Positions 1 through 64,000 of a stretch of DNA of 64,000 nucleotides are shown in pieces. Both the position numbers and the translations under genes were made by a program. How positions within the stretch are numbered: the first letter of the stretch is position 1; every line of letters begins with the position of its first letter. The stretch lies in the NCBI GenBank assembly GCA_016188965.1, contig JACPGT010000002.1:327991-391990 (forward strand), written 5' to 3'. The DNA is from Microcaldota archaeon. Lineage in GTDB: Archaea > Micrarchaeota > Micrarchaeia > Norongarragalinales > Norongarragalinaceae. The notes beneath the pieces are model-generated. The model was not told the origin of the DNA. It searched no databases and saw only the letters and a program-made list of their open reading frames with translations.

Positions 1-151
1 CAACTGCGCTCTGGCGTGCTTTCTTCAGCCGCCCGCGCTCGCTTTCAGTGCTTTGGTGGTTCGTCCTAGCGTGCCACTTTTTGCCCAAGTATAGAATGCT
101 TCCCACGCCCAAGGCGCCGGCCGTCCAGACCAATGCAACGAACCACTCCAT
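1..151 (-). CDS. N-terminus of a small membrane-anchored protein, cut by the window edge
   Basis: An open frame starts at an ATG at 151 and reads left without a stop to the window edge (50 residues seen). A GGGG ribosome-site-like run lies just before the ATG. Residues 4-22 form one hydrophobic segment (FVALVWTAGALGVGSILYLG), followed by a basic, polar stretch rich in Lys, Arg and Gln. That suggests a single-pass membrane protein with a cytosolic tail. AT-rich promoter-like sequence (around 230-265) lies upstream on this strand. No family is recognisable and the C-terminus is outside the window. Confidence 0.5.
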   Translation of the reverse strand, partial: MEWFVALVWTAGALGVGSILYLGKKWHARTNHQSTESERGRLKKARQSAV

Positions 152-344
152 TTTCCCCACGTTCCCCTTCCAGGCCCGGCCGCTTTCAACGGCCCGCTTG
201 AATCCCAACTCGTTACTTTGCTTATTTTCTATTACTAATGTAACATCCTATGTACTATATATGGCCTTGTATCGCTTTCGTTTACAGATTCAGAGCCGGG
301 CGTACGCTGGACGGTAAAAAAACGACGCGGGTTTTTGCCGCGGA

Positions 345-1031
345 TCAGAGGTAATACTTGAAGTTCTTCTCAAAAAGCGCGGTGAACTTCGTGTAGTCCG
401 CCGGGTGGGCACGTATCTGCGCCTCGTACAACGTCGTGATCAAGTCGTACGCCTTCTTTTGCTCGGCGTTCAGAGTCTGCATCAGCACGGGTTTTCTCCG
501 GTACGCCTCGGTCTTCCAGGCCACCGAAAGCACGGCATCCATGATCTTCCAGATTTTTTCCTTGGAAATCGACTCAATCCGTTCGGCCGCTTTTATCGGA
601 TTTGCCTCGTTCTTTGCACAGAGGAAGTAATAGTTGAATTTCGAGCCGACCAATTTGGAAAACTCCGGCGAGCTGGTCACGTTCCAGATTCCGGTCGAAA
701 ACGGCGTCAGGAACGGGTCGTTCACCAGCCCATGGCGCTCGTCGTAATGGATGAAGTACTGGCGCCAGATCGCCTCGAGGTTCGCCTCGGTCAGGTAATA
801 CTTGTGGATGGCAGAGCCGAAAAACAAGTCTCCGGCGTCGAGTTTGTCAATGGAAAGCAGGTTCTTCACGCCCAATTTTTCGAAGCGCTCGCGCCAATGC
901 TTCTGACCTGCCGATTTGATGCCCAACATCCGGCCAATCTGGCCTTTGGTCATGCGCTTGGGCATGGACCAGATTAGGGCCAAGAGAATCTCCTCATCCG
1001 TGTAATTGGCGGCTTTCGGCATTTTCTTCAC
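345..1031 (-). CDS. Hypothetical protein with N-terminal HTH-like segment
   Basis: This 228-residue protein is not one I recognise. Residues about 10-45 look like a helix-turn-helix (YTDEEILLALIW...MTKGQIGRMLGIKS), which would fit a DNA-binding N-terminus. The rest is mixed helical, rich in Lys, Tyr and Phe, with no membrane segment or known catalytic motif. The start is a GTG preceded by GGGAG; an ATG four codons in is the alternative. Two near-identical 11-nt direct repeats lie just upstream (1045-1077), which suggests autoregulation if the HTH reading is right. Confidence 0.6.
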   Translation of the reverse strand: MKKMPKAANYTDEEILLALIWSMPKRMTKGQIGRMLGIKSAGQKHWRERFEKLGVKNLLSIDKLDAGDLFFGSAIHKYYLTEANLEAIWRQYFIHYDERHGLVNDPFLTPFSTGIWNVTSSPEFSKLVGSKFNYYFLCAKNEANPIKAAERIESISKEKIWKIMDAVLSVAWKTEAYRRKPVLMQTLNAEQKKAYDLITTLYEAQIRAHPADYTKFTALFEKNFKYYL

Positions 1032-1044
1032 GCTCTCCCATACG

Positions 1045-1080
1045 ATTACTTAGTATCTTACACCCTATTACTTAATAGGG
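1045..1080. promoter_or_regulatory. Two-site operator-like direct repeat with palindrome
   Basis: ATTACTTAGTA (1045-1055) and ATTACTTAATA (1067-1077) are direct repeats exactly 22 nt apart, about two helical turns. The second lies inside an 8-bp inverted repeat, CCCTATTA-CT-TAATAGGG (1063-1080). The block lies immediately before the start of the leftward HTH-like gene and overlaps its probable TATA region. It is a candidate operator; binding is inferred only. Confidence 0.4.
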
Positions 1081-1308
1081 ACATGTGTTCGGGATGGGCA
1101 TTTGGCGCATTAATCCCCTGCGGGTTTGTTCATGTGCCCTTGAAGTGGCCGAATCACCCTCATTTCATCCCCAAACTCGTTTTTTCAACCGAAATGGTGC
1201 TTATTTCACGCCCGTTCGGGGGCAGCCATTTGGCGGATCGAATCCCTTCGATGCTTCGTATTCCGGCAGGTCCAAGGCTTATTCTATATGTTAGACTACT
1301 ATTATGCT

Positions 1309-2301
1309 ATGAATTTAATTCACAGGCTTCAATTGCGCGATTACTTGTTCTGGGCCGTGGTCTTGGGTCTCATCGCACTATCGGCGTTCATGGTCTTGCC
1401 GTTTGTCACCGCCATCATATCCGCCTACATACTGGCTTACCTCGTCCGGCCGCTGTTTCTCAAATTAAGGACGCGTTTCAGCACGCCGGTCTCCGCCCTT
1501 GTCTGCATGTTGATCGCCATCGTCCTCGTGATGGTGCCGATCGGTTTGATTTCGCTGGAGATTTTCAACCAAGTCTCCGACGTGTCCAAGGACCAGGGTA
1601 TTTCCAAAATCATCGACGCGTTTGTGGCGCAGCCGTTTTTCAAAAGCGTCCATGTTGATACGGCGGGCCTCAAAGCATGGATTACGCAAACCGTGGACGA
1701 CCTGGTCAACTCCGCGTTCCAATCCATCCCCCATTTTGCCTTGGGACTTATCATCACGTTGAACGGCATGTTCTACCTGTTGTGCAATTGGGATGCGTTG
1801 GTCCTGCGTTTGAAAAAATACCTCCCTTTTCGCAACAATGAGAAAATCATCACGGAACTGGGTGGCACGGCGGATGCCATCATCCACGGCCACGTGCTGA
1901 TTTCCGTGCTTGAAGGCCTCATCGCGTTCATCGGCTTTTCTTTGCTTGGGATTCCCGGAAGCCTCATCTATGCCGTCCTCATCTTCATCCTGGCGTTCGT
2001 GCCCAGCATCGGACCGCTACTGGTTTGGGCCCCGTTGGCGCTGTATTACGCGTCCATCGGTCAAATCTCCACTGCTGTCGGAGTCTTCCTGACCGGCCTG
2101 ATTCTGATGATCGGTATTGAATTCATCTTTTACACCCGATTCGTCGGCTCGCGCGCCCACATCCACCCGTTCATCATGCTGTTGGGCGTGCTAGGCGGCA
2201 TCGGCGTTTTCGGGATTTTCGGCTTCATCATCGGCCCCCTGTTGCTGGCCAATTCCATCGAAATCATCGAATTGGCGATAGAATCCCATAAGAAGAACTG
2301 A
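1309..2301 (+). CDS. AI-2E family transporter (PerM/UPF0118)
   Basis: A 330-residue polytopic membrane protein of the AI-2E exporter family. The N-terminal pair of hydrophobic helices contains the family-like AYILAYLVRPLF segment. A soluble central stretch (residues about 75-190) follows, then a cluster of C-terminal helices with the characteristic GIPGSLIYAVLIFILAFVPS and LLGVLGGIGVFGIFGFIIGP segments. Family members export small molecules or ions; the substrate here is unknown. A TATA-like TTCTATATG lies about 25 nt before the ATG at 1309, favouring that start over the in-frame ATG at 1288. The gene stands alone. Confidence 0.9.
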   Translation: MNLIHRLQLRDYLFWAVVLGLIALSAFMVLPFVTAIISAYILAYLVRPLFLKLRTRFSTPVSALVCMLIAIVLVMVPIGLISLEIFNQVSDVSKDQGISKIIDAFVAQPFFKSVHVDTAGLKAWITQTVDDLVNSAFQSIPHFALGLIITLNGMFYLLCNWDALVLRLKKYLPFRNNEKIITELGGTADAIIHGHVLISVLEGLIAFIGFSLLGIPGSLIYAVLIFILAFVPSIGPLLVWAPLALYYASIGQISTAVGVFLTGLILMIGIEFIFYTRFVGSRAHIHPFIMLLGVLGGIGVFGIFGFIIGPLLLANSIEIIELAIESHKKN

Positions 2302-2417
2302 GGCCGCCTCATCAAGCCGAACTCATTTCCGGAAGTCTGCGCTTTTTTTGCGCGCAGCCCTCGACTTCACGGACCAATTCCCGCGTAATTAATTATCTTC
2401 GGAATGTACATTGGTAT

Positions 2418-3275
2418 ATGGCGAAATCCTTGCTCGTTCGTTTTGCCGGCGTCCTCTTCAACGCCCTCAAATGGCTTGTTATCCATCTCTTTAGCCTGCT
2501 CAAATGGCTCGTTCTGGCCGTATGGTCGGCCTTGACGTGGCTCTTCCGCATCGGCAAACAAGCCGCGACGGCAGCAAAAGCGGCGCACGCCGAATCCAAA
2601 CGCCCCTCTTCCAGTGCCTCGTTTGAGGCGTTGTCCGATGTCCAGTCCCTTCAAGGCGACTTGACGGCTTTTGAAAACGGGCTTTACGCGCGCAAAAGCG
2701 CCATCGGCCTCATCTTGGGCGCCCGCGGCACCGGAAAATCCGCGTTAGGCATGCGCATCCTGGAAAACGTTTCAGCCCGCACGAGCCGACCCGTGTACGC
2801 CATGGGGTTTGACCGCCTGACGCTGCCGCAATGGATGCAAACCGCGGAAAACCTGGCCGATGTGAAAAACGGAGCCTTCCTATTGGTGGATGAAGGTGGC
2901 ATCACGTTTTCCTCCCGCAGCTCGATGTCGTCGGCCAACAAACTCTTAAGCGAACTGCTCCTCATTTCGCGTCACAAGGACATTTCCGTCCTGTTCATCT
3001 CGCAGAACTCCTCGAACCTGGAAGTCAACGCCATCCGCCAAACCGACTACCTCCTTCTCAAACAGCCTTCTTTGCTCCAGCTGGGGTTTGAGCGAAAGAA
3101 CATCCGCGACATCTACGCCGAAGTCAAGACTTCATTCGATGCGCTTGCCAAAAGCCACCGAGGCCTGGTCTACGTCTATTCCGACTCCTACCGCGGCTTT
3201 GCCGAGAACGGTTTGCCCTCATTCTGGACCGAACGCGTCAGCAAGGCCTTCAAGAACAAGGCAAGCGGACAATAG
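2418..3275 (+). CDS. Membrane-anchored P-loop ATPase, Zot-like
   Basis: A 285-residue protein with a hydrophobic, Trp-rich N-terminus (residues 5-45, probably one hairpin or two short helices), a polar linker, and a P-loop ATPase domain. Walker A is GARGTGKSAL (about residue 95) and Walker B is FLLVDEGG (about residue 155). An ISQN motif near residue 195 fits a sensor position. The arrangement resembles Zot/FtsK-type additional-strand ATPases that drive filament or DNA transport, but the N-terminal anchor is unlike phage Zot. A TATA-like TAATTAATTA lies about 25 nt upstream, so translation may be leaderless. Membrane function is inferred. Confidence 0.6.
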   Translation: MAKSLLVRFAGVLFNALKWLVIHLFSLLKWLVLAVWSALTWLFRIGKQAATAAKAAHAESKRPSSSASFEALSDVQSLQGDLTAFENGLYARKSAIGLILGARGTGKSALGMRILENVSARTSRPVYAMGFDRLTLPQWMQTAENLADVKNGAFLLVDEGGITFSSRSSMSSANKLLSELLLISRHKDISVLFISQNSSNLEVNAIRQTDYLLLKQPSLLQLGFERKNIRDIYAEVKTSFDALAKSHRGLVYVYSDSYRGFAENGLPSFWTERVSKAFKNKASGQ

Positions 3276-3287
3276 GCGGATTGCGAT

Positions 3288-3701
3288 TCACGCTTCGATT
3301 ACCGTATGCATCGCGCCTTTTTCCTTACGGAAGGAAATCGTCGCCTGTTCGAAGAAGTTCTGGCCGATGATGGGCATCTGAACCTTGTTTTCCGCCGACA
3401 TGACGTAGAACGAAAGCAGGAATTCCTTACCGATACCCTCGACGCGGATGGCAACTTCCTTAGTCACGCCGATGATTTCCAAACAGTTCTTACCGCAGAC
3501 GCCTTCGCATTTGTTGTCCGTGAATCTCTGACGGAATTCCAACTCCTCGTGCTGCCGGAAAGCCTCCGATACCAACGAAACGCTTGCTCCTGAATCAATC
3601 AAGCACAACACGTTCTTTCCTTTCGGAAAGTCGAACGGAACCAACGGACGCGCCGGAACGCCATACTCCAGCGTAACGAAGGGAAAAGAACGGATTCCCA
3701 T
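3288..3701 (-). CDS. Retropepsin-like aspartic protease
   Basis: A 137-residue single-domain protein with the retropepsin active-site signature CLIDSGASVSLVS near residue 35 (DSG-A catalytic Asp). A C-terminal IIGQNFFEQ segment corresponds to the (I/L)(I/L)G-x-x-(F/W)(L/F) turn of clan AA proteases. Such proteins work as homodimers, each subunit giving one Asp. The ATG at 3701 is chosen because GGTGG lies 6 nt before it; a GTG at 3710 is possible. It follows the DUF5678 gene by 12 nt on the same strand, so the two are probably co-transcribed. Confidence 0.75.
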   Translation of the reverse strand: MGIRSFPFVTLEYGVPARPLVPFDFPKGKNVLCLIDSGASVSLVSEAFRQHEELEFRQRFTDNKCEGVCGKNCLEIIGVTKEVAIRVEGIGKEFLLSFYVMSAENKVQMPIIGQNFFEQATISFRKEKGAMHTVIEA

Positions 3702-3713
3702 GCGGCCCACCGT

Positions 3714-3923
3714 TCAATAGACGTACGCCGACTTTGGATTCCGAGGTATCTTGACGATCAGGAAATCCTTGCTTTCCAAAAACGGCGAAAGCTTGGCGTA
3801 TTCCTTTGAGTGAGACTTGACGCCGGACGGGCCGATGGCCAGCCACTGATCCTTATACTTGCTACCGAGCTTCGGACCATTCTTCTGCAGCCACTGCATG
3901 GCTTTCTGGACTTTCTTCATCAT
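3714..3923 (-). CDS. DUF5678-like small protein
   Basis: A 69-residue protein with the pattern W-L-A-I-GPSGVKSHSKEYAKL...FLIVKIPRN that I associate with DUF5678 proteins of archaea. There is no membrane segment; the N-terminus is basic and helical. It is the first gene of a two-gene unit with the retropepsin-like protease. Pairing of a tiny domain protein with a protease suggests a substrate, inhibitor or antitoxin-like partner, but no function is established here. The family assignment is from memory of the motif. Confidence 0.55.
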   Translation of the reverse strand: MMKKVQKAMQWLQKNGPKLGSKYKDQWLAIGPSGVKSHSKEYAKLSPFLESKDFLIVKIPRNPKSAYVY

Positions 3924-4023
3924 ATCTCATTTCAACTCCGCGTCATATATTGCCTCCCATCCGCTTGCCTTTTTCTCACAATAAAAACCTACTCGGACCT
4001 ACTGGCCGGTGACAATCCAAATG

Positions 4024-4043
4024 ATAACCATCATCGTGGTTAT
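4024..4043 (-). terminator. Hairpin between helicase gene and DUF5678 gene
   Basis: A 7-bp inverted repeat, ATAACCA-tcatcg-TGGTTAT, lies 12 nt beyond the stop codon of the leftward Pif1-like gene. It could end that transcript or protect its 3' end. No strong U tract follows on that strand, so terminator is a guess. Confidence 0.35.
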
Positions 4044-4054
4044 TTTTCATTAAA

Positions 4055-5554
4055 TCAAGTTACGGTCGGCGTTTGCAACTTGCTTGCCGGCACGAAACCC
4101 ATCTCTATGACCGGCTTGGGTGCACTTTGGCCGTTCATGAATTTCACTACCCTATCGTCCACCATGGCGTGGCGCTTCTCCACTGGCTTTTCCAAGGTAA
4201 TGCCTTCCAATGACCGGCACCGACTTAACGCGACGTAAAGTTGTCCCGGTGCGAACGTGCCTTGCGTCAAATCCAGTCTTACGCGGTCGAACGTCTTGCC
4301 TTGGCTCTTATGGATGGTCAGAGCCCACGCCAAACGCATCGGAAATTGGACGCACGAACCGATGGACTGGGCCTTGATTTTTCCGGACGCCACGTCCAAG
4401 ACCTGCTTGCTGACGTCCCACTTGTACTTTGGGACGTCCACCGCGTTGCCATCCTCCAGACGCACCCGCACGAACTGCTTGCCTTCTTCATCCGTGAAAA
4501 ACGCCGTGACTTTTCCCATGGAGCCGTTGACCCACCGGCCCTTGACGTCGTTGTTCAACATCATGACTTGGCAGCCCACTTTCAGATTCAACGTCTGCGG
4601 CGCGGGCTGCACGTCCAACCGCCCGCTGATAAAAGAATCCGACCGGTACAGCCGGCCGGGAAGCAATTCCAGGTTCCGCTGGTTGATCTCATCCGCCACC
4701 CGGTTCACCGTCGTCAACGTGACGTCCAACCCGCCGCCCAAACCGGCCTGCACCCGTTCATTGAGCAACGCCAATTGCTCGTCGCTCAGCGTGTTGTTCC
4801 GGATGGCGTTCAAAATGTCCAAAAACGCGGCGTCCTTCTGGCGGTGTACCTTTTCCAACTCCACCCGCTCGAACTCCGCCTTTCGGAACGCCTCGGAATC
4901 GAAGAAGTACTCGCTGGCATAACGCGCTTTGAACGCCTCCCGTTCCCCACTCACAAGCACCGGCGGCAACTGATACAAATCTCCGACCAAGATGACCTGA
5001 ACGCCGCCAAACGGTTTGGACCCATCCCGACCGTTCAAACGCAGGAACTTCTCCACGCAATCGAACAAATCCGCCCGCACCATGGATGCTTCGTCAATCA
5101 CCAGCGTATCCAGCAATGCATACGCCGCCCTTCGTTTCGCCGACACCTTTTTGACCTTGTCCGGATGCACGTCGGGCTTGAACTTGAAAAACGAATGAAT
5201 CGTCTCGCCCCTTACATTGAGGGCGGCAATGCCGGTGGGCGCCACCACGGCCACCTTCTTCCGAGTCTCCGACCGGAACTTGGCCAGGAGAGTCGACTTT
5301 CCCGTGCCCGCCTTACCAGTCAGAAGTACATGCCCGCTCCCCTTCTCCAGTTTGTGCAACGCCAACACAAACTCTTCGGTGAGTTCGATATCGGGGTTGC
5401 TCGCAATGGCTTTGGGCGGGACCTTAGACGCGACGGGAAACGCGGAAAACGAAGGAGGGTATGACGCGTTAGACGAGCGCGTCGTCGCGCCCGGCTCCAA
5501 TACCGACTCCGAGTAACGCCTCGGATAGGTCGGGTGACGGTTCAACGCCTGCAT
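4055..5554 (-). CDS. Pif1-like superfamily 1B DNA helicase
   Basis: A 499-residue Pif1/RecD-type helicase. Walker A GKAGTGKSTLL comes at about residue 75. APTGIAALNVRG-TIHSFF follows as motif Ia, then VIDEASMV (motif II), GDLYQLPPV (motif III), LTTVNRVADEIN (motif IV region) and the C-terminal UvrD-type block ALTIHKSQGKTFDRV...YVALSRCRSLEGI. Pif1 helicases unwind DNA 5'-3' in replication and telomere/G4 processing; in archaea they are patchily distributed and often linked to mobile DNA. The first 50 residues are Pro/Ser-rich and unconserved. I take the ATG at 5554 because a TATA-like TTTTATTC lies about 25 nt upstream; an in-frame TTG at 5611 is less likely. Confidence 0.9.
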   Translation of the reverse strand: MQALNRHPTYPRRYSESVLEPGATTRSSNASYPPSFSAFPVASKVPPKAIASNPDIELTEEFVLALHKLEKGSGHVLLTGKAGTGKSTLLAKFRSETRKKVAVVAPTGIAALNVRGETIHSFFKFKPDVHPDKVKKVSAKRRAAYALLDTLVIDEASMVRADLFDCVEKFLRLNGRDGSKPFGGVQVILVGDLYQLPPVLVSGEREAFKARYASEYFFDSEAFRKAEFERVELEKVHRQKDAAFLDILNAIRNNTLSDEQLALLNERVQAGLGGGLDVTLTTVNRVADEINQRNLELLPGRLYRSDSFISGRLDVQPAPQTLNLKVGCQVMMLNNDVKGRWVNGSMGKVTAFFTDEEGKQFVRVRLEDGNAVDVPKYKWDVSKQVLDVASGKIKAQSIGSCVQFPMRLAWALTIHKSQGKTFDRVRLDLTQGTFAPGQLYVALSRCRSLEGITLEKPVEKRHAMVDDRVVKFMNGQSAPKPVIEMGFVPASKLQTPTVT

Positions 5555-5674
5555 ATGACTCAATTGGCTCAAGAACGAATAAAAGGAAGAAGAGTAGGTG
5601 GCCGGTGACAACTTCTCTACTACGCTTATTACTTTCCGGTAGGCTTAAATCTGTTGTCTAGGAATCAAACTAAC

Positions 5675-6241
5675 ATGGCAAAAAATTATCAAAAAAATTC
5701 TGGAAATTATAAAAATTCCGGAAAAAACCTTGGGAACGCCATAAACATTAGCGGCAATAACAACTCCGTAGTATTGAAACAATATCGACGAAAAAAAGAA
5801 ACGCCTGTGAGCGTTGGAGCAAATGACTCATACAATTGGGCACTGGACTTAGCAAAGTTCTTTTTCAAGTTACTCGGCAAGAACTATATTCCGACTTTCG
5901 CTATCGTTTCAGTATTGTCGGGAATAATCGCAGTTGTGAGCATTTTCAAGCCAACTCTTTTTGGTTTTGCATTCAGCGAGATTATCGCAGCGGAGAATAG
6001 CTGGCCGACCGGCATTTCCTTGGTCTCTTTAGCTGTTTCGATTGTATTTTTGCGTCTACCTGAAAAATCGACTTGCCCAAAATGTCGCGTACCCTTTTCG
6101 ATGTTTGAATCTGATCGGCATTTTATAAAAGAGAAGGAAATTGGCAATGATCTTGTGCGCAATTACAAAGTATTTGAAGAATGTGACAACTGCGGATTCA
6201 AAGAAAACTATCCTTTTGTCGAAAAAGATACGATAAATTGA
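5675..6241 (+). CDS. Low-GC membrane protein with C-terminal zinc ribbon
   Basis: A 188-residue protein unlike its neighbours in composition: the gene is clearly AT-rich in a GC-rich setting, which suggests recent transfer. The N-terminus is Asn/Lys/Gly-rich low complexity (residues 1-45). Two hydrophobic helices follow (about 80-100 and 120-140), then a Cys4 zinc-ribbon-like domain with CPKC and CDNC knuckles about 30-35 residues apart. TTAAAT about 30 nt upstream of the ATG is a probable TATA box. The two CxxC knuckles could bind zinc and contact nucleic acid or protein at the membrane face. Function unknown. Confidence 0.65.
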   Translation: MAKNYQKNSGNYKNSGKNLGNAINISGNNNSVVLKQYRRKKETPVSVGANDSYNWALDLAKFFFKLLGKNYIPTFAIVSVLSGIIAVVSIFKPTLFGFAFSEIIAAENSWPTGISLVSLAVSIVFLRLPEKSTCPKCRVPFSMFESDRHFIKEKEIGNDLVRNYKVFEECDNCGFKENYPFVEKDTIN

Positions 6242-6254
6242 TTCTAATATTGCC

Positions 6255-6297
6255 CGTCGTAAAGCGACTTAGTGTTGTGCGACGATTCTTTTTTTTA
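6255..6297 (+). terminator. Hairpin and T tract after the low-GC gene
   Basis: CGTCG (6255-6259) pairs with CGACG (6280-6284), and a tract of T residues follows immediately (6287-6299). This would end the rightward transcript and overlaps the stop of the convergent aRF1 gene. Confidence 0.5.
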
Positions 6298-7512
6298 TTT
6301 ATACCTCAAGAACGCCCCTAATCCTCTGAAGGTCGCGTAGAATTGGGCGCCTTCGGCGGTGTCTTTGGAGATGAATTCGACTGGGACACCTTGCTGCTCG
6401 GCGAGGGCCAGGAGGTCTGCCATGACGTCTTGTTCGCCTTCCTTGGAACCGGCTCCGCCTTTGACTTCAAACTTGCCGCCGCAGGAACAGTCTTGAGGCG
6501 TGTAGGATTCGCCGTACACGATCTTTTCCTTCTTGCACGCGCCGCACACTACCGTGAACTTTTTTAATTCCAGGCCTTCCGTCACCAAAAGGCGTTCGAT
6601 CTGCTTGTTCTGAAGCTTCGCCTGGATGTCGGTTAAGCCGTAGGCCGCCATGCCGCTGGTGGAGACTTCCCGCATGAACCGATCCATGAGCTTCTTTTCC
6701 AACACGGCTTCCTGGCCCGCGATGATCTCATCAGATTTTTCCAAGGTTTCGCGGATGCCATATTCGTCGGTATAACCCGTGTCCACCACGCCGAGGATCT
6801 TCAGTTGGTAGTTCTGGGGGGATTGTTTGACGAAGTCGTGTTTCGCTGGTCCGGGGCCGCCGACGATGACGCCTTTGAAGTTCTTGATCCCGACAAAGGC
6901 ATTCATGGCCTCGCCGATGCGGGTGTAGTAGTATTCCACGGCTTCGGTGTGCAGGCGGGAGTACCTGGCAGCGCTCTGTCCTCCCTTACTTACTTTTTGA
7001 TGCGCCGTGGAGTTGAGTTGTTTGATGATCTTGATTTTCTTGCCCTGCAGTAAAGCAACGGTGGCTTCCTTGCCGTCCATGACGACCAAGCCGTAGGTGT
7101 CGGTCGAGTCGGCCAATTCTTCCAGCGGTTCGGTCACGAACGTGCTTTCGCAGCGGTAGAACTGCGTGTTCAGCGGCATGGGAGGTTCCAGGACGAAGAG
7201 TTGGATGTCGGTGCGGCCTTCGACTTCCGAGATGTTGCCGCAGAACAGGGCCATGCCGTTTTCGGGCGTCTTCTTGTACATCTTCAACTCGTTCAAAATC
7301 CGCTCCAAAGCGCCTTGGACGTTCTTTTGGGTGGTTTTCGACTTGATGTTGGCGGCTTGGCCGTATTCGTCGCGCAGTTTGGCCGCCGTTTCGTGGATGG
7401 GGTAGCCGGGCGTGATGTAGACGGTGACTAACTCGGTGCCGCGTCCGCGGAATTTTTTGAGCGTCTCGATCTTTTTCTTGAAGTCGAATAAGGCTTTGCT
7501 GTTGTCGGCCAT
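6295..7512 (-). CDS. prf1: Peptide chain release factor aRF1
   Basis: A 405-residue archaeal/eukaryotic class I release factor that reads all three stop codons and triggers peptide release. Domain 1 carries NIKS (about residue 56) in AANIKSKTTQKNVQGAL. Domain 2 carries the catalytic GGQ in KVSKGGQSAARYSRL (about residue 176). Domain 3 has a CxxC...CxC zinc region (CGACKKEK...CSCGG), as in many archaeal aRF1 proteins. Length is normal. The ATG at 7512 (MADNSKALF) is preferred over a GTG three codons upstream. Single gene, no operon partner visible. Confidence 0.96.
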   Translation of the reverse strand: MADNSKALFDFKKKIETLKKFRGRGTELVTVYITPGYPIHETAAKLRDEYGQAANIKSKTTQKNVQGALERILNELKMYKKTPENGMALFCGNISEVEGRTDIQLFVLEPPMPLNTQFYRCESTFVTEPLEELADSTDTYGLVVMDGKEATVALLQGKKIKIIKQLNSTAHQKVSKGGQSAARYSRLHTEAVEYYYTRIGEAMNAFVGIKNFKGVIVGGPGPAKHDFVKQSPQNYQLKILGVVDTGYTDEYGIRETLEKSDEIIAGQEAVLEKKLMDRFMREVSTSGMAAYGLTDIQAKLQNKQIERLLVTEGLELKKFTVVCGACKKEKIVYGESYTPQDCSCGGKFEVKGGAGSKEGEQDVMADLLALAEQQGVPVEFISKDTAEGAQFYATFRGLGAFLRYK

Positions 7513-7569
7513 GTTGAACACTAAGCTTTTGAGTGCATGTAGGATGCCGGACGCGTTATTTATGGGTTT

Positions 7570-7782
7570 TTAGAGGGACTTGTGGCGTGGTTTGGCGACG
7601 TGTTCCGGGGTGTGTTCGGCGGAGAAGATGCGCTGCAGCAGGAAAATGCGGTTGGCGAGGAATTCGAATAAGGCGCAGGAGAGCAGGACCAAGGCGACTT
7701 CCTGGTTAAACGCAAGGGAGGCTAGGCCGATGACGGCAAGAATCAAATCCAAGAATCCGGTCCGGGCGCTATCTTCCAGCAT
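7570..7782 (-). CDS. Small membrane protein
   Basis: A 70-residue protein starting at the ATG at 7782 (MLEDSARTG). Two hydrophobic stretches (about residues 10-25 and 28-45, with FNQEVALVLLSCALFEFLANRIFLL) make it a two-helix membrane protein with a His/Lys-rich tail. The frame stays open upstream but that part is basic and unlikely to be translated. It lies between prf1 and the divergent Imm5-like gene. No family recognised. Confidence 0.5.
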   Translation of the reverse strand: MLEDSARTGFLDLILAVIGLASLAFNQEVALVLLSCALFEFLANRIFLLQRIFSAEHTPEHVAKPRHKSL

Positions 7783-7884
7783 GAATGTATGGTAATTTCC
7801 GTGGATACTTATAGTTTGTGCAAATCCGGTTTGTCTTAAAGCGGCTCTGCAGCTATTTGTTGCAATGCGGATGGGGCGGAAACG

Positions 7885-8349
7885 ATGAAAACACGGATGA
7901 AGGCGCATTCAAAATTCGCTATCAACCTCCAGCCGCTTGTCGAGCTTGCGGTTCAGTGCGATAAGCGCCTTTTGGCCGTTTGGGCGTTGGAATGCGCCGA
8001 GCGCGTTTTGCCCGTGTTCGAAGGAGCGCATCCGACCGATTTAAGGCCCCGCATGGCGCTGGAGACTTTACGGGCCTGGTCTAGGGGCGAGTGCAACGTG
8101 ACGCCCGCTCGGAAGATAGCGTTGCAGGCGCATGCCGCGGCCCGGGAATCAAAAGGAAAAGCGCGTTTTGCCGCAAGGGCTGCAGGCCAGGCCGTTTCCG
8201 TGGCGCATGCGAAGATGCATGCGGTGGGCGCGGCGTATTACGCGGCTCACGTCTTTTCTGGCGAGCAGATGTGGCAGTTGGAGCGGCTGCGGGATTTGAT
8301 GCGGCGGGCGGTTAGCTGCAACAATCCTTGTACATGCCCGACAAAATAG
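7885..8349 (+). CDS. Imm5-like putative immunity protein
   Basis: A 154-residue helical protein with the pattern of the 'putative immunity protein' (Imm5-like) family. It has a paired-helix segment ARKIALQAHAAARES and an AARAAGQAVSVAHAKMHA-GAAYYAAH motif in which Ala and His line conserved helices. In bacteria such proteins neutralise polymorphic toxins, but they also occur without a toxin. No toxin gene is next to it. The C-terminus (CNNPCTCPTK) is Cys-rich. The last 15 nt of the gene, through the stop codon, recur at 43454-43468 in a hairpin loop. Confidence 0.6.
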   Translation: MKTRMKAHSKFAINLQPLVELAVQCDKRLLAVWALECAERVLPVFEGAHPTDLRPRMALETLRAWSRGECNVTPARKIALQAHAAARESKGKARFAARAAGQAVSVAHAKMHAVGAAYYAAHVFSGEQMWQLERLRDLMRRAVSCNNPCTCPTK

Positions 8350-8416
8350 TCGAGGTTTTCTTTCTAGCAAACGGCGCGAACGTCCCGGAAGTTTTTCGCG
8401 GTTTTCTGTAAGGTGA

Positions 8417-8447
8417 ACCCGTGATGACGCGGGTCGTCCGGGTTTTT
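8417..8447. terminator. Hairpin with T run between convergent genes
   Basis: ACCCG (8417-8421) pairs with CGGGT (8430-8434); CGTCCGGG and TTTTT follow. It lies between the ends of the convergent immunity and TrmB genes and would stop the rightward transcript. Confidence 0.45.
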
Positions 8448-8458
8448 GGCTCAACGGC

Positions 8459-9193
8459 TTATTTTTTGGCGTTTTTCCATAATTCGTCGAAGTAGGCCGC
8501 GAAGCTGTCGCGGACTTTTGGGTCTTGGACGACGAAGCACGCGAGGGTGGAGCCGATTACGTTGATCAGGACGGTGTCGCGGTAGATTTCGATCCAACTG
8601 GCGGTGGCGACGGGGTTCCGCATGTAGCGGACTTGGCTAAGCCGGAGTTTTTCGCGTTTTTTGCCGTAGGGCCGCGCGTCGGCGTTGTAGATGATTTGGA
8701 GCGCGCAGCCTTTGGCTTCGCGTCGGTGGTGGAAGTCCAGCAGGAACGCTTCCATCCGTTCGTTGGCCGCCGCGGGAGCGCCTTGGACGCGCATCACGTC
8801 GCCAGGCGCCATGTCGGCCAGGATTTTTTCGCGGAGGAGCCGGAAGGCATGGATGCCTTCGTGCATGCCGGCGTGCATGGGTTCCTGGGGCCGGATGGCG
8901 TTCAGTGCGGGTACGACCGCTTCGATCCTGCGGCGTTTTTCCTCGACGACGTCCAGCAGGGTTTCTGGCGGGAGGGCTTGGTAGTAGTGCCGTGCGTTGC
9001 GAACGATGGTGGATACCAGGCCTTTTTCAAGGAGGCGTTCCAATGCGGCGTAGGCGCGGGAGCGGTGCAGTCCGGTCTTGCCGGCGAGGGGTCCGGCGGT
9101 GGTCGGCCCGCTTTCCAGGAGGCCGACGTAGGCGGCCGTCTCGTTTTCCGTCAGGCCCAAGCCGCGCAACGCATCCCATTGGCCCCGGTCCAT
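8459..9193 (-). CDS. TrmB-family transcriptional regulator
   Basis: A 244-residue regulator with an N-terminal TrmB winged helix (residues 8-75). LGLTENETAAYVGLLESGPTTAG is the start of the wing domain and GLHRSRAYAALERLLEKGLV the recognition helix. YYQALPPETLLDVVEEKRRRIEAVVPAL is the usual linker and coiled coil. The C-terminal effector domain lacks the long sugar-binding extension of classic TrmB, so the ligand is unknown. A TTTTTATTTAAG TATA element lies upstream, next to a GTCCT-N7-AGGAC palindrome. The divergent neighbour at 9282 is a likely target besides the gene itself. Confidence 0.85.
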   Translation of the reverse strand: MDRGQWDALRGLGLTENETAAYVGLLESGPTTAGPLAGKTGLHRSRAYAALERLLEKGLVSTIVRNARHYYQALPPETLLDVVEEKRRRIEAVVPALNAIRPQEPMHAGMHEGIHAFRLLREKILADMAPGDVMRVQGAPAAANERMEAFLLDFHHRREAKGCALQIIYNADARPYGKKREKLRLSQVRYMRNPVATASWIEIYRDTVLINVIGSTLACFVVQDPKVRDSFAAYFDELWKNAKK

Positions 9194-9229
9194 ATGCTTT
9201 CTTCTGGACCCGGCTTAAATAAAAATGTT

Positions 9230-9246
9230 GTCCTATTTGGGAGGAC
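9230..9246. promoter_or_regulatory. GTCCT-N7-AGGAC palindrome in divergent promoter
   Basis: A perfect 5-bp inverted repeat with 7-nt spacer sits in the 88-bp region between the TrmB gene and the divergent membrane protein gene. It adjoins the leftward TATA box (about 9212-9222) and the AT-rich rightward element (9248-9257). The position fits an operator for the TrmB-type regulator. Confidence 0.4.
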
Positions 9247-9281
9247 GAAAATTAATAGGGGGTTGGGCTCACCATCGGCTC

Positions 9282-9587
9282 ATGACGTCTTTCCAGGATG
9301 CGTTCTCCGAGGGCACCATCGTAAGCCTCGTGTTTGTCCTCGTGTTGGGGGATTTCTTCGTGGGAACGGCGGGCCGGGCTTCCGACAGTTTCTGGGTCTG
9401 GTCGCTTGGTTCAATCATAGCGGTGCCCATGGCGGTTCTCAAGGGTCTTTCGGGAGTCTTTCCGCTTTTCGGCCCGGTGGCGGCGTTGCTTGCGCTGGGT
9501 CTTTTCGTCCAACTGAAGGATTCGTTGGGAAGCGGCGTCTACGCCGCGATCCTCATCGGCGCCGTCCTCTTGGGCCTGGGCGTCTGA
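9282..9587 (+). CDS. Three-helix membrane protein
   Basis: A 101-residue hydrophobic protein from the ATG at 9282 (MTSFQDAFSEG). Hydrophobic segments lie at about residues 10-28, 38-65 and 75-100, so about three membrane helices. No known family signature. It is divergent from the TrmB-like regulator with a shared promoter region containing a palindrome, so it may be controlled by it. An AT-rich AAAATTAATA about 25 nt before the ATG is the likely TATA box. Confidence 0.6.
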   Translation: MTSFQDAFSEGTIVSLVFVLVLGDFFVGTAGRASDSFWVWSLGSIIAVPMAVLKGLSGVFPLFGPVAALLALGLFVQLKDSLGSGVYAAILIGAVLLGLGV

Positions 9588-9593
9588 CGGTGC

Positions 9594-10649
9594 TTACGTG
9601 GTTCCGTTGGCCGCGTTGGCGGTCTGGTTGCGGATGGCGGCGAGGATTTCGGGCGGCAGGGTGGGTTCGGGCAGGCCTTTGCAGAGTTCGGGACGCAGGT
9701 CGCAGATGGCGCGTTGGAGTTGGTCTGCGTCGCGGACTTTGGTGATGTATTGGCAGTCGATGACGAATGTGGGCGCGCCGGTGACGCCGTAAAGGTCGGC
9801 GGCGGCTTCGCTTTCGTCCAAGGCGGCTTCTCCATTCTGTTCGATGCAGAGGGCTCCGTCGGATTGGGTGAGGTTGAGCACGTCGCGGTTCTCATCCAGC
9901 GTGTGGATGTCCAGGCATCGTTGTTGGAGGGCCAGTTTGTCGCCGAATTTGAGGCGGGTCGCGTTGGCGGCGTCGCCGGAGAGCGTGGAGAACTGCGCGT
10001 CGCGGCCAGCGTCGTTGTAGCGCGTGCCGTTGGCATAGTACACGGGCCGGCAGAATGCGCAGGTGGGCGAGTAGAATTCTTCGACGTTGACTTTGCCGGA
10101 TTCCTGGCAGCTGGTGTTCTGGATGACTTTGGCCGTGGCGGGTGGGTAGGCCGTCACGCCGTCGTCGGATTCCTGGAGGGCGAATTGGAGCTGGGCGAGG
10201 GAGTTGAAGAAGCCGACGAGTTTGGAGTTGGACGACAAGTCTGATTTGCCGGCGAAGAAGACCGGGACGTTGCGCACGCCGGAAGCCAAGGCGGCGCGGG
10301 GGTTGTCCTTGATGTCGACGACGTTGAGGCCGATGCCTTGCTGGGCGAGGATCTGGCGGGTCTGGTCAACGCTGTTGAGCATGTAGTTGTTGTTGCAGAA
10401 GGTACAGGATGAATCGTAGAACAGCACGACTTTGGCCGTGACTTGCAGTTCCTGGATTTTCTGCTCGAGGCTCTGGATGCGCGAAGTTAGCGATGAAAGC
10501 AAAGCGGCGTTGTTGCCGTTGGACTGCAGGTCGGCGATTTTGGCGTTGAGGGTTCCGAGTTGGCTGAAGGAGTAGAACGAAGAGGCGAGTACGACTACGA
10601 GGATGACGGCCAACGCGGCGTAAATCATGGTATTCTGTCCGTTCGTCAT
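9594..10649 (-). CDS. Membrane-anchored tandem thioredoxin-fold protein
   Basis: A 351-residue envelope thiol-redox protein. One N-terminal membrane helix (residues 8-28) is followed by a coiled coil (about 30-72). A first thioredoxin-like domain has active site CTFC (about 82-85), and a second, DsbA-like one, has CAFC (about 197-200) plus the cis-Pro-like GVTGAPTFVID. Extra Cys pairs (CQES, CLDIH, CIEQ, CDLRPELC) suggest structural disulfides. It would act outside the membrane as a disulfide oxidase or isomerase. AAAATATAAA upstream on this strand is a good TATA box. Two redox centres in one chain allow relay between domains, which is inference. Confidence 0.8.
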   Translation of the reverse strand: MTNGQNTMIYAALAVILVVVLASSFYSFSQLGTLNAKIADLQSNGNNAALLSSLTSRIQSLEQKIQELQVTAKVVLFYDSSCTFCNNNYMLNSVDQTRQILAQQGIGLNVVDIKDNPRAALASGVRNVPVFFAGKSDLSSNSKLVGFFNSLAQLQFALQESDDGVTAYPPATAKVIQNTSCQESGKVNVEEFYSPTCAFCRPVYYANGTRYNDAGRDAQFSTLSGDAANATRLKFGDKLALQQRCLDIHTLDENRDVLNLTQSDGALCIEQNGEAALDESEAAADLYGVTGAPTFVIDCQYITKVRDADQLQRAICDLRPELCKGLPEPTLPPEILAAIRNQTANAANGTT

Positions 10650-10797
10650 GCTGGAAACACCCTGGAAAATGCGGATTGTGTGTTGAAAATACGGGTCGGA
10701 AGCGGTTTATATTTTCTTCTTTGGCGTCTTTCTCTCGCAAACCGTTAAATTCGTCTGACGGTTCATGATGTTGGACTCGCGGGGGAGGCCGTTATTC

Positions 10798-10905
10798 ATG
10801 AAATGGAAGTGTGGCGTGTGCGGGTACATCCATGAAGGGGACCAGCCTCCGGATCAATGCCCGGTGTGCGGTTCGCCGAAGGAACAATTCAGCGAAGTGG
10901 GCTGA
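10798..10905 (+). CDS. Rubredoxin-like mini iron protein
   Basis: A 35-residue protein with CGVC at residues 5-8 and CPVC at 21-24: the two knuckles of a rubredoxin-type mononuclear iron site, as in the C-terminal domain of rubrerythrin (KWKCGVCGY...P...CPVCGSP). The start ATG at 10798 has GGAGG 8 nt upstream and a TTAAAT element before that. It is shorter than free-standing rubredoxins (about 50 residues), lacking the middle loop. It is divergent from the envelope thiol-redox gene, so an electron-transfer role with that system is possible but unproven. Confidence 0.75.
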   Translation: MKWKCGVCGYIHEGDQPPDQCPVCGSPKEQFSEVG

Positions 10906-11063
10906 CGTTCAACCGGTTTGCGTTGTCCGTTCGGAGCCGGTTGCCGTTGTTTGACCCGGTCCACGGCTTTCTTTAGGTCATTCCGATTTTGCCCGGCCTT
11001 CCGGCAGTATTAAATCAGTTCCGGGTTTTGTTTTTACTCATGGCCCTTCGCAAGGAGCAATCC

Positions 11064-11630
11064 ATGCCGCATCCGGTCCAGCCTATCTTGGACGCGCTTT
11101 CGCCTTTGGGCGTGGAGTTGCATCATCAAGTGGAGCCAAGCGAGCTTGTGGAACATGTCGGGTTGGAAAACCTGCCGGGCGGAATCAAGGCGCGGCTTTC
11201 AGGGCAACACTCGGATTCCGTCATCACGTTTTCGTTGGGGGACTCTGCGGATGCCAACACGTTCGTATGGAACGGTGCCAAGCCCACGACGGGGCTGAAA
11301 CGCGTTGGGTGGCATTTGGCGCGTCTGCATCATTATTTCAGGGCGATGGATGCGTTGGATGAAACGAAGGAATCCTATCGTCACCGTCTTTCTGAAGCGG
11401 TTCGCAGCGTCCATCCGGATTTGAAGGTCAACGTGAGTTTCGGTCGGCGTCCGGGCGAGGGTTTCGTTCCGGTCCATCACGTCGTCATCTATTCGGACAC
11501 GCCACATGGGCGGACGTTCATCCAGAACTTTCATGCGGGAATGCAGGACGTTACCAGCGTGGATTCCTATGAGGCGTGGAAGTCGCGCCCCAAAGGCATC
11601 TGGAAATGGCTTTCCGGCATCTTGGACTGA
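11064..11630 (+). CDS. Hypothetical protein, 188 residues
   Basis: I do not recognise this protein. The start at 11064 (MPHPVQPILDAL) is chosen because AAGGAG lies 6 nt upstream; an ATG at 11040 is in frame. It is soluble and mixed alpha/beta, with no signal peptide. A His-rich centre (HHYFRAMDAL, VHHVVIYSD) is seen. Its layout of a short N-terminal domain, then a helix YRHRLSEAVRSVHP followed by a beta-rich tail, loosely resembles the 18927 gene (ALKDRLRETHPG then RYHEF), but similarity is too weak to claim homology. A TATTAAAT box lies near 11010. tRNA-Gln follows. Confidence 0.55.
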   Translation: MPHPVQPILDALSPLGVELHHQVEPSELVEHVGLENLPGGIKARLSGQHSDSVITFSLGDSADANTFVWNGAKPTTGLKRVGWHLARLHHYFRAMDALDETKESYRHRLSEAVRSVHPDLKVNVSFGRRPGEGFVPVHHVVIYSDTPHGRTFIQNFHAGMQDVTSVDSYEAWKSRPKGIWKWLSGILD

Positions 11631-11684
11631 GTCAAGGATTCCCGGCGGGTATTTATTACTCCCCTGACCACTAATAATTTCGAT

Positions 11685-11787
11685 AGCCCCGTCGTCTAGT
11701 GGTCAAGGATAGCAGCCTCTGGAGCTGTGGACAGCGGTTCGAATTGTTCGATGGTTAGTATCGGGCACGAAAATCCGCTCGGGGCTA
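11685..11787 (+). tRNA. tRNA-Gln(CTG) with a 30-nt intron in the T-loop
   Basis: The acceptor stem AGCCCCG/CGGGGCT pairs perfectly, with discriminator A. The anticodon loop CTCTGGA gives anticodon CTG. The T arm AGCGG-TTCGAAT-CCGCT is only complete after removing 11744-11773. That insert forms a textbook bulge-helix-bulge: outer helix AGCGG/CCGCT, 4-bp central helix TTCG/CGAA, AAT bulges on opposite strands, and an inner 8-bp hairpin TGTTCGAT/ATCGGGCA (two G-U pairs). Cutting after the second base of each bulge restores TTCGAATCCGCT exactly. Position after base 58-59 is non-canonical. Confidence 0.93.
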
Positions 11788-11817
11788 TATTTCCAGTATG
11801 AATTCATAGGTGATTTC

Positions 11818-12054
11818 GTGGGACGTATCAAGGGAAGACACATCAAGACGGCTGCCAACGCGCTGATCAAGCACTACGAGGCCCAGTTGTCGGCTGATTT
11901 CGAGCAGAACAAGCTCGTCGTCCGCCAGTTGAACCTGCTTCCGGGCAGCAAGAAGGAACGCATGAAGCTGGCCGGCGAAGTGACGTCCATCATGGCCCGC
12001 CGCGCCCCTAAGCCTGCTTCGGTTGCTGCCGTAAAACCGCAGGCAAACCCTTAA
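11818..12054 (+). CDS. rps17e: Ribosomal protein eS17 (S17e)
   Basis: A 78-residue archaeal S17e protein of the small ribosomal subunit: MGRIKGRHIKTAANALIKHY is the conserved N-terminus, followed by F-x-x-NK. The start is a GTG at 11818 with GGTGAT just upstream. The usual archaeal length is 60-70; the Pro/Ala/Lys tail is slightly extended. It lies 31 nt after tRNA-Gln and about 110 nt before pyrB, and could be read from the tRNA promoter. Confidence 0.93.
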   Translation: MGRIKGRHIKTAANALIKHYEAQLSADFEQNKLVVRQLNLLPGSKKERMKLAGEVTSIMARRAPKPASVAAVKPQANP

Positions 12055-12166
12055 AACGAAACTTCCCGTAAGCCAATCCGAACGAAAAAACCGTTTTTGC
12101 GGCTTGCCGAGGATTCGTGGCTGAAGGCTGCGGTGCGGTTGGAGACTTTGTTGAGGCTTTAGCGTC

Positions 12167-13063
12167 ATGGACCTGATTACCACTCGCACGTTGTCCAAGG
12201 CCTTCATCGAGGACATCCTCCAGAAAGCCCAGGGGTACGAGAAAGCCGCGCGAGCGAAGAAGAATTTGACCGTGTTGAAGGGCAAGACGCTGGCCACCTT
12301 GTTTTTTGAACCCTCTACGCGTACGCAGATGTCGTTCCAGGCCGCTATGTTGCGCCTGGGTGGCAACTTCGTGGGTTTTTCCGATCCGAAATCCACATCG
12401 GCGTCCAAAGGCGAGACGTTGGCGGACACCATCCGCGTAGTGGAAGGTTACGCGCATGCCATCGTAATGCGCCACGCCGTGGAAGGCGCGCCGGCAAGAG
12501 CTGCCGAATTGACGGATTTGCCCGTCATCAATGCCGGCGACGGGTCGAACCAGCACCCCAGCCAGGCGTTGTTGGATCTTTTCACGCTCCAGCAGGAAAA
12601 AGGCAAGATTGACGGCCTCACGGTCCTTCTCGCCGGCGACCTCAAGTACGGCCGCACCGTTCACTCGCTGATGTATGCCTTGTCGCATTACGACGTGGAC
12701 ATCCAGTTGTTCTCGCCGCCGAGCCTCAAGATGCCGGAGTCCATTGTCAACGACGTCAAGGAGCGCGTGTCGGTCAAGGAAGTGACGGATTTCGGTGATG
12801 CGGACGTGGTGTATGCCACGCGCGTGCAGCGGGAACGCTTTGCCGACGCCGAGGAATACCAGCGCAGCTTATACACGATTGACGAGGCGATGCTTTCCAA
12901 GATCAAGTCGGATGCCATCATCCTGCACCCGTTGCCGCGCGTGAAGGAAATCGCGCCGGAAGTCGACTTGGATTCCCGCGCCAAATACTTCCAGCAGAGT
13001 TTCTACGGCGTGCCCACGCGCATGGCCATCCTGGAAACGCTCATCGGTGCTTCAAATGATTGA
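12167..13063 (+). CDS. pyrB: Aspartate carbamoyltransferase, catalytic chain
   Basis: A 298-residue ATCase catalytic subunit, making N-carbamoyl-L-aspartate in step 2 of pyrimidine synthesis. The carbamoyl-phosphate loop FFEPSTRTQMSF (about residue 45) and the 80s loop SASKGETLADT with the catalytic Ser/Lys are intact. HPSQALLDLFT, GDLKYGRTVHSL and the C-terminal HPLPRV-EI are also present. Length is normal. Its last codons overlap the start of pyrI, so the two chains are made together as the c3/r2 holoenzyme. First gene of the pyr operon. Confidence 0.97.
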   Translation: MDLITTRTLSKAFIEDILQKAQGYEKAARAKKNLTVLKGKTLATLFFEPSTRTQMSFQAAMLRLGGNFVGFSDPKSTSASKGETLADTIRVVEGYAHAIVMRHAVEGAPARAAELTDLPVINAGDGSNQHPSQALLDLFTLQQEKGKIDGLTVLLAGDLKYGRTVHSLMYALSHYDVDIQLFSPPSLKMPESIVNDVKERVSVKEVTDFGDADVVYATRVQRERFADAEEYQRSLYTIDEAMLSKIKSDAIILHPLPRVKEIAPEVDLDSRAKYFQQSFYGVPTRMAILETLIGASND

Positions 13064-13520
13064 TCCGAAAGAAAGCGCATATCTGAAAGCCAAGAAGATT
13101 GAGACGGGCACCGTGATTGACCACGTGCCGAAAGGCATGGCCCTCAAGGTGCTGCGCGTGTTGGGCATCGAGGATGATTTTCCCGGCACCGTCACCGTCC
13201 TGATGAACGTGCCGTCGTCGCATTACGGCTTCAAGGACATCATCAAGATCGAAGGCCGCTTACTGGCAAAGAAGGAAATCGCCAAGATGGCCTTGATGGC
13301 GCCAGCGGCCACCGTCAACACCATCCAGAACTTCACCGTGGTGGACAAATACGTCGTGCAGGTTCCCTCCGTTTTGGAAGGCGTGGTCATGTGCCCGAAT
13401 CCGACGTGCATCACGCGTTCGGAAGGCACGCCGCGGTTGTTGGTCGAAAATGCTTCACCCGTGCGGCTGCGCTGTGCGTATTGCGAGAAAGTCTATGGCG
13501 ATAAGGACATCACGTATTAA
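13056..13520 (+). CDS. pyrI: Aspartate carbamoyltransferase, regulatory chain
   Basis: A 154-residue ATCase regulatory subunit. The allosteric domain contains GTVIDHVPKGMALKVLRVLGI, the nucleotide site. The C-terminal zinc domain has CPNPTC and CAYC as the four-Cys zinc site that contacts PyrB. The ATG at 13056 overlaps the pyrB stop and has GGTG 7 nt upstream; a GTG at 13047 is in frame. It confers CTP/ATP control in known homologues. Confidence 0.96.
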   Translation: MIDPKESAYLKAKKIETGTVIDHVPKGMALKVLRVLGIEDDFPGTVTVLMNVPSSHYGFKDIIKIEGRLLAKKEIAKMALMAPAATVNTIQNFTVVDKYVVQVPSVLEGVVMCPNPTCITRSEGTPRLLVENASPVRLRCAYCEKVYGDKDITY

Positions 13521-13570
13521 TTCACGCAATCGATCGATGTGCGGGGAAAATTGCAGGAGCTGACATTTGC

Positions 13571-14284
13571 ATGTTCCGGGATCGGATGGAGAACGAAGCG
13601 CAACTGCGCAACAGCCGCCTCATCTTGGCGTTGGATGAGCCGGATTTCAAGAAAGCCTTCACCGTCTTGAAGAAAAGCGCCAAATACTTGTTGGCCGTCA
13701 AGCTGCATCCGGAAATGCCGGCGATTTGGGGCAAGAAACCCGCCGCAATCGTGGCCAAATTCCACCAACTCGTTCCCTTCGTCATCCTTGACGCTAAGCT
13801 TGCCGACATCGGTTCCAGCAACGCGTTCAAATCCGAGTACCACTTCCAACAAGGCTACGACGCTATTATTTGTCACGGATTCCCGGGCAAGGAAAGCGTC
13901 CAGGCCGTCCAGACTGTCGCCCAATCGCCTGCACTGGCCGTCAGTGGCCCTCGCGGCGTCTTTTTGTTGGCCGCCATGACGTCCCCGGGCCACTTATTTT
14001 CCGAAGTCACGGCGCAGAAATTGGCGCAAATGGCGCAAGAGCTCAACGTGGACGGCATCGTCGCACCAGGCAACCAATACGACCTGTTGGCCAAAATCCA
14101 CTCCTTTGCTCCGCAAATTCCTATCCTGTCGCCGGGCATCGGCACGCAAGGCGGCGATGCCAAATTGGCCGCGCAAAGCGGCACGAAGTGCGCCATTGTC
14201 GGCCGCTCTATTTTGAACGCCGAAAAACCGGGTCTGGAGGCACGGCGGATGTGCCAGGCCATCAACGAGGTTCTCACATTATGA
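13571..14284 (+). CDS. pyrF: Orotidine 5'-phosphate decarboxylase
   Basis: A 237-residue OMP decarboxylase producing UMP, the last step of the pathway. RLILALDEPDF gives the first barrel strand. VILDAKLADIGSSN carries the catalytic D-x-K-x-x-D (with the Lys equivalent a little upstream, AVKLH). GIVAPGNQ and ILSPGIGTQGGD are the phosphate-gripping end. The stop overlaps the pyrE start (ATGA). GGAG lies upstream of the ATG at 13571. It is of the archaeal short type. Confidence 0.94.
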   Translation: MFRDRMENEAQLRNSRLILALDEPDFKKAFTVLKKSAKYLLAVKLHPEMPAIWGKKPAAIVAKFHQLVPFVILDAKLADIGSSNAFKSEYHFQQGYDAIICHGFPGKESVQAVQTVAQSPALAVSGPRGVFLLAAMTSPGHLFSEVTAQKLAQMAQELNVDGIVAPGNQYDLLAKIHSFAPQIPILSPGIGTQGGDAKLAAQSGTKCAIVGRSILNAEKPGLEARRMCQAINEVLTL

Positions 14285-14979
14285 CGACTACGACGCAAAC
14301 CGTGGCCTTGAAGCCGTACCAAATCCAGCTCGTCGAATTCCTCTTAGCCCAGGGTGTACTGCAGTTCGGCGAGTTCAAGCTTAAATCCGGGCGATTGAGT
14401 CCGTATTACTACAACGCGCGCAACCTGAACACGGGCGAGGCTCTGTCCAAGATCGGCCAAGTCTATGCGGAAAAAATCGCGTCGGATCTCAAAGAGACGA
14501 ACGTTATTTTCGGACCCGCTTACGCCGGCATCCCACTGGTTGCCGCAACCGGCGTGCAATTGGCCCAGATGGGCAAGAACGTCCGCGTGGCGTACGACCG
14601 CAAGGAAGCGAAAACGTACGGCGATGCTAAGACCGGCTCGGTCATCATGGGCGACGTCAAAGCGGGCGACCACGTCTTGCTGGTCGACGACATGGTCACC
14701 ACCGGTGGCACTAAGCTGGAAGTCAAGGACAAGATTTTGCAGAACATTCCCGGGGTGAACTTCGTCGGTATCCTCGTCGTGTTCGACCGTAAAGAGAAGG
14801 ACGATGCCGGCGTGTATTCCGGCGACGCGCTCAAGGCCGCTGGCCTGCCGCTTCATAGCGTGTTGAACGCTCCGGACTTGTTCGAGTACTTGCACAACCG
14901 CGACGTCGGAGGCAAGGTCCACGTGAACGACGCGCATTACGCCGCGTTTCAGGCGTACCGCAAGCTTTACGGGGCGTAA
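14281..14979 (+). CDS. pyrE: Orotate phosphoribosyltransferase
   Basis: A 232-residue enzyme that joins orotate and PRPP to OMP. It has the N-terminal FGEFKLKSGRLSPYYYNAR (orotate end), the flexible DRKEAKTYG loop with catalytic Lys, and the PRPP motif HVLLVDDMVTTGGTK. The start ATG at 14281 overlaps the pyrF stop by 4 nt, so translation is coupled. The frame is open far upstream inside pyrF, but that part is a shadow. The length is slightly above typical archaeal PyrE. Confidence 0.96.
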   Translation: MTTTTQTVALKPYQIQLVEFLLAQGVLQFGEFKLKSGRLSPYYYNARNLNTGEALSKIGQVYAEKIASDLKETNVIFGPAYAGIPLVAATGVQLAQMGKNVRVAYDRKEAKTYGDAKTGSVIMGDVKAGDHVLLVDDMVTTGGTKLEVKDKILQNIPGVNFVGILVVFDRKEKDDAGVYSGDALKAAGLPLHSVLNAPDLFEYLHNRDVGGKVHVNDAHYAAFQAYRKLYGA

Positions 14980-14984
14980 GATTC

Positions 14985-16355
14985 ATGTCGCCTGGTGGGC
15001 GTTTCCTTCTCACGCACGCCCGCATCGTGGCGCACGGCAATTCCTTGCAGGACGCCGAAATCTTAGTCGAGGGCGAAAGAATCGCGGGCGTAGGCAAACC
15101 CGGCGAATTGCATGTCCCAACGGATGCCATCGTCGTGGATGTGCGCAAACACCTTGTTCTGCCTGGTTTGATCGACCCCCATGTCCATTTGCGGGATTCC
15201 GGCGTGCCCCATGCGGAAGAGCGGCAGAAGGAAGACTTCGTTTCCGGAACGAAGGCCGCCGTTGCAGGAGGCGTGACGACCGTCTTGGACATGCCGAACA
15301 CTCTTCCGCCCACGACGAGCTTGGCGGCGTTTAAAACCAAGCGCGACCATGCGGCAAAAACCTCATTTTGCGATTTCGGTTTGTATGCCGGCGCGGCCCA
15401 AGACAACCTAGCGGCGGTTCCGGCCATGATCCGGGCCGGTGCGGTGGCGTGCAAGATGTACGTCGGCTCGTCCACGGGCAATCTGTTGGTCGCGGAAAGC
15501 ACTTTGGAAGAGACATTCTTTAAATCCGCGGCCGAGAACGACTACGTCCTGGCCATCCATGCCGAAGACCAGGCGTGCCTAGAAAAGCATGCCGCGTTCT
15601 ACGACGACAAGAAAGCGCCGCGCCACAACGAGGTGCGGCCGCCGGAGTGCGCGGAACTGGCCGTTGCGCGCGCGATCAGCTTTGCCCGCACGTATCGGAC
15701 CAAAACGTACGTCTGCCATTCTTCCACGGCCGCCGAAGCCGGTTTGATCCGCGCCGCCAAAGCGGAAGGACTGCCGGTTTTCATGGAAGTCGCGCCGCAT
15801 CATTTGTTCTTCGACCAATCCGAGCACGACGTGCAGCACAACCGCGTACGGATGAACCCGCCGTTGCGCTCCAGAGCCGACGTTAAGGCCCTCTGGACCG
15901 CGCTGAACGACGGCACCGCGGACACCATCGGGACGGACCACGCGCCGCACACGTTGGAACAAAAAAGAAAACCATATTGGGAGGCGCCGTCGGGCGTGCC
16001 GGGTTTGGAGACGGTGCTGCCGTTGTTGGTCACCGCTGCGTTGGGGGAAAAGACGACTCTTGAGCGCGTGCAGCAGTTGTGTTGCCAGAATCCGGCCCGC
16101 ATCTTCGGCCTGCAAGGAAAAGGCCGGCTGGAAGCCGGGTGCGATGCGGATTTGGTTTTCGTGGATTTGGACGTCGAAAAGGCGGTCGGTGAGTCGACTT
16201 TATTCACGCGGTGTGGCTGGTCGCCGTATGCGGGAATGCGGCTACGCGGATGGCCTCTAAAAACGTATTTAAGAGGCCGTTTGGTTTTTGATCGCGGCCA
16301 ACCGTTTGGTCATTTTGGAAAAATGGTTTCTCCTTTACAAACGAATACGGCGTAA
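14985..16355 (+). CDS. pyrC: Dihydroorotase
   Basis: A 456-residue class I (PyrC/AllB-like) dihydroorotase of the amidohydrolase fold. GLIDPHVHLRD is the metal-binding HxH. The carboxylated-Lys position is within GAVACKMYVGSSTG. Later metal His residues lie in AIHAED and YVCHSSTAAE, and TIGTDHAPH carries the catalytic Asp. It starts 5 nt after pyrE. Its last 21 nt overlap the end of the convergent gene at 16335, so the pyr operon is physically interrupted here. Confidence 0.94.
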   Translation: MSPGGRFLLTHARIVAHGNSLQDAEILVEGERIAGVGKPGELHVPTDAIVVDVRKHLVLPGLIDPHVHLRDSGVPHAEERQKEDFVSGTKAAVAGGVTTVLDMPNTLPPTTSLAAFKTKRDHAAKTSFCDFGLYAGAAQDNLAAVPAMIRAGAVACKMYVGSSTGNLLVAESTLEETFFKSAAENDYVLAIHAEDQACLEKHAAFYDDKKAPRHNEVRPPECAELAVARAISFARTYRTKTYVCHSSTAAEAGLIRAAKAEGLPVFMEVAPHHLFFDQSEHDVQHNRVRMNPPLRSRADVKALWTALNDGTADTIGTDHAPHTLEQKRKPYWEAPSGVPGLETVLPLLVTAALGEKTTLERVQQLCCQNPARIFGLQGKGRLEAGCDADLVFVDLDVEKAVGESTLFTRCGWSPYAGMRLRGWPLKTYLRGRLVFDRGQPFGHFGKMVSPLQTNTA

Positions 16356-17090
16356 CTTTGAGGCGATATTCACGCTCGACTCGCCGTTCACATACGTCTG
16401 TCGAATTTCCATCGGTTTCAGGCGTTTTGCAATATCCGGATTCTTTGAGAGGGCAGCGATTATGGCGTCGGCCGGAATTTCCAGGTTTTCGATTGAGACG
16501 TAATAATCTTCTCCATAAACTCCCGCTGATTCCATTGCCCATTTGAAGGCATCGGGGTTCAATCCGTTCTTTTCTGCCAGTTTTTCCCATTGTTCCTTGT
16601 TTTTGAAAACGAATCCAAGAAAAATGCATTTACCCCGGTTGGGTTGGATTTCAAACGTTACCGGAATAATGCGCTCGATGGAATCGTAGGTCATGACTCC
16701 TTCGGATATTTGGCTCGTCGTGATTCCTTTTTCGTCAAATGCGATTGCTGGCTCTTTTATCCTCGGCGCGTTGGAGAAATAGTCCTTGAGCGAATTATAC
16801 GCCATCCAGCCTGTAATTGGAATAAGTAGGGGTAGGAAAATGAGCCAGCCGGCACTTTGAATCGCATACTTTACTATATCCCAATCAATGGGCTTTTCTC
16901 CGCGGATTACCTGGTAGGCGTAGGAAAATAGGCTCATTGATGCCAGTAAGGTCCCCACGAATAGGAATCCAAAGAATCCGACGACGAACGCACTTTTCTT
17001 GTAGAAATCCGCGGGGTGGTAGATTTCGGTACGGGTTTGTTTTTGGGCTTTGTTTTCGGAGTTTGGACTTGACTTGTTTGGCTCTGGCAT
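16335..17090 (-). CDS. Two-helix membrane protein inserted in the pyr operon
   Basis: A 251-residue protein on the opposite strand between pyrC and pyrD. The N-terminus is Ser/Asn/Lys-rich; two membrane helices follow (about residues 35-58 and 78-98, with a loop GEKPIDWD). A soluble C-terminal domain begins IAFDEKGITTSQISEGVMTYDSIERI, reminiscent of STM3941-type/bPH-like membrane-associated domains, though not certain. The gene is less GC-rich than the flanking pyr genes, and it overlaps the pyrC 3' end. It looks like a later insertion. Confidence 0.65.
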   Translation of the reverse strand: MPEPNKSSPNSENKAQKQTRTEIYHPADFYKKSAFVVGFFGFLFVGTLLASMSLFSYAYQVIRGEKPIDWDIVKYAIQSAGWLIFLPLLIPITGWMAYNSLKDYFSNAPRIKEPAIAFDEKGITTSQISEGVMTYDSIERIIPVTFEIQPNRGKCIFLGFVFKNKEQWEKLAEKNGLNPDAFKWAMESAGVYGEDYYVSIENLEIPADAIIAALSKNPDIAKRLKPMEIRQTYVNGESSVNIASKLRRIRL

Positions 17091-17140
17091 CTATGCCAAA
17101 CGTATTAAACGAATATAAGTTAGAACTGTTTGAGAAAAAA

Positions 17141-18061
17141 ATGGTCGACTTATCCAACTCATTCCTGGAAAAAACCGCGCCGAATCCGACGGTGTTGGCG
17201 TCCGGTTTCATGGGCGTGACCGGCTTGTCCTTGGCGTCCGCTGCGGCGCACGGCGCCGGCATGGTCACCATCAAAAGTTTGTCCTTGGAGCCGCGCAAGG
17301 GCCATAAGACGCCCGTGATCGTCGGTTTTGAAGCCGGTTTGCTTAACGCCGTTGGTTTGTCTAATCCCGGCGTGGTCAACGGCGTGGAAGAGCTGAAAGT
17401 GGCGAAAAAGAAAGCCGGCGTGCCCGTGATTGCTTCGGTATTCGCGGATACGGCCGAGAATTTTGCAAAAGCCGCGGCCGCCGTCATGCCGGCCGAGCCC
17501 GACTTTTTGGAAATTGATATTTCATGCCCCAACGTGGATTCGGAATTCGGTATTCCGTTCGCCGCCGACCCTGGCGCCGCTGCCGACGTCACGAAGGCGT
17601 GCAAGAAAGTCATCGGCTCTGTTCCCCTCATTGTCAAGCTCTCACCCAACGTCGCGGCCATCGCGCCGGTGGCCAAATCCGTCGAAGCGGCTGGCGCGGA
17701 CGCGTTGGATTGCATCAATACGCTCAAAGGCATGGTGATTGACCCGGTGGCCCGTCGGCCGGTTTTGACGAACAAGTTCGGCGGCGTCTCGGGGCCCGCG
17801 CTCAAACCCGTGGCCATCCGCTGCGTTTACGAGTGCTACAAGGCCGTGAAGATTCCCATCATCGGCACCGGTGGCGTCACGACGGGCAAGGATGCCGTGG
17901 AAATGATGATGGCCGGCGCGTCCGCCGTGGGCGTGGGTTCGGCTCTCTATTATCGCGGCTTGGACGCGTTCAAGTTGATTGCCGGCGAAATGAAGGATTT
18001 CATGAAATCCGAAGGTTTCAAATCGCCTAGAGATCTGGTGGGTTTGGCGCATGAAAATTGA
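17141..18061 (+). CDS. pyrD: Dihydroorotate dehydrogenase (class 1B-like catalytic subunit)
   Basis: A 306-residue FMN TIM-barrel enzyme oxidising dihydroorotate to orotate. MVDLSNSFLEKTAPNPTVLASG is the expected N-terminus. DISCPNV with its catalytic-loop Cys, VKLSPNV, and GTGGVTTGKDAVEMMMAGASAVGVGSA (FMN phosphate site, residues about 240-270) are all present. The ATG at 17141 is chosen because it gives the family N-terminus and AT-rich, TATA-like sequence lies upstream; an ATG at 17093 is in frame. Overlap with pyrK confirms the 1B type. Confidence 0.94.
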   Translation: MVDLSNSFLEKTAPNPTVLASGFMGVTGLSLASAAAHGAGMVTIKSLSLEPRKGHKTPVIVGFEAGLLNAVGLSNPGVVNGVEELKVAKKKAGVPVIASVFADTAENFAKAAAAVMPAEPDFLEIDISCPNVDSEFGIPFAADPGAAADVTKACKKVIGSVPLIVKLSPNVAAIAPVAKSVEAAGADALDCINTLKGMVIDPVARRPVLTNKFGGVSGPALKPVAIRCVYECYKAVKIPIIGTGGVTTGKDAVEMMMAGASAVGVGSALYYRGLDAFKLIAGEMKDFMKSEGFKSPRDLVGLAHEN

Positions 18062-18920
18062 TTTGCATCCGGATTCGTTCGCCTTGGACGGTCGCGCCTC
18101 CTTTGTCCCGGTGCCTATCCTGCGCATCCGTGATGAAAATCCTCATACGCGCACGTTCTTCTTCAAGCACCGCTTGCCCGCGAAGCCCGGGCAATTCGTC
18201 ATGCTCTGGCAGCCCGGATTCGACGAGAAGCCCATGAGCGTGGCGTTTGCCTACCCGGAAAAGGAAGAATTCGGCCTCACCGTGGCCAAAGTGGGTCCGT
18301 CCACCGAGCACCTCTTTTCCTTGAAAAAGGGTGATCGTTTGGGCGTGCGCGGGCCGTACGGCACTCACTACCGCCTTCCAGGCGCATCGGATGCCGGAAT
18401 CAAGGCCAAGCACAAGCGCATCATCATGGTCGGCGGCGGCTTCGGCTCCGCGCCGTTGCGCTTCTTGACGGAACAAGCGGTGGCTTCGGGCTTCCATGTG
18501 GACTTCATCCAAGGCGCACGCTCCCAGGACCGGTTGATTCTGCAAAAAGACATCCAAGAGCTGGGCGCACATTTGCATGTGGCCACCAACGACGGCTCAC
18601 AGGGCCACAAGGGTCTGGTCACGGAAGTGCTGGAAACGCTGCTGGCCACGAACAAGGGCCGCTACGATGCCGTGTACACCTGCGGGCCGGAATTGATGAT
18701 GCAAGCCGTCGGGAAATTGTCTGAAGCACATGGCGTGCCTTGCCAAGTGTCGGTCGAGCGTTACATGAAGTGCGGTTTCGGCGTGTGCGGTCAATGCGAC
18801 TGCGGCGGCATGCTCACCTGCGTCGAAGGGCCAGTGGTTTCGTACGATTCGATCAAGAAGAATCCGGAATTCGGCGTCTTCCATCGCGACGGCGCCGGCC
18901 TTAAGCATTATTTCAAGTGA
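18051..18920 (+). CDS. pyrK: Dihydroorotate dehydrogenase electron-transfer subunit
   Basis: A 289-residue flavo-iron-sulfur subunit. It has the FAD-binding beta barrel (PGQFVMLWQPG...PMSVA), the NAD-binding half (GGGFGSAPLRFLTEQ and YTCGPELMMQAV) and a C-terminal [2Fe-2S] cluster with CGFGVCGQCDCGG...C. It passes electrons from PyrD to NAD. It overlaps the end of pyrD by 11 nt. The length exceeds bacterial PyrK (about 255), mostly by a longer N-terminus. Confidence 0.95.
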   Translation: MKIDLHPDSFALDGRASFVPVPILRIRDENPHTRTFFFKHRLPAKPGQFVMLWQPGFDEKPMSVAFAYPEKEEFGLTVAKVGPSTEHLFSLKKGDRLGVRGPYGTHYRLPGASDAGIKAKHKRIIMVGGGFGSAPLRFLTEQAVASGFHVDFIQGARSQDRLILQKDIQELGAHLHVATNDGSQGHKGLVTEVLETLLATNKGRYDAVYTCGPELMMQAVGKLSEAHGVPCQVSVERYMKCGFGVCGQCDCGGMLTCVEGPVVSYDSIKKNPEFGVFHRDGAGLKHYFK

Positions 18921-18926
18921 TTTTTG

Positions 18927-19400
18927 ATGGAGCGCGCGGAAGTGGCTGAACGCGTGGCCGAGACGATGAAAAACTGGGGTTATCGGATCAGCCGAGTGGA
19001 CACGGCTAGCATGGGACGCCTTGGGAACGGCCAGATTCACGTCACGCGTGGTTTGCATCCTCAATCTCGATCCCCCATCCGCGCCATCCAGCTTTACTTC
19101 GAGGGCCGGCATGAAAACTTGGAGGACTTTTTGGATGCCTTAAAGGACCGTTTGCGTGAGACGCATCCGGGTGTTTCGATGCGGTACCACGAGTTTGACG
19201 AGTTTACGGGGAGCGACGATTTGCACCATCGCATCATGATGCTTCGCGGCCGTGGTCATCATGATGCCGCGGAAACCCTTTTCAAGGAACACCTGGTCAG
19301 ACGAGTCTCCGTGTTGATTTTTTCACGAAAGCCTTTTCGCAATGACGTTTTCGCGGAAGCCAAAAAACGTGTGGGAAGACATTTCCGGTTCCAGTCCTGA
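18927..19400 (+). CDS. Hypothetical protein at the end of the pyr operon
   Basis: A 157-residue soluble protein starting 7 nt after pyrK, so likely co-transcribed. I do not recognise it. It has an N-terminal MERAEVAERVAETMKNWGYRISRVD helix-strand, a central strand-helix AIQLYFEGRHENLEDFLDALKDRLRE, and a basic C-terminus. The position suggests a link with nucleotide metabolism but nothing in the sequence shows a reaction. Confidence 0.6.
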   Translation: MERAEVAERVAETMKNWGYRISRVDTASMGRLGNGQIHVTRGLHPQSRSPIRAIQLYFEGRHENLEDFLDALKDRLRETHPGVSMRYHEFDEFTGSDDLHHRIMMLRGRGHHDAAETLFKEHLVRRVSVLIFSRKPFRNDVFAEAKKRVGRHFRFQS

Positions 19401-19523
19401 CCCATTCGTTCCCGGAACGATGCTACCTTACTTGATAAAAACCACGCCGTTCTCTTTCAATTATTGCGTTTGATTCGCAGCTGGTTTCCGGCTTACGCAT
19501 TCGTCTTTGGGGTGTTTTCGTTT

Positions 19524-19707
19524 ATGCATGTCGGTTTTGTTGGTTTGGGTCGCATGGGTAAGCACATGGTCTTGCGTGGTCGCCCCGGGGGAATGACTTC
19601 CCCCTGGCCCGCCCTGGGCCTCGCCCCCTTCGTGAAGTTTGGAGCTGATTAGGATGCACGTTGGTTTTGTTGGTTTGGGTCGCATGGGTAAGCACATGGT
19701 CTTGCGT
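19524..19707 (+). repeat. Duplicated gnd 5' end flanking a 76-nt hairpin-containing insert (element A)
   Basis: The first 54 nt of gnd occur twice, at 19524-19577 and 19654-19707. They differ at two positions, both synonymous (CAT/CAC, GTC/GTT). Between them, 19578-19653 starts GGTCGCCCC and contains the hairpin GGGGG-AATGACTT-CCCCC and GC-rich arms. The upstream copy reads into a 42-codon dead-end frame ending TAG; the downstream copy is the intact gene. On the reverse strand the insert aligns with element B at both GGGGCGAGGCC and GGGGCGACC. See the element-family finding. Confidence 0.85.
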
Positions 19708-20613
19708 TTAAAGGCGCAGGGTTTCCGTGTCGCGGTGTACAACCGGTCGCCTGAAAAAGTCAAGCAGATGGAAGAAAACGGCGTCTCCGGCGCTTACAGT
19801 CTCAAGGAACTCGTCCAGAAGCTGGACGCGCCCCGTGTCGTGTGGCTCATGGTTCCGCAGGGACCCACGGTGGATGAGATGTTGGATGGCATCGTTCCTT
19901 TTCTTTCACAAGGCGACGTCGTAGTGGACGGCGGCAATAGTTACTACAAGGACTCCGTCCGCCGCGCCGCGCAACTGAAGGCTAAGGGCCTTCATTACTT
20001 GGACGTCGGCACCAGCGGTGGTTTGGGCGGCGAGAGGCACGGGTATTGCTTCATGGCCGGCGGAGAGCCCAAGGCCTACGCCGCGGTCGAGCCGGTGCTC
20101 AAGGTCCTGGCCGCTCCGGGCGGCTACGGCTTGTTCGGTCCTTCCGGCGCCGGGCACTTCGTCAAGATGGTGCACAACGGCATCGAGTATGCGTTGCTTC
20201 AAAGCTACGGCGAAGGGTTTGAACTTTTGAAGAACGCGCCGGAATTCAAGATCGACTTGCACAAGACGGCGCACGTGTGGAACCGCGGCTCGGTCATCCG
20301 CTCCTGGTTGCTGGAGTTGGCGGAAGATGCCTTGCAGAAAGACGGCCGGCTTGAGCGAATCGGTGACTCCGTCGGCGGCGGCAGCACGGGTGAGTGGACG
20401 GTGCAGACGGGCATCGAGCAGAAGACGCCCACGCCCATGATTTCGACCGCTTTGAATGCCCGCTACCGCACGCGGCAGGCTGAAAGCTTTGCGGGCAAGA
20501 TGGTGGCCGCGTTGCGCAACGAGTTCGGCGGGCATGACGTCGTCCAGACGGACGCGGCGGCCGGTGTTGCGGTGCCGGCCAACGGCAGCAAAGCGAAAAA
20601 AGTCAAAAAATAG
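19654..20613 (+). CDS. gnd: 6-phosphogluconate dehydrogenase, short type
   Basis: A 319-residue decarboxylating 6-phosphogluconate dehydrogenase, converting 6-phosphogluconate to ribulose 5-phosphate. It has the Rossmann GFVGLGRMGKHM motif, VVDGGNSYYKDS, DVGTSGGLGGERHGYCFM (substrate Ser-Gly-Gly), and KMVHNGIEYALLQSYGEGF with the catalytic Lys and the Glu. The length matches the short GntZ/GndA class, often NAD-dependent. The start at 19654 follows directly after a duplicated copy of its own 5' end. The promoter is probably upstream of that copy (AT-rich 19430-19470), so the transcript would carry the insert as leader. Confidence 0.94.
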   Translation: MHVGFVGLGRMGKHMVLRLKAQGFRVAVYNRSPEKVKQMEENGVSGAYSLKELVQKLDAPRVVWLMVPQGPTVDEMLDGIVPFLSQGDVVVDGGNSYYKDSVRRAAQLKAKGLHYLDVGTSGGLGGERHGYCFMAGGEPKAYAAVEPVLKVLAAPGGYGLFGPSGAGHFVKMVHNGIEYALLQSYGEGFELLKNAPEFKIDLHKTAHVWNRGSVIRSWLLELAEDALQKDGRLERIGDSVGGGSTGEWTVQTGIEQKTPTPMISTALNARYRTRQAESFAGKMVAALRNEFGGHDVVQTDAAAGVAVPANGSKAKKVKK

Positions 20614-20748
20614 CCGTTTCCGCTTTCTCCTTTTTTTCTCTCTTTTTTTCGTTTTCCTTCTTTTTCCATTTTTTCGGTGCCGCTCGTCTTTGACGCGCGT
20701 GACGGCTGGGTCTACGACTACGGGGTTGGCGGGGTTTCCTCGGCGGTT

Positions 20749-21201
20749 TCAGATGGGTAGGTAGGGCCGGCCGAAGAACACGGCTGCCCACAATATCAGG
20801 GCTACGATGAAGTGGATGACGCTTTTCTTGGCGTATTCGTGCCAGATGCCTTTTCCTTGGTAGTCATTCAGCAGGCCTTGGCCTAGGTAGGTGGCCGAGA
20901 GGGCCAGGAAGACTTGGGGCAGCATCAGCAACAGGTAGGATTGCGGGACCGCGCCCGTAGTGTATAGTGAGGCGAACTTGACGCCTTCGATGCCCAACGC
21001 CAGGGGGGCGCCATAGCCGAAGAACAGCAGGCTGAAGGAAAAGACGAAGGCCAACGCCAATAGTTCGCTGACGACGTCGTTGGGCGAAAAGGCATATGGC
21101 GGAGTCAGTTGGACGGGCTCCGGCTGGATCGTGTTGTAGCCGTAGACGCCGGCAAAGGCGGCGGCCATGACGACGACGGAGAAAATCGCGATGAGTTTCA
21201 T
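20749..21201 (-). CDS. Polytopic membrane protein, possibly SpoIIM-like
   Basis: A 150-residue protein of about four membrane helices starting at the ATG at 21201 (MKLIAIFSVVVMAAAF). FSPNDVVSELLALAFVFSFSLLFFGYGAPLALGIEGVKFASLY and the final FIVALILWAAVFFGRPYL are membrane helices. The layout resembles SpoIIM/DUF95-type archaeal proteins, but I cannot confirm this. It is last in a four-gene leftward unit (23171 to 20749). Confidence 0.55.
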   Translation of the reverse strand: MKLIAIFSVVVMAAAFAGVYGYNTIQPEPVQLTPPYAFSPNDVVSELLALAFVFSFSLLFFGYGAPLALGIEGVKFASLYTTGAVPQSYLLLMLPQVFLALSATYLGQGLLNDYQGKGIWHEYAKKSVIHFIVALILWAAVFFGRPYLPI

Positions 21202-21211
21202 GGGGCTTTCA

Positions 21212-21520
21212 CTACAAATAGTAGATGTGGAGGTGGGGGATGCCTTGCACTTTCTTGACTTGTTTCGTGTCGATGTTGAGGGCTTTGCGGGCGCAGGCCA
21301 CGGCATTCGGACCCACGGCGTTGACGTTGCGCGATCCCTGCAGCAGGCCTATGGCTTCGTTTTCGGTCACTTGCATGCCTTCGTAGAACGAGCGATACTT
21401 GTCCAAATCCAACGTCACGTCGCCTTCCTTGAGCACTTTTCCGAGCAGTTTCTTGTCGCATAATGCCGTTACGTGCCAGACTTGGCCGTGGCGGTCGACG
21501 CGTTGGTGGACTTTGGCCAT
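21212..21520 (-). CDS. DUF424-family protein
   Basis: A 102-residue archaeal protein with the DUF424 pattern: N-terminal VWHVTALCDKKLLGKVLKEGDVTLDL. The central YYxG-like FYEGMQVTENEAIGLLQGSRNVNAVGPNAVACARKAL and the terminal VQGIPHLHIYYL also fit. Function of the family is unknown. The ATG at 21520 overlaps the stop of the preceding gene (TGATG), so translation is coupled. Confidence 0.8.
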   Translation of the reverse strand: MAKVHQRVDRHGQVWHVTALCDKKLLGKVLKEGDVTLDLDKYRSFYEGMQVTENEAIGLLQGSRNVNAVGPNAVACARKALNIDTKQVKKVQGIPHLHIYYL

Positions 21521-22488
21521 CACCGCCGCGTCGCCCTCCGGAGCGTTTTGGACTTCTTTTTGGATGCCGGTTTCTTGGCCGTAATGCGGGAAGGCGTGGT
21601 GGTGGATGGCTTTTCTTGGTTTTCTTTCTCTTTTCCCGTCAAAGCGGAAAAAGCGTTGGCCATGATGTGAAGCTGGACTACCTGGGCCACCATGACGCCG
21701 AACACGGCCAGGATGGCGGCGATGCCGAGCAGTGCCAGCGCGGGAAGGCTGGGCGCGTTGAGGCGCACGCGAAGCGCAAGTAACGCCAGGGCGACGATCA
21801 GGATAAGGACGGCCATGACGGCCAGCATCAAGGCGAGGGATACGACCGTTGAGACGACCAGTGCCAGGAGTACGTCGACGGGTTTTTCGCGGGCCAAATC
21901 GACGCTGCGCCGGATGGCTTCCCCCATGTTTTTTCCTTCCAGGGCCACGGCGTACTCGGCGAATGCCAGGAAGAAAGCCAACGCGAGAGAAACGGCCAGA
22001 TAGATTACAAGAACCAGGCCGGAGAACGCCGACCCGCTTTCCGCCGCGGTTTGGAAGAGCATGCTGGAGGCGAAGCTGATGCCGGAGACGACGACGGCCA
22101 CGCCCACCATTGAGCCGAGCCGCGGAGAGAACTGCGCCCAGCTCTGCGAAAGGCTTTCGGAATGCGCGGCGTTGCGGATGATGGTGCCGGTGATGGCCAG
22201 GCTGCCGACGGCGAATGCGACGACGCCGGTGATGAGCACCAGACCGACGACGCCCAACGCGGGGGGGTTGCGCAGCCACGTGGCCGGATTCGCTGTCAAA
22301 CCCGAAGCCGAGGCGGTCAGCACGGTAAGCAGGAGCACGGCCAGTGCCACGCCGATGGTGAAACTGGCGTACAGCAGCGCGGCCTTGGAATGGCGGGCGT
22401 AGGAAAAAGCGTCGTCTATGGCCTTGCCGTATTGCATATTGGGCCTTACGGTGAGGATGCTTTTAAACGGTGCGGGCTTTTGCTTCAT
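21520..22488 (-). CDS. Six-helix membrane protein with Lys-rich tail
   Basis: A 322-residue integral membrane protein with about six Ala/Val/Leu-rich helices (first at about residues 37-60, last ending near 285) and a basic Lys/Thr/Ser C-terminal tail. It resembles archaeal DUF7847-type or glycerophosphodiesterase-membrane-like proteins only in general shape. It follows the gene at 22491 closely and overlaps the DUF424 gene, so all are one operon. Confidence 0.65.
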   Translation of the reverse strand: MKQKPAPFKSILTVRPNMQYGKAIDDAFSYARHSKAALLYASFTIGVALAVLLLTVLTASASGLTANPATWLRNPPALGVVGLVLITGVVAFAVGSLAITGTIIRNAAHSESLSQSWAQFSPRLGSMVGVAVVVSGISFASSMLFQTAAESGSAFSGLVLVIYLAVSLALAFFLAFAEYAVALEGKNMGEAIRRSVDLAREKPVDVLLALVVSTVVSLALMLAVMAVLILIVALALLALRVRLNAPSLPALALLGIAAILAVFGVMVAQVVQLHIMANAFSALTGKEKENQEKPSTTTPSRITAKKPASKKKSKTLRRATRR

Positions 22489-22490
22489 GC

Positions 22491-23171
22491 CTACTTGGCG
22501 AGGCGCCGTCGTGCCTGCAGACGGGCCACGATTTGCTCGCGGTTGATGGCGGGGCCCGCGTATTTCTGCATGAAGGCGGGGGCCGTCCTGAATCCCTTGA
22601 GGGCGACGTGTTTGTGGAATTGCACGCCCCGGTCGTTTTCCTTCCTGCGTTGGATATATGGTTTATCCGTGTGCTTTTGGGCTGTGTTCAGATGCGTCAG
22701 GAACCGGCGTGCCGATTCGTTGCGGGGGTGGGCGGCCTGCCGGGACACTTTTTCAGCGTAGCGGCGCATGGTACGCAGCATCATGATGCCTTGCTGGGAT
22801 TCGCCTTGGTTCTGACTGAGTACCTTGTTCTGGACGTGTGCCAGCATCATGGTCTTGTACGCCTCGTCCGTTAGCTGGTTGGAGGCGATCTTGAACTTGG
22901 GGTCGAATTGTTGGATGATGTGGGCGATGGTCAGGCTGTCGAACACGAGGCTGGCCATGGGGATGGTCGAGGCCAAAAACGTCAGTCCGCGGTGGGCGGC
23001 AAAGCTCAAGGGCGTTTCGGCCAGGCTGCGGTTGCGCGCGGCCGCGCTTTCAGACATGCCGGCGCCGATCTTGCCTAAGACGCCGGGCCTTTTAGGAGCC
23101 AGGCGCGATTGGGTCCAACCGGCCTTCGGCTGTCTCCAGAGCATGCTGCCTTTCGTGAACAGTTTTCCCAT
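22491..23171 (-). CDS. Hypothetical basic helical protein
   Basis: A 226-residue, Arg/Lys/Gln-rich helical protein; I do not recognise it. The start at 23171 (MGKLFTKGSMLWRQ) is likely, since the frame upstream is basic and lacks a ribosome site. One weakly hydrophobic segment (RGLTFLASTIPMASLVFDSL) could be membrane-associated. First gene of the leftward operon, divergent from the cyclase gene at 23272. Confidence 0.5.
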   Translation of the reverse strand: MGKLFTKGSMLWRQPKAGWTQSRLAPKRPGVLGKIGAGMSESAAARNRSLAETPLSFAAHRGLTFLASTIPMASLVFDSLTIAHIIQQFDPKFKIASNQLTDEAYKTMMLAHVQNKVLSQNQGESQQGIMMLRTMRRYAEKVSRQAAHPRNESARRFLTHLNTAQKHTDKPYIQRRKENDRGVQFHKHVALKGFRTAPAFMQKYAGPAINREQIVARLQARRRLAK

Positions 23172-23271
23172 CGGTGGTCGGTAACCATACCATGCCATCT
23201 GGCAAATAAAAGCCGTGAGGATGGAGCGGTTTGGGCGGTGGTGCGTCGACGTTTTATAGTTGGCATCCGTA

Positions 23272-24213
23272 ATGCGCCTCATGGTGTTGACGGCTTGGCT
23301 TTCAGCCCTGCTTTTTTTCGCATTGGCGTTACTGTCCTATGCGTTTTTCCGCTCCTGGCAGGCGTACCGGCGCAGGCGCGACGGCCACCGTTTCCTCAAA
23401 GTGGCCGTGGTCTTCGTCGCGCTTTTGGGCGTCTGGCTCGAGTTGTATGGCGCGCCATTCGAGACGGTGCTGACGCAGTACCGCGTCTTGTTGGCGTTTG
23501 TCCCGCTGGTTTTGTTCTTGGCGTACGATCGGTTGGCCCCCTCCTCTTCGGTCGCAGGCCATTCTTTGGGCGGTGGGACTGACTTTTTGGAGGCATACGT
23601 CAGCCCTCACGTCGTGTCGCAGATCCGGCAGAAAGGCTACGTGACGCTGGGCGGCACGCACCGCGAAGTGACGGTGCTCGTAACCGACGTGCGCAATTCG
23701 ACCGGCATGTGCGTGACGTATCCGCCGGACGTCGTGCTCAAGTCGCTCAACCGTTATTTCGAGGTCGTCACCGACGCGGTGACGCACCACGGCGGGACGT
23801 TGGACAAGCTGACGGGCGACGGGGTGATGGCCGTGTTCAACGCGCCGCGCGATTTGCCGGATCACGCGTCCAAGGCGTATGCCGCGGCGTGCGACATCCA
23901 GCAGCGCATGGTCAAGGTCAACCACGAACTGTCCGCCGAGCATCTGCCGGTGCTGAACGTCGGCGTCGGGCTTGATTTCGGCGTGGGCGTGTTGGGCAAC
24001 ATTGGCTCCAAGCACCTGGTGCGTTATACCGTCATCGGCGACGTGGCCAATACCGCGTCGCGGATCCAGGAATTCGCCAAAGGCGGACAAGTGGCGCTGA
24101 CGCCGGCGGCGTTCCGTGCGCTGGGCGGCAGGGAAAAAGTCGATGCCAAAGGCGAGAACGTGCAGGTCAAGGGCAAAGGCATGATGACGATTTACAAGGT
24201 GTCCGTGGCATGA
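23272..24213 (+). CDS. Membrane-bound class III adenylate/guanylate cyclase
   Basis: A 313-residue protein: two membrane helices (about 5-28 and 42-60, plus a third 66-82), then a class III nucleotidyl cyclase domain. The two metal-binding Asp residues are in TVLVTDVRNSTGM (about 139) and DKLTGDGVMAVF (about 183); the Lys of DKLTGDG is a base-recognising position. GDVANTASRIQE matches the GD-x-VN-x-AAR motif with Asn and Arg for ribose and transition state. All catalytic positions appear present, so it should make cAMP or cGMP. TTTTATA sits about 20 nt before the ATG at 23272. Class III cyclases are uncommon in archaea. Confidence 0.9.
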   Translation: MRLMVLTAWLSALLFFALALLSYAFFRSWQAYRRRRDGHRFLKVAVVFVALLGVWLELYGAPFETVLTQYRVLLAFVPLVLFLAYDRLAPSSSVAGHSLGGGTDFLEAYVSPHVVSQIRQKGYVTLGGTHREVTVLVTDVRNSTGMCVTYPPDVVLKSLNRYFEVVTDAVTHHGGTLDKLTGDGVMAVFNAPRDLPDHASKAYAAACDIQQRMVKVNHELSAEHLPVLNVGVGLDFGVGVLGNIGSKHLVRYTVIGDVANTASRIQEFAKGGQVALTPAAFRALGGREKVDAKGENVQVKGKGMMTIYKVSVA

Positions 24214-24719
24214 GGCGTATCCGGCTTCCGGAGGAATTTTCGCTGCCGCGCGTGCTGGACGGTCCATCGGCGTTGGCGCTCTTTGCCGCGTCAGCGACGT
24301 TGCTGGCATGGATGCCCATGGCGTTTTCCGTTGAGGGCTTCGCGGTCCGGTTCTTCCTGGCCGTGGTGGGGTTGGCCGCGGTCTTGGCTTCGGTGTGGCT
24401 GGTCCTCCAATTGTTCAAGTCGCGCATCGCGTGGAGCTGGTTCTTTGCGCCCGTTTTGGGCAACTTGATGCTGGCTTTGGCGGCGGCGTTGGTCCTGCGC
24501 GCCTTAGCCGTCCTTCTGGAAGCCGCGTTGCGCTTTTCGGTTTTGTCCCACGTAGTCTTCTCGCTGACGCCGTTGGTTGTCCTGGTTACGTTCGGCTGGA
24601 CCGTGGAAAAATCCACCCAGCTTCCTGAACGACCGGCCGCTTGGATAGGCTGGACGTCGGTCGTCCTGTTGGCCGTGGCGTTGTACGCCGTCGACCATTT
24701 CGCGCCGCTTTGGAGTTGA
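24210..24719 (+). CDS. Membrane protein coupled to the cyclase
   Basis: A 169-residue polytopic protein whose ATG overlaps the cyclase stop (ATGA). It has about four to five hydrophobic helices (residues about 22-40, 45-65, 75-108, 115-140, 148-165). No family signature. Translational coupling suggests a sensor or membrane partner of the cyclase; that is inference. Confidence 0.6.
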   Translation: MRRIRLPEEFSLPRVLDGPSALALFAASATLLAWMPMAFSVEGFAVRFFLAVVGLAAVLASVWLVLQLFKSRIAWSWFFAPVLGNLMLALAAALVLRALAVLLEAALRFSVLSHVVFSLTPLVVLVTFGWTVEKSTQLPERPAAWIGWTSVVLLAVALYAVDHFAPLWS

Positions 24720-24828
24720 TTTTTTTGAGTGGTTCTTTCGGCTTCTTTCATTTCCGGAGGGGTACTTTTTTTCCCAGTCTTGCAAGGCTTTTTATGCCCC
24801 TTTCGCAGATGTATGGGTTTGAGTGCCG

Positions 24829-25500
24829 ATGATTGAACCTGCTCCGATCCATTATGACCGCATTTACCGCTTTGCCGAGGGACGCGTGCGGGGTGAGTTG
24901 AAGACCAAACTTCCGACCGGCCTGTATTACCACCGGCCTTTCCATACGCGTGACGTGGTCCGGGTGGCCGAACGCATTGGCGAAATGGCGAGAAAACGCG
25001 GCGCTTTGACGGAACGTGAAGTGTGGCTGCTCAAGCTGGCCGCGCTTTACCACGACGTGGGTTTCACGCATCAAGTCAAGGAAAACGAGCCGTTCGGAGC
25101 CCAATGCGCCGTCGGTGAGTTGGGGCAGTTAGGCTTGAGTTCGGAGGACCTGGAATTGGTCGCAGCCGCGATATTGGATACGGCGTTGGTCCGCCATCCG
25201 CGTCCTGATTTGGAAACCTATCATCAGGCCCCGCAGACCAAATTGGGCAAGTACTTGTGCGATGCGGACTTGGCAACGCTTGGCCGCAAGGATTTCTTCA
25301 AGACCAACGAATGGTACCGCCGTGAACACAATCATCCGTTGCCCACCCAGGAGCATCTCAGCGAGGAGGAAAACCTCCGGCGGGTCCATCCGTTCCTGTT
25401 GGGCCATCGGTGGCACACGCGCGAGGCCGAGTCGCTCTTCGAGGAGACTAAAAAGCAGAACATCCGGGAACTACGACGGCGCCTGGGTTTGCTGGTTTGA
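24829..25500 (+). CDS. HD-domain phosphohydrolase
   Basis: A 223-residue soluble HD-superfamily hydrolase. Metal ligands are visible: the first His in YYHRPFHTRDVV, HD in AALYHDVGF (about residues 73-74), a following His in FTHQV, and Asp in LCDADLATLG (about 145). This form resembles stand-alone HD proteins that are found near class III cyclases in bacteria, so a cyclic-nucleotide phosphodiesterase is plausible but unproven. A GCTTTTTATG element 30-40 nt upstream is the likely TATA box. ATG 24829 is used. Confidence 0.8.
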   Translation: MIEPAPIHYDRIYRFAEGRVRGELKTKLPTGLYYHRPFHTRDVVRVAERIGEMARKRGALTEREVWLLKLAALYHDVGFTHQVKENEPFGAQCAVGELGQLGLSSEDLELVAAAILDTALVRHPRPDLETYHQAPQTKLGKYLCDADLATLGRKDFFKTNEWYRREHNHPLPTQEHLSEEENLRRVHPFLLGHRWHTREAESLFEETKKQNIRELRRRLGLLV

Positions 25501-25552
25501 TTCACGTTCCGGCCTCTTTCGGCCGGTGGATTCTTGGGTCTGTTCGTATACC

Positions 25553-27682
25553 TTACGGCGCGGGCCGGAGGGGTTCTTCCTCTTTTATTTCCAACAGGAC
25601 GTTGGGGTTGGGTGGTTTGACTTCTACGTCCCGCGTGATTTTGCGTTTGGATAGGTGCGGCCACCAGTCCTTGACGTAATTCGTGCCGTGCGTGACGACG
25701 CGGAGGGGGTTGAATCGTTCGGTCTTCCGTTCAGGCGCGGGCAACTCGTCGTCTTCGATTTTCGGATATATTTCCCGCAGGTCTTTCTCGGTGATGTGTT
25801 GAAGCACTTCGGCCACTTCCGGGTCGAAGTGTCCGGTCCAGAAGCCTTGCTGTAGCCAGCCGGGCTTCCATTCGCCGCTTTGCTCGTCGTGCGTGCCGGC
25901 GAGGAATTCCCAGGACAATTGGCGCTTGCCCATGGGCATGTCTCGGGTCAACCTGCCTTTGCGCAGTTGCGGTAGCCAGGCTTTCAGGTATTGGACGCCT
26001 TCGGTGAATACTTTTCGTGCTTCGAATTTTTCGGCGGCGTGGTCAATGCGGCGGGGGTACGGCCGGTCCAGGATGAACGCGTCCAAGATGTCGGCCAGGG
26101 CCGCGATTCTAGCTTCGATGGGAATCTGCTCTCCCTTGAGTTTTTTCGGATAGCCTTTGCCGTCGAATCGTTCATGGTGGTATAAGGCCACGTTCTGCAT
26201 CGTTCTTGGGAATCGGTTTTCGGCCAGGACTTCTTCCGCGTGTTCGGGGTGTCGTTGGATTTGTTCGCGTTCGCCGATGTCCAGGACGCCTTCTTTGTGA
26301 AGCAGTTCCGTTGCGATGCCGATCTTGCCTAAGTCGTGCACGTCGCCGGCTTCCTGCAGCCCGTTGATGAATTCGCGGCTGAACCGGCTTTCTCCGGTCT
26401 TTTTTCGGTGGAGCCGGTCCATGATGAGCGCGATTTTCTTCATCCATTTTCCGACGCGTTCCGAGTGGTGGCGCGTGTAGGGGTCGTGGTCTTCCAGTTG
26501 CTTGATGCGTGATTTGACGTTGATTTTCGCTTGGTGATCCAGCTGTTCGGTGAACCAGTTCTGCACGATGCGGTCGTTGATGTCCCGGTCTTGCAGTATT
26601 TCCTGGAATTTGAGGGCGAGTTGGCGCGGGATCTTGTCCAGATGGATGGCATGCACGGCGGCGACATGGTTTTCCGGCAGCAGCAATTTGTGCTCGAACT
26701 GCCGTCGGAGGTCCGGCGTGATGATGCCCAGCGGAACGATGAGTTCGCCGAATGGCGCGGTGGGTCCTTCCCCGGGCTTGGCCAAGTGTTCGTCGACCAT
26801 TTTGCTCCGGTTATCGTCTTCGTGGAGGTTGGCCGTGAAGGAAAATCCCGATTTGCCTTCTTCGTTGAGTCCGCCGTTCCACCATCGGACTATCCGTTTG
26901 GTCGAATCCGTCAAGGGCATGACTGGCAGGTGTTGGACCCGGCGGCCCCAGGGCGCTTCAGGCCCGGCTTCGGCTTTGTATTCCACGAGATCCGTCCGCA
27001 TGTCCGTTCCTCGAGGTGATTTCATCGGATCCGGCGAGGTTTGCATGGCTAACGCCACGGTGCCGCGCACGTGGGCCCCTGCTTCCTTCTGTTTTTGGGT
27101 GAATGCCACTTCGGGAAGGAGGCGGGCGAGCAATTGCATCAGGGGGTAGGCGGAACGGCCAGGGTCGGATTCGCCGCGGATTGCCTCCTTGAGTTGGTGC
27201 AAGTCATGTGCGCTTGGAAGCAGGGTCGTGTTCCGTTGGATGAGGTCTTGGGCGATGCGTTTGGCATTCAAGTCGCGTGACGAGTCCAGCACTAAGGGAC
27301 TGACACGGTATTGCTCTGCCAACCTTTCGATTTCAGCTTTTTGGCCGTCCGTCAAGTCTCCGCGTATGATGATGTTTTGGCCCCATCCGCCGCGGTGTCC
27401 ATCCTTTACTCCGGTTCCTTCGATGGCGTGGTCCATCATTTCCCGTATTTTCTTGGCGCTGAACCGGTTGTGTTCGTCGAAATGCAGTTCGATGGCCTTC
27501 ACGCCGGTTTCGTACTTCCAGTTCCTTGAAATCTCGGCGGCAATGCGACTCGCGTTTTGTTGGGATTTCGGGTTCGGTTCATGGAGGACCGTCAAACTGA
27601 GCCGGTTGGCCATCCGGCCGAAGCTTCCGGCCACCATTTTTGTGGGCAGGAAACCGGGTGGGGTCCTTTCTTCGGCGGGCAT
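25553..27682 (-). CDS. Large protein with HD-GYP-like domain
   Basis: A 709-residue soluble protein. Residues 1-390 are a unique N-terminal region of unknown fold. Residues about 400-550 form an HD-GYP domain: DPYTRHHSERVGKW, GDVHDLGKIGI (HD pair about 448), HPEHAEEVL and YHHERFDGKGYPKKLKGEQIPIEA with the GYP motif (about 506), then ALADILDAF. HD-GYP proteins in bacteria hydrolyse c-di-GMP or cGAMP. No GGDEF synthase is seen in the window, so the substrate is uncertain. The C-terminal 100 residues repeat a Lys/Trp/Leu segment (YLKAWLPQLRKGRLTRD and YVKDWWPHLSKRKITRD). Confidence 0.8.
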   Translation of the reverse strand: MPAEERTPPGFLPTKMVAGSFGRMANRLSLTVLHEPNPKSQQNASRIAAEISRNWKYETGVKAIELHFDEHNRFSAKKIREMMDHAIEGTGVKDGHRGGWGQNIIIRGDLTDGQKAEIERLAEQYRVSPLVLDSSRDLNAKRIAQDLIQRNTTLLPSAHDLHQLKEAIRGESDPGRSAYPLMQLLARLLPEVAFTQKQKEAGAHVRGTVALAMQTSPDPMKSPRGTDMRTDLVEYKAEAGPEAPWGRRVQHLPVMPLTDSTKRIVRWWNGGLNEEGKSGFSFTANLHEDDNRSKMVDEHLAKPGEGPTAPFGELIVPLGIITPDLRRQFEHKLLLPENHVAAVHAIHLDKIPRQLALKFQEILQDRDINDRIVQNWFTEQLDHQAKINVKSRIKQLEDHDPYTRHHSERVGKWMKKIALIMDRLHRKKTGESRFSREFINGLQEAGDVHDLGKIGIATELLHKEGVLDIGEREQIQRHPEHAEEVLAENRFPRTMQNVALYHHERFDGKGYPKKLKGEQIPIEARIAALADILDAFILDRPYPRRIDHAAEKFEARKVFTEGVQYLKAWLPQLRKGRLTRDMPMGKRQLSWEFLAGTHDEQSGEWKPGWLQQGFWTGHFDPEVAEVLQHITEKDLREIYPKIEDDELPAPERKTERFNPLRVVTHGTNYVKDWWPHLSKRKITRDVEVKPPNPNVLLEIKEEEPLRPAP

Positions 27683-27720
27683 GCAATGCTTGATGGAAGG
27701 CGGGTTTTAATTGATTAGGT

Positions 27721-29142
27721 TTACGCATTCGGCTCCTTCTTGCGTACGACGCCTGCATTTGCGTTGACTTCGATCCAATCACCGGTCTTGTATGTCCGCG
27801 TGGCGCTTTTCGTGCCCACGATGCAGGGTTTGCCGAATTCGCGGGCGATGATGGCGGCGTGGCTGACGGTGCCGCCTTCGTCCGTCACGATGGCGCACGC
27901 TTTTCGGACGATGGCCAACTGGTTCGGCTGGGTCATGGCGACGATCATCACGCCGCCTTCCGGGAATGCTTTTTCGTCGCGTTCGAGTTCTTCCAGGCTT
28001 CCCACGGTCACGACATATGCGGGTCCCTGGACGTGGCCGGGGTGTGCGACCATGCCGTGCAAGGGTTCCAGCGGTTCCGGCGGTTGGATGGAGAGCTGTT
28101 TTTTCAGTGCTTCGGCGTCCTGTGGGCCGTAGAGCGTCCGGCGGCCGTTTTGGTTGCGGACGGCGTAGGCAAAGCGGCGTTGGCGCACGACGTCGGGGGT
28201 AAGCGGTTTTCCGTGGAGCAACGCGTTTTCCAAGTCTTCAAGGCCGTACGCATATGCAAGGTCCAACAGGGGCACGCCAAGTCGGCGGGCGATGTGCTGG
28301 AACAGCGGCAGGAATCGGAAGTCCGCTCCGGCCCAGTGGGCCTTGAGTTCCAGCCTCTCGAGGGCAAGGTGTTGCAATAGGTGGCATCGCTCGGCCGTGG
28401 TGGCGTCCAGCTGGCTAAAAAGTCGGTCTTGCTCGTGCTTGAGCTTGACTTTGCTTTCGATTGTTCCGTGAAGCGGTGTTTTTCTTTCTTTTTCCAGTCT
28501 TTCCTTGAGAAAACGCAGCGGCGAGGCCGAATCGTAGGTCTGGTAGAACAGCCAGGCGTGTTTTTCGGCGTGGGCTTTCAAGTCGGCTTCCGTTAGGGCG
28601 GCTTTGGCCAGAAGTGCGCGAAAATCGTCCTGTTCGCGGGAAATGATGTCGTCGTCGACGGGTTGGACCAGTTGGCAGAACGCCGCGTCCGCACCAGCTG
28701 CAAACGCTTCGTCGGTTTTCTCGCGGATGGCCGCTTCCAGCGCGTGGGTGCCGGCCGGCTGGGTGGCGACGAACAATGCTCCCAATTCTTGGATGTGCCG
28801 GGTGAGTCTTTCCATGAAGCGGTAAAGTTCTTCGTCTTGAGCCGTGTTCAGGTCGGCGGCCTTAAATTCGGCGTAAAATGCGTTCATGCGGTTGCCCGCG
28901 TCGCGGCAGCGGCGGAAGTACTCTTCGGCAAACGCGGGTTCCAGCAGTCTTGTGCCCGATCGTTTCCATTCTTCCATCATGGAGTTGGAAACGTAGGCTT
29001 CGGCTTTGCCGTGGCGTACGAAGGCGACGTAATCGACCTGCTTCGGCTTTCCGAACGCGTAGGGCCCGTACGTGAAGCACGATCGGTCATAGATGGAGGA
29101 GAACGTGTGCGCGCCTGCCCATTGGAATTCGTAATCGGTCAT
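27721..29142 (-). CDS. Protein ending in a PEP-utilizing swivelling domain
   Basis: A 473-residue protein. The last 90 residues are the phosphohistidine swivelling domain of PEP synthase/PPDK: IVTDEGGTVSHAAIIAREFGKPCIVGT, with the catalytic His in TVSHAA. The first 380 residues are helical and match no ATP-grasp or PEP-binding domain that I know. Stand-alone proteins of this kind are common in archaea and are usually called PEP-utilizing mobile-domain proteins. A split counterpart lies at 44917-46366. It is divergent from hisS. Confidence 0.75.
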   Translation of the reverse strand: MTDYEFQWAGAHTFSSIYDRSCFTYGPYAFGKPKQVDYVAFVRHGKAEAYVSNSMMEEWKRSGTRLLEPAFAEEYFRRCRDAGNRMNAFYAEFKAADLNTAQDEELYRFMERLTRHIQELGALFVATQPAGTHALEAAIREKTDEAFAAGADAAFCQLVQPVDDDIISREQDDFRALLAKAALTEADLKAHAEKHAWLFYQTYDSASPLRFLKERLEKERKTPLHGTIESKVKLKHEQDRLFSQLDATTAERCHLLQHLALERLELKAHWAGADFRFLPLFQHIARRLGVPLLDLAYAYGLEDLENALLHGKPLTPDVVRQRRFAYAVRNQNGRRTLYGPQDAEALKKQLSIQPPEPLEPLHGMVAHPGHVQGPAYVVTVGSLEELERDEKAFPEGGVMIVAMTQPNQLAIVRKACAIVTDEGGTVSHAAIIAREFGKPCIVGTKSATRTYKTGDWIEVNANAGVVRKKEPNA

Positions 29143-29216
29143 GGTTTTGGCCTGTTTGCAACAGTTTAAAATGCCAGGAATGGCTATTTGCTACAATCCT
29201 TATAACGGATGATTTT

Positions 29217-30542
29217 ATGGACCTTTCCCCGCCCAAAGGAATGCGCGACTTTTTGCCCGGCGACGCCTCGCGGCGCGAGTGGATTGCGGATACGCTCAAG
29301 CGCGTGTTCAAGGCGTACGGATTCGTGCCGTTGGAGACGCCGGTCGCGGAGCGTTTCGAAGTGTTGTCGTCCAAATTCGCCGGCGGCGAGGAGATTTTGA
29401 AGGAGACGTATCGCTTCCAGGACCAAGGAAAGCGTGAATTGGGTTTGCGGTATGATTTGACGGTTCCATTGTGCCGCGTGTTTGCCGGCAACGCCCAGCT
29501 GGCCAAGCCGTTCAAACGCTACCAGATCGCCCCGGTCTTCCGCGACGGCCCCTTGAAGAAAGGCCGTTACCGCGAATTCGTGCAATGCGACGTGGACACT
29601 CTCGGCGTTTCTTCTGTAGTGGCTGAAGCCGAGATCCTAGCCTTGGCCGCACACGCCTTTACCGCCTTGGGCCTGGGCGTGGTATTCAAGGTCAACGACC
29701 GCAAGTTGCTCAACGGCTTGCTGGAAGACACCGGAATTGCCAAGGAAAAGCAAGCCGGCGCGTTGCTGTCACTGGACAAGCTGGAAAAAATCGGGTCCCA
29801 AAGCGTGTTGGCTGAACTGGAAAAAGAGCGCGGCGTGTCTGCAGCCGCTGGCAAGAAACTGCTATCCTTGTTTGAAAAAGCCGGTTCCGGGCCGAACGCC
29901 TTGGCGGCCATTGCCAAGTCGATGAAGTCGGTCGAAGGCAAGCAAGGCGTCGACGAACTGACCCAATTTTTTGATTTCCTCGAGGCGTTCGGCGTCCAGA
30001 ATGCGGAATTCGTACCGTCATTGTCCCGCGGGTTGAACTACTATACCGGCATGGTCTATGAAGCGTTCCTTTCCCCGGATGCGTCCACGTCGTCTTCGAT
30101 TACGTCCTCCTTGGCCGCCGGCGGCCGTTATGACCAAATGGTCGGCGACTTTTCCGGCAAGAGCGAACCGGTGCCGGCCGTGGGCATTTCCTTCGGCCTG
30201 GACGTCATCGGCGAGGCGTTGATCGAAAAGAGCGCCGCTTCGGCCGGCATGAATCCGGGCACGGCTTCGGCGAAGGTCTTCGTCATCCCGGTGGGCGAGA
30301 CGCTGCCGGTCTGCATTCGCATCGCCCAACAACTGCGCAACGCCGGCATTTCCGTGTTGTTGGACTTGGCGGGACGAGGGGTCAGTAAGAACCTGCAGTG
30401 GGCGGCCAAACAGGGCCTGCCGTACGTGCTGATCGTGGGCGAGCAGGAAGTCAAGGATGGCAAATATACGTTGCGTGACTTGTTGGCCGGTACGGAAAAG
30501 AAACTGGCACTTGCGCTGTTGGAAACGACACTGCAGTCGTGA
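29217..30542 (+). CDS. hisS: Histidyl-tRNA synthetase
   Basis: A 441-residue class II synthetase charging tRNA-His. Motif 1 region PPKGMRDFLPGD...FKAYGF, motif 2 GLRYDLTVPLCRVFA and KRYQIAPVFRDGPLKKGRYREFVQCDVD are present, as are the histidine motif RGLNYYTGMVYEAF and motif 3 SFGLDVI. A C-terminal anticodon-binding domain follows. CCTTATAACG is a probable TATA element about 25 nt before the ATG. Confidence 0.96.
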   Translation: MDLSPPKGMRDFLPGDASRREWIADTLKRVFKAYGFVPLETPVAERFEVLSSKFAGGEEILKETYRFQDQGKRELGLRYDLTVPLCRVFAGNAQLAKPFKRYQIAPVFRDGPLKKGRYREFVQCDVDTLGVSSVVAEAEILALAAHAFTALGLGVVFKVNDRKLLNGLLEDTGIAKEKQAGALLSLDKLEKIGSQSVLAELEKERGVSAAAGKKLLSLFEKAGSGPNALAAIAKSMKSVEGKQGVDELTQFFDFLEAFGVQNAEFVPSLSRGLNYYTGMVYEAFLSPDASTSSSITSSLAAGGRYDQMVGDFSGKSEPVPAVGISFGLDVIGEALIEKSAASAGMNPGTASAKVFVIPVGETLPVCIRIAQQLRNAGISVLLDLAGRGVSKNLQWAAKQGLPYVLIVGEQEVKDGKYTLRDLLAGTEKKLALALLETTLQS

Positions 30543-30589
30543 ATACGGTACTTCGTTTTTCCCAGTACGGACTCTTTTGGGTTTTGCCG

Positions 30590-31831
30590 TCATTCCGTCA
30601 GGTTACCGGATGGTGCCTGTGCGGGCAATATTTCAGTTGCGAGGAGTCGTTCCGCTTCCAGTTCGAGTTCGCGTCGCTGCCCGGCGATCGTTTCGGATAT
30701 CGCGGCGGCTTTCTTTTCAAGGGTTTCGTTGAATCGTTCGGTTTCCTTCAGGGAGTTCGTTATGGCTTCTTTTCGGTCCTGGAGGCTCCGCAGGGCGGCC
30801 AGTTGGTGTTCGATTTCAATCCTGTTTTCGCGGGCTTGTTCGAATTCGTCGGCCCACGCGTTGCGTTTTTCGATGAATTCGGTGATGGCCGGATTTTCGG
30901 AGTCGGCTGCAAGCTCCGCCAGAAGGGGCGCCAATTCTTCGGTGTCCAGGAGGCAGTCCTTGAGGAAGTCTTCTTTGACGGATAGGTACCGCTCAGCCGT
31001 TTTGGCATGCGCGCCCGGTTCCTTCCCGTGGGCGTATTTTTTCAATGGCCCTTCCAGGGCGTCCAGCGCTGTGTAGAACCGGTTGCCGGCGTCCGACTCG
31101 GCTTTCTTCATTTCGGCCAGGGTGGCCGTGGTCGTATCTAGTTTTTCCGGGTCCGCGTCCGATGCCTGCGCTTTTTCCTGTGTCCGGAGGATGTCCTGGC
31201 GCGCATGGGTGTCGGCAATCTCGGCTTGGATGCGTTCCAGTTGCCGGTTCAGCGAATCGTCCGTGCGTTTGCGTTCCACTTCGGCGCAGCTGTCGGAAAA
31301 AACGCGTACGGCTTCCAGTTCATGGTGCATGGCCGCGTACCGGTCCGCAAGTTCATTCATGGTGGAGTTGAATTGCGCCAGGTCCTGCTTGAAAAAAGCG
31401 TAGATGTACCGGTTGTCCTTGACGACTTCTTGGATGGCGGCTAGGGTCGAATGGAACGCTTGGGTGTCGCGCAATAGGCCGTCGAAATCTGTGGGAAATA
31501 CCAGCGCGTCCAGGTCCGACTGCAAGGCAAGCGTCTTGGTTGCAAAGTCGCGTTGGTGTTGCAAGGCGATGCGTTCGTGGATGCCCACGTCCTTAGGCGT
31601 TGCGTCGGTTACGGTCCGGATGGCTTCTTTGAGGCGGTGGATGGGCTCTTGGGTCAGCCGCGCGTGAGGCATCGCGGCGTGGACGGCTTGGCTTTTCCAG
31701 AACTCGACTTTGGATGCCAGCTTTTCAAACGGTGTGGCGCCTTGCCATGCCGGTTCTTCGATTTTTTCCTTTGCAGGCTCCCGAGGCGAAAAAAAGGCGG
31801 CAATTCCCTTGAGGAGTTTTCGGAAAACCAT
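30590..31831 (-). CDS. Long coiled-coil protein
   Basis: A 413-residue, almost wholly helical protein rich in Glu, Ala, Lys, Gln and Leu. Heptad-like runs occur around residues 120-230 and 320-395. The N-terminus (MVFRKLLKGIAAFFSP) could be an amphipathic membrane-binding helix. No known family. It may be structural or cell-surface linked, but nothing shows this. Confidence 0.6.
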   Translation of the reverse strand: MVFRKLLKGIAAFFSPREPAKEKIEEPAWQGATPFEKLASKVEFWKSQAVHAAMPHARLTQEPIHRLKEAIRTVTDATPKDVGIHERIALQHQRDFATKTLALQSDLDALVFPTDFDGLLRDTQAFHSTLAAIQEVVKDNRYIYAFFKQDLAQFNSTMNELADRYAAMHHELEAVRVFSDSCAEVERKRTDDSLNRQLERIQAEIADTHARQDILRTQEKAQASDADPEKLDTTTATLAEMKKAESDAGNRFYTALDALEGPLKKYAHGKEPGAHAKTAERYLSVKEDFLKDCLLDTEELAPLLAELAADSENPAITEFIEKRNAWADEFEQARENRIEIEHQLAALRSLQDRKEAITNSLKETERFNETLEKKAAAISETIAGQRRELELEAERLLATEILPAQAPSGNLTE

Positions 31832-31975
31832 GCGTGGACTGTTTTCTCCGGCGGTCCTTATCTGGTTTTTCGTTGGCGCCCGGTTTTTTTCCCCGTTATC
31901 GTTTTGTCCCGTCGAGGAAGCGTTCGGGCCGATGGGGTCCGGCGGCGGGTTTTCTGGCTCGAACGCGCCGTCTTG

Positions 31976-34975
31976 CTATTCTTTCTTTTCGAAACTGAAC
32001 GAGAAGTCGACGTCTTCCGCTTTTTCTTCGTTCGCCTGTTTTTCGTGGGCGAAATCGACGTCCGAAGCCGTGACGGCGTCTTTCAGCGATTCGGTGTTCT
32101 TCTGGAGGAATTCGAGGAACTTCGTGTCGGACACGTGCAATTGCAGCGCGATGACGTCCTTGACGTTCAAGTTTGCGGCCTTACGTTGCGCCTGGATGGC
32201 GCGCGTCAGTTCGCGGAAACGCGCCAGGTTGATTAAACGGTCGTCGCGGGCGGTATCCAGGTAGACGGCGGCATCCTTGACGCCGGCCAAGTCCTTTTTC
32301 ACCATGGTGCCGGCGTCTTCCGGCGCGTGCTGATAGTACGTCACCTGCAAAGCGTTGAGGCTGTTCAGGAGGATTTTCTGCAGGCGGACCACGGCTTTTT
32401 CAACCGTGGCATCGCCCGTGACGAGCACCTGCTTGACGGGCCAGCGCAATTTGATTCCGGCGTCTTTTCGGGCGGCGTTCGCGCCTTCGGTGACGGCCAT
32501 GGCCGCACTCATGACGGCTTCCAGGTCGGCGTCGCTTTTCGCAGCATCGGCAACCGGGTAGTCTTGGTAGTGGATGCTGGCGGTGTGGCCCAATCGGTGC
32601 CAGAGGTACTCCGACATGAACGGCGTGATGGGTGCGTACAGCAGGGCGAGTTTTTCCAGCGCGTAGTGCATCAGGTCGAAGCATGCAGCGGCGGATTCGT
32701 CGGATCCTGCCGCCCGGTCGCGGATGAGCTTGATGTACCAACGCGAGAAGTCATTGACCGTGAAGTCGACCAGCTTGCGGCCCACGTGGTGGAATTCGAA
32801 TTTTTCGTAGTGGCCCAGAATTTCCGACGTCAGGGTGTTCAGGCGTGAGGCCAGCCACGCGTCTTCCGGGCTTTTGAGGTCCGGCGCTTTGGGTTTGTAG
32901 CCTTCCGGCTTGTAGGCGTCGTAGAACGCATAGGCGTTCCAGAGGATGTTGAGTGCCTTGTAGACTTCCTTGGCGGAAAGGAATGAGAATTTTTGCACGT
33001 CCCACGGCGCGATGTCCCAGCAGTAGTATAGGCGCATCACGTCGCCGCCCAGCTCCTTGAGCGCGTCTTGAGCCCAGACGACGTTGCCGACGGATTTAGA
33101 CATCTTCTCGCCTTTCTCGTCGACGACCCACCCCATCATGGATACGTTCTTGTAGGCGGGTTTGTCAAACGCGGCCATGGCGGTGAACAATTGTACGTAG
33201 AACCATCCGCGAACTTGGTCCTGCGATTCGACGACCAAGTCGGACAAGCCGTTTTCCTCAAGGCGCCGGTCGAACCATTCCTTGTTCTGGAAGGGATAGC
33301 CTACGCTTGCCCAGGATGCGATGGAGGAGTCGAACCAGACGTTGAAGATGTCCTTGATGCGGTGCATCTGCTTTCCGCATTCGCATTTGAGCGCAATGGA
33401 GTCCACGGTGTGCCGGTGCAAGTCATCCAGTTCCCCGGGATCCGACGTGGCGCGTTTTCGCAATTCGTCGACCGAGCCGATGACTTCCTTGCGTCCGCAC
33501 TCGCCGCAGGTCCAGATGGGCATGGGGATTCCCCAGAAGCGCTGCTGCGAGATGCACCAATCGGTGGCGTCAGCCAACCAGTTGTTCAACGCCTCTTTGC
33601 CGAAGTCCGGCATCCAGTTCACGGCCGCATTGGCTGCCAACATCTTGTCTTTGATTGAGTCGATGCCCAAGTACCACTGGCGGCTGACGCGGAAGACCAA
33701 CGGATTCTTGCAGCGCCAACAGAGCGGATAGCTGTGGCGGACGGTGCCGGCATGCAGCAGGCTTCCTTGGGTTTTGAGCTTCTCGCTTACCGCCGCGTTG
33801 GCTTTCTTGAAGAACTGGCCTTGCAGGAAGGAAACGTTGGCGTCGAATTCGCCTTTCTCGTTGACCGGCGAGAGCACCGGAAGCTTGTAGTGTTTTCCGA
33901 AGAAGTGGTCGGTCTGGCCATGACCCGGCGCGGTGTGCACCAAGCCGGTGCCGTCGTTCACGGTGACGAATGGTTGGAATTCTTCTTCCACTTTCTGGCC
34001 CGTCTGGTGCTTCTTGTACTGCTTCTTGGCCATCAAGGGGATGCTCAAGTACACGCGGTAAGCGCGGTCGTCTTTCTGCGTCTGCGTCACTTGTTCACAC
34101 GGCACGATGGGTTCGTATCGCAAGCCGTCAAGCGATGTGCCGGCAAACGTCTCGACGACTTCGTACTCCACGCCGCAGACGTCCTTGAGCACGGCGCTCG
34201 CACGCTTTTGCGCCAGGATGTAGTATTCGTCGCCCACTTTGGCTTTGACATATTGCTCGGAGCCTGCCGCGGCGATGGCCACGTTGGACGGCAGCGTCCA
34301 GGGCGTCGTGGTCCAGACCAATAGATACTCGTTGTTTTTTCCGTAGACTTTGAACTTGAGGTAGACGGACGGGTCGGTGACTTCCTTGTAGCTGTCGGAA
34401 ACTTCGTAGCCCGACAATGCCGTTTCGCAGTGGGGGCACCAATGGATGCTCTTGTTGCCTTCCACCAGCAATCCTTTTTCGTGCAGTCGTTTGAGCGTCC
34501 ACCACGCCGATTCGATGTAATACGGCTTGTAGGTGAAATAGGGCTCAAAATAGCCGCGCCAAGCGCCGAGGCCGTCGTAGACGGACAGCCAGATTTTCTC
34601 GTTGTTGATGACTTTCTGCAAGCATAGGGCGTCGAACTTGTCGATGCCCATCTTTTCGACATCTTGCTTGCTGGTCACTCCCAACTCTTTTTCGACCATG
34701 ACTTCGACCGGCAGGCCGTGGCAGTCGAATCCGGCTTGGATTTTGGCATCGTACCCTTGCATGTAGCGTAGGCGCGTCCAGATGTCCTTGCACGTAGTTG
34801 CCTTGACGTGGCCGACGTGGGGCGAGGCGTTGACGTACGGCGGGCCGTCCAGTAAGTAGAATGGTTTGGCGCCTTCGCGGTGGGCCGCGAGGCCTTGCGG
34901 AATCTGGTGTTTCTGCCAGTAGCGGCGTACTTCCGCTTCCAAATCATGAGGATTGTATTGGGTGAATTTTTTCAT
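31976..34975 (-). CDS. ileS: Isoleucyl-tRNA synthetase
   Basis: A 999-residue class I synthetase. The HIGH motif is PYVNASPHVGH (about residue 53) and KMSKS lies in DEKGEKMSKSVGN (about 625). The CP1 editing domain contains WTTTPWTLPSN and the distal GTGLVHTAPGHGQTDHFFG. WYLGIDSIKDKM and WFDSSIASWA also fit. The acidic tail (DVDFAHEKQANEEKAEDVDFSF) is unusual. Start at ATG 34975 (MKKFTQYNPHDLEAEV); a GGAGGAG lies 12 nt upstream. Length is slightly short of typical archaeal IleS. Confidence 0.96.
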   Translation of the reverse strand: MKKFTQYNPHDLEAEVRRYWQKHQIPQGLAAHREGAKPFYLLDGPPYVNASPHVGHVKATTCKDIWTRLRYMQGYDAKIQAGFDCHGLPVEVMVEKELGVTSKQDVEKMGIDKFDALCLQKVINNEKIWLSVYDGLGAWRGYFEPYFTYKPYYIESAWWTLKRLHEKGLLVEGNKSIHWCPHCETALSGYEVSDSYKEVTDPSVYLKFKVYGKNNEYLLVWTTTPWTLPSNVAIAAAGSEQYVKAKVGDEYYILAQKRASAVLKDVCGVEYEVVETFAGTSLDGLRYEPIVPCEQVTQTQKDDRAYRVYLSIPLMAKKQYKKHQTGQKVEEEFQPFVTVNDGTGLVHTAPGHGQTDHFFGKHYKLPVLSPVNEKGEFDANVSFLQGQFFKKANAAVSEKLKTQGSLLHAGTVRHSYPLCWRCKNPLVFRVSRQWYLGIDSIKDKMLAANAAVNWMPDFGKEALNNWLADATDWCISQQRFWGIPMPIWTCGECGRKEVIGSVDELRKRATSDPGELDDLHRHTVDSIALKCECGKQMHRIKDIFNVWFDSSIASWASVGYPFQNKEWFDRRLEENGLSDLVVESQDQVRGWFYVQLFTAMAAFDKPAYKNVSMMGWVVDEKGEKMSKSVGNVVWAQDALKELGGDVMRLYYCWDIAPWDVQKFSFLSAKEVYKALNILWNAYAFYDAYKPEGYKPKAPDLKSPEDAWLASRLNTLTSEILGHYEKFEFHHVGRKLVDFTVNDFSRWYIKLIRDRAAGSDESAAACFDLMHYALEKLALLYAPITPFMSEYLWHRLGHTASIHYQDYPVADAAKSDADLEAVMSAAMAVTEGANAARKDAGIKLRWPVKQVLVTGDATVEKAVVRLQKILLNSLNALQVTYYQHAPEDAGTMVKKDLAGVKDAAVYLDTARDDRLINLARFRELTRAIQAQRKAANLNVKDVIALQLHVSDTKFLEFLQKNTESLKDAVTASDVDFAHEKQANEEKAEDVDFSFSFEKKE

Positions 34976-35022
34976 CCGTTTCAGGTCTCCTCCGGGTAAT
35001 CGGCTCCGGCGTAACGTCAAAA

Positions 35023-35068
35023 GCCGCCATCAGCGGCGGATGGATAGATGGAAAGACGATTTATTAAC
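35023..35068. promoter_or_regulatory. Divergent ileS/proS promoter region with a hairpin
   Basis: TTTATTAAC (35060-35068) can serve as TATA box for both directions. On the ileS side, a GC-rich inverted repeat (GCCGC-catca-GCGGC, or CCGCC/GGCGG in the shifted register, 35023-35039) would fall at the start of the ileS leader and is followed on that strand by TTTT. It could be a leader hairpin or attenuator; T-box RNAs are not known from archaea, so no such claim is made. Confidence 0.35.
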
Positions 35069-35150
35069 TCTAATCTTCCTAGTTGGCCAAAGACGCGCCG
35101 AACGTTCAGGGACGTGGCCGCCGTTTTTCGTGTTTTGAAGGTCGTCAAGT

Positions 35151-36581
35151 ATGCCATTGAAGAACAAGAAGGCCGGGAATTTCACCGAGTGGTATTTGGA
35201 GTTGGTCGAGTCCGCCGAGCTGATGGACTATTCGCCCATCCAAGGCTGCATGACCATCCGCCCCCGCGCCTACGCCGTCTGGGAGGCCTACCAGGCCCTG
35301 CTGAATGCCAAGATGAATGCGGACGCCGTTTCCAACGCGTATTTTCCCATGTTCATTCCCGAGTCGTTCCTGACCAAGGAAGCGGCGCACTTCGAAGGCT
35401 TCGCGCCGGAAGTGGCTTGGGTCACCCAAGGCGGCAACGAGGAACTCGCCGAAAAACTCGCGGTGCGGCCCACGTCCGAGACCATCATGTACCACCACTT
35501 CGCCAAGTGGATCCACAGCTGGCGCGACCTGCCGCTGAAGGTCAACCAGTGGTGCAACGTCATCCGCTGGGACACCAAGACGCTCAAACCCTTCTTACGC
35601 ACGCGCGAATTCCTCTGGCAGGAAGGCCACACCGCCCATGCCACGGAAAAGGACGCCGACGAGATGACGTTGCGGGCGCTTCATTGGTACCGCGACTTGT
35701 GCGAGAACTATTTGGCTCTGCCGGTGCTCATGGGCCGCAAGAGCGAAAGCGAGAAGTTCCCCGGCGCCTTGTATACGACCACGATCGAAGCGCTCATGCC
35801 GGATGGCAAAGCGCTGCAATGCGGCACGAGCCACCAACTGGGCCAGAACTTCGCCAAGATGTTCGAAGTGAAATTCAAGGACCAAAACGAAGGCCAGACG
35901 TACGCTTGGCAGACGTCCTGGGGCACGTCCACGCGGTTGTTGGGCGCCTTGTTCATGACGCATTCGGACGACAAGGGCCTCGTGCTGCCGCCGCGCATCG
36001 CGCCGCTGCACGTGGTCATCGTTCCCATTGCCAAGGAGCAGGCAGACCGTGACATGGTCATGGGTGCGGCCAAGCGGGTCCGCGATGCATTGTCCGAGGC
36101 CAAGCTTTCCGTGCATGTCGACGACCGCTCCGAGCGCAGTCCGGGCTACAAGTTCAACGAGTGGGAACTCAAGGGTATTCCCGTCCGCATCGAGATCGGC
36201 ATGCGTGACTTGGCCGAACAGGCCGTCACCGTCGTGCGCCGCGATTCGGGCGCGAAAGAATCGCTTCCGGAAAGCCAGTTGGCCCTCAAAGTTCCCGCAA
36301 TGCTTGAGGACATCCAGAAAAGCTTGCTGGACAAGGCCACGGCTTTCTTGAAGGCCAACCTTCGGCCGGCATCCAACTTGACCGACTTGACCAAAACGTT
36401 GGAGGACGGCAAGGGCTTCGTCTTTTCGCCCTGGTGCGGCGACCCGCGTTGCGAGGAGGCCATCAAGGAAGAGACCGGCGCCACCATTCGCCTGATTCCC
36501 TTCGAGGACGCGCCGAACGGCGGATGCGTCATGTGCGGCAAAGCCTCCCAGCGCACGGCGTTCTTCGCCCGGAGCTATTGA
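35151..36581 (+). CDS. proS: Prolyl-tRNA synthetase (archaeal/eukaryotic type)
   Basis: A 476-residue class II synthetase. FTEWYLELVESAELMDYSPIQGCMTIRPRAYAVWE is motif 1, and RPTSETIMYHHFAKWIHSWRDLP with RTREFLWQEGHTAH is motif 2. The anticodon domain follows and the C-terminal zinc-like domain has CGDPRCEE...GGCVMCGK. The chain ends in Tyr (FARSY), as expected of this class, which lacks the bacterial editing insert. Divergent from ileS. Confidence 0.97.
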   Translation: MPLKNKKAGNFTEWYLELVESAELMDYSPIQGCMTIRPRAYAVWEAYQALLNAKMNADAVSNAYFPMFIPESFLTKEAAHFEGFAPEVAWVTQGGNEELAEKLAVRPTSETIMYHHFAKWIHSWRDLPLKVNQWCNVIRWDTKTLKPFLRTREFLWQEGHTAHATEKDADEMTLRALHWYRDLCENYLALPVLMGRKSESEKFPGALYTTTIEALMPDGKALQCGTSHQLGQNFAKMFEVKFKDQNEGQTYAWQTSWGTSTRLLGALFMTHSDDKGLVLPPRIAPLHVVIVPIAKEQADRDMVMGAAKRVRDALSEAKLSVHVDDRSERSPGYKFNEWELKGIPVRIEIGMRDLAEQAVTVVRRDSGAKESLPESQLALKVPAMLEDIQKSLLDKATAFLKANLRPASNLTDLTKTLEDGKGFVFSPWCGDPRCEEAIKEETGATIRLIPFEDAPNGGCVMCGKASQRTAFFARSY

Positions 36582-36807
36582 AACGCACGCGGCTTCGTCT
36601 GCGTTTGCTTCGGCTCTGTATGGTCGCGTCCGCTTCAGTTTGCCCGAATTCCGGTCACCGCCTTTTTTTTAAGACGCCTCGCATTTTTTTCCTTGTTTTT
36701 CGGCGGCTGCCTGTCGGTTCTCGGCATTTTCTCGCGGTGCCCGTTTTTTTCTCTTCATCCGTAATCCGTAAATACTGGTCCGCCGTCCGTATTCCGGTCG
36801 GAATGCG

Positions 36808-37026
36808 ATGGGCCCGGATAGTTTCGCGTTGGACGTGGCCGAGAATCCCCAGAAGCCGGTTGACCCGTTCCTGCACCGCTCGTTCCAATCCTCCATCCTG
36901 GACGTGGTCGCCGCGGCATCCTTCATAGGCGCGGTCTATTTCCTCGTTATCGAACAGAATCTACCCGCGTCCGTGGTGCTCTTCATCACATTCGCGTTCG
37001 CTTTCCGGCCGGCTCACTTCCGTTGA
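36808..37026 (+). CDS. Small membrane protein
   Basis: A 72-residue protein with a polar N-terminus (MGPDSFALDVAENPQKPVDP) and two close hydrophobic segments (ILDVVAAASFIGAVYFLVI and ASVVLFITFAFAF). A TAAATACT element and an ATTCC-ggtc-GGAAT hairpin lie upstream. No family recognised; it is 60 nt before the EamA gene and may be co-transcribed. Confidence 0.5.
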   Translation: MGPDSFALDVAENPQKPVDPFLHRSFQSSILDVVAAASFIGAVYFLVIEQNLPASVVLFITFAFAFRPAHFR

Positions 37027-37086
37027 TGCGTCCGCCGCTTTCCAGTCGCAAACCATTTGTAGCCATTCGTGCATGTACGATAGGCC

Positions 37087-37956
37087 ATGACGTTCACCTG
37101 GTTTGATTATGCCGTGGCCTCCACGTTGTTCACGGCCGCTTTCTGGCTTTTATGTCGGCGGCTGCTCAAGGACGAGGCGGACCATGAGATCTTCGCCATC
37201 TTCATGCAATTGGTGCCCATCGTTTTCTGGCTGCCGCTGCTGGCGTTCGAGCCCGTGCGGCTTCCATCCGTGGACGTCGGCTGGCTGTTCGTGGTCCTGG
37301 CCGGTTCCGCGTGGGCATTGCAACAAGTGATGGCGTTCAAGAGCCTGCGCTTCACCGCGGCTTCCATCCGCGAGCCGATCTACCAGACCAAGTTGCTTTG
37401 GGCCGCGCTTTTCGCATTCCTGCTGGTGGCGGAGGGCTTCACGCCCTCCAAATGGGCCGGGTTTGTCTTTCTTCTGGCCGGTGCTTTGGTCATTGCCTAC
37501 CGCCATCCGCCCGGCGAATCCAGTCCGCAAGGGGTGGCGTTGGTCGTGTCCAGTGCCGCTTTGACGGGCTTGGCGTACGTCTTGGACAAATTGGCTTTGT
37601 CGCATTTCAGCGTGACTTCGTACGCCATCCTGGTGTCCGTGTTGTCAGGCGGGTTCATTGCGTTGCACGCGGCCCGCCACGGCTTGCTCAGACGCTTGGC
37701 GTTTTTCGGCCGCCGCCACGTCAAGACCATTCTGTTGGCGTCCCTGATGGGCGCGGTGTCGTACTGGCTTCAGATCAAGGCCGTTTCCTTGGGCCCCGTG
37801 GGTACCATCGCGGCTCTGCTTGAGTTGTCGATGGTGTTCACCACGCTGGGCGGCATCGTCTTGCTGCAAGAGCGGCAAGCCGTGGGCCGCAAACTCGTCG
37901 GCATCGGCTTGGCCGTAGTCGGAGCGCTGATGTTGCGCGGCTTTTTTCCGGCTTGA
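37087..37956 (+). CDS. EamA/DMT-family transporter
   Basis: A 289-residue protein of ten predicted helices in two EamA halves (about 5-135 and 150-288). Family-like segments are AWALQQVMAFKSLRFTAASIREPIYQTKLLWAALFAFLLVAEGFTPSKWAGFVFLLAGALVIAYRH and ELSMVFTTLGGIVLLQERQAVGRKLVGIGLAVVGALML. It probably exports metabolites; substrate unknown. Convergent with htpX, 15 nt apart. Confidence 0.85.
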   Translation: MTFTWFDYAVASTLFTAAFWLLCRRLLKDEADHEIFAIFMQLVPIVFWLPLLAFEPVRLPSVDVGWLFVVLAGSAWALQQVMAFKSLRFTAASIREPIYQTKLLWAALFAFLLVAEGFTPSKWAGFVFLLAGALVIAYRHPPGESSPQGVALVVSSAALTGLAYVLDKLALSHFSVTSYAILVSVLSGGFIALHAARHGLLRRLAFFGRRHVKTILLASLMGAVSYWLQIKAVSLGPVGTIAALLELSMVFTTLGGIVLLQERQAVGRKLVGIGLAVVGALMLRGFFPA

Positions 37957-37971
37957 TTCGGACGGGCTGTT

Positions 37972-39591
37972 TCAACCCATGAGCATGAGCCCGAGGCCAA
38001 GGGCGCAGAGCAATCCGGCGAAGAACAACGTCAGCATTTTCTGACGGCTTTTCAGCGTCTGGCCGCCGGCTTGCAGCGTATCTAAGGCCACGTGTTGGCC
38101 GAATCCTCGGAAGAACCAGCCGTTGGCCGCCGCCTTCTGGCCCACGAGGGCTTTGGCTTTGCTGACGGCGAAGAACAGGTCCCCTAAAACGGGGATGGCG
38201 TGTTGGTAATCCAGGTATATCAATCCGGTTTTGTCCTGGAACATGAAGTCTTCCGACAAGGCGAAGCCGGGCACTCCGCGGCCGATCAATTCGCCGTCAA
38301 GCGAGCATGGCTTGCCGCGCACGGGTGAGGCGTACACGTCGGCCATGAGCTGGTCCACGCTCACGTTCGGCCGGCTGGCCACGGAAGGAAAACGGTACAA
38401 CCCGGCGCCAAGCAAGCCGAAGCCTCCGATGAGAAGTCCCAAGCCCAACGCGACGCCGAACGATCCCGTGCCGAGGCCGGCGATGAATCCGACGAAACCC
38501 AACAGGAGGCCGGCTTTGGAGACCAGCCAATCGGTGACGAATTCCTTGTAGTGCCTATTTTTGTCGAAGGCGAAATTCTTCGCTGCCGCCACGTCGAACA
38601 ACGGCTTCTTCTCGCCGGCCAAGAGCGCTTGGATGCGTTTGCCCGTCAGCGGGTGGCTTGAGCTTAATTCCAGCCAGAACGCCCAAAGGTTGTGGAAGTC
38701 GTACACCATGGCGGAAACGACCGTGTTGCGGTCGCCGTTCTGCACGTAGTCCGACCCGACCAGGCCGAAGTTCTTCGCGTTCTTGTGGTCGAAAATGCCC
38801 AGCGTCCGCGTGCCTTCCATTAGGTCTTTGGTCTTCTCCGAGTTGCTCGATGAGACGATGCCGTACGCGATTTTGACCAATGCCGACGCCAGGGCGTTGC
38901 CGGAGCTGGTCTTTTCCTTGGAATACTCGTCCGCCCAATACTCACGTGTGCGGCTCAAGTAAAGCAGGATGTACGTCCCGACGTAGTAGAATACGAGCGA
39001 AATGACGCCGATGATCATCAGGTACCCGGATCCCTTGCGGTCCGAATCGCCCGACGTGCGCGTGAAGACGCGGCCGATGGTGTACAGCGCGGTGAGGATG
39101 AACGCGCCCAGCGTCATGACGATGAAGTCGCGGTGGACGATATGGCCCAATTCGTGCGCGATGACAGCTTTCTGTTCATCTTCGTTCAACAGCTTGGTAA
39201 TGCCGCGGGTGAATATCAGGCGGGCATTCCAGTAGTCCGAACCGTATGTGAACGCTTGCGGGTTGTCGTCCTCGATGATGGCGACGCGCGGGGCGCTGAT
39301 TTTCTCGTTCTTGCATGTTTCGAACACGAAGTCCGACAATTCGGGATACCGCTGGATGAACTCTTCCTCGGTGAGAAACTTGGCGCCGTACAGCCAGCCG
39401 TACATCCAGTCGTTGATTTTCGGCCCGATCCGCCAGACCAATATGAACAGGATGGCTTCCAACAGAAGCATTCCGCCAAGTCCGAACGCGCCGTACAGGT
39501 CGCCGAACCAGAAGACCAATGCCGAAATGATGAACAAGAACAGCCCCAACAGGCTGAGCGATAAAATCGATGCCAACGCGACGCGGACCAT
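37972..39591 (-). CDS. htpX: HtpX-like M48 membrane metalloprotease
   Basis: A 539-residue zinc protease. Two membrane helices lead in (about 5-55). The catalytic HELGH lies in KAVIAHELGHIVHRDF (about residue 165), with the third ligand Glu in SRTREYWADEYS. Two more helices lie between (about 182-200 and 215-245). Residues 320-539 are an additional membrane and soluble region beyond the usual 290-residue HtpX, including GFVGFIAGLGTGSFGVALGLGLLIGG. That C-terminal half resembles a GIDE-like segment (GRGVPGFALSEDFMFQDKTGLIYLDY). It would degrade misfolded membrane proteins. GGAGGT lies 7 nt before ATG 39591. Confidence 0.88.
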   Translation of the reverse strand: MVRVALASILSLSLLGLFLFIISALVFWFGDLYGAFGLGGMLLLEAILFILVWRIGPKINDWMYGWLYGAKFLTEEEFIQRYPELSDFVFETCKNEKISAPRVAIIEDDNPQAFTYGSDYWNARLIFTRGITKLLNEDEQKAVIAHELGHIVHRDFIVMTLGAFILTALYTIGRVFTRTSGDSDRKGSGYLMIIGVISLVFYYVGTYILLYLSRTREYWADEYSKEKTSSGNALASALVKIAYGIVSSSNSEKTKDLMEGTRTLGIFDHKNAKNFGLVGSDYVQNGDRNTVVSAMVYDFHNLWAFWLELSSSHPLTGKRIQALLAGEKKPLFDVAAAKNFAFDKNRHYKEFVTDWLVSKAGLLLGFVGFIAGLGTGSFGVALGLGLLIGGFGLLGAGLYRFPSVASRPNVSVDQLMADVYASPVRGKPCSLDGELIGRGVPGFALSEDFMFQDKTGLIYLDYQHAIPVLGDLFFAVSKAKALVGQKAAANGWFFRGFGQHVALDTLQAGGQTLKSRQKMLTLFFAGLLCALGLGLMLMG

Positions 39592-39860
39592 GAAACCGAC
39601 CTCCGAAAAGCGGGGATTGCTAAAGAAGGCAGTGTCCGGTTTTAAACGCGTGGCTCCGGCGAGGTGACGGTTCATTCGTCGTCCGCGTCCGGCTCGGGCA
39701 CGAAATCCGGCTGCGGCACCGGGCGGCGGCTCCAGGGAAACGGAGGCGTCAACGGTTTGCAAATACGGTCCGGGTGGGAAAACATGGGCGTGCAAGGTAT
39801 TGGATGTCCTATATTAATGCGTTGCGTTCATTCCGGACGGTTCGGCCAGAGGGTTTCATA

Positions 39861-40007
39861 TTATTTCAGGCTGATCCAGTCGAAATGGACTACGATCCCG
39901 GCCACGAATAGGACAGAGCCGATCAAAAGCTCGCCCAGTAGCGCCAAAGCGGCGCCGACGATGATCATGCCGATATCTAGGTAGTAGTAACCGCTGTGGC
40001 CGTGCAT
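39861..40007 (-). CDS. 48-residue mini membrane protein (paralogue 1)
   Basis: A short frame, ATG at 40007 to TAA at 39861, encodes MHGHSGYYYLDIGMIIVGAA..., one hydrophobic hairpin ending VVHFDWISLK. It shares the pattern M-x-GHS-x(2-3)-YL-x(3-4)-M-x-x-x-GA-x-L...GS/G-x-x-LF-x-x-G-x-x-VHF with the next gene upstream at 40075. That similarity supports it as a real gene although it is tiny. It is downstream of FTR1 and the 78-residue paralogue, so all three are probably co-transcribed. Confidence 0.65.
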   Translation of the reverse strand: MHGHSGYYYLDIGMIIVGAALALLGELLIGSVLFVAGIVVHFDWISLK

Positions 40008-40074
40008 AGGTGGTTTTCATCCGGCGGATGCGCCGGTTTCCGGTTTTTTCACATCCGCTAGCGCGACGCCGAAT

Positions 40075-40311
40075 TTAAAGTGCAAACCCGCCAGCGGCGG
40101 TTGGCAATGGCTTTATCTGGCTATTCTTGCGGTCCATGCGGCCAGCGGGGTTAAAACCGGTGCCGAATCCGCCCATCCCGAAATGGACTGCCGCGCCGAC
40201 GCCGAAGAGGATGAGGCCCGTGAGGGTATCCCCGCTGATGAACAGCAAAGCACCCAGGGCCATGGCGATCATTTCCAGGTACATGATTTCGGAGTGTCCA
40301 CGCATGCGCAT
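40075..40311 (-). CDS. 78-residue mini membrane protein (paralogue 2)
   Basis: It starts at ATG 40311, sharing the TGATG junction with the FTR1 stop, so translation is coupled to the permease. MRMRGHSEIMYLEMIAMALGALLFISGDTLTGLILFGVGAAVHF gives two membrane helices, followed by a Gly/Lys-rich tail. Its N-terminal half is similar to the 48-residue neighbour. A role as a small accessory subunit of the iron permease is suggested by coupling only. Confidence 0.65.
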   Translation of the reverse strand: MRMRGHSEIMYLEMIAMALGALLFISGDTLTGLILFGVGAAVHFGMGGFGTGFNPAGRMDRKNSQIKPLPTAAGGFAL

Positions 40312-41162
40312 CACTTCTTGCGGCCCCGTTGGGGCGTTTTCTTGGCTGGCGCGTTCGCCGCCTGGGCGGGCCGGACCCAGGTGCGATAGGCCAGGGCCAC
40401 GATGCCGATGTACGCAAAATAGGAGAATGCTTCCAGTTCGAAAGGATCGCCGTTGTACCCGAACAACGCTTTGGCAAAGGTGCCCATCGTGCTTTTCTCA
40501 TCCAGGAAACCGTTGGTATTCCACACCTTGCCGTAGGGCGTTGGCAATAGGCCGACTTCTTGGAATTCGTGCACGCCATGCGCCGTCAGGCCGGCGGCAA
40601 AAAGGATCAGAAGGATGCTGGTGGCGCTGAAGATGGTCTTGAGTTGGAAGCGCAAAGCCGTCTTGAACACCAAAAAGCCGATGACGATAGCGGAGCCTAC
40701 GCCCAAGCCGGCCAGCAGAAGGGATGCGTTGCCTTCGGCGGCAAATAATGTCGCGCCCATGAACAGGACTGTTTCAACGCCTTCGCGATACACGGCGAAA
40801 AATGACATGGCCGCCAGGCCGATGTTTTTTCCCGTGGACACGTGTTGGTTGACTTTGTGTTCGATTCGTTGCGTGAATTGCGTCTGCGTGGCCATCCAGA
40901 AGATGACGTACGTCAAAATAGCGGCCGCGGCTAGCATCGTGATGCCTTCGAAGATTTTTTCCGTGTTGCCGGTAAAGCCTCCGGCCACTTGGTTGAATAG
41001 GACGGCGGTGACTACGCTGGCCAGGACTGCCAATGCCGCGCCTCCGAGCACGTGGCCGTTGAGGTGGCGGTTGTCCGTCTTGTGCAGGTACGCTAGGATG
41101 ATGCCGAGGATGAGCGTGGCTTCCAGCGTCTCGCGGAACGGGATGAGGAATGCGCTGACCAT
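40311..41162 (-). CDS. FTR1-family high-affinity iron permease
   Basis: A 283-residue, seven-helix permease. The two REGLE-type iron motifs are visible as FRETLEATLIL (about residue 10) and VYREGVETVLFMGA (about 125). Such permeases move ferric or ferrous iron across the membrane; in bacteria the partners are EfeO/EfeB, which are absent here. It is divergent from an HTH-ferritin-like regulator with TTAAC-type palindromes between them, and is coupled to a small membrane protein. Confidence 0.92.
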   Translation of the reverse strand: MVSAFLIPFRETLEATLILGIILAYLHKTDNRHLNGHVLGGAALAVLASVVTAVLFNQVAGGFTGNTEKIFEGITMLAAAAILTYVIFWMATQTQFTQRIEHKVNQHVSTGKNIGLAAMSFFAVYREGVETVLFMGATLFAAEGNASLLLAGLGVGSAIVIGFLVFKTALRFQLKTIFSATSILLILFAAGLTAHGVHEFQEVGLLPTPYGKVWNTNGFLDEKSTMGTFAKALFGYNGDPFELEAFSYFAYIGIVALAYRTWVRPAQAANAPAKKTPQRGRKK

Positions 41163-41168
41163 CGGGAC

Positions 41169-41208
41169 TTAACCATTGTTAAGAAGCTTTAAAAGGATAA
41201 CGACGTTA
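41169..41208. promoter_or_regulatory. Paired palindromes in the FTR1/HTH-ferritin promoter
   Basis: TTAAC-catt-GTTAA (41169-41182) covers the expected start site of the leftward FTR1 transcript. TAACG-a-CGTTA (41198-41208) lies just behind its TATA-like CTTTTAAAG (about 41187-41195). Two palindromes bracketing a TATA box in a divergent promoter next to a regulator gene are a classic repressor layout. Binding by the neighbouring regulator is inferred. Confidence 0.55.
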
Positions 41209-41253
41209 CACTGTTAAGGGTTCCACAAACGCTGTTTGGAAGGGGTAGGGTTT

Positions 41254-42024
41254 ATGGTTCGACGCTCGACGGAATCGGTTTTGCAGGCATTGCGCGCCGT
41301 GTTGGCCAAGGAACTGGTGCTGGGCCGCGGATTTTCCCGTGCCCGCGCCGCCCGCCTTCTCAATGTCACTCCCCCGGCCGTATCGCAATATGTTTCCGGC
41401 AAACGGGGAGGCGTATTGGCCGTAGAAATCGAGCACGACAAAGCCCACATGGAGTACGTTCACCAACTGGTCCAGGACGCCTTGGCCACGCCTTCGGATC
41501 GGCCCGACCGCATCAGCAGCCTTCTCTTGAAAACCGCCGAGAAAATCGCCGCCCGCCTGGACTCATCCATTGGCGCCCGCGTGCCTACCGAGCCGCTGGT
41601 CAGCGAGACACAACGCCGCGCGAGCCTGCAACTGTTGCGCAAACGGATGGATGAGGAACACGCGGCCGCCGCTGGCTCCATGAAGTTCGCCCAAGCCTGT
41701 CCCGATGAGCGCATTGCCGCCATGTTCCGCCAGATTGCCTCTGACAGCTTGCGCCATGCCGATACGATGGCCGTGTTGATCAACTACGTTGAGCATCCCG
41801 AAAGCCTGCACAACGTCCGCCTTCCCAGCAAGGACGCGGTGCAGACGATGCTGGACGCGGAAGAATCCGCCGACGAGGCCGACATCGCGCCGCTTAAAGC
41901 CCGTTTGGGTCCAGCGGCACGCCTTCTGATCGAATCGGTGGATGCGGATGAGCGCAAGCATGTGCTTCTGCTCAAGGGCCTCATGACGCTGATTGACGAG
42001 CAGAATAAACTCGGCAAGACGTGA
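41254..42024 (+). CDS. HTH regulator fused to a ferritin-like helical domain
   Basis: A 256-residue protein. Residues about 5-60 are a helix-turn-helix of the archaeal type: SRARAARLLNVTPPAVSQYVSGKRGG. Residues about 120-256 are a four-helix, ferritin-like region with E-x-x-H and D...RH positions (MDEEHAAAAGSMKFA and IASDSLRHADTMAVL, then ESVDADERKHVLLL). These could bind a di-iron centre. The divergent FTR1 permease suggests an iron-sensing repressor. GGAAGGGG precedes ATG 41254; a TTG at 41236 is in frame. Confidence 0.7.
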   Translation: MVRRSTESVLQALRAVLAKELVLGRGFSRARAARLLNVTPPAVSQYVSGKRGGVLAVEIEHDKAHMEYVHQLVQDALATPSDRPDRISSLLLKTAEKIAARLDSSIGARVPTEPLVSETQRRASLQLLRKRMDEEHAAAAGSMKFAQACPDERIAAMFRQIASDSLRHADTMAVLINYVEHPESLHNVRLPSKDAVQTMLDAEESADEADIAPLKARLGPAARLLIESVDADERKHVLLLKGLMTLIDEQNKLGKT

Positions 42025-42045
42025 GGCGGCCTGGCGGGTTGCGCA

Positions 42046-42660
42046 TTATGGCCCGAAGCCCAGCTTCTTAAGTTCTTCTTCGGCCTGTTTGGCGTTCTTG
42101 AACACGATGCCCTGGATGCCCAGTTTCTTGGCCGCCTCCACGTTCTCCGCCGTGTCGTCCAGAAAGACGGTGTCTTCGGGTTTGGCGTTGAGGTCCTTCA
42201 GCACGATTTCGAACAATTTGGGATCCGGCTTCTTGATCCTATACTGCCCGGAATAGTAGACGTAGTCATAGGTGTGCGCGAAATCCCACTTGCGCGACCA
42301 CATGTTGAACAACTCGGGCCCCATGTTGGTCAGCGCGGCCACCTTGTATTTCTTGCGCAAGCGCTGGATCAAATCGCGGGTCCCTTCGATCTCGTACAAC
42401 GCCTCGATGTTGAAGTCGCCGGCGATGTACACGCCATGGATGTCGAACACCACCGTCTTATGCACGGCGTATTTCTTGACGAGCGGCCGGGCGGCCGACG
42501 CGACCAAGTAGCCCACGGCGGCCAGCAGGAATCCGGAGAGCACGTCGCCGAATGCCAGCGGCAACAAAAGCACGGACGCGATGACTGTCAGCACGAGGTG
42601 CAGCCAGTCCACGAACGGGCTCCAGGTCCTTTTTTGGGCCTTAGGGGTGGTATTCTTCAT
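42046..42660 (-). CDS. HAD-superfamily hydrolase with N-terminal membrane segment
   Basis: A 204-residue protein. One or two membrane helices (about 15-58) precede a HAD domain. Motif I is VVFDIHGVYIAG, motif II AALTNMG, motif III KKPDPKLFEIVLK and motif IV TVFLDDTAENVEAAKKLG. Motif I reads D-x-H instead of D-x-D, so the general acid/base Asp is replaced by His. That suggests altered chemistry or a pseudo-phosphatase. Substrate unknown. Confidence 0.8.
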   Translation of the reverse strand: MKNTTPKAQKRTWSPFVDWLHLVLTVIASVLLLPLAFGDVLSGFLLAAVGYLVASAARPLVKKYAVHKTVVFDIHGVYIAGDFNIEALYEIEGTRDLIQRLRKKYKVAALTNMGPELFNMWSRKWDFAHTYDYVYYSGQYRIKKPDPKLFEIVLKDLNAKPEDTVFLDDTAENVEAAKKLGIQGIVFKNAKQAEEELKKLGFGP

Positions 42661-42811
42661 GCCATCCTTTCAGGTATTCTTCCATTTTAAGCCGCGCGCA
42701 TAGGCTCGTGGCGGTTGAGAAAAAATAAACCCAATCCCTATATTCGCCTCCTGCGCTTTGCATGCCGAGGTGTTAAATACTTAAATGGTCAAATGGCTAA
42801 GTGGTGAAGAC

Positions 42812-43048
42812 ATGAAGACCACCATCATCCTCGAGGAGGCAGTTTACCGGAAAGTCGTCGAGGAAGCCGTTCGAAAATATGGCAATACCCGAAGCATTTC
42901 GACGGTAGTCAATGACATATTGAAACACGCGCTTTTCAAGGCAAAAACAAGCGAACCTAAAACCTGGCGCGATGTCTGGGGAACCTTCAAGACCGATACG
43001 CCCACTCAAAAACTGAAGGATTTGGCTCGTGAGGGTTGGGGTCCATGA
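42812..43048 (+). CDS. VapB-like antitoxin
   Basis: A 78-residue antitoxin starting at ATG 42812 (MKTTIILEEAVYRKVVEEAVRKYGNTRSISTVVNDIL), a ribbon-helix-helix/AbrB-like N-terminus with a toxin-binding tail rich in Lys and Trp. TTAAATACT about 30 nt upstream is a TATA box and GGTGA a ribosome site. The stop overlaps the toxin start (ATGA), the usual order antitoxin-toxin. VapB proteins also repress their own promoter. Confidence 0.75.
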   Translation: MKTTIILEEAVYRKVVEEAVRKYGNTRSISTVVNDILKHALFKAKTSEPKTWRDVWGTFKTDTPTQKLKDLAREGWGP

Positions 43049-43419
43049 CTTTTTTCCTTGACACGTACGCCATTGTCGAGATTTTCAGTGGCAATCCGGC
43101 GTTCGAGCCATTCGTCGATTCCCCCAGCACCTGCACCGTATTCAATGCAGTCGAGGCCTACTTCATCTTCCGTTCAAAGGATCGCAAAGACCTTGCACGC
43201 AATGCATTGATTTTGGCCCACCGCAATGCCGCAGAGCTTTCCAAAGAAATCATCCAAAAGGCCATGGATTTTCGTGCCGACTTCAACGCCAAAAACCGCA
43301 AAAACGCGCTTTCCTACGCCGACGCCATCGGCTACACCTATGCGTTGGAAAACCGCTTGGAATTCGTGACCGGCGACGATGCTTTCAAAGGACTCAAAGG
43401 AGTACGGTTTCTCAAATGA
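43045..43419 (+). CDS. VapC-like PIN-domain toxin
   Basis: A 124-residue PIN ribonuclease. The acidic active site is visible as LDTYAIVEIF (Asp 5), AVEAYFIF (Glu), ALSYADAIGYTYAL (Asp) and FVTGDDAFKGL (Asp). It starts at ATG 43045 inside the antitoxin stop. The toxin would cleave RNA unless bound by the upstream VapB-like protein. The hairpin array begins 15 nt after its stop. Confidence 0.85.
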   Translation: MTFFLDTYAIVEIFSGNPAFEPFVDSPSTCTVFNAVEAYFIFRSKDRKDLARNALILAHRNAAELSKEIIQKAMDFRADFNAKNRKNALSYADAIGYTYALENRLEFVTGDDAFKGLKGVRFLK

Positions 43420-43433
43420 TTCCGGCTCTTCCT

Positions 43434-43695
43434 ATAGCAATCCCGGAAACTAACCCGACAAAATAGTCCAGGATTGCTATCTACTACAGCACAAATTCAA
43501 CGGAATTTGTGTGGCAGCACAAAATACTCGATTTTGTGTGGCCTTGCAAACTGCAACGGTTTGCAAGACCCCACAATTTCCGCAGAAATTGTACGGAACC
43601 ACGAGAATGAGTCGGGAAACTTTCGTGGTTTAGTATAATGTTCGCCCGCAAAGACGTTGAACCCGTGACCCAAACGTTTAATTGGGGGGGCAATT
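43434..43695. repeat. Array of seven inverted repeats, core at about 27-nt pitch
   Basis: Seven perfect inverted repeats of different sequence lie in the 299-bp gap. Stems are ATAGCAATCC (43434-43480, long loop), CACAAATTC (43490-43511), CACAAAAT (43518-43538), CTTGCAAAC (43543-43567), ACAATTTC (43573-43592), AACCACGA (43597-43630) and AATTG (43680-43695). Loops of the middle four are 4-7 nt. Their centres fall at 43500, 43528, 43555 and 43583, i.e. 27-28 nt apart. The last stem lies just before the ribosome site of the next gene. Terminator, structured RNA or protein-binding array are all possible. Confidence 0.75.
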
Positions 43696-43718
43696 GTTTT
43701 TCTAGGTGAACTTTAGAC

Positions 43719-44903
43719 ATGGCCCGAAAACCAGCTGCACCTGCCGTACATCCTCGAAAGCTCAACGTGTTTTTGAGCGACCTGAAAAAAGCGGGTCATT
43801 CGCTCCATCCGGCGTGGGCCGTAGAGGGCCCTGTAGTGAGCCAGCACGTCACGGAAGATGGACGCGGCGTCTCGGAATGGCGCAAAGGATGGGGTCCTTC
43901 CGAATCCGTGAGTTGGAGCCATCGTTCGATGCTACCGGGAAGCCGGCAGTATTCGTTGACGGTCAACGGAGCCACCCAGACGCATCTGACCAACGGCTCC
44001 GTTGACTCGCCGGCAAGCTTTTCACTCACGTACGTGACGAAGGAAGGCCATGAAAAGTCCTATACAATTCACTCTGACCCTGCTCTGGATACTTTCGAAT
44101 CTCGCCGTTTGAATAAGTCCGGCGGCCTGTTCAGCCGAACGAGGTTTTCATACCGGGATCGCGGCGATGACGAATACCAGGCTGGCAAGGTCAGCCATGA
44201 AGAGCGCGCAGCGCTGATGGATTTGGTCCGACGCCACGTCGGCCCGGATTCACTGCCGCTACCCAGTGATTCTCCAGGCGGTAATCCGGAGTATCTGCCA
44301 ATTCTGAGGGATGCCGCGGCTCGCCAGCGCGTTCCGTTCCTTCAATGGCTGCACGGCACGCCTTCCCAGGACCGACTGCTTCCGGACTTCATCCGCGAAC
44401 TGCGGACGCACAAAAAGACCATCCGATTGGGCGAAGGACGGGACCCCGCTTCCCTCCCGGACTTGTTCGCCGATCGCGAGGATGAGTTTTCCACCCCTAC
44501 GAGCATGCGATGGAACACCGAAGGAACATTGCCTTCCAGGCTCAAGTATGGACTAAGCCTGTCCTCCCACAGCCGGAGGCATCTGACGACCCAGGCTGAA
44601 GACGCGCTTGTCGACGTCCATTTGCACTTGGAGCATCCGGACGGACGCCGCCAATGGTATCGGGTAAGTTCCAATCCTCGTTTTGACGCACTGCATTTTG
44701 AGCATGCGCCCTCACAAGAAGAATCACTCCTTCCCAATGAACGCTCGCTCGTGCTGGGCCTTTTATCCCACCACACGGAGCTAAAGTCGCTGGCACTTCC
44801 GCGCACCACCCCTTTGGGCCAAAAAAAGGACGAGTTCCAGACCGCGGCCAATCGTGAGCGGACTCGTGCCGCTCAATGGCTCAATGGTCAGCTGCGCGTC
44901 TGA
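43719..44903 (+). CDS. Lineage-specific protein with an internal duplication
   Basis: A 394-residue soluble protein I do not recognise. Two halves share an order of segments. Residues about 60-190 (ESVSWSHRSMLPGSRQYSLTVNG, then YTIHSDPALDTFES, then SHEERAALMDLVRRH) and about 265-375 (SMRWNTEGTLPSRLKYGLSLSS, then YRVSSNPRFDALHFE, then PNERSLVLGLLSHH) look like a tandem repeat of a beta-rich domain followed by a helix. The start ATG at 43719 has AGGTGA upstream. It follows directly on the hairpin array. Confidence 0.6.
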   Translation: MARKPAAPAVHPRKLNVFLSDLKKAGHSLHPAWAVEGPVVSQHVTEDGRGVSEWRKGWGPSESVSWSHRSMLPGSRQYSLTVNGATQTHLTNGSVDSPASFSLTYVTKEGHEKSYTIHSDPALDTFESRRLNKSGGLFSRTRFSYRDRGDDEYQAGKVSHEERAALMDLVRRHVGPDSLPLPSDSPGGNPEYLPILRDAAARQRVPFLQWLHGTPSQDRLLPDFIRELRTHKKTIRLGEGRDPASLPDLFADREDEFSTPTSMRWNTEGTLPSRLKYGLSLSSHSRRHLTTQAEDALVDVHLHLEHPDGRRQWYRVSSNPRFDALHFEHAPSQEESLLPNERSLVLGLLSHHTELKSLALPRTTPLGQKKDEFQTAANRERTRAAQWLNGQLRV

Positions 44904-44916
44904 TTTTCGCTTTGGG

Positions 44917-46014
44917 TCATGCCTCGGCCTTTAGGCCAGGGGAGGCTGTCCTTTGTTTTTCAGTGGGGTCTGGATAAACGTCGATGCGTGGATCCCAAAT
45001 CTTGCGCCAATACGCTTTTTGGGCTTTTTCCGTCTTCGGGTGGCGCCAAGTGTTCCAACCGTCTTGAAGCGTCTTGCCTTTGGCCGCATTCAACAGCTTC
45101 GAAGTCGGCCTCCAGTCCAGGCCCAAGGCATCGCAGAGCGGCTTGAAGATGAAGCAGCGGATTTCGATGCTTTTGCGGATCAATTTCTCTTCGCTCAATG
45201 CCAACAACTCTTTCCATTGGCGGCTGCCGTTTTCCGCCAAGTTTTGGGTCAAATTCCGGATTTCGTCCAAGTCTTCCACGGCTTTCCCGTCTTTTTCCAA
45301 ACGCCAAGCCTTCAGGCCGAAAATGGGATCGCCCACATAGTTGCCGTGGCAGGCAATCAGCGTGGTGGAAAAAGAGACGTCTTGGTAAATGCAATACAGC
45401 TTGACGTGGTCCGCCGCCGCTTGGAAGCGAGGCCATAGCAGCGTAGGGAACAAATGGCGCATTTCCTTGACGACCAGGATACGGCCGCCGCCCAACGGGT
45501 ACGGCCCGTAATTCTCGATTCCGTTGCCCATGTAGTAATCCAAGTAAAGCGCGGTCGAGAGGTTGTATGCCGCGTTGTAGAGCCGGCCCAATGCCCTTGC
45601 GGAATCCGGAGTCCCTGTTTGGAACGTCTTTGCCCGTATGGCGGCCAGGTCCAGCTTGGGCCGGGTGGATCCCTGAATTCCGAACAAGTCGCCCGGCTCC
45701 ATCTGGGCGTTGAGCAATTGGTAGAAAAAATCGGCGTATTCCAGTCGTTTTTCCTGGGGCCACTTGGCCACTTTGACGTCTTCTAGCGTAAAGAAGAGGT
45801 GTTCGCGGCACAAGTCCGGCGGGAAGAATTGGGCTATCGTTGCATACGGAATATTTTTTTCTTTCACGGTATCCACGATTTTGGAAAACCAATTCAGCCA
45901 CGCTTGCGCGAAAAGAGGCTGGGTGTGACGCCATGACGTCGGGGAAATGGTCGAGAGGTCCATTTGGGCCAAGGACTTTTCCGTTGATTCGAGGTATTCG
46001 TCCAGCCATGCCAT
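44917..46014 (-). CDS. Partner protein of a stand-alone PEP-mobile domain
   Basis: A 365-residue soluble helical protein with no family I can name. Features seen are MAWLDEYLESTEKSLAQMDLS, a Gly-rich YYMGNGIENYGPYPLGGGRILVVKEMRH segment and many Trp. It starts 28 nt after the PEP-mobile-domain gene on the same strand, so the two are one unit. The layout is the reverse of the fused protein at 27721, where a helical region precedes the swivelling domain. An in-frame start further upstream (46080) would overlap the preceding gene. Start 46014 is the first ATG after that stop. Confidence 0.6.
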   Translation of the reverse strand: MAWLDEYLESTEKSLAQMDLSTISPTSWRHTQPLFAQAWLNWFSKIVDTVKEKNIPYATIAQFFPPDLCREHLFFTLEDVKVAKWPQEKRLEYADFFYQLLNAQMEPGDLFGIQGSTRPKLDLAAIRAKTFQTGTPDSARALGRLYNAAYNLSTALYLDYYMGNGIENYGPYPLGGGRILVVKEMRHLFPTLLWPRFQAAADHVKLYCIYQDVSFSTTLIACHGNYVGDPIFGLKAWRLEKDGKAVEDLDEIRNLTQNLAENGSRQWKELLALSEEKLIRKSIEIRCFIFKPLCDALGLDWRPTSKLLNAAKGKTLQDGWNTWRHPKTEKAQKAYWRKIWDPRIDVYPDPTEKQRTASPGLKAEA

Positions 46015-46042
46015 CCGTCTGTCACGAGCTGGCGCTTTGGTT

Positions 46043-46366
46043 TTATACAAGTAGAACCTCTCCGGTTTTACCGTCCACACTAATTTCTTGGCCGTCTTTC
46101 AGCTTCTTCGTCGCATTTTTCGTGGCCACGACGCAGGGGATGCCCATTTCACGCGATAGGATGGAGGGGTGCGATGTCATGCCGCCGATGTCGCAGACGA
46201 TGGCCGCCGCGCGATTCATCATCAGCACCATCGTCGGGTCGGTGATGCGCGTCACGAGGATTTCGCCTTCTTGGAAGCGCGGCTCGTCTTGCGGGCCGGA
46301 AACGATGCGGACTTTTCCACGAGCCTGGCCCGGTGACGTGCCAAGTCCGGAGAGTATTTTCTTCAT
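46043..46366 (-). CDS. Stand-alone PEP-utilizing swivelling (phosphohistidine) domain
   Basis: A 107-residue protein that is only the mobile domain of PEP synthase/PPDK. It shows GTSPGQARGKVRIV, TDPTMVLMMNRAAAIVCDIGGMTSHPSILSREMGIPCVVATKNAT and DGKTGEVLLV. The phosphorylated His lies in the TSHPS motif (about residue 65). Without ATP-grasp or PEP-binding parts it must act with a partner; the 365-residue protein downstream is the obvious candidate. Confidence 0.85.
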   Translation of the reverse strand: MKKILSGLGTSPGQARGKVRIVSGPQDEPRFQEGEILVTRITDPTMVLMMNRAAAIVCDIGGMTSHPSILSREMGIPCVVATKNATKKLKDGQEISVDGKTGEVLLV

Positions 46367-46393
46367 GGTGACGTTTTCACGCGTTCCGGCCAG

Positions 46394-47809
46394 TTAAAGC
46401 TTTTTCCGTTTCCCGAATTCCGGCAGCTTGCCGGCGCCTTTGTCCGACAAAGTGCCTTCCAACGCCTGCATGATGCGGTAGTACGCGCCACGAAGCCCCT
46501 CATAGCGGTTGCGGGCGCGCGAGTTGAGCATCTTGGCCACTTTTCCGCGCTCGACTTCGATGGACGCCGATTTGGACATTTCGAACACCTGCGACGGATA
46601 GATACTACGGTGACCACTGACCAAAAAGCTGATGACGCACGCCGTGGTCGCGTAAGTCGCTATTTCCGGTCCGAACAATTCGATCGACATGATGCTGGCC
46701 GAAATCGGCGTATTCGACGCGCCGGAGAGCACGGCTACGAAGCCCAAAGCGGCAAAAAGCGGCAAACTCAATTGGAAAAATTGGGCAAACACGCTGCCCA
46801 TGGCCGAACCTAAGAAGAATAATGGACTCAAGACGCCGCCGGATCCGCCGGAGCTCAACGTGATGGCCGTGAAAACAGGTTTGAGGATGACGTCGGCCAT
46901 GGATGCCGGCGTGCCTGCCAGCATGGCGTCAATGGAGTCCACGCCCAGGCTTAGGTATTTCGGCGAGAATGCCAACGCCAGGATGATGAGCAGCAAGCCG
47001 GCGCCGGCGGCTTTGACCAGGGGTTTGACGCGGATGCGGGCGGAAAGCGCGTGGGCCGTCTGGATGATCTCGATCAGCCAAATCGAGGCGATGCCGAAGA
47101 CGACGCCGGCCAGGGCGGCGTAGCCCAGCAGCGTCACGTCCAGCACAGGGCTCAACTCGATGGCGTGGCGGAAGTAGTGGATGCCGAAGTTGGACGCCGT
47201 TCCATACGCCACGATGCCGGCCACCAACGACGGCAACAATACGTCGTACAGCAGGCCGCCGACGACCAGCACTTCCACGCCGAAGATGGCGCCGGCGATG
47301 GGCGTGCCGAAGACCGAAGCAAAACCGGCGGAAATGCCGCAGATGACCAGCTTTTTGCGGTCATACGGGTCAAACCGCGTCAATTGCGCGAATGCCGACG
47401 CCAGGGCTGCACCTGCCTGTGCTGCGGGGCCTTCGCGTCCGGCGGATCCGCCGAATGCAACGGTCACGATGGATGCCAATAGCTTGACCGGCGCGATGCG
47501 CGGATCGATGCGCCCGTCCTCCTCGTGCACCGCTTCGATGATGCGCTCGGTGCCGTGCCCGCTGGCCTGTGGGGCGATTTTCTGGATGAACCAGACGGTG
47601 AATGCCAACGCCAACGGCAATGCAAGGAAGTAGTACGGATTCTGTTGGATGAACGTCATGGCCGTTTCGAGGGCCTTGAGGAACATGGTGGTGGATGAGC
47701 CGACGACAAGGCCGATAAGCGCGGCTAAAAAGACCCATTTGGCCACGCTGAAGATCAGGATGGTCTGTTCGGTAATCCGTCGCAAAGCCTTGGTCTCCCT
47801 CAAGTCCAA
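46394..47809 (-). CDS. ClC-family chloride channel/antiporter
   Basis: A 471-residue ClC protein with about eleven membrane helices. Signatures: GGSAGREGPAAQAGAAL (GREGP, residues about 120-136), the earlier GHGTERIIEAVHE, and GSGGVLSPLFFLGSAMG later (GxFxP-like). A gating Glu is present in GREGP. No cytosolic CBS domains. The reading frame starts at TTG 47809, with no ATG near; the true start may be slightly different. It moves chloride or fluoride in exchange for protons in known relatives. Confidence 0.9.
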   Translation of the reverse strand: MDLRETKALRRITEQTILIFSVAKWVFLAALIGLVVGSSTTMFLKALETAMTFIQQNPYYFLALPLALAFTVWFIQKIAPQASGHGTERIIEAVHEEDGRIDPRIAPVKLLASIVTVAFGGSAGREGPAAQAGAALASAFAQLTRFDPYDRKKLVICGISAGFASVFGTPIAGAIFGVEVLVVGGLLYDVLLPSLVAGIVAYGTASNFGIHYFRHAIELSPVLDVTLLGYAALAGVVFGIASIWLIEIIQTAHALSARIRVKPLVKAAGAGLLLIILALAFSPKYLSLGVDSIDAMLAGTPASMADVILKPVFTAITLSSGGSGGVLSPLFFLGSAMGSVFAQFFQLSLPLFAALGFVAVLSGASNTPISASIMSIELFGPEIATYATTACVISFLVSGHRSIYPSQVFEMSKSASIEVERGKVAKMLNSRARNRYEGLRGAYYRIMQALEGTLSDKGAGKLPEFGKRKKL

Positions 47810-48186
47810 CCGCGGTGTTTCCGGTCAGGCTACCCTAAGGCACGCGGCCTTTATTGGCTTTTCTTTTTTTCCCTGGTTTTTCAACGCCGCGAAGCGTTTT
47901 TGCTTTTCGGAAGACTGCCCGTTTAGTGCGTTTTTGGTCTGCGTGAACGGACGGTGGAGCTTTACGTTTTTTGCAAAGGGGGAACGGGCCCAGTATTTTG
48001 GACAAGGGCGTGTTTGATTGGCGGGGCGTATGTCGATTCAATTGCTTTGAACGCCGGTGCGGCTCGGGCCATCTTGCTCGGTTTTTTTCCGATGGATCCC
48101 ATGTTTTTTTTGGTTTTGCCACCAATCAGACGCGGGGCTGGCTCGTCAGTCCGGATTGCTTTTTTTCCGTTGTCTTGGTCGGCGGT
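47810..48186. other. Intergenic region without a gene
   Basis: 377 bp between the start of the ClC gene and the end of the secreted-protein gene. It is GC-moderate with several T runs on the plus strand. I see no convincing frame, tRNA or repeat. It includes the ClC promoter region and the downstream region of the secreted-protein gene. Confidence 0.5.
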
Positions 48187-49524
48187 TTAAGGCGAATCAA
48201 CCGGCGTTGCCGATGGGTTGGTAGGGGTTGCAACAACCGCGGTTCCTGGCGTAGTCAGTCTGCTGGAGCCGATTCCCAAAAACCCGCCCAGCGCGTCTAT
48301 GATTCCTCCAAAAACATTACCCAGGAAATTGCCAATGCCGGAAAAGATGCTTCCGATTCCGGAAGAACTACCGCCGGAAGGCGGTTTACCGATCACGCCT
48401 AAATCGAGTGGAGACGTGGGCGTCACGCTTGGTTTGGTTGTTGGTTGTCCGGCCCGCCCGATTATTCCGTTTCCGCCTGCTTGGGGGCCCGGGTATATTT
48501 TCGTGCCCGGCACGGTCGGATTTGGTTTTAGGGAGGGTTTGGCAGTCGGGGTTTGGTTTTCTGGCGTCTGGTTGTCCGTAACGGACGACGCTTTGGCGTT
48601 GATGAAGATTCTAGTCTGGCAGTCGAAGAATGGTTCGGAATTGTGGAACGCGGAAAAAATGTTCCAGCCCGACGTTTTTGCCGTGTATGCATTTATGGAA
48701 AACGAGGGTTCCCACTGCGCGTTGGCGGTGAACGACGGGATGAACAGGCCTTGGGATGGCTCCGACGCCATGGTTAGCGGCGGGCAGTTCACCTCGGTTT
48801 TCTGGGTGTCGTTGTAAAAGCATTGGACGGTGGCCGTCGTGTTGGCTCCAGATGAAAGGTTTGCCGTTGCGGAGGTTATGACGCACGAGGTTGCATTTTT
48901 TTTGCTTGAAGACGGAATCGGCGTAGTGGCGGGCAGGGCGGATGGATTCGGCGAAACGGTGGGCGCGGGAGTCGCAGTGGTTGTCGGCGTAGGGCTGGTC
49001 GTTGCAGTTGGGCTTGGCGTCGCAGTTGTTGACGGTGTAGGTGTCGGCGTCGCGGAGACAGTCGGCGTGGCTGTCGGAGTAGGCGTTGGGGTGGGGCTCG
49101 ATGATGGAATAGGGGTGGGAGTCGGAGTAGGCGTGGGTGTTGGCGCGTCGGTCATGCTCATCCATTCGTACGGAGGGCTTCCGGCCGTGTCGCCCACGTG
49201 GAAACTGACTTGGTTATCCCACGCTCCGAACGTGTCAATAGCAAAATAGACCAAGGTGGAGCCGCCGGCGGCGATGGATGGCAGGCTGACGGCTTGCGTC
49301 GCCGTGTTTTGACCCGTTTCCTTCCACGTATAATAAACGCTCGTAGCAGCCGAAGTCGTTGAATCTGGATTTGAAACTTGCGCTTTGAGGTAATACGCTT
49401 GAGCCCCTGGCGGGATGTAGCCGCCGCCGGTCTGCGTGGGGTCGTCGGCAAACCAGGACACTTGGGGGATTGCAAGAAGAAGTGCCGTAAAAAAGATGAG
49501 CAGGACCGTCGGAAGGAATTTCAT
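48187..49524 (-). CDS. Secreted Pro/Thr-rich surface protein
   Basis: A 445-residue protein with a signal peptide ([19 protein letters not shown]). A beta-rich domain of about 100 residues resembles a CARDB-like fold ([24 protein letters not shown]). A long (PT)n/Ser linker (about residues 130-205) follows, then a second domain with Cys pairs and a Gly/Phe-rich tail ([29 protein letters not shown]). It is likely exported and glycosylated. The linker DNA is a degenerate trinucleotide-like repeat. Confidence 0.75.
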
Positions 49525-49546
49525 GGCGTAGAGCTGAACTTCGCCG

Positions 49547-50197
49547 CTAATTTATAATGGTAGGTTGTTTTGGCTCGGCCTGATTCAGGACGTCTTTGAC
49601 TTCTTCGTCAGTGACTTCACGAAAATCGCGGTAAAACTGTCCCACGGCCATGAAATCTGGACTTTCAATCAGGCAAACCCAGTCATCCGTTTTTTTCCGG
49701 AAGCGGTCGGCCGTGTCCGTCGGCGCGCACGCCACGGCGGCCACGATGCGGGCCGGTTTTTGGCTCTGGAGCCACTGCAGCGCTGCGTCAAGCGTAGCGC
49801 CGGTGGCGATGCCGTCGTCCACCACGATGACGGTCCGGCCTTTCAATGGCGGCATGCGGGAAAAACCGAAGGCTGCTTTGCGTTGGCGGACTTCCGTGAC
49901 TTTTTCGCGGACTTTCGCTTCCAGCCGCGGCGCTTCCGGCTGCAGGACCGAAATGGCGTCGGCATTCCAAACCGGTTTTTCATCCACGCTGACGGCGCCC
50001 AACGCCAGTTCTTCGTTTCCCGGCGCTCCTATTTTTCGGACGATAAGCACCGACAGCGGCGCGTCCAGCGCCTTGGCAACCGGTTCTGCCACCACCACGC
50101 CTCCGCGGGGGATTCCAAGCACTATCGTTTTTGGCCCTTTGTACTGCATCAGGCGTTGGGCGAGCCGGATGCCGGCATCGATGCGGTCTTGGAACAT
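49547..50197 (-). CDS. Phosphoribosyltransferase-like protein
   Basis: A 216-residue type I phosphoribosyltransferase-fold protein. It has [21 protein letters not shown] at the N-terminus and the PRPP loop [21 protein letters not shown] (about residue 125). This pattern is of the stand-alone, often misnamed 'phosphoribosyltransferase' family with an unknown base. The genes on both sides encode exported proteins, so context gives no hint. Confidence 0.88.
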
Positions 50198-50275
50198 GGA
50201 GATGTCTAGTGGGATGCGAAAAAGAAAAGAATGCCGGATGCCTTTCCGGCTTTTTTTACATGCTTCTAACCCGGA

Positions 50276-53200
50276 TTAGCGCCTGGCGGCGACGGCTTTC
50301 ATCTGGTCGTCCAAATACTTCAATCCGGCCGCGTTCAATTGGGTGAACGTGTAGCCGAACAGCAATCCGCCTGCGTGCGCTTCCGGCTGCGCTTTCCACA
50401 CGGTGAACGCGAAGCAGCAGGAAAACTGTGAAGCAGTGGCCTTCCATTTTCCGCCGAAGTGGTAACTGGACTTCGTGTAGATTCCGCTGCTTTGCGGCCC
50501 GATTTCCGTCACGACGTCGCGGCCCAGCTTGCCGTCATAGCCGAAATTCAGGTGCATGCCTTCCCATGGGTGGCCGCCGTACGGACTCCGCGTGTCGCTA
50601 GGCGTGATGCGTCCATCCGAGGCTAAGCCCATGGCCGGGCCGATGAATACCACGCGGGGCGCATACGCGTTCATCGAGCCCAGTTGGTTGGATGCCGAAT
50701 ACCCGTTGCCGTCCTCGATGGCGGCCAGGAATGCGGCTTTCGTGAAGTCCGTTTTGAACCGGTTTGACTGGGGTACGACCGTCACGCCGAAATTCAGGCT
50801 CTTCAGGTGGTTCATCAGCGCCGTTTCGTTGGAAGTCAGTTTGGACGCGTCGCTGTAGTGGTTGATCAACAATCCGACGCTTCCGGCTGGCACAACGATC
50901 GCGGGTTTGTCGTTGGCGGTGACCCACCGGAATGCTTCATCGACGATGATGCGGCCTTCCTCGTTCAGCGAGGCCGGGTCGTTTCCGATCACGGCTGAAC
51001 GAACGCCGTTGGCTTCCCGCGAGAACAGAGTGCCTCCGTATCCGCATCCCTGCGACGCCGGACACGAGCTGATTTGCGAGAATCCGGCCAGGTTGTTGCG
51101 GACAGCGGCTTCCGCGCCGCTGGTTTGGATGTTGAACGCTCCGTAGCCGTTGTGGTCGGCCGACGAGTCGTAATGCTCCAGAAACGCCTTGCCGTGCGTC
51201 GTGCCTTCCTGGCTGTTGACCTGGATCTGCGCGTTGGCGATTTTGCCGGCTTCCCCGAACAGGCGCAACGCGTCGTAGAAGAACAAGCCGGGCTTCTTTC
51301 CAGTCAATCCGTGATAGAATGCGGAAAGTTGGAATCCCGGTCGGTGTACGGCCACGATGCCGTCCGCGTTCGAAAAGTCCGTGTTGAACCGCGCGGACTG
51401 GGACAATACGGCCACACTGACGCCTTGGGCTTCGAGGAGTTTTTTCGCCGCTTCTTCTTGCGGCGTCAGTTTGGGCGTCTCTGCGTAATCCAGGGCCATC
51501 AGCACCCAGGCGTGGGCCGGCACGGTCGCTTTAGCCGAAGGGCCGAACGCGTATTGGATAGCCTGGTCCAGGATGACTTGTCCTTCTCCGGACAACTGCG
51601 TCGGATCCAGGCCCAAGGCCGCGCTGCGGACGCTTCCGACTTCCCGGTAGTTGAAGAACGTGGAGTAACAGCAGCCCGTCCGGCCGAAGGCCGTCCAGCC
51701 GCCCCACAAGGCGCCGGCGGAATAGCTCTTGCCGCCTTTCGTTAGCGGGATTTGGTTGGGATTGGAGTTGGAGTCCGTGCGGTCGTATTTGGACAGGAAC
51801 GCCTTCGAATCGATTTCCGCGCTGGTTGACGTTTCTTCGCCGGCTTTCGGATACCACGTCTTGAACGAGGCGTACACGAAAACGCCCGGCACTTTTTCCG
51901 TTATTTTGCTGTAGTAATCCGTCAGGCGAACGTGGGAATCCGCCGCTGCCGCGATGCCTTTGGCCTGCGAAAAATCGGTGGTGAAACGTTTGGATTGCGG
52001 CACCAGGAAGACGGTCTGGCCCGTTTTCTCGATGGCTTTTCTCAAAGCGTCTTCCGGCGCGTTCAGCGTCGGCTTTTCGGCGTGACTGGCCGTGACCAAC
52101 GCCACTTGGCCTTGAGGCACGCTTTGCTCCGTGGCCTTCAGTTCCATTGTCCAACGGACAAGTTGGTCGGCCATGATGCGGCCTTCATCCGTCAACGCCG
52201 AGACGTCGTAGCCCCAGGCGGCTATTTTTCCGCCTTTGCCGTTGTCGACAAAACCGCTGGATGTGCCGTACCCGCCGTATCCGTCGGCCGAGCCGATGCT
52301 GTCCTTCATCCATTTCTGGTAGGCTTTTCCGGCCGTCTGGACTTCGACGTACGGGTCGTACTCCTGGTAGGCGCTGTAACTCGCTAAGAACGCTTTGGAT
52401 GCCGTGACGCGGTCGAAGTGGTTGTCGTTGGCGCCCGGCGCCTGGTCGTCCAGATAACCGATGGCGTCATGCAGCAAGACGACTTTCTTGTTATTCGCCA
52501 CCAGGCGGCTGACGACGTCGGCCTTGAACGGCTTGCCCGGCGCGAAGTCCACCGCAGCTACTGCGTTGAATCCGTTCAGGTTTTCGTACGTGCCTCTTGA
52601 CGCGTTGACCAGCGTTACGTTCATGGTCGGATAATCCTGGAGCAGGGCCTGTGCTGCCTTTTCTTCCGGCGTCAACGCGTTGGAATTGGACACGATGAGG
52701 GCGACGTCCCCGCTTTGCAGCGGTTCCGGCGTGGGAGTCGGAGTAGGCGTGGCCGTTGGCGTCGGAGTCGCGGTAGGCGTCGCGCTGGGCAGCACGATGG
52801 GCTCCGGTGTTGCGGTTGGCGTCGGGGTAGCCATTGCCGTCGGTTTGGGTTTTTCTTCTTTCTTATCAGAGAACTGTACTACTTCTTCTTTCAATGACGC
52901 TAAGCTGCTTTTGATTTCGGTCTTCAGAGGGAAGCCGTACTTCGCGTCCAGGCATACGTTGCCGGTCAAATCGGCGAAAGCCGCGCCGCCGAATTCGTTC
53001 AGACGGCTGATTGCTTCCGGCGTCAATGCAAGCGAGTATTCATTGCACGGACGGTCCGCATACGATGCGGCCCCTTTCTTTTCGACTTTCAAGAGGGTTT
53101 TGAGCGTGGCGTCTGGTACGAACAATGCCAGGGCTTCTTCCAGTTGGTTGTCCTGCAATTTCTTCCACAATTCGTTGACTTGGTCCTTCGTCGGGATGAT

Positions 53201-54253
53201 GCAGTTGCTGCTGACTTTGATGCCGGGTTTGGGCGCGGCGGTCGGGTTCGGAATGGATGCGGCCGCGGCCGTTGGCGTCGGTCCCGGAGTGACGGCGGGT
53301 TCCGTAGTCGATGGGGGGTTTGCATTCACGGTTGCCGTAGCCGTCGGGTTGACGGTCGGAACCGGAGTTGGCCAGACGTATGGATATGATTTGATCAGGA
53401 ATTCGGACCAGTATTTTCTTTCGATTGAGTTGGCGTACGTGTCCGTCACTTTCGTGTCGGCTCCGATGTTCGCCCGGTTTTCGCCTTTGGCGACGGCTCC
53501 GACGTCCATCAAGTTGCCGGTTTCATCATATATTTGGTATGACGCATACGAGTTTGCTCCGTCGCCATAGAATCCGACGAACATCAACTTGAGTTGCCAA
53601 TTCGTCGTGAACGTTCCCCGTTCGCCCGAGTCTATTCGTCCTTCGAATAATTTTCCGGAATCCAGTCCCGTGGAGGACCCGTCTTTTTTATCATCCGCAA
53701 ACCGTAATTCGCTTCGCTCTTGCGTGAAGTCTGCGCCGTCTGCTATCTCATTTACGCAGATTCTTGATTCTCGATTCTTGTACAATTTGGCTCCGACGAC
53801 GTCCCCGGGTTTTCCTTGCGAATCGACGGCAATCCAGTTGAGTTCGAACGAGTCATCGCCCACGCTGACCGTTTTGACATAGTTTGATGCCGTGGCCACG
53901 CGTTTGAGCGCTTCGACGATTTTGTTGTCCTCAAAACGCATTTCCGTCAATGGCTTAAGGCTCAATGAAAGCGATGCGGAGCCTTCCGTGGTCATGGAAT
54001 AATCCGAAGGGGCAGTAGGGGTTACGCCTGCCGTTTCCGCCAGGAAACCGGTTGCAAGCGGGATCGCTTCTTCGGCCTGCAGGATTACGTCACTTGACGC
54101 CGCGGCTTGGAGGATGGCGGGATCCGGAGTGGGAATTGGCGTCGCGCTGGCGGTTGTCGTGACCACGTACGGCGTAGCTTGGGGCGCGCTTGGGCCGCTG
54201 GTACAGCCGAACAGCAACAGGCCCAACAACAGCAACGACAAAAGACGCTTCAT
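50276..54253 (-). CDS. Giant lipoprotein with four ~200-residue repeats
   Basis: A 1325-residue exported lipoprotein. Signal peptide MKRLLSLLLLGLLLFGC with lipobox LLFGC. An N-terminal domain (about 30-285) and a second one (about 345-465) are joined by Pro/Thr-rich linkers. Four tandem domains follow at about residues 515, 710, 914 and 1119. Each starts with a strand-helix like GDVALIVSN, GQVALVTASH, HAWVLMALDY or GSVGLLINHY, followed by helix, then RF-T-DF-(S/T)-x-A. Each repeat looks like a Rossmann-like alpha/beta domain. Surface location follows from the lipobox; role unknown. Confidence 0.85.
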   Translation of the reverse strand: MKRLLSLLLLGLLLFGCTSGPSAPQATPYVVTTTASATPIPTPDPAILQAAASSDVILQAEEAIPLATGFLAETAGVTPTAPSDYSMTTEGSASLSLSLKPLTEMRFEDNKIVEALKRVATASNYVKTVSVGDDSFELNWIAVDSQGKPGDVVGAKLYKNRESRICVNEIADGADFTQERSELRFADDKKDGSSTGLDSGKLFEGRIDSGERGTFTTNWQLKLMFVGFYGDGANSYASYQIYDETGNLMDVGAVAKGENRANIGADTKVTDTYANSIERKYWSEFLIKSYPYVWPTPVPTVNPTATATVNANPPSTTEPAVTPGPTPTAAAASIPNPTAAPKPGIKVSSNCIIPTKDQVNELWKKLQDNQLEEALALFVPDATLKTLLKVEKKGAASYADRPCNEYSLALTPEAISRLNEFGGAAFADLTGNVCLDAKYGFPLKTEIKSSLASLKEEVVQFSDKKEEKPKPTAMATPTPTATPEPIVLPSATPTATPTPTATPTPTPTPEPLQSGDVALIVSNSNALTPEEKAAQALLQDYPTMNVTLVNASRGTYENLNGFNAVAAVDFAPGKPFKADVVSRLVANNKKVVLLHDAIGYLDDQAPGANDNHFDRVTASKAFLASYSAYQEYDPYVEVQTAGKAYQKWMKDSIGSADGYGGYGTSSGFVDNGKGGKIAAWGYDVSALTDEGRIMADQLVRWTMELKATEQSVPQGQVALVTASHAEKPTLNAPEDALRKAIEKTGQTVFLVPQSKRFTTDFSQAKGIAAAADSHVRLTDYYSKITEKVPGVFVYASFKTWYPKAGEETSTSAEIDSKAFLSKYDRTDSNSNPNQIPLTKGGKSYSAGALWGGWTAFGRTGCCYSTFFNYREVGSVRSAALGLDPTQLSGEGQVILDQAIQYAFGPSAKATVPAHAWVLMALDYAETPKLTPQEEAAKKLLEAQGVSVAVLSQSARFNTDFSNADGIVAVHRPGFQLSAFYHGLTGKKPGLFFYDALRLFGEAGKIANAQIQVNSQEGTTHGKAFLEHYDSSADHNGYGAFNIQTSGAEAAVRNNLAGFSQISSCPASQGCGYGGTLFSREANGVRSAVIGNDPASLNEEGRIIVDEAFRWVTANDKPAIVVPAGSVGLLINHYSDASKLTSNETALMNHLKSLNFGVTVVPQSNRFKTDFTKAAFLAAIEDGNGYSASNQLGSMNAYAPRVVFIGPAMGLASDGRITPSDTRSPYGGHPWEGMHLNFGYDGKLGRDVVTEIGPQSSGIYTKSSYHFGGKWKATASQFSCCFAFTVWKAQPEAHAGGLLFGYTFTQLNAAGLKYLDDQMKAVAARR

Positions 54254-54398
54254 GCCAAATCCCCCTCGAAAAAACGTGGGTTTAGCAAGCGCCCGAGGGA
54301 TAAATACGTTTGCCAGCCTCTTTACCCCCGTTTTTTTCCGTATCCGGGTTTCCTTCTGGAAAAAAGGTTATTATGCCGGGCTTTTCCTAAAGGCCTGC
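54254..54398. promoter_or_regulatory. Region between lipoprotein and orc1/cdc6: promoter and possible origin
   Basis: 145 bp upstream of orc1/cdc6. GATAAATACG (about 54299) is a good TATA box. An inverted repeat CCCTCG/CGAGGG (54263-54299) and TTTCC-ttct-GGAAA (54349-54362) are seen; the latter resembles the core of an archaeal origin recognition box (GTTTCC-N-TGGAAA) but with one extra base. Initiator genes often adjoin their origin, so this is a candidate origin. No T-rich unwinding element of length is present here. Confidence 0.35.
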
Positions 54399-55592
54399 AT
54401 GCCGGAGTTCAAGGACGTGCTGGCCGCCCAGTCAGGCGTCTTTTCCAACAAGCAGGCTCTTTCGCCTCACTTCGTGCCCGACGCGCTGCCGTTCCGGGAG
54501 AGCGAGTTGCGCCTGATTATGGCGTCCGTGGCTCCCGTTCTCAAAGGCCAGAAGGCCAAGAACCTCTTTTTGTACGGCAAGACCGGCACGGGAAAAAGTT
54601 CGTCGGCCAAATACGTGCTGGAGAAGTTGGACGCCGAAAAGAACCCCCACATCTGCGCGCTTTACATGAATTGCCGCGTGTTCGACTCTCGTTACCGCGT
54701 CCTGCAGAAAATCATCACTACGTTCCATCCCAAATTCGCCCGCACCGGGTATTCCTTCGCCGTGCTCTACGAGAAACTGCTGGACTGGGTCGAGGAAGAC
54801 GGCAAGCAGGTCGTCGTCGTTCTGGATGAGATCGACATGGTCAAGGATCTGGACAACCTCGTCTACACGCTCACGCGCGCCAACGACGATTTGCGCAAGG
54901 GAAACGTCTCCATCGTCGGCGTCAGCAACAAGGTCGATTTCAAGCAACGACTCGACGCGCGTTCGCGCAGTTCGCTGTGCGAGGAAGAGCTGGTCTTCCA
55001 GCCCTACAACGCCGACCAGCTCACCGGCATCCTGCGGGCACGCGGGCAACTGGCGTTCGTCCCCGGAGTGGTCCAGGAATCCGCCATCAACCTGGCGGCG
55101 GCCATCGCCGCCAGCGAAAACGGAGACGCGCGCTACGCGCTTTTGTTGCTGTTGCGCGCCGGTGAACTGTCCGAAAGCCAGGGCAAGGCCACTGTCGTCG
55201 ACCACGACGTGGAAGCATCCCGCAAGGCGGCGGAAGAGGAAAAAGCGTTCGAAGTCATCAGCACGCTGCCGGAGCACCAACAACTCCTCCTCTACGCGTT
55301 GGCTACTCTTGCCACCGACGTGTCCTACAAGCGACTGGTCGAGGACGGTGGGGACAAGCTCTACTTTTCCGGCGAAGTGTACGAACGTTACGCCTCCGTC
55401 ACGAAGAAACTCGGAAAACCGCCGCGCACCATGCGCTGGTACCGCGAATACCTCAAGGAACTCGAAGCGCTGGGCTTGGTCAACATGGTGCAAAGCGGCA
55501 AAGGCGTCCGCGGCCACACCACCCTCATCAAGCTGGGCTATGAGGCGGCCCGCGTGCGGCAAGTCATCGAGACGAAAGTCTTGGGCGAATAA
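54399..55592 (+). CDS. cdc6: Orc1/Cdc6 replication initiator
   Basis: A 397-residue AAA+ initiator. Walker A GKTGTGKSSSA (about residue 60), Walker B VVVLDEIDM (about 141), sensor 1 VSIVGVSNK, and RSRSSLCEEEL with the Arg finger region. A C-terminal winged helix (about 315-395, RTMRWYREYLKELEALGLV) would bind origin DNA. The start at ATG 54399 (MPEFKDVLAAQ) is preferred; the frame extends upstream without a family-like sequence. It binds origins and loads MCM. Confidence 0.93.
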   Translation: MPEFKDVLAAQSGVFSNKQALSPHFVPDALPFRESELRLIMASVAPVLKGQKAKNLFLYGKTGTGKSSSAKYVLEKLDAEKNPHICALYMNCRVFDSRYRVLQKIITTFHPKFARTGYSFAVLYEKLLDWVEEDGKQVVVVLDEIDMVKDLDNLVYTLTRANDDLRKGNVSIVGVSNKVDFKQRLDARSRSSLCEEELVFQPYNADQLTGILRARGQLAFVPGVVQESAINLAAAIAASENGDARYALLLLLRAGELSESQGKATVVDHDVEASRKAAEEEKAFEVISTLPEHQQLLLYALATLATDVSYKRLVEDGGDKLYFSGEVYERYASVTKKLGKPPRTMRWYREYLKELEALGLVNMVQSGKGVRGHTTLIKLGYEAARVRQVIETKVLGE

Positions 55593-55738
55593 GACGATTC
55601 CATGGATGCGCGCTCGCAACCACTGAAGGTAATTCGTCAATCAACGAATCCTATTGTGTTTTTAAGTGAGGGATGGGTACGGTGTTCTGAAAACAACCGT
55701 AATCGGCCTCTTGGGGCGCGTTACTGTAAGGTGAGACC

Positions 55739-56344
55739 ATGGGATTTTTTGAAGATTGGAAAGAAGTATTGACCCAGCCGAAGGAAACTTTCGCCAGCCG
55801 CAAGAAAGAAGCGGAAATCGGTGCCGCTGCTAAGACGTATGCCCTGCTTGGCGCCGTCGTCGGCCTCCTTTTTGGCCTCATGATTGCCATCCTGGGTGCC
55901 GCATTTGCCGCAATGCCGGGCCTCGGTTTCCTCGCCGCCATGGGTTTCCTGGCCATTCCCGTTGCCGCCGTCGCCTTTGCCGTCCTGGCCGTCATCGGTT
56001 CGTTCATCTCCGCGGGCATCTACTTCGTATTTGCCAAACTGCTGGGCGGAACCGGCGACTTCAAGACGCACTACTACTTGCCTTCGCTGTACGTCATCCC
56101 CGTGACGGTGCTGACCTTGGTGCTCAACATGATTCCTTTTTTGGGTTCCATCTTGGGATTCGTGCTGGGCCTGTATAACCTCTACCTCATGACGCTGGCC
56201 TACAAGGAAGCCCATGGATTAAGCACGCTCAAAGCCGTCCTGGTGTGGCTGCTGCCGATCATCGTCATCATCCTGCTGGTGGTGCTGTTGATGGGTAGCC
56301 TCATCGCCGTCATCGCCGGAGCCGGAGCGGCCCGAGGCGCCTAA
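55739..56344 (+). CDS. Yip1-domain membrane protein
   Basis: A 201-residue protein with a soluble N-terminus (MGFFEDWKEVLTQPKETFASRKKEA, typical of Yip1 proteins) and about five membrane helices (28-50, 52-80, 95-125, 130-155, 170-195). The pattern W-x-x-V-L-x-x-P-x-x-x-F matches archaeal/bacterial Yip1 members of unknown role. GGTGA lies just before the ATG. Confidence 0.8.
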   Translation: MGFFEDWKEVLTQPKETFASRKKEAEIGAAAKTYALLGAVVGLLFGLMIAILGAAFAAMPGLGFLAAMGFLAIPVAAVAFAVLAVIGSFISAGIYFVFAKLLGGTGDFKTHYYLPSLYVIPVTVLTLVLNMIPFLGSILGFVLGLYNLYLMTLAYKEAHGLSTLKAVLVWLLPIIVIILLVVLLMGSLIAVIAGAGAARGA

Positions 56345-56538
56345 ATCCGTTGAAGCGGGCGCTCGCCCGCTTTTCCCTTCTTTTTTCCCTTTTTCTTCGG
56401 TTTGCCCGCGTTTTTCTTTTTTCCTTCAGACACCGGCTTTTTTCTCTGGCGTTTTTCCCTCACTCAAAGACAAGGCTTTTATAAATGACTGGTGCAATTG
56501 GTTCAATCCAATTTCCTGATTGAAAGGTGAAGCGCATT

Positions 56539-56901
56539 ATGGGTATCTTGTCGGGTCTGACCAAGTCACTGGGCATCCAGAGCGAAATGAACATGGACGA
56601 ATTCATGTCCGCCGCCGAAGCCGAAGAAGTCGACGTCATGCACAAAGCCGCGGACTTCTATGTCAAGCCCATCGCCTTGCAGAACGACAGCGACGCGCTC
56701 ATCGTCGAGGAAGAACTCAAGGCCCGCAACCTGGTCTTGCTGAACATCTCGCCCATGGCCCGCAACCCGACGCGCCTCAAGACGATCGTACAGAAACTCA
56801 AGTCGTTCACCGTCGCGGACAACGGAGACATGGCCCGCATCGACGAAGACAAGATCCTGCTCACGCCGGCCAACGTCAAGATCGTCAAGAGACGCAAGTA
56901 A
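56539..56901 (+). CDS. sepF: Cell-division protein SepF
   Basis: A 120-residue archaeal SepF, the membrane anchor for FtsZ. The first 13 residues (MGILSGLTKSLGI) form an amphipathic membrane-targeting helix. The core domain has YVKPIAL, LKARNLVLLNISPMA and TIVQKLKSFTVADNGDMARIDEDKILLTPANVKIV, the SepF beta-alpha fold. AGGTGA precedes the ATG at 56539; a GTG at 56527 is in frame. TTTATAAAT about 60 nt before the ATG is the TATA box. Two ftsZ genes lie 3 kb away. Confidence 0.93.
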   Translation: MGILSGLTKSLGIQSEMNMDEFMSAAEAEEVDVMHKAADFYVKPIALQNDSDALIVEEELKARNLVLLNISPMARNPTRLKTIVQKLKSFTVADNGDMARIDEDKILLTPANVKIVKRRK

Positions 56902-57049
56902 TTCTTTTGCTTAATCCTTTGGCCCGTTTGGGCTTTTGTTTTTTTCTTCCGTCAGCCCCGGCTTGGCGTCCGTATTCGGCAATGAATTGAAAAAGGCCAC
57001 ACCTATCTATTTTAGGTATGTTTATATATCTAAAAACAATAATTATTCC

Positions 57050-57310
57050 ATGCAAGCCAATGAATCACACTCGCCGCGTCTGGCCACGGTTCTCATGGTG
57101 GAAAAAACGCTTTCAGACGCCGGACAGGTCGTCAAAGTCGCCGAACTGAAGCGCCGCTTGCCGAAACAAATCATGCACGCGACGCTGATGCACATCCTAG
57201 ACTACTTGCAACAAAGCGGCAAGATACTTTTCACTTCAAAAGGCGTATTGTGGATTTACCGGCCTCCGGCGGAGTTAGAAAACCTCAAAGCCAACGGCTT
57301 GGAACTGTAG
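57050..57310 (+). CDS. Small winged-helix protein, possible antitoxin
   Basis: An 86-residue protein. VAELKRRLPKQIMHATLMHILDYLQQSGKILFTSKGVLWIYRPP is a winged helix with a recognition helix and a wing strand. TTTATATATCTAAA lies about 30 nt upstream and a palindrome ACCTA-N7-TAGGT (57001-57017) overlaps it. The next gene 62 nt downstream encodes a RelE-like protein with its own TATA-like box. The two may be a toxin-antitoxin pair with separate promoters. Confidence 0.55.
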   Translation: MQANESHSPRLATVLMVEKTLSDAGQVVKVAELKRRLPKQIMHATLMHILDYLQQSGKILFTSKGVLWIYRPPAELENLKANGLEL

Positions 57311-57371
57311 CGAACTTCACCGGCCAGCAACCCTCCGGACGCTTTTAAGCGACACTGCTGGATTCCATTTC

Positions 57372-57737
57372 ATGCACGATCGCATGGTGCGGGTCATCCT
57401 CAAAGGCCAGGCCAAGGAGGAATTCGAACGGCTGAACCGCGTCGTGGGCGAACAGCAAGAACGCGGCGTTGCCACTTCGGAAGAAATGCAATTGCTCAAA
57501 TCAATCCTGCAGAAGACTGCATTGATCAAGGAAAATCCGATGTATGGAGACAACATTTCCAAGAAACTGATTCCGAAAGACTTGGCGGTTTCCAACTTGT
57601 TCTGCGTGGACTTGACGCATTATTGGCGGATGCTCTACTCGTTGGAAGGAAACCAAATCGAGGTCGTCGCCTTCGTTCTTCACCTGCTTGACCATCCGGC
57701 GTATGACCGGTTGTTCGGCTATCGGAAAAGACGCTGA
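57372..57737 (+). CDS. RelE/ParE-superfamily toxin-like protein
   Basis: A 121-residue protein with the RelE-like order: N-terminal VRVILKGQAKEEFERLNR strand-helix, a helix LLKSILQKTALIKENPMYG, and a C-terminal sheet NLFCVDLTHYWRMLYSLEGNQIEVVAFVLHLLDHPAYDRLFGY. W-R-M-L-Y and the His/Tyr tail are typical of archaeal RelE-like families. TTTTAAGCG about 30 nt before the ATG suggests its own leaderless transcript. It would cleave mRNA on the ribosome if active; that is not shown. Confidence 0.65.
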   Translation: MHDRMVRVILKGQAKEEFERLNRVVGEQQERGVATSEEMQLLKSILQKTALIKENPMYGDNISKKLIPKDLAVSNLFCVDLTHYWRMLYSLEGNQIEVVAFVLHLLDHPAYDRLFGYRKRR

Positions 57738-57811
57738 ACCCATTACCTCCGAGGCGGGCCGGAAAGAAAGCTATAAAAGAAGTCAGGCCATAAGTCATCT
57801 GACCAATTTGT

Positions 57812-57926
57812 GGGCTCGTAGGTCAACGGTACACTCTTATTCTCAGTTTTTACCGGTGAATCGAGTGCGTGAAAGACTGCCTCCATGGCATGGAGGAGGT
57901 TACGGGTTCAAATCCCGTCGAGTCCA
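57812..57926 (+). tRNA. tRNA-Ala(GGC) with a 43-nt intron in the D-loop
   Basis: The acceptor stem GGGCTCG/CGAGTCC has the G3-U70 pair that marks tRNA-Ala, with discriminator A. The anticodon loop ATGGCAT gives anticodon GGC on stem CCTCC/GGAGG. The T arm is ACGGG-TTCAAAT-CCCGT. The D arm GGTC...GACT is interrupted by 57831-57873. This forms a bulge-helix-bulge: inner CACTC/GAGTG, GTA bulge, central ACG/CGT with one A-G mismatch, and AAA bulge. Cutting after the second bulge base gives the normal D-loop AACGGTA. Confidence 0.93.
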
Positions 57927-58104
57927 CTCTTTTTTTTTACCCTGCCTAGTGGAGCCTTGATTTCAAACCCATTAGGCCTGACTTTTTTCTAATTCGAGGG
58001 GCGAGGCCGCTGAGCGTAGCGATGGTCGTCCGCCGACCATCGCTTGCAACCGTTGCGGGACAGGGGACGCTTCCCCGGGGCGACCGTCGAGTCCACTCTT
58101 TTTT
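57915..58104 (+). repeat. Duplicated tRNA-Ala 3' end flanking a 148-nt insert (element B)
   Basis: The 21-nt end of tRNA-Ala with following Ts (57915-57935) is repeated exactly at 58084-58104. The insert between includes an 11-bp stem AGCGATGGTCG/CGACCATCGCT, a GGGG-ACGCTT-CCCC hairpin (58063-58076) and GGGGCGACC at the junction with the distal copy. The reverse complement of element A matches GGGGCGAGGCC and the last 30 nt with few changes. No integrase is encoded. Confidence 0.85.
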
Positions 58105-58207
58105 CTCCTTTTCCAGCGTGCGCTCGGTGCGTTTGTTTTCCGCAAAGCCATTTATTCTCGAGTTTTGAAAGCACTGTTTCCGACTTTCAACTTCAGGTGG
58201 TTTGAAC

Positions 58208-58936
58208 ATGACGAAACTGCTGTGCCTCGATGATTCGTATCTAACGGTATGCTCGGCCAAAGTCACGGCCGTTGATGCCGCCGCCAACCGCGTCCAGTTG
58301 GACCAAACTGTTTTTTACCCCACCGGCGGCGGGGTTCCGTGCGATTTCGGCACGCTTTCGGCCAACGGGACCGCGTGGAAGGTCACCGATGTCCACAAGA
58401 AAGACGGCGCGGTTTGGCACGTCTTGGACTCCGCTTTCGGCCCGTTGGGGCTCAAAGTAGGCGAAGCTGTTTCCGCGAAAATTGACTGGGACCGGCGGTA
58501 CAAACTCATCCGCATGCATACGGCCACGCACGTGTTCGCGTCCATGATGCATAATCGTGGCTTCGGAATTACCGGCAACCAAATCGGCACGGACCAGACG
58601 CGCGTGGACTTCAATTGCGAGACGGGCGCCGAAAAGGAGGCGTTGGAGGCCGGCGTGGTGGCGGCCAACGAGCAACTCAAGCAATCCGTCGAACTCAAGG
58701 TTTATTCGTTGCCCCGCGATGAGGCGTTGAAGATGCCGGGAATGGTCAAATTGGCCAACGTCCTGCCTCCGGCCGTCACGGAACTGCGCATCGTCGAGAT
58801 TCCGGGCATCGACACCCAGGCTGACGGCGGCTGCCACGTCAAGAACGTCAACGAAATCGGCCAAATCAAGCTTGAACGCGTGGAAAATAAGGGAGCGAAG
58901 AACAAGCGGGTGTATTTTTCCCTCGCAACACCTTGA
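58208..58936 (+). CDS. alaX: AlaX-type alanyl-tRNA editing protein
   Basis: A 242-residue trans-editing enzyme clearing Ser/Gly from mischarged tRNA-Ala. FYPTGGGVPCDFG (Gly motif), LIRMHTATHVFASMM (HxxxH zinc ligands), and DTQADGGCHVKNVNEIGQI (Cys and His ligands) are all present. GGTGG precedes ATG 58208. It lies just after tRNA-Ala and element B. Its last codons are altered by element C: without the insert the frame would read ...NKRVYFSLFAATV before a stop, instead of ...NKRVYFSLATP. Confidence 0.92.
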   Translation: MTKLLCLDDSYLTVCSAKVTAVDAAANRVQLDQTVFYPTGGGVPCDFGTLSANGTAWKVTDVHKKDGAVWHVLDSAFGPLGLKVGEAVSAKIDWDRRYKLIRMHTATHVFASMMHNRGFGITGNQIGTDQTRVDFNCETGAEKEALEAGVVAANEQLKQSVELKVYSLPRDEALKMPGMVKLANVLPPAVTELRIVEIPGIDTQADGGCHVKNVNEIGQIKLERVENKGAKNKRVYFSLATP

Positions 58937-59031
58937 TTTGTATCTGTTGAGGGGGAATCCGGAGGAGCGTGAAACTGAAGGGGGACGCTTCCCCCTGCGG
59001 TTCCGGTGGAGAACAAGCGGGTGTATTTTTC
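58899..59031 (+). repeat. Duplicated alaX 3' end flanking an 89-nt insert (element C)
   Basis: A 22-nt sequence from the end of alaX (58899-58920) is repeated exactly at 59010-59031. The 89-nt insert contains the hairpin GGGGG-ACGCTT-CCCCC (58980-58995), the same hairpin type as in elements A and B, followed by TGCGGTTCC as in element D (CTGCGGTTC). The duplicated copy plus the sequence after it appears to be the original gene end. Confidence 0.85.
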
Positions 59032-59042
59032 TCTTTTTGCCG

Positions 59043-59414
59043 CTACGGTTTGACGGCGAAGCTGTCGTTTGGACCGACATGCCCTTCGCGTTTGAGGTGG
59101 AACGCAACTGACATCAACAATTCAGTCATTTTTTCGTCTTCTTCGAACGCCGGTGGCAGGTGGCGGAGTGCAAGCTCGATGACGTGCTGTTGTTTAATCT
59201 TCTTGGCCGTCACTTTTTCTGCGTAATGTTCGAACAGCGTCCGTTGCACGTTTTTCCTTTCCGTTGGTTTGACTGGTTTCTCTTTTTCCAGCGAGTGGGC
59301 GACTGCACGGGCAAATGCCGTCTTCAAACCTTCCCCGGAAGCTGCTCTGGAATGCGCTACGTTGAGTTGTACTGTTCCGGAAACTCGGTTGAATTGAAGT
59401 TCGAACGCGCTCAT
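59043..59414 (-). CDS. Hypothetical helical protein
   Basis: A 123-residue soluble protein starting at ATG 59414 (MSAFELQFNRVSGTVQLNVAHSRAASG). It is basic and helical; a central segment TERKNVQRTLFEHYAEKVTAKKIKQQHVIELALRHLPP is likely coiled or helix-bundle. The frame is open upstream but low in coding character. No family. Its stop lies 12 nt beyond the element C repeat copy. Confidence 0.5.
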   Translation of the reverse strand: MSAFELQFNRVSGTVQLNVAHSRAASGEGLKTAFARAVAHSLEKEKPVKPTERKNVQRTLFEHYAEKVTAKKIKQQHVIELALRHLPPAFEEDEKMTELLMSVAFHLKREGHVGPNDSFAVKP

Positions 59415-59705
59415 GGACAACCACCGATGAAGGTTATTTCGGAAGTTAAGGCTTCCGCTGTGCAATCGTAAAAAAGGGAATAATGCCGGAAGAAAAGGAG
59501 CCGGAACCGGTGATGAACACCACGGATGCGCGGAAAGCCAGGGGCGATCCAGTGCGCGAAAAGGTGGGTGTTCCAATCCCGGCTCCTCCTTCCGACTCTC
59601 TTGCCAGCGAACCCGTCGGAGAGACTGGAGGCTGGAAGAAGGGGGGAAACCCGCAGCGGACACAATCCAACTACGGGGTTTTTGGGGGGTTGGGTTTTTT
59701 CCAGC
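59415..59705. other. Region between two leftward genes, with a tRNA-like stem
   Basis: 291 bp with no convincing gene. GGAGCCGG (59497-59504) pairs with CCGGCTCC (59579-59586), enclosing GGTG-atgaa-CACC and smaller stems: a 90-nt cloverleaf-like outline, but without conserved tRNA bases. CCGAC/GTCGG pair further right. A Gly-rich G tract (59640-59700) ends the region. Confidence 0.35.
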
Positions 59706-60779
59706 TTAGAACTGGATGGAATCCAGCCCGTAGGCTTCGCGTTTGCCTTCCTTTTTCTGGGTGCCCACCACGTGCGGCGACGTCACGCCCGTGACGATGC
59801 TCATGACTTGCAGTTTGTCACCCATTTCCGGCAATATGCGCGCGCCCCACTTGACGTAGGCGTTCGGGTCGAAGTTTTCGGTGATGCCTTCGCCCACCTT
59901 GATGGCTTCGCCCAGCGTTAGCTGGTTGCCGCCTTGGACCAACACTAATGCTCCCTTGGAGCCGGCGTAGTCGACGTCCAGCAAGGGGTGTTCCAGCGTG
60001 TTCTTGACGACTTCTTCGACTTTGCCTTGTCCTTGGGCTTCGCCCACGGAAATCATGGCGACGCCGGCGTTGCCCATGATCATGCGCAAGTCCGCAAAGT
60101 CGATGTTCATCAAGCTCGGCAGCATGATGGTGTCCGCGATTCCCTTGACGGAGCGGGCGACCAGCGTGTCAGCCACTGCGAATGCCTGGTTCATCGGCAG
60201 GTTCGGCACGTACGAGACGAGGCGGTTGTTGTCGATGATGACCGTCGTGTCCGAAGCCTTCGACAAGGCATCCAAGCCCCAGTCGGCCTTCTCCAAGCGC
60301 GCGCGTTCCAACGAGAACGGATACGTCACCATGGAGACGACGATGGCGCCTTGTTGTTTGGCGACTTCGGCAATGACCGGAGCGGCACCGGTGCCGGTTC
60401 CGCCGCCCATGCCGGCGCAAATGAATACGAGTTCGGAGTCCTTCAATAGGTCCGCAAAGCGGTCGCGGGCCTGTTCGGCGCACTTCATGCCGACTTCGGG
60501 AAAGCCGCCGGCGCCCAGGCCGCGGGTCATCTGTCCGCCAATCAGTAGGCGGCGGTTGGCGTCCACCATCTTGAGGTGGTTCTGGTCCGTGTTGACCGCA
60601 ATGGTCTCGGCGCTCTGGATGCCCATCTTGGTTAGGCGGGAAACGGTGTTCGTTCCGGCGCCGCCGACTCCGACGACGCTGATCTTAATCGAGCTTGAGC
60701 CGAAGTCCTTGCTTTCCAAGGTGCTTTGGGCGTGTGCGTTGCTACTGGTTTTCAGGGCATCTGCCAACAGACTTTGCAT
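59706..60779 (-). CDS. ftsZ: FtsZ cell-division GTPase (copy 1)
   Basis: A 357-residue tubulin-like GTPase. VVGVGGAGTNTVSRL, the tubulin signature GMGGGTGTGAAPVI, and NIDFADLRMIM with the catalytic Asp (T7 loop) are present. NTDQNHLKM and HPLLDVDYAG segments resemble archaeal FtsZ2, so I lean to that subtype. The N-terminal 25 residues are a flexible tail and the C-terminus is short. It lies 134 nt downstream of the other ftsZ, same strand. It forms the division ring with SepF. Confidence 0.93.
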   Translation of the reverse strand: MQSLLADALKTSSNAHAQSTLESKDFGSSSIKISVVGVGGAGTNTVSRLTKMGIQSAETIAVNTDQNHLKMVDANRRLLIGGQMTRGLGAGGFPEVGMKCAEQARDRFADLLKDSELVFICAGMGGGTGTGAAPVIAEVAKQQGAIVVSMVTYPFSLERARLEKADWGLDALSKASDTTVIIDNNRLVSYVPNLPMNQAFAVADTLVARSVKGIADTIMLPSLMNIDFADLRMIMGNAGVAMISVGEAQGQGKVEEVVKNTLEHPLLDVDYAGSKGALVLVQGGNQLTLGEAIKVGEGITENFDPNAYVKWGARILPEMGDKLQVMSIVTGVTSPHVVGTQKKEGKREAYGLDSIQF

Positions 60780-60913
60780 TCTCTACCATCTCCGACGGGT
60801 TTTTTCACTGGTCGACTTTTTCGGGGAAAGGGGGTTAGTCTTCCGCCCGTATTGGGGTTATCCGGCCGCAAAAGACAAAACGGCCTTCATCCAAAAAATG
60901 ATCGTTTCGGCGT

Positions 60914-61978
60914 TTAGCCGATGATTTCGATGTCGTAGCCGGGGTGCCGTTCGGCCTTGGCTTCCTTTTCAGTCTTGCCCATGATGTGCGGCGACTTGAC
61001 GCCGGTCACGATGGCCGTGATTTCCAGCTTGCCGTCGTAGTCCGGCATGAGACGCGCGCCCCATTTGACGGACGCGTTGGGGTCCATCTGTTCGGTGACC
61101 ATTTCACCGGCCTTGATGGCGTCGCCCAAGGTCAGGTCATTGCCGCCGGCGATGTGAATCAGGGCGCCGGAGGCTCCGGCGAAGTCCACGTCCAGCAGGC
61201 GGTTCTTCAAGACGCCTTCCACAGCGTCCTCGACCTTGTTCGTTCCCTTGCCCGAGCCGACGGCAATCATGCCGACGTCGCCCGCGGACATGACGGCGCG
61301 GACGTCCGCGAAGTCGATGTTGACCAACGAAGGCTGGGTGATGGTGAATACCAGGCCGCCGATGGCTTTGGCCAGGATTTCGTCCGCAACCAGGAAGGCT
61401 TGGTTCATGGGCAGGTTGGGCACCAGTTGCACCAGGCGGTTGTTGTCCAGGATGATGACGGAATCCGAGCATTCGCGCAGGCGGTTGATGCCTTCCTCGG
61501 CCTTCTTCACGCGGGCGCGCTCAAGGGCGAAGGGGTAGGTGACCATGGAGACGACGATGGCGCCTTGGTCTTTCGCAATCTGGGCGATGACGGGTGCGGC
61601 ACCGGTGCCGGTTCCGCCGCCCATGCCGGCGCAGACGAAGACTAGGTGGGTGCCTGCGAAAATCTGTTCCAAGGCGGGGCGGTCGACTTCGGCGCATTTC
61701 ATGCCGACTTCGGGAAAGCCACCAGCGCCCAGGCCTTTGGTGACGGACTTGCCGATGAGCAGTTTGCGGATGGATTCGTCCAGCAGGTTCAGGTGTTGGC
61801 GGTCGGTGTTGCAGGCGATCAGTTCGGCGCCCTTGACGTTGAGGCGCTTGAGGCGGTTGACGGTGTTGTTACCACCGCCGCCGACTCCGACCACGCAAAT
61901 CTTGATTTCTTCCGAGCCATTGTCGTTCTGCGGTGCATTGCGCTGTCCTGCAATGGCGTTCTTGACCAAATCTTCCAT
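60914..61978 (-). CDS. ftsZ: FtsZ cell-division GTPase (copy 2)
   Basis: A 354-residue FtsZ. VVGVGGGGNNTVNRL, GMGGGTGTGAAPVI and NIDFADVRAVM (catalytic Asp) are intact. It differs from the neighbour mainly in the N-terminus (MEDLVKNAIAGQ) and the HIAGGNDLTLGDAI region. About half of the residues are shared with copy 1, so the pair is old. TTTATATA upstream (about 62030 on this strand) is the promoter. Subtype FtsZ1 versus FtsZ2 cannot be settled without a tree. Confidence 0.93.
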   Translation of the reverse strand: MEDLVKNAIAGQRNAPQNDNGSEEIKICVVGVGGGGNNTVNRLKRLNVKGAELIACNTDRQHLNLLDESIRKLLIGKSVTKGLGAGGFPEVGMKCAEVDRPALEQIFAGTHLVFVCAGMGGGTGTGAAPVIAQIAKDQGAIVVSMVTYPFALERARVKKAEEGINRLRECSDSVIILDNNRLVQLVPNLPMNQAFLVADEILAKAIGGLVFTITQPSLVNIDFADVRAVMSAGDVGMIAVGSGKGTNKVEDAVEGVLKNRLLDVDFAGASGALIHIAGGNDLTLGDAIKAGEMVTEQMDPNASVKWGARLMPDYDGKLEITAIVTGVKSPHIMGKTEKEAKAERHPGYDIEIIG

Positions 61979-62481
61979 TTTTTAATCGCCCCTTGTTTTA
62001 AAAAGAAACGCAATGACGATTCGGGGGCTATATAAATACCTTTGCCAGGGCGACGATTTGGAGCGTATTCAAGCTTTAAACGGATGATTGCAGGCCTTAT
62101 GCTGCTGCATTTGTATTTTTAATCGTTTTTTAGCCATTATTTTCTGGTTTTAAGGTTTTTTGTGCCACCTTTTGCCTAAAGGTAAATTTCATTTCGATAA
62201 AAAAAACCGGTTATTAGTCCTCTGATTACGTTTTTGAGCATTTTTTAGTGTTTTTTTTACAATTTATGGCGTTTTGAACCTTGAAATCGTCTTTTCCAGC
62301 GTTCTCCGTACTTTTTGCCTTATGATTTTTTTTTAGGTAAATGGGGCTCTTACGGCCTTTTTTTCCTTTTTATCGGTTCTATACTACCTCTTTTTTGATT
62401 TCTGCCTTTTTTGTTCCTTTTTTTTAAATTTAATGTACCTATTTGGCTTCAATTCCTCTTCTTTTTTTGGTCTTTTTTTCT
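61979..62481. other. AT-rich, plus-strand T-rich intergenic region
   Basis: 500 bp upstream of ftsZ and downstream of the ligase, with no gene found. The plus strand is heavy in T (many runs of 6-9), giving a strong A/T strand bias in an otherwise GC-rich window. It includes the ftsZ TATA box at about 62030. The T runs are on the wrong strand to be U-tract terminators for the ligase transcript. Confidence 0.5.
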
Positions 62482-62601
62482 ATCTTTGTCGCTGCATTTC
62501 GTGCAATTCGGTCGCCTTTTCTTTCAAAAAGAAAATGCGGCCTTCCGAAAAGAAACAATATAGCCTGCGGTTCATCTTTGTCGCTGCATTTCGTGCAATT
62601 C
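62482..62601 (-). repeat. Duplicated ligase 3' end flanking a 64-nt insert (element D)
   Basis: The last 28 nt of the ligase coding region, up to part of the stop codon (62574-62601), recur exactly at 62482-62509. The 64-nt insert begins GGTCGCC at the junction with the distal copy, as in elements A and B, and ends CTGCGGTTC next to the gene, as near the end of element C. It has a small CTTTC/GAAAG stem. The insert is less GC-rich than the others. Confidence 0.8.
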
Positions 62602-64000
62602 CAGCACTTCGGCTTCCGTCGTCGCGTCGGTAGGCGTCTTGTCGTTCCGGACGAAGCCTTTCAGCCTGGGAAACCGCAATGCCAGGCCTTCCTTGTCCGA
62701 CCAGGCGCAGGTGTGGACCGGTGAGCGGGTGATTTCATCCGCCACGACCGTGACGACGTGCCGGGGTTGGACCCAGACGTCGGGAGTGATGAGGCTGTCC
62801 ACGTTGGCCGGCTTCTGCTTGACGGCGTCTTTCTGCAGCAGTTGTCGGAAGTCGGCCATCTGTTGTTCGGAAAAGCCGGTGCCGATCTTGGCGATCGATC
62901 GAAAGCGGTCTTCTTTGTCGTCGTAAACCGCCGTCAGGAGGCCGCCGAAGCCGAATTCGGTGCGTTTGCCCTTGCCATAGTAGAATCCGATGATGACGAC
63001 GTCCAGTGAATCGGCCAATTTGGTCGAATACGAGCGTTTGAGCTTGATCCAGGCGTATTTGCGGGCACCGGCGTTGTATGGCGCGTGGAGGTCTTTCGCC
63101 ATGATGCCTTCCAGGCCTTCGCCCACCAATTGGTCGAAAATCCGCTCCAGCTCTTCCGGCTTGTCCACGATTTGGGTCTCGGCTTGTGCCAATATCGGTC
63201 CGGTTTTGATCCGACGGGCCGACTCCTCTTGGCGTTCCAAGTACGGCTCTTGTGTCCAATCCTTCCCATCGGCGTACAACAACTCGAACACGAACAGCTT
63301 CAAGGGGATTTTTTCCGCGTATTGGGCCACGCCATGCTTGCGTTTGCGCTGGATGGTTTCCTGGAAGGGTACGAATTGCCCGGTTGCGGCATTGTAGCCG
63401 ATGGCTTCGCCTTCGAAAATAGCCTCATCGGCCTTAAATTGGCCACGGACGGCATCGACCACGTCGGGAAACATGGCGGTCATGTCTTCCTGCCGGCGCG
63501 AATAGATGCGGACTTTTCCGCTTCTGACGTGGACTTGAAGACGGAAGCCGTCGTATTTGGCCTCGACGCTGCATTTACCTAATTTTTCGATGATGTCCTT
63601 GGCCGTCGGCAGCCGCTCGGCCAACGCCGGTCGGATGGGGTGGAACGGTTGTGGCGTGATTTGGCTTACGGCGCCCAAGCCTTTCTCAAGCAGCGTTTCG
63701 GCCACCCCGCCCAAATCCGATGTGAGGTTGAACGCCCGCTCCAACCCGGCTTTATGCTCCTTGTCACCGCCGTGGGCAACCGACAGGGCGTCCATAATCG
63801 TGGATTCGGCCACTCCCAGGCGAAGTCGACCGGTCACGAACCGGGCGATGGCCTTGGCCTCGGTGGGTGAGGCTTGCGAAAAAAGTTCGGCAAGCAGGCT
63901 GATTTTCTGGTCCTGGCTGCCAACGCCTTCCGTCGTGGCCAATTTGTACAAGTTGTCGTACACTTTTTCAATGCTCAAGCTTCCGCCACCCAGGCTTTTC
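62572..64000 (-). CDS. lig: ATP-dependent DNA ligase, N-terminus outside the window
   Basis: The frame is open from the right edge, so about 100 N-terminal residues are missing. The visible part has the end of the DNA-binding domain (SLSIEKVYDNLYKLATTEGVGSQDQK, KAIARFVTGRLRLGV), the nucleotidyl motif EAKYDGFRLQVH with the adenylated Lys, and motif III IFEGEAIGY. Motif IV EGIMAKDLHAPY, motif V KLKRSY and the C-terminal OB domain with VWVQPRHVVTV also fit. It seals nicks in replication. A TTG at 63978 is not needed as a start. Confidence 0.95.
   Translation of the reverse strand, partial: KSLGGGSLSIEKVYDNLYKLATTEGVGSQDQKISLLAELFSQASPTEAKAIARFVTGRLRLGVAESTIMDALSVAHGGDKEHKAGLERAFNLTSDLGGVAETLLEKGLGAVSQITPQPFHPIRPALAERLPTAKDIIEKLGKCSVEAKYDGFRLQVHVRSGKVRIYSRRQEDMTAMFPDVVDAVRGQFKADEAIFEGEAIGYNAATGQFVPFQETIQRKRKHGVAQYAEKIPLKLFVFELLYADGKDWTQEPYLERQEESARRIKTGPILAQAETQIVDKPEELERIFDQLVGEGLEGIMAKDLHAPYNAGARKYAWIKLKRSYSTKLADSLDVVIIGFYYGKGKRTEFGFGGLLTAVYDDKEDRFRSIAKIGTGFSEQQMADFRQLLQKDAVKQKPANVDSLITPDVWVQPRHVVTVVADEITRSPVHTCAWSDKEGLALRFPRLKGFVRNDKTPTDATTEAEVLELHEMQRQR

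Follow-up and report, generated by a model that had tools for sequence, protein, structure and literature searches.

Folded hairpin modules between duplicated gene ends in a Norongarragalinaceae archaeon and its relatives: likely mobile cassettes with a substitute gene end

INTRODUCTION

Integron attC sites carry the boxes RYYYAAC/GTTRRRY, and the ends of IS200/IS605 and REP-type elements combine a subterminal hairpin with a tip complementary to an internal guide; the IS200/IS605 family is not known to make gene-end duplications. Integrons also exist in Archaea (PMC9668308). Archaeal integrases use tRNA 3′ ends and protein-gene ends as targets, and archaeal tyrosine-integrase elements show gene-end direct repeats, one of which restores the gene, together with relatives whose site is empty and with targets at both 5′ and 3′ ends (PMC6563490, PMC8371274).

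Here we describe very small elements that centre on a folding hairpin, the module LM, in a 64,000-nt stretch of a Norongarragalinaceae genome (the window) and in related genomes. They are somewhat more probably than otherwise mobile cassettes with a substitute gene end that would keep the gene functional, predicted to be inserted inside the gene by a site-specific recombinase that recognises the fold, and likely represent a new kind of mobile element, because most copies have the functional gene on one side and, on the other, a second, displaced copy of its end. With integron attC sites (PMC9668308) they share the small mobile unit, the hairpin site and the pairing of two base strands. Further likenesses are a hairpin loop that varies (about 4 to 75 nt in LM), a structure more conserved than the sequence, and the stacking of successive insertions. 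However, LM elements are without an ORF of their own, no attI platform was seen, the RYYYAAC/GTTRRRY boxes are absent from LM tips (compared by eye with the consensus), the units are scattered over numerous host genes, whose ends they carry, and no IntI exceeded the NCBIfam cut-off among the two recombinases tested. Like archaeal tyrosine-integrase elements, LM elements have a gene end on both sides, a rebuilt gene and an empty site in a relative; but those elements carry cargo such as an integrase, whereas none was seen between the LM repeats (59 of 74 copies), and LM is one module found at dozens of genes with a tip that pairs with an internal loop. The tip paired with an internal guide next to the hairpin recalls IS200/IS605 and REP-type ends, from which LM differs by its gene-end duplications and by the lack of a Y1 match in element-rich genomes. 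MITEs are similarly short, proteinless, repeated and placed between direct repeats, but the LM duplications measure about 16–112 nt and are often recoded; identical copies of which the displaced one decays freely, as expected for a MITE, are compatible with the young pairs and not with the diverged protein-gene pairs. No published description of this layout was found in the parts of the literature searched.

RESULTS

Four duplicated gene ends in the window

Direct repeats of ≥18 nt lying ≤400 nt apart formed five families in the window, the longest of which were four loci, A to D, and these include every gene-end duplication claimed by the earlier note: 19524–19577/19654–19707 (A, 54 nt, 96%), 57915–57935/58084–58104 (B, 21 nt, 100%), 58899–58923/59010–59034 (C, 25 nt, 96%) and 62482–62509/62574–62601 (D, 28 nt, 100%). 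The motif GGTCGCC, said to touch the displaced copy at three loci, does so at 19578–19584, 58079–58085 (minus strand, with a 2-nt overlap with the locus B repeat) and 62510–62516. Bare GGTCGCC occurs at chance level in the window (12 found, 16.9 expected), but it is one tip of the structured module LM.

At locus A (L004), the native gnd 5′ end, displaced and beginning with the start codon (19524–19577, plus strand, in the 54-nt repeat), is followed by LM with the tip GGTCG, a GC hairpin, an anti-tip and a second hairpin (19578–19631, plus; covariance model, 74 bits, E 7.2e-12), then by a spacer (19632–19653, plus), the stop codon of the displaced frame beginning 4 nt before the new start, and by the rebuilt gnd (19654–20613, plus; ORF list and orthologues), a 6-phosphogluconate dehydrogenase-like gene whose name rests on the earlier note plus reading. 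The end copies show two differences over 54 nt, both synonymous, and the upstream flank of the displaced copy scored 26 against the empty gnd site of the related genome G002 (200 shuffles, ≤15.5). At locus B, an intact intron-containing tRNA-Ala gene (57812–57926, plus; limits and identity by eye, the gene being called neither by ARAGORN nor by Rfam at gathering score) possesses the first 3′ end copy (57915–57935, plus); LM with an extended second hairpin (L005; 57995–58085, minus, limits by eye) then abuts with its tip the displaced tRNA 3′ end (58086–58104, plus). At locus C, one end copy (58899–58923, plus) lies inside an intact alaX ending in ...YFSLATP-stop; a second module, RM, an internal-loop hairpin ending CGGTTCCGG (58949–59010, plus; covariance model, 71.7 bits, E 5.4e-14), precedes the displaced alaX end (59010–59034, plus), which reads on as ...SLFAATV-stop, the G002 gene ending in ...SLFK-stop.

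Locus D comprises an outer copy of the ligase 3′ end (62482–62509, minus, direct repeat), an LM-like hairpin GGTCGC/GCGGCC with an AT-rich stem (62510–62542, plus; fold z −4.0), the sequence CTGCGGTTC (62565–62573, plus), and an end copy (62574–62601, minus; repeat and ORF list) inside an intact DNA ligase gene (ORF 62572–63978, minus; gene name from the earlier note). Its core, GGTCGC-TTTTCTTTC..AAAGAAAA-GCGGCC, forms the same kind of hairpin on a different stem (z −4.0), and both covariance models, R1 and R2, missed the locus. CTGCGGTTC, previously noted as common to C and D, does resemble the RM end, and C holds a strong RM match, but D holds none. The D insert aligned weakly with the 3′ flank of the G002 ligase gene (score 20), against a score of 10 for the displaced flank (≤17.5 when the displaced flank was aligned with 200 shuffled versions of the G002 flank), and therefore D may be atypical or may have captured its flank.

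LM forms a family flush against duplicated gene ends

A whole-genome search for inserts of this kind found GGTCGCCCCGGGG, with ≤1 mismatch, 22 times in the 1.37 Mb genome and never in the reversed control; LM amounts to ∼26 copies in this genome, and relatives carry it as well. Five related genomes yielded 74 distinct LM copies, of which 59 directly abut a duplicated end, a rule passed by only 2 of 1000 random positions of the same loci; with these 2 in 1000 and no matches in reversed controls, a chance origin of the family was rejected. The second end copy of the 59 starts 51–419 nt from the tip (median 73), within a test that reached ∼460 nt past the tip and would overlook longer inserts. 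The other 15 copies gave no flush duplication under the rule; some look decayed by eye and two are tRNA introns. The earlier note had described the gene beside the insert as intact or nearly so at its loci; in most copies, the other end copy does belong to a complete gene. The observation is thus confirmed and is larger than first described, and the first reading was largely right. An assembly artefact was judged unlikely because independently assembled genomes, including records JACQQD and JACROM, show the same design.

Targets include tRNA 3′ ends, protein-gene 3′ ends and an AsnC/Lrp-type gene. Insertions are stacked at one gene end in a few places, and in the stacked tRNA ends of L003 the outermost is the most altered; displaced tRNA ends do look decayed. 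By eye, no common identity core was seen at the junction, where mismatches often lie 2–7 nt away, and no terminal inverted repeats were evident in single-module copies. Rfam at gathering score gave no module match in the window or in 20 loci, the only matches in these loci being three tRNAs and one 5S rRNA.

Outside these genomes, LM-pattern matches in five viral contigs were discarded, the second hairpin being absent by eye, and those in bacteria were taken as chance because, among the matches listed, there was mostly one per genome; Lamprocystis had at least two records and Silvanigrellales at least three. In the family, G004 had no LM match and G005 a single one, without a flush duplication.

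Relatives hold occupied and empty sites

Twelve genes, picked as having an element in at least one of four genomes, were compared by eye across these genomes: 19 sites carried the element and 24 lacked it, 2 were ambiguous and 3 could not be read; sister species thus hold the same genes without the element. The native flank lay on the displaced and not on the rebuilt copy in gnd, thiI, the UPF0147 gene and an S10-like gene, whose flanks could be aligned (4 of 9 pairs), while the remaining five comparisons did not show the displaced copy as the native end and the ligase of locus D pointed weakly the opposite way. The insertion point, by eye, is the same for thiI in G000, G001 and G008 and for the AFI(A/S)A gene in G000 and G008; it varies between species in atpD and the trpG-like gene, which counts against a fixed attachment site. 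The comparison suggests a miniature, non-autonomous integrating element with a gene-end copy, as had been proposed from the window, with D fitting less well.

Substitute ends are often recoded

The two end copies of 42 protein-gene loci (573 codons; the set omits tRNA loci and those whose frame was unclear) differ at 127 synonymous versus 54 nonsynonymous codons, with differences by codon position of 55/28/134. The nonsynonymous share was 30%, compared with 81% under random placement (minimum 72% in 1000 runs), and this synonymous excess rejects neutral decay of the displaced copy for protein genes. In these pairs, the substitute end is often a recoded homologue and not simply a duplicate.

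These data bear on the possibility that LM is a miniature transposon with long, variable target-site duplications, selection having kept those insertions whose duplication rebuilt the gene. Variable length would then be natural; several pairs are indeed perfect or nearly so (25/25, 29/29, 28/28, 52/54), and some duplications run past the gene end (by 12 nt in L045; by eye in L007). We nevertheless consider such an origin unlikely, as diverged pairs differ mainly synonymously though one copy has no gene, the likeness of the copies stops at the start or stop codon in L004, L009 and L041, and the TrxB copies of G002 agree throughout their first 68 nt, with all 10 differences confined to the last 31 nt.

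Among the 17 five-prime loci where both starts could be placed, reading from the displaced start through the module met a stop in its own frame ≤11 nt from the new start in 14, against 6 of 34 for the other frames; in the remaining three, the displaced start is in frame with the gene. For displaced 3′ ends, no consistent pattern of coupling-based translation was found (22 loci, 4 of them ambiguous).

The junction tip can pair with an internal loop

Eight tips occur, namely GGTCG, CTAAG, GTAAG, GCAAG, ATAAG, CGGAT, CGAAT and GTAAT. The non-GGTCG tips, of seven types, are perfectly complementary to the internal loop in 21 of 23 copies, a count made after inspection by eye had removed 18 of 41 regex matches as chance or as artefacts of register. 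Aligning 17 copies selected by hand gave 48 compensatory cells versus 14.7 in shuffles (0 of 500 as high), and all five tip pairs had changed on both sides. Covariation thus shows that the five-base junction tip can pair with an internal loop of the module. For GGTCG itself the match is incomplete, since 35 of 39 copies agree with their loop at just 4 positions out of 5.

The order of guide, hairpin and covarying tip resembles the cleavage-site/guide pairing of IS200/IS605-like single-strand transposons, of which LM could be the ends, moved by a Y1 HUH transposase. We regard this as distinctly improbable: the Y1 transposase profile (PF01797) had no match at E ≤ 0.01 in any of the four element-rich genomes, which are 71–90% complete, and that family is not known to make gene-end duplications.

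DISCUSSION

Our preferred reading is a protein-less cassette that would join a substitute gene end to a recombination site able to fold. It may travel between related cells as a small circle or single strand, and it would take along the gene end from the host it last occupied. At position x of a homologous gene, recombination through the hairpin tip would then give, in this order, the gene body, the substitute end joined to the module, and the native end. A duplex circle of 100–250 bp is small for ordinary integrases, which speaks against the cassette view. We give about even chances to the stronger claim that this is a categorically new, proteinless mobile DNA, namely gene-end cassettes whose boundary is read by tip-loop pairing, leaving the tips free to change, and which persist in essential genes through a recoded, translation-coupled replacement of the end that they sever.

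The enzyme may be a tyrosine recombinase of the Xer/integron type, a candidate proposed from its presence because, of four families searched, only this one exceeded the cut-off in all four element-rich genomes (4/4 by profile search). It resembles the housekeeping XerA: the two recombinases of G000 had archaeal XerA as best NCBIfam match (102 bits for the longer one, cut-off 220), and the integron-integrase match reached 42 bits (cut-off 265). No module lay closer than about 6 kb to a tyrosine recombinase gene in eight stretches; in G000 as in G002 the gene is ∼6 kb away from thiI, and this shared distance suggests vertical descent. A similar recombinase occurs in G004, which is without an LM match, and G005 had no PF00589 match despite its single LM match. 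No autonomous copy, excised circle or recombinase gene close to a module was found. As for other enzymes, reverse transcriptase (RVT_1), which a retroelement of group II intron or SINE-like type would need, had no match in any of the 11 family genomes at E ≤ 0.01, and TnpB-like PF07282 exceeded the cut-off only in G002, G003 and G008.

The elements might alternatively be scars of large integrated elements such as viruses or plasmids, whose interior was lost and whose attachment sites and terminal hairpin were left behind. The targets are of the kind that archaeal integrases use (PMC6563490, PMC8371274), but the second copy lies 51–419 nt from the tip with the same module each time (59 copies; search ∼460 nt) and no long version was seen, making this origin very doubtful. 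Least probable, and hardly to be expected, is an RNA-guided homing system comparable to a cleave-and-rescue drive, with the module as RNA scaffold with a pseudoknot, the flush segment as guide and the rebuilt end as resistant recoded copy: pseudoknot-type covariation does lie right beside the gene-matching segment, rebuilt ends are recoded and TnpB-like matches exceed the cut-off in G002 and G008, but the rebuilt copy is identical to the module-nearest segment in many loci (L004, L008, L009, L175) and therefore would be cut too, no TnpB-type match exceeds the cut-off in G000 or G001, and tRNA copies carry the module as well.

If the gene-end cassette reading is true, a mobile element that has no gene itself can live safely within conserved coding ends, in dozens of important genes, because it provides a spare end. 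This would explain how compact genomes tolerate insertions and would offer a natural example of rescue via a recoded copy; it would also supply a recombination site that is short and swappable and in which base pairing fixes the boundary. A caution follows: where such genomes show directly repeated gene ends, these may record past movement between related species.

A folded module at duplicated gene ends

The four gene-end duplications reported in the earlier note are present in the window as described, and are its four longest direct repeats spaced ≤400 nt: the gnd 5′ end (A), the tRNA-Ala 3′ end (B), the alaX 3′ end (C) and the ligase 3′ end (D). GGTCGCC, claimed for three junctions with the displaced copy, i.e. 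the gene end cut off beyond the insert, was seen at A, B and D. The bare 7-mer occurs at chance level, while the extended GGTCGCCCCGGGG stands well above the reversed control (≤1 mismatch, 22 matches versus 0) in the 1.37 Mb genome containing the window, G000. The motif opens a module of ∼50 nt (LM), running from a five-base tip, usually through CCCC, into a hairpin that is GC-rich in most copies and has a loop of ∼4 to 75 nt, and then into a second hairpin whose loop contains the complement of the tip. In the window, locus A has an LM (74 bits), and B matches the LM pattern, its second hairpin being extended. C carries a second module, the RM (71.7 bits), which ends in CGGTTCCGG, and D has a hairpin of LM-like plan with another stem.

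Tip and loop were compared in 80 regex matches at fixed register, and 39 had the GGTCG tip, of which 36 had a loop complementary at ≥4 of 5 bases. From the other 41, 18 judged by eye to be chance matches or register artefacts were excluded, and the 23 kept were complementary perfectly in 21 (tips CTAAG, GTAAG, GCAAG, ATAAG, CGGAT, CGAAT and GTAAT) and at 4 of 5 bases in two. An alignment of 17 hand-chosen copies displayed both-sided changes at all five tip pairs, with 96.6% of cells pairing and 48 compensatory cells versus 14.7 in shuffles (0/500 as high). The stem enclosing the LM loop covaries as well, and this covariation together suggests that the LM can fold as a pseudoknot or as two alternative hairpins. 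An AC dinucleotide lies directly outside the tip in 24 of the 80 matches, artefacts included, versus a 5.3% background. The long LM or RM loops at L002, L003, L021, L022 and L225 contain recurring hairpins, e.g. around GACGGTC..GACCGTC with GCAACC flanks, which look like modules inserted into modules.

A covariance model of the LM (R1, E ≤ 1) yielded 27, 14, 10 and 26 matches in G000, G001, G002 and G008, respectively, and the RM search 19, 15, 18 and 10; the first three genomes share a genus, and G008 the family. At E ≤ 1e-4, R1 had matches in 5 genomes among the 295 in the class, and a broader model (R3, E ≤ 1e-3) had them in 6 among the 29 in the order, all in one family (26 in G000, 13 in G001, 9 in G002, 20 in G008, 2 in G006 and 1 in G005). 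No Rfam family match was reached for the modules in the 20 loci searched. Three G008 RM matches (C29:17115, C77:14042 and C132:7127) have identical scores, which may reflect a recent burst or repetition of a region.

A flush second copy of the adjoining sequence (0–9 nt from the tip, score ≥15) lies beyond the module at 59 of 74 distinct LM copies in G000, G001, G002, G008 and G006, compared with 2 of 1000 random positions in these loci, each ≥700 nt from any listed tip. The second copy starts 51 to 419 nt (median 73) from the tip. Where readable, and with gene names read from the sequences rather than curated calls, 5′ ends are duplicated in gnd, thiI, V-ATPase D, a trpG-like gene and pilin-like genes, and 3′ ends in UPF0147, lipoamide dehydrogenase, TrxB, MetK, an Lrp/AsnC gene and an S10-like gene, as well as in tRNAs. 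The RM has the same gene-end design in part of the listed cases, including C. Some ends carry several stacked copies: at L003 a tRNA end is present three times, the outermost being the most altered, and at L036 a single gene has two successive LMs, with an identical 20 nt ahead of each tip.

Other placements were observed at tRNA genes. At L007 (∼540–870; G000 C11:578-763), an LM occupies the anticodon-loop intron position of tRNA-Ser(UGA), with an apparent bulge-helix-bulge (CUUG/UAAG, GUCG/CGAC) read by eye, and a second LM lies just upstream, between a displaced tRNA 5′ end and this gene. At L260 (G008 C16:562-612), an LM is intron-like in the anticodon loop of an apparent CAU-anticodon tRNA.

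Empty sites and the native end

Twelve genes that carry the element in one or more of four genomes were read by eye at their orthologous loci: 19 sites were occupied and 24 empty, 2 were ambiguous, and 3 could not be read. Nine occupied/empty pairs were each compared with 200 shuffles. In four of them (gnd, thiI, UPF0147 and the S10-like gene), the displaced copy's outer flank matched the empty site better than any shuffle did, and the flank of the rebuilt copy, the end inside the complete working gene, had no such match. These matches therefore indicate that the displaced end is native and the end in use the newcomer, wherever this is tellable, D excepted. At the ligase (D), a weak match lies with the rebuilt copy's flank instead; at TrxB, lipoamide dehydrogenase, Lrp and atpD, neither flank was conspicuous.

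The thiI insertion point is identical in G000, G001 and G008, with the site empty in G002; those in UPF0147 lie one codon apart between G000 and G001, and those in atpD and the trpG-like gene clearly differ between genomes. In G008 (L322, C27), a second, shorter copy of the UPF0147 gene end comes after the gene with no module, perhaps the scar of a lost cassette.

Recoding and reading frames

In 573 codons from 42 protein loci, the two copies differ at codon positions 1, 2 and 3 by 55, 28 and 134 changes, and by 127 synonymous versus 54 nonsynonymous codons, with a few apparently misassigned frames (L044, L036 at 1500, L227, L255 at 1600, L006) kept in the count, which biases against the result. 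The nonsynonymous share is 30%, versus 81% for random changes (minimum 72% across 1000 runs). At L030 (G008), 12 of 23 codons differ with the amino acids unchanged. The TrxB copies of G002 are identical over the first 68 nt and have all 10 differences within the last 31 nt, and the displaced tail resembles the native tail in G000. Both the synonymous excess and the TrxB pattern oppose a plain duplication with later free decay; other pairs, identical or nearly so, could be plain duplicates. As judged from these sequences, arrival of the gene end from a related lineage would fit.

Displaced tRNA 3′ ends (L003, L010, L013, L015, L016, L020, L025, L032, L035) have 1–2 extra or changed T-loop bases beside the module (GTTG|CAAATCC, GTTCTG|AAATCC) and appear decayed, whereas displaced protein-gene ends do not.

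Among 17 five-prime loci where both starts could be placed, the displaced-start frame is open through the module and stops ≤11 nt from the new start in 14, versus 6 of 34 cases for the other two frames; this suggests translational coupling, a layout by which the insert would do no harm. In the remaining three it continues in frame into the gene; two of these are pilin-like, and their leader would be cut off. Displaced starts in frame across the LM and on into the rebuilt gene were observed at L006 and L022 (G000), giving a longer leader before the RGQGTFEY motif, and at L254 (G008). Displaced 3′ ends showed no consistent pattern of this kind.

Candidate enzyme and probable mode of integration

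Reverse transcriptases had 0 matches in 11 family genomes and Y1 transposases 0 in the four element-rich genomes, and TnpB-like proteins exceeded the cut-off in only 3 of the 11. Tyrosine recombinases of ∼380–440 aa, alike by eye, occur in G000, G001 (two), G002, G008 and G004, all but that of G002 with a CxxC..CxxC stretch near the C-terminus. For the G000 protein the nearest profile is archaeal XerA, far under the family cut-off, and the nearest structures are XerC-like, XerD and XerA. This recombinase is the best candidate enzyme, linked to the modules by presence alone: G004 has a similar one with 0 LM matches, and G005 has one LM match, lacking flush duplication, and no PF00589 match. The G001 contig C5, which contains a tyrosine recombinase gene, also has a 70 nt direct repeat (L279, 5169–5555; 80% identity, spacing 317 nt) directly after a tRNA-Leu gene.

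Cargo-bearing integrating elements at gene ends (PMC6563490, PMC8371274) and archaeal integrons (PMC9668308) have been described; our literature search found no description of a hairpin module with duplicated gene ends. The architecture is like that of an integron cassette, but the gene-end modules lack the integron sequence boxes and platform, and every other known class compared fails or leaves open at least one tested feature. The proposal of an integrating miniature element carrying a gene-end copy fits the empty sites and the native displaced ends at four pairs. Likely, a small cassette, comprising the folded module and a gene end, would integrate into the matching gene at the module tip.
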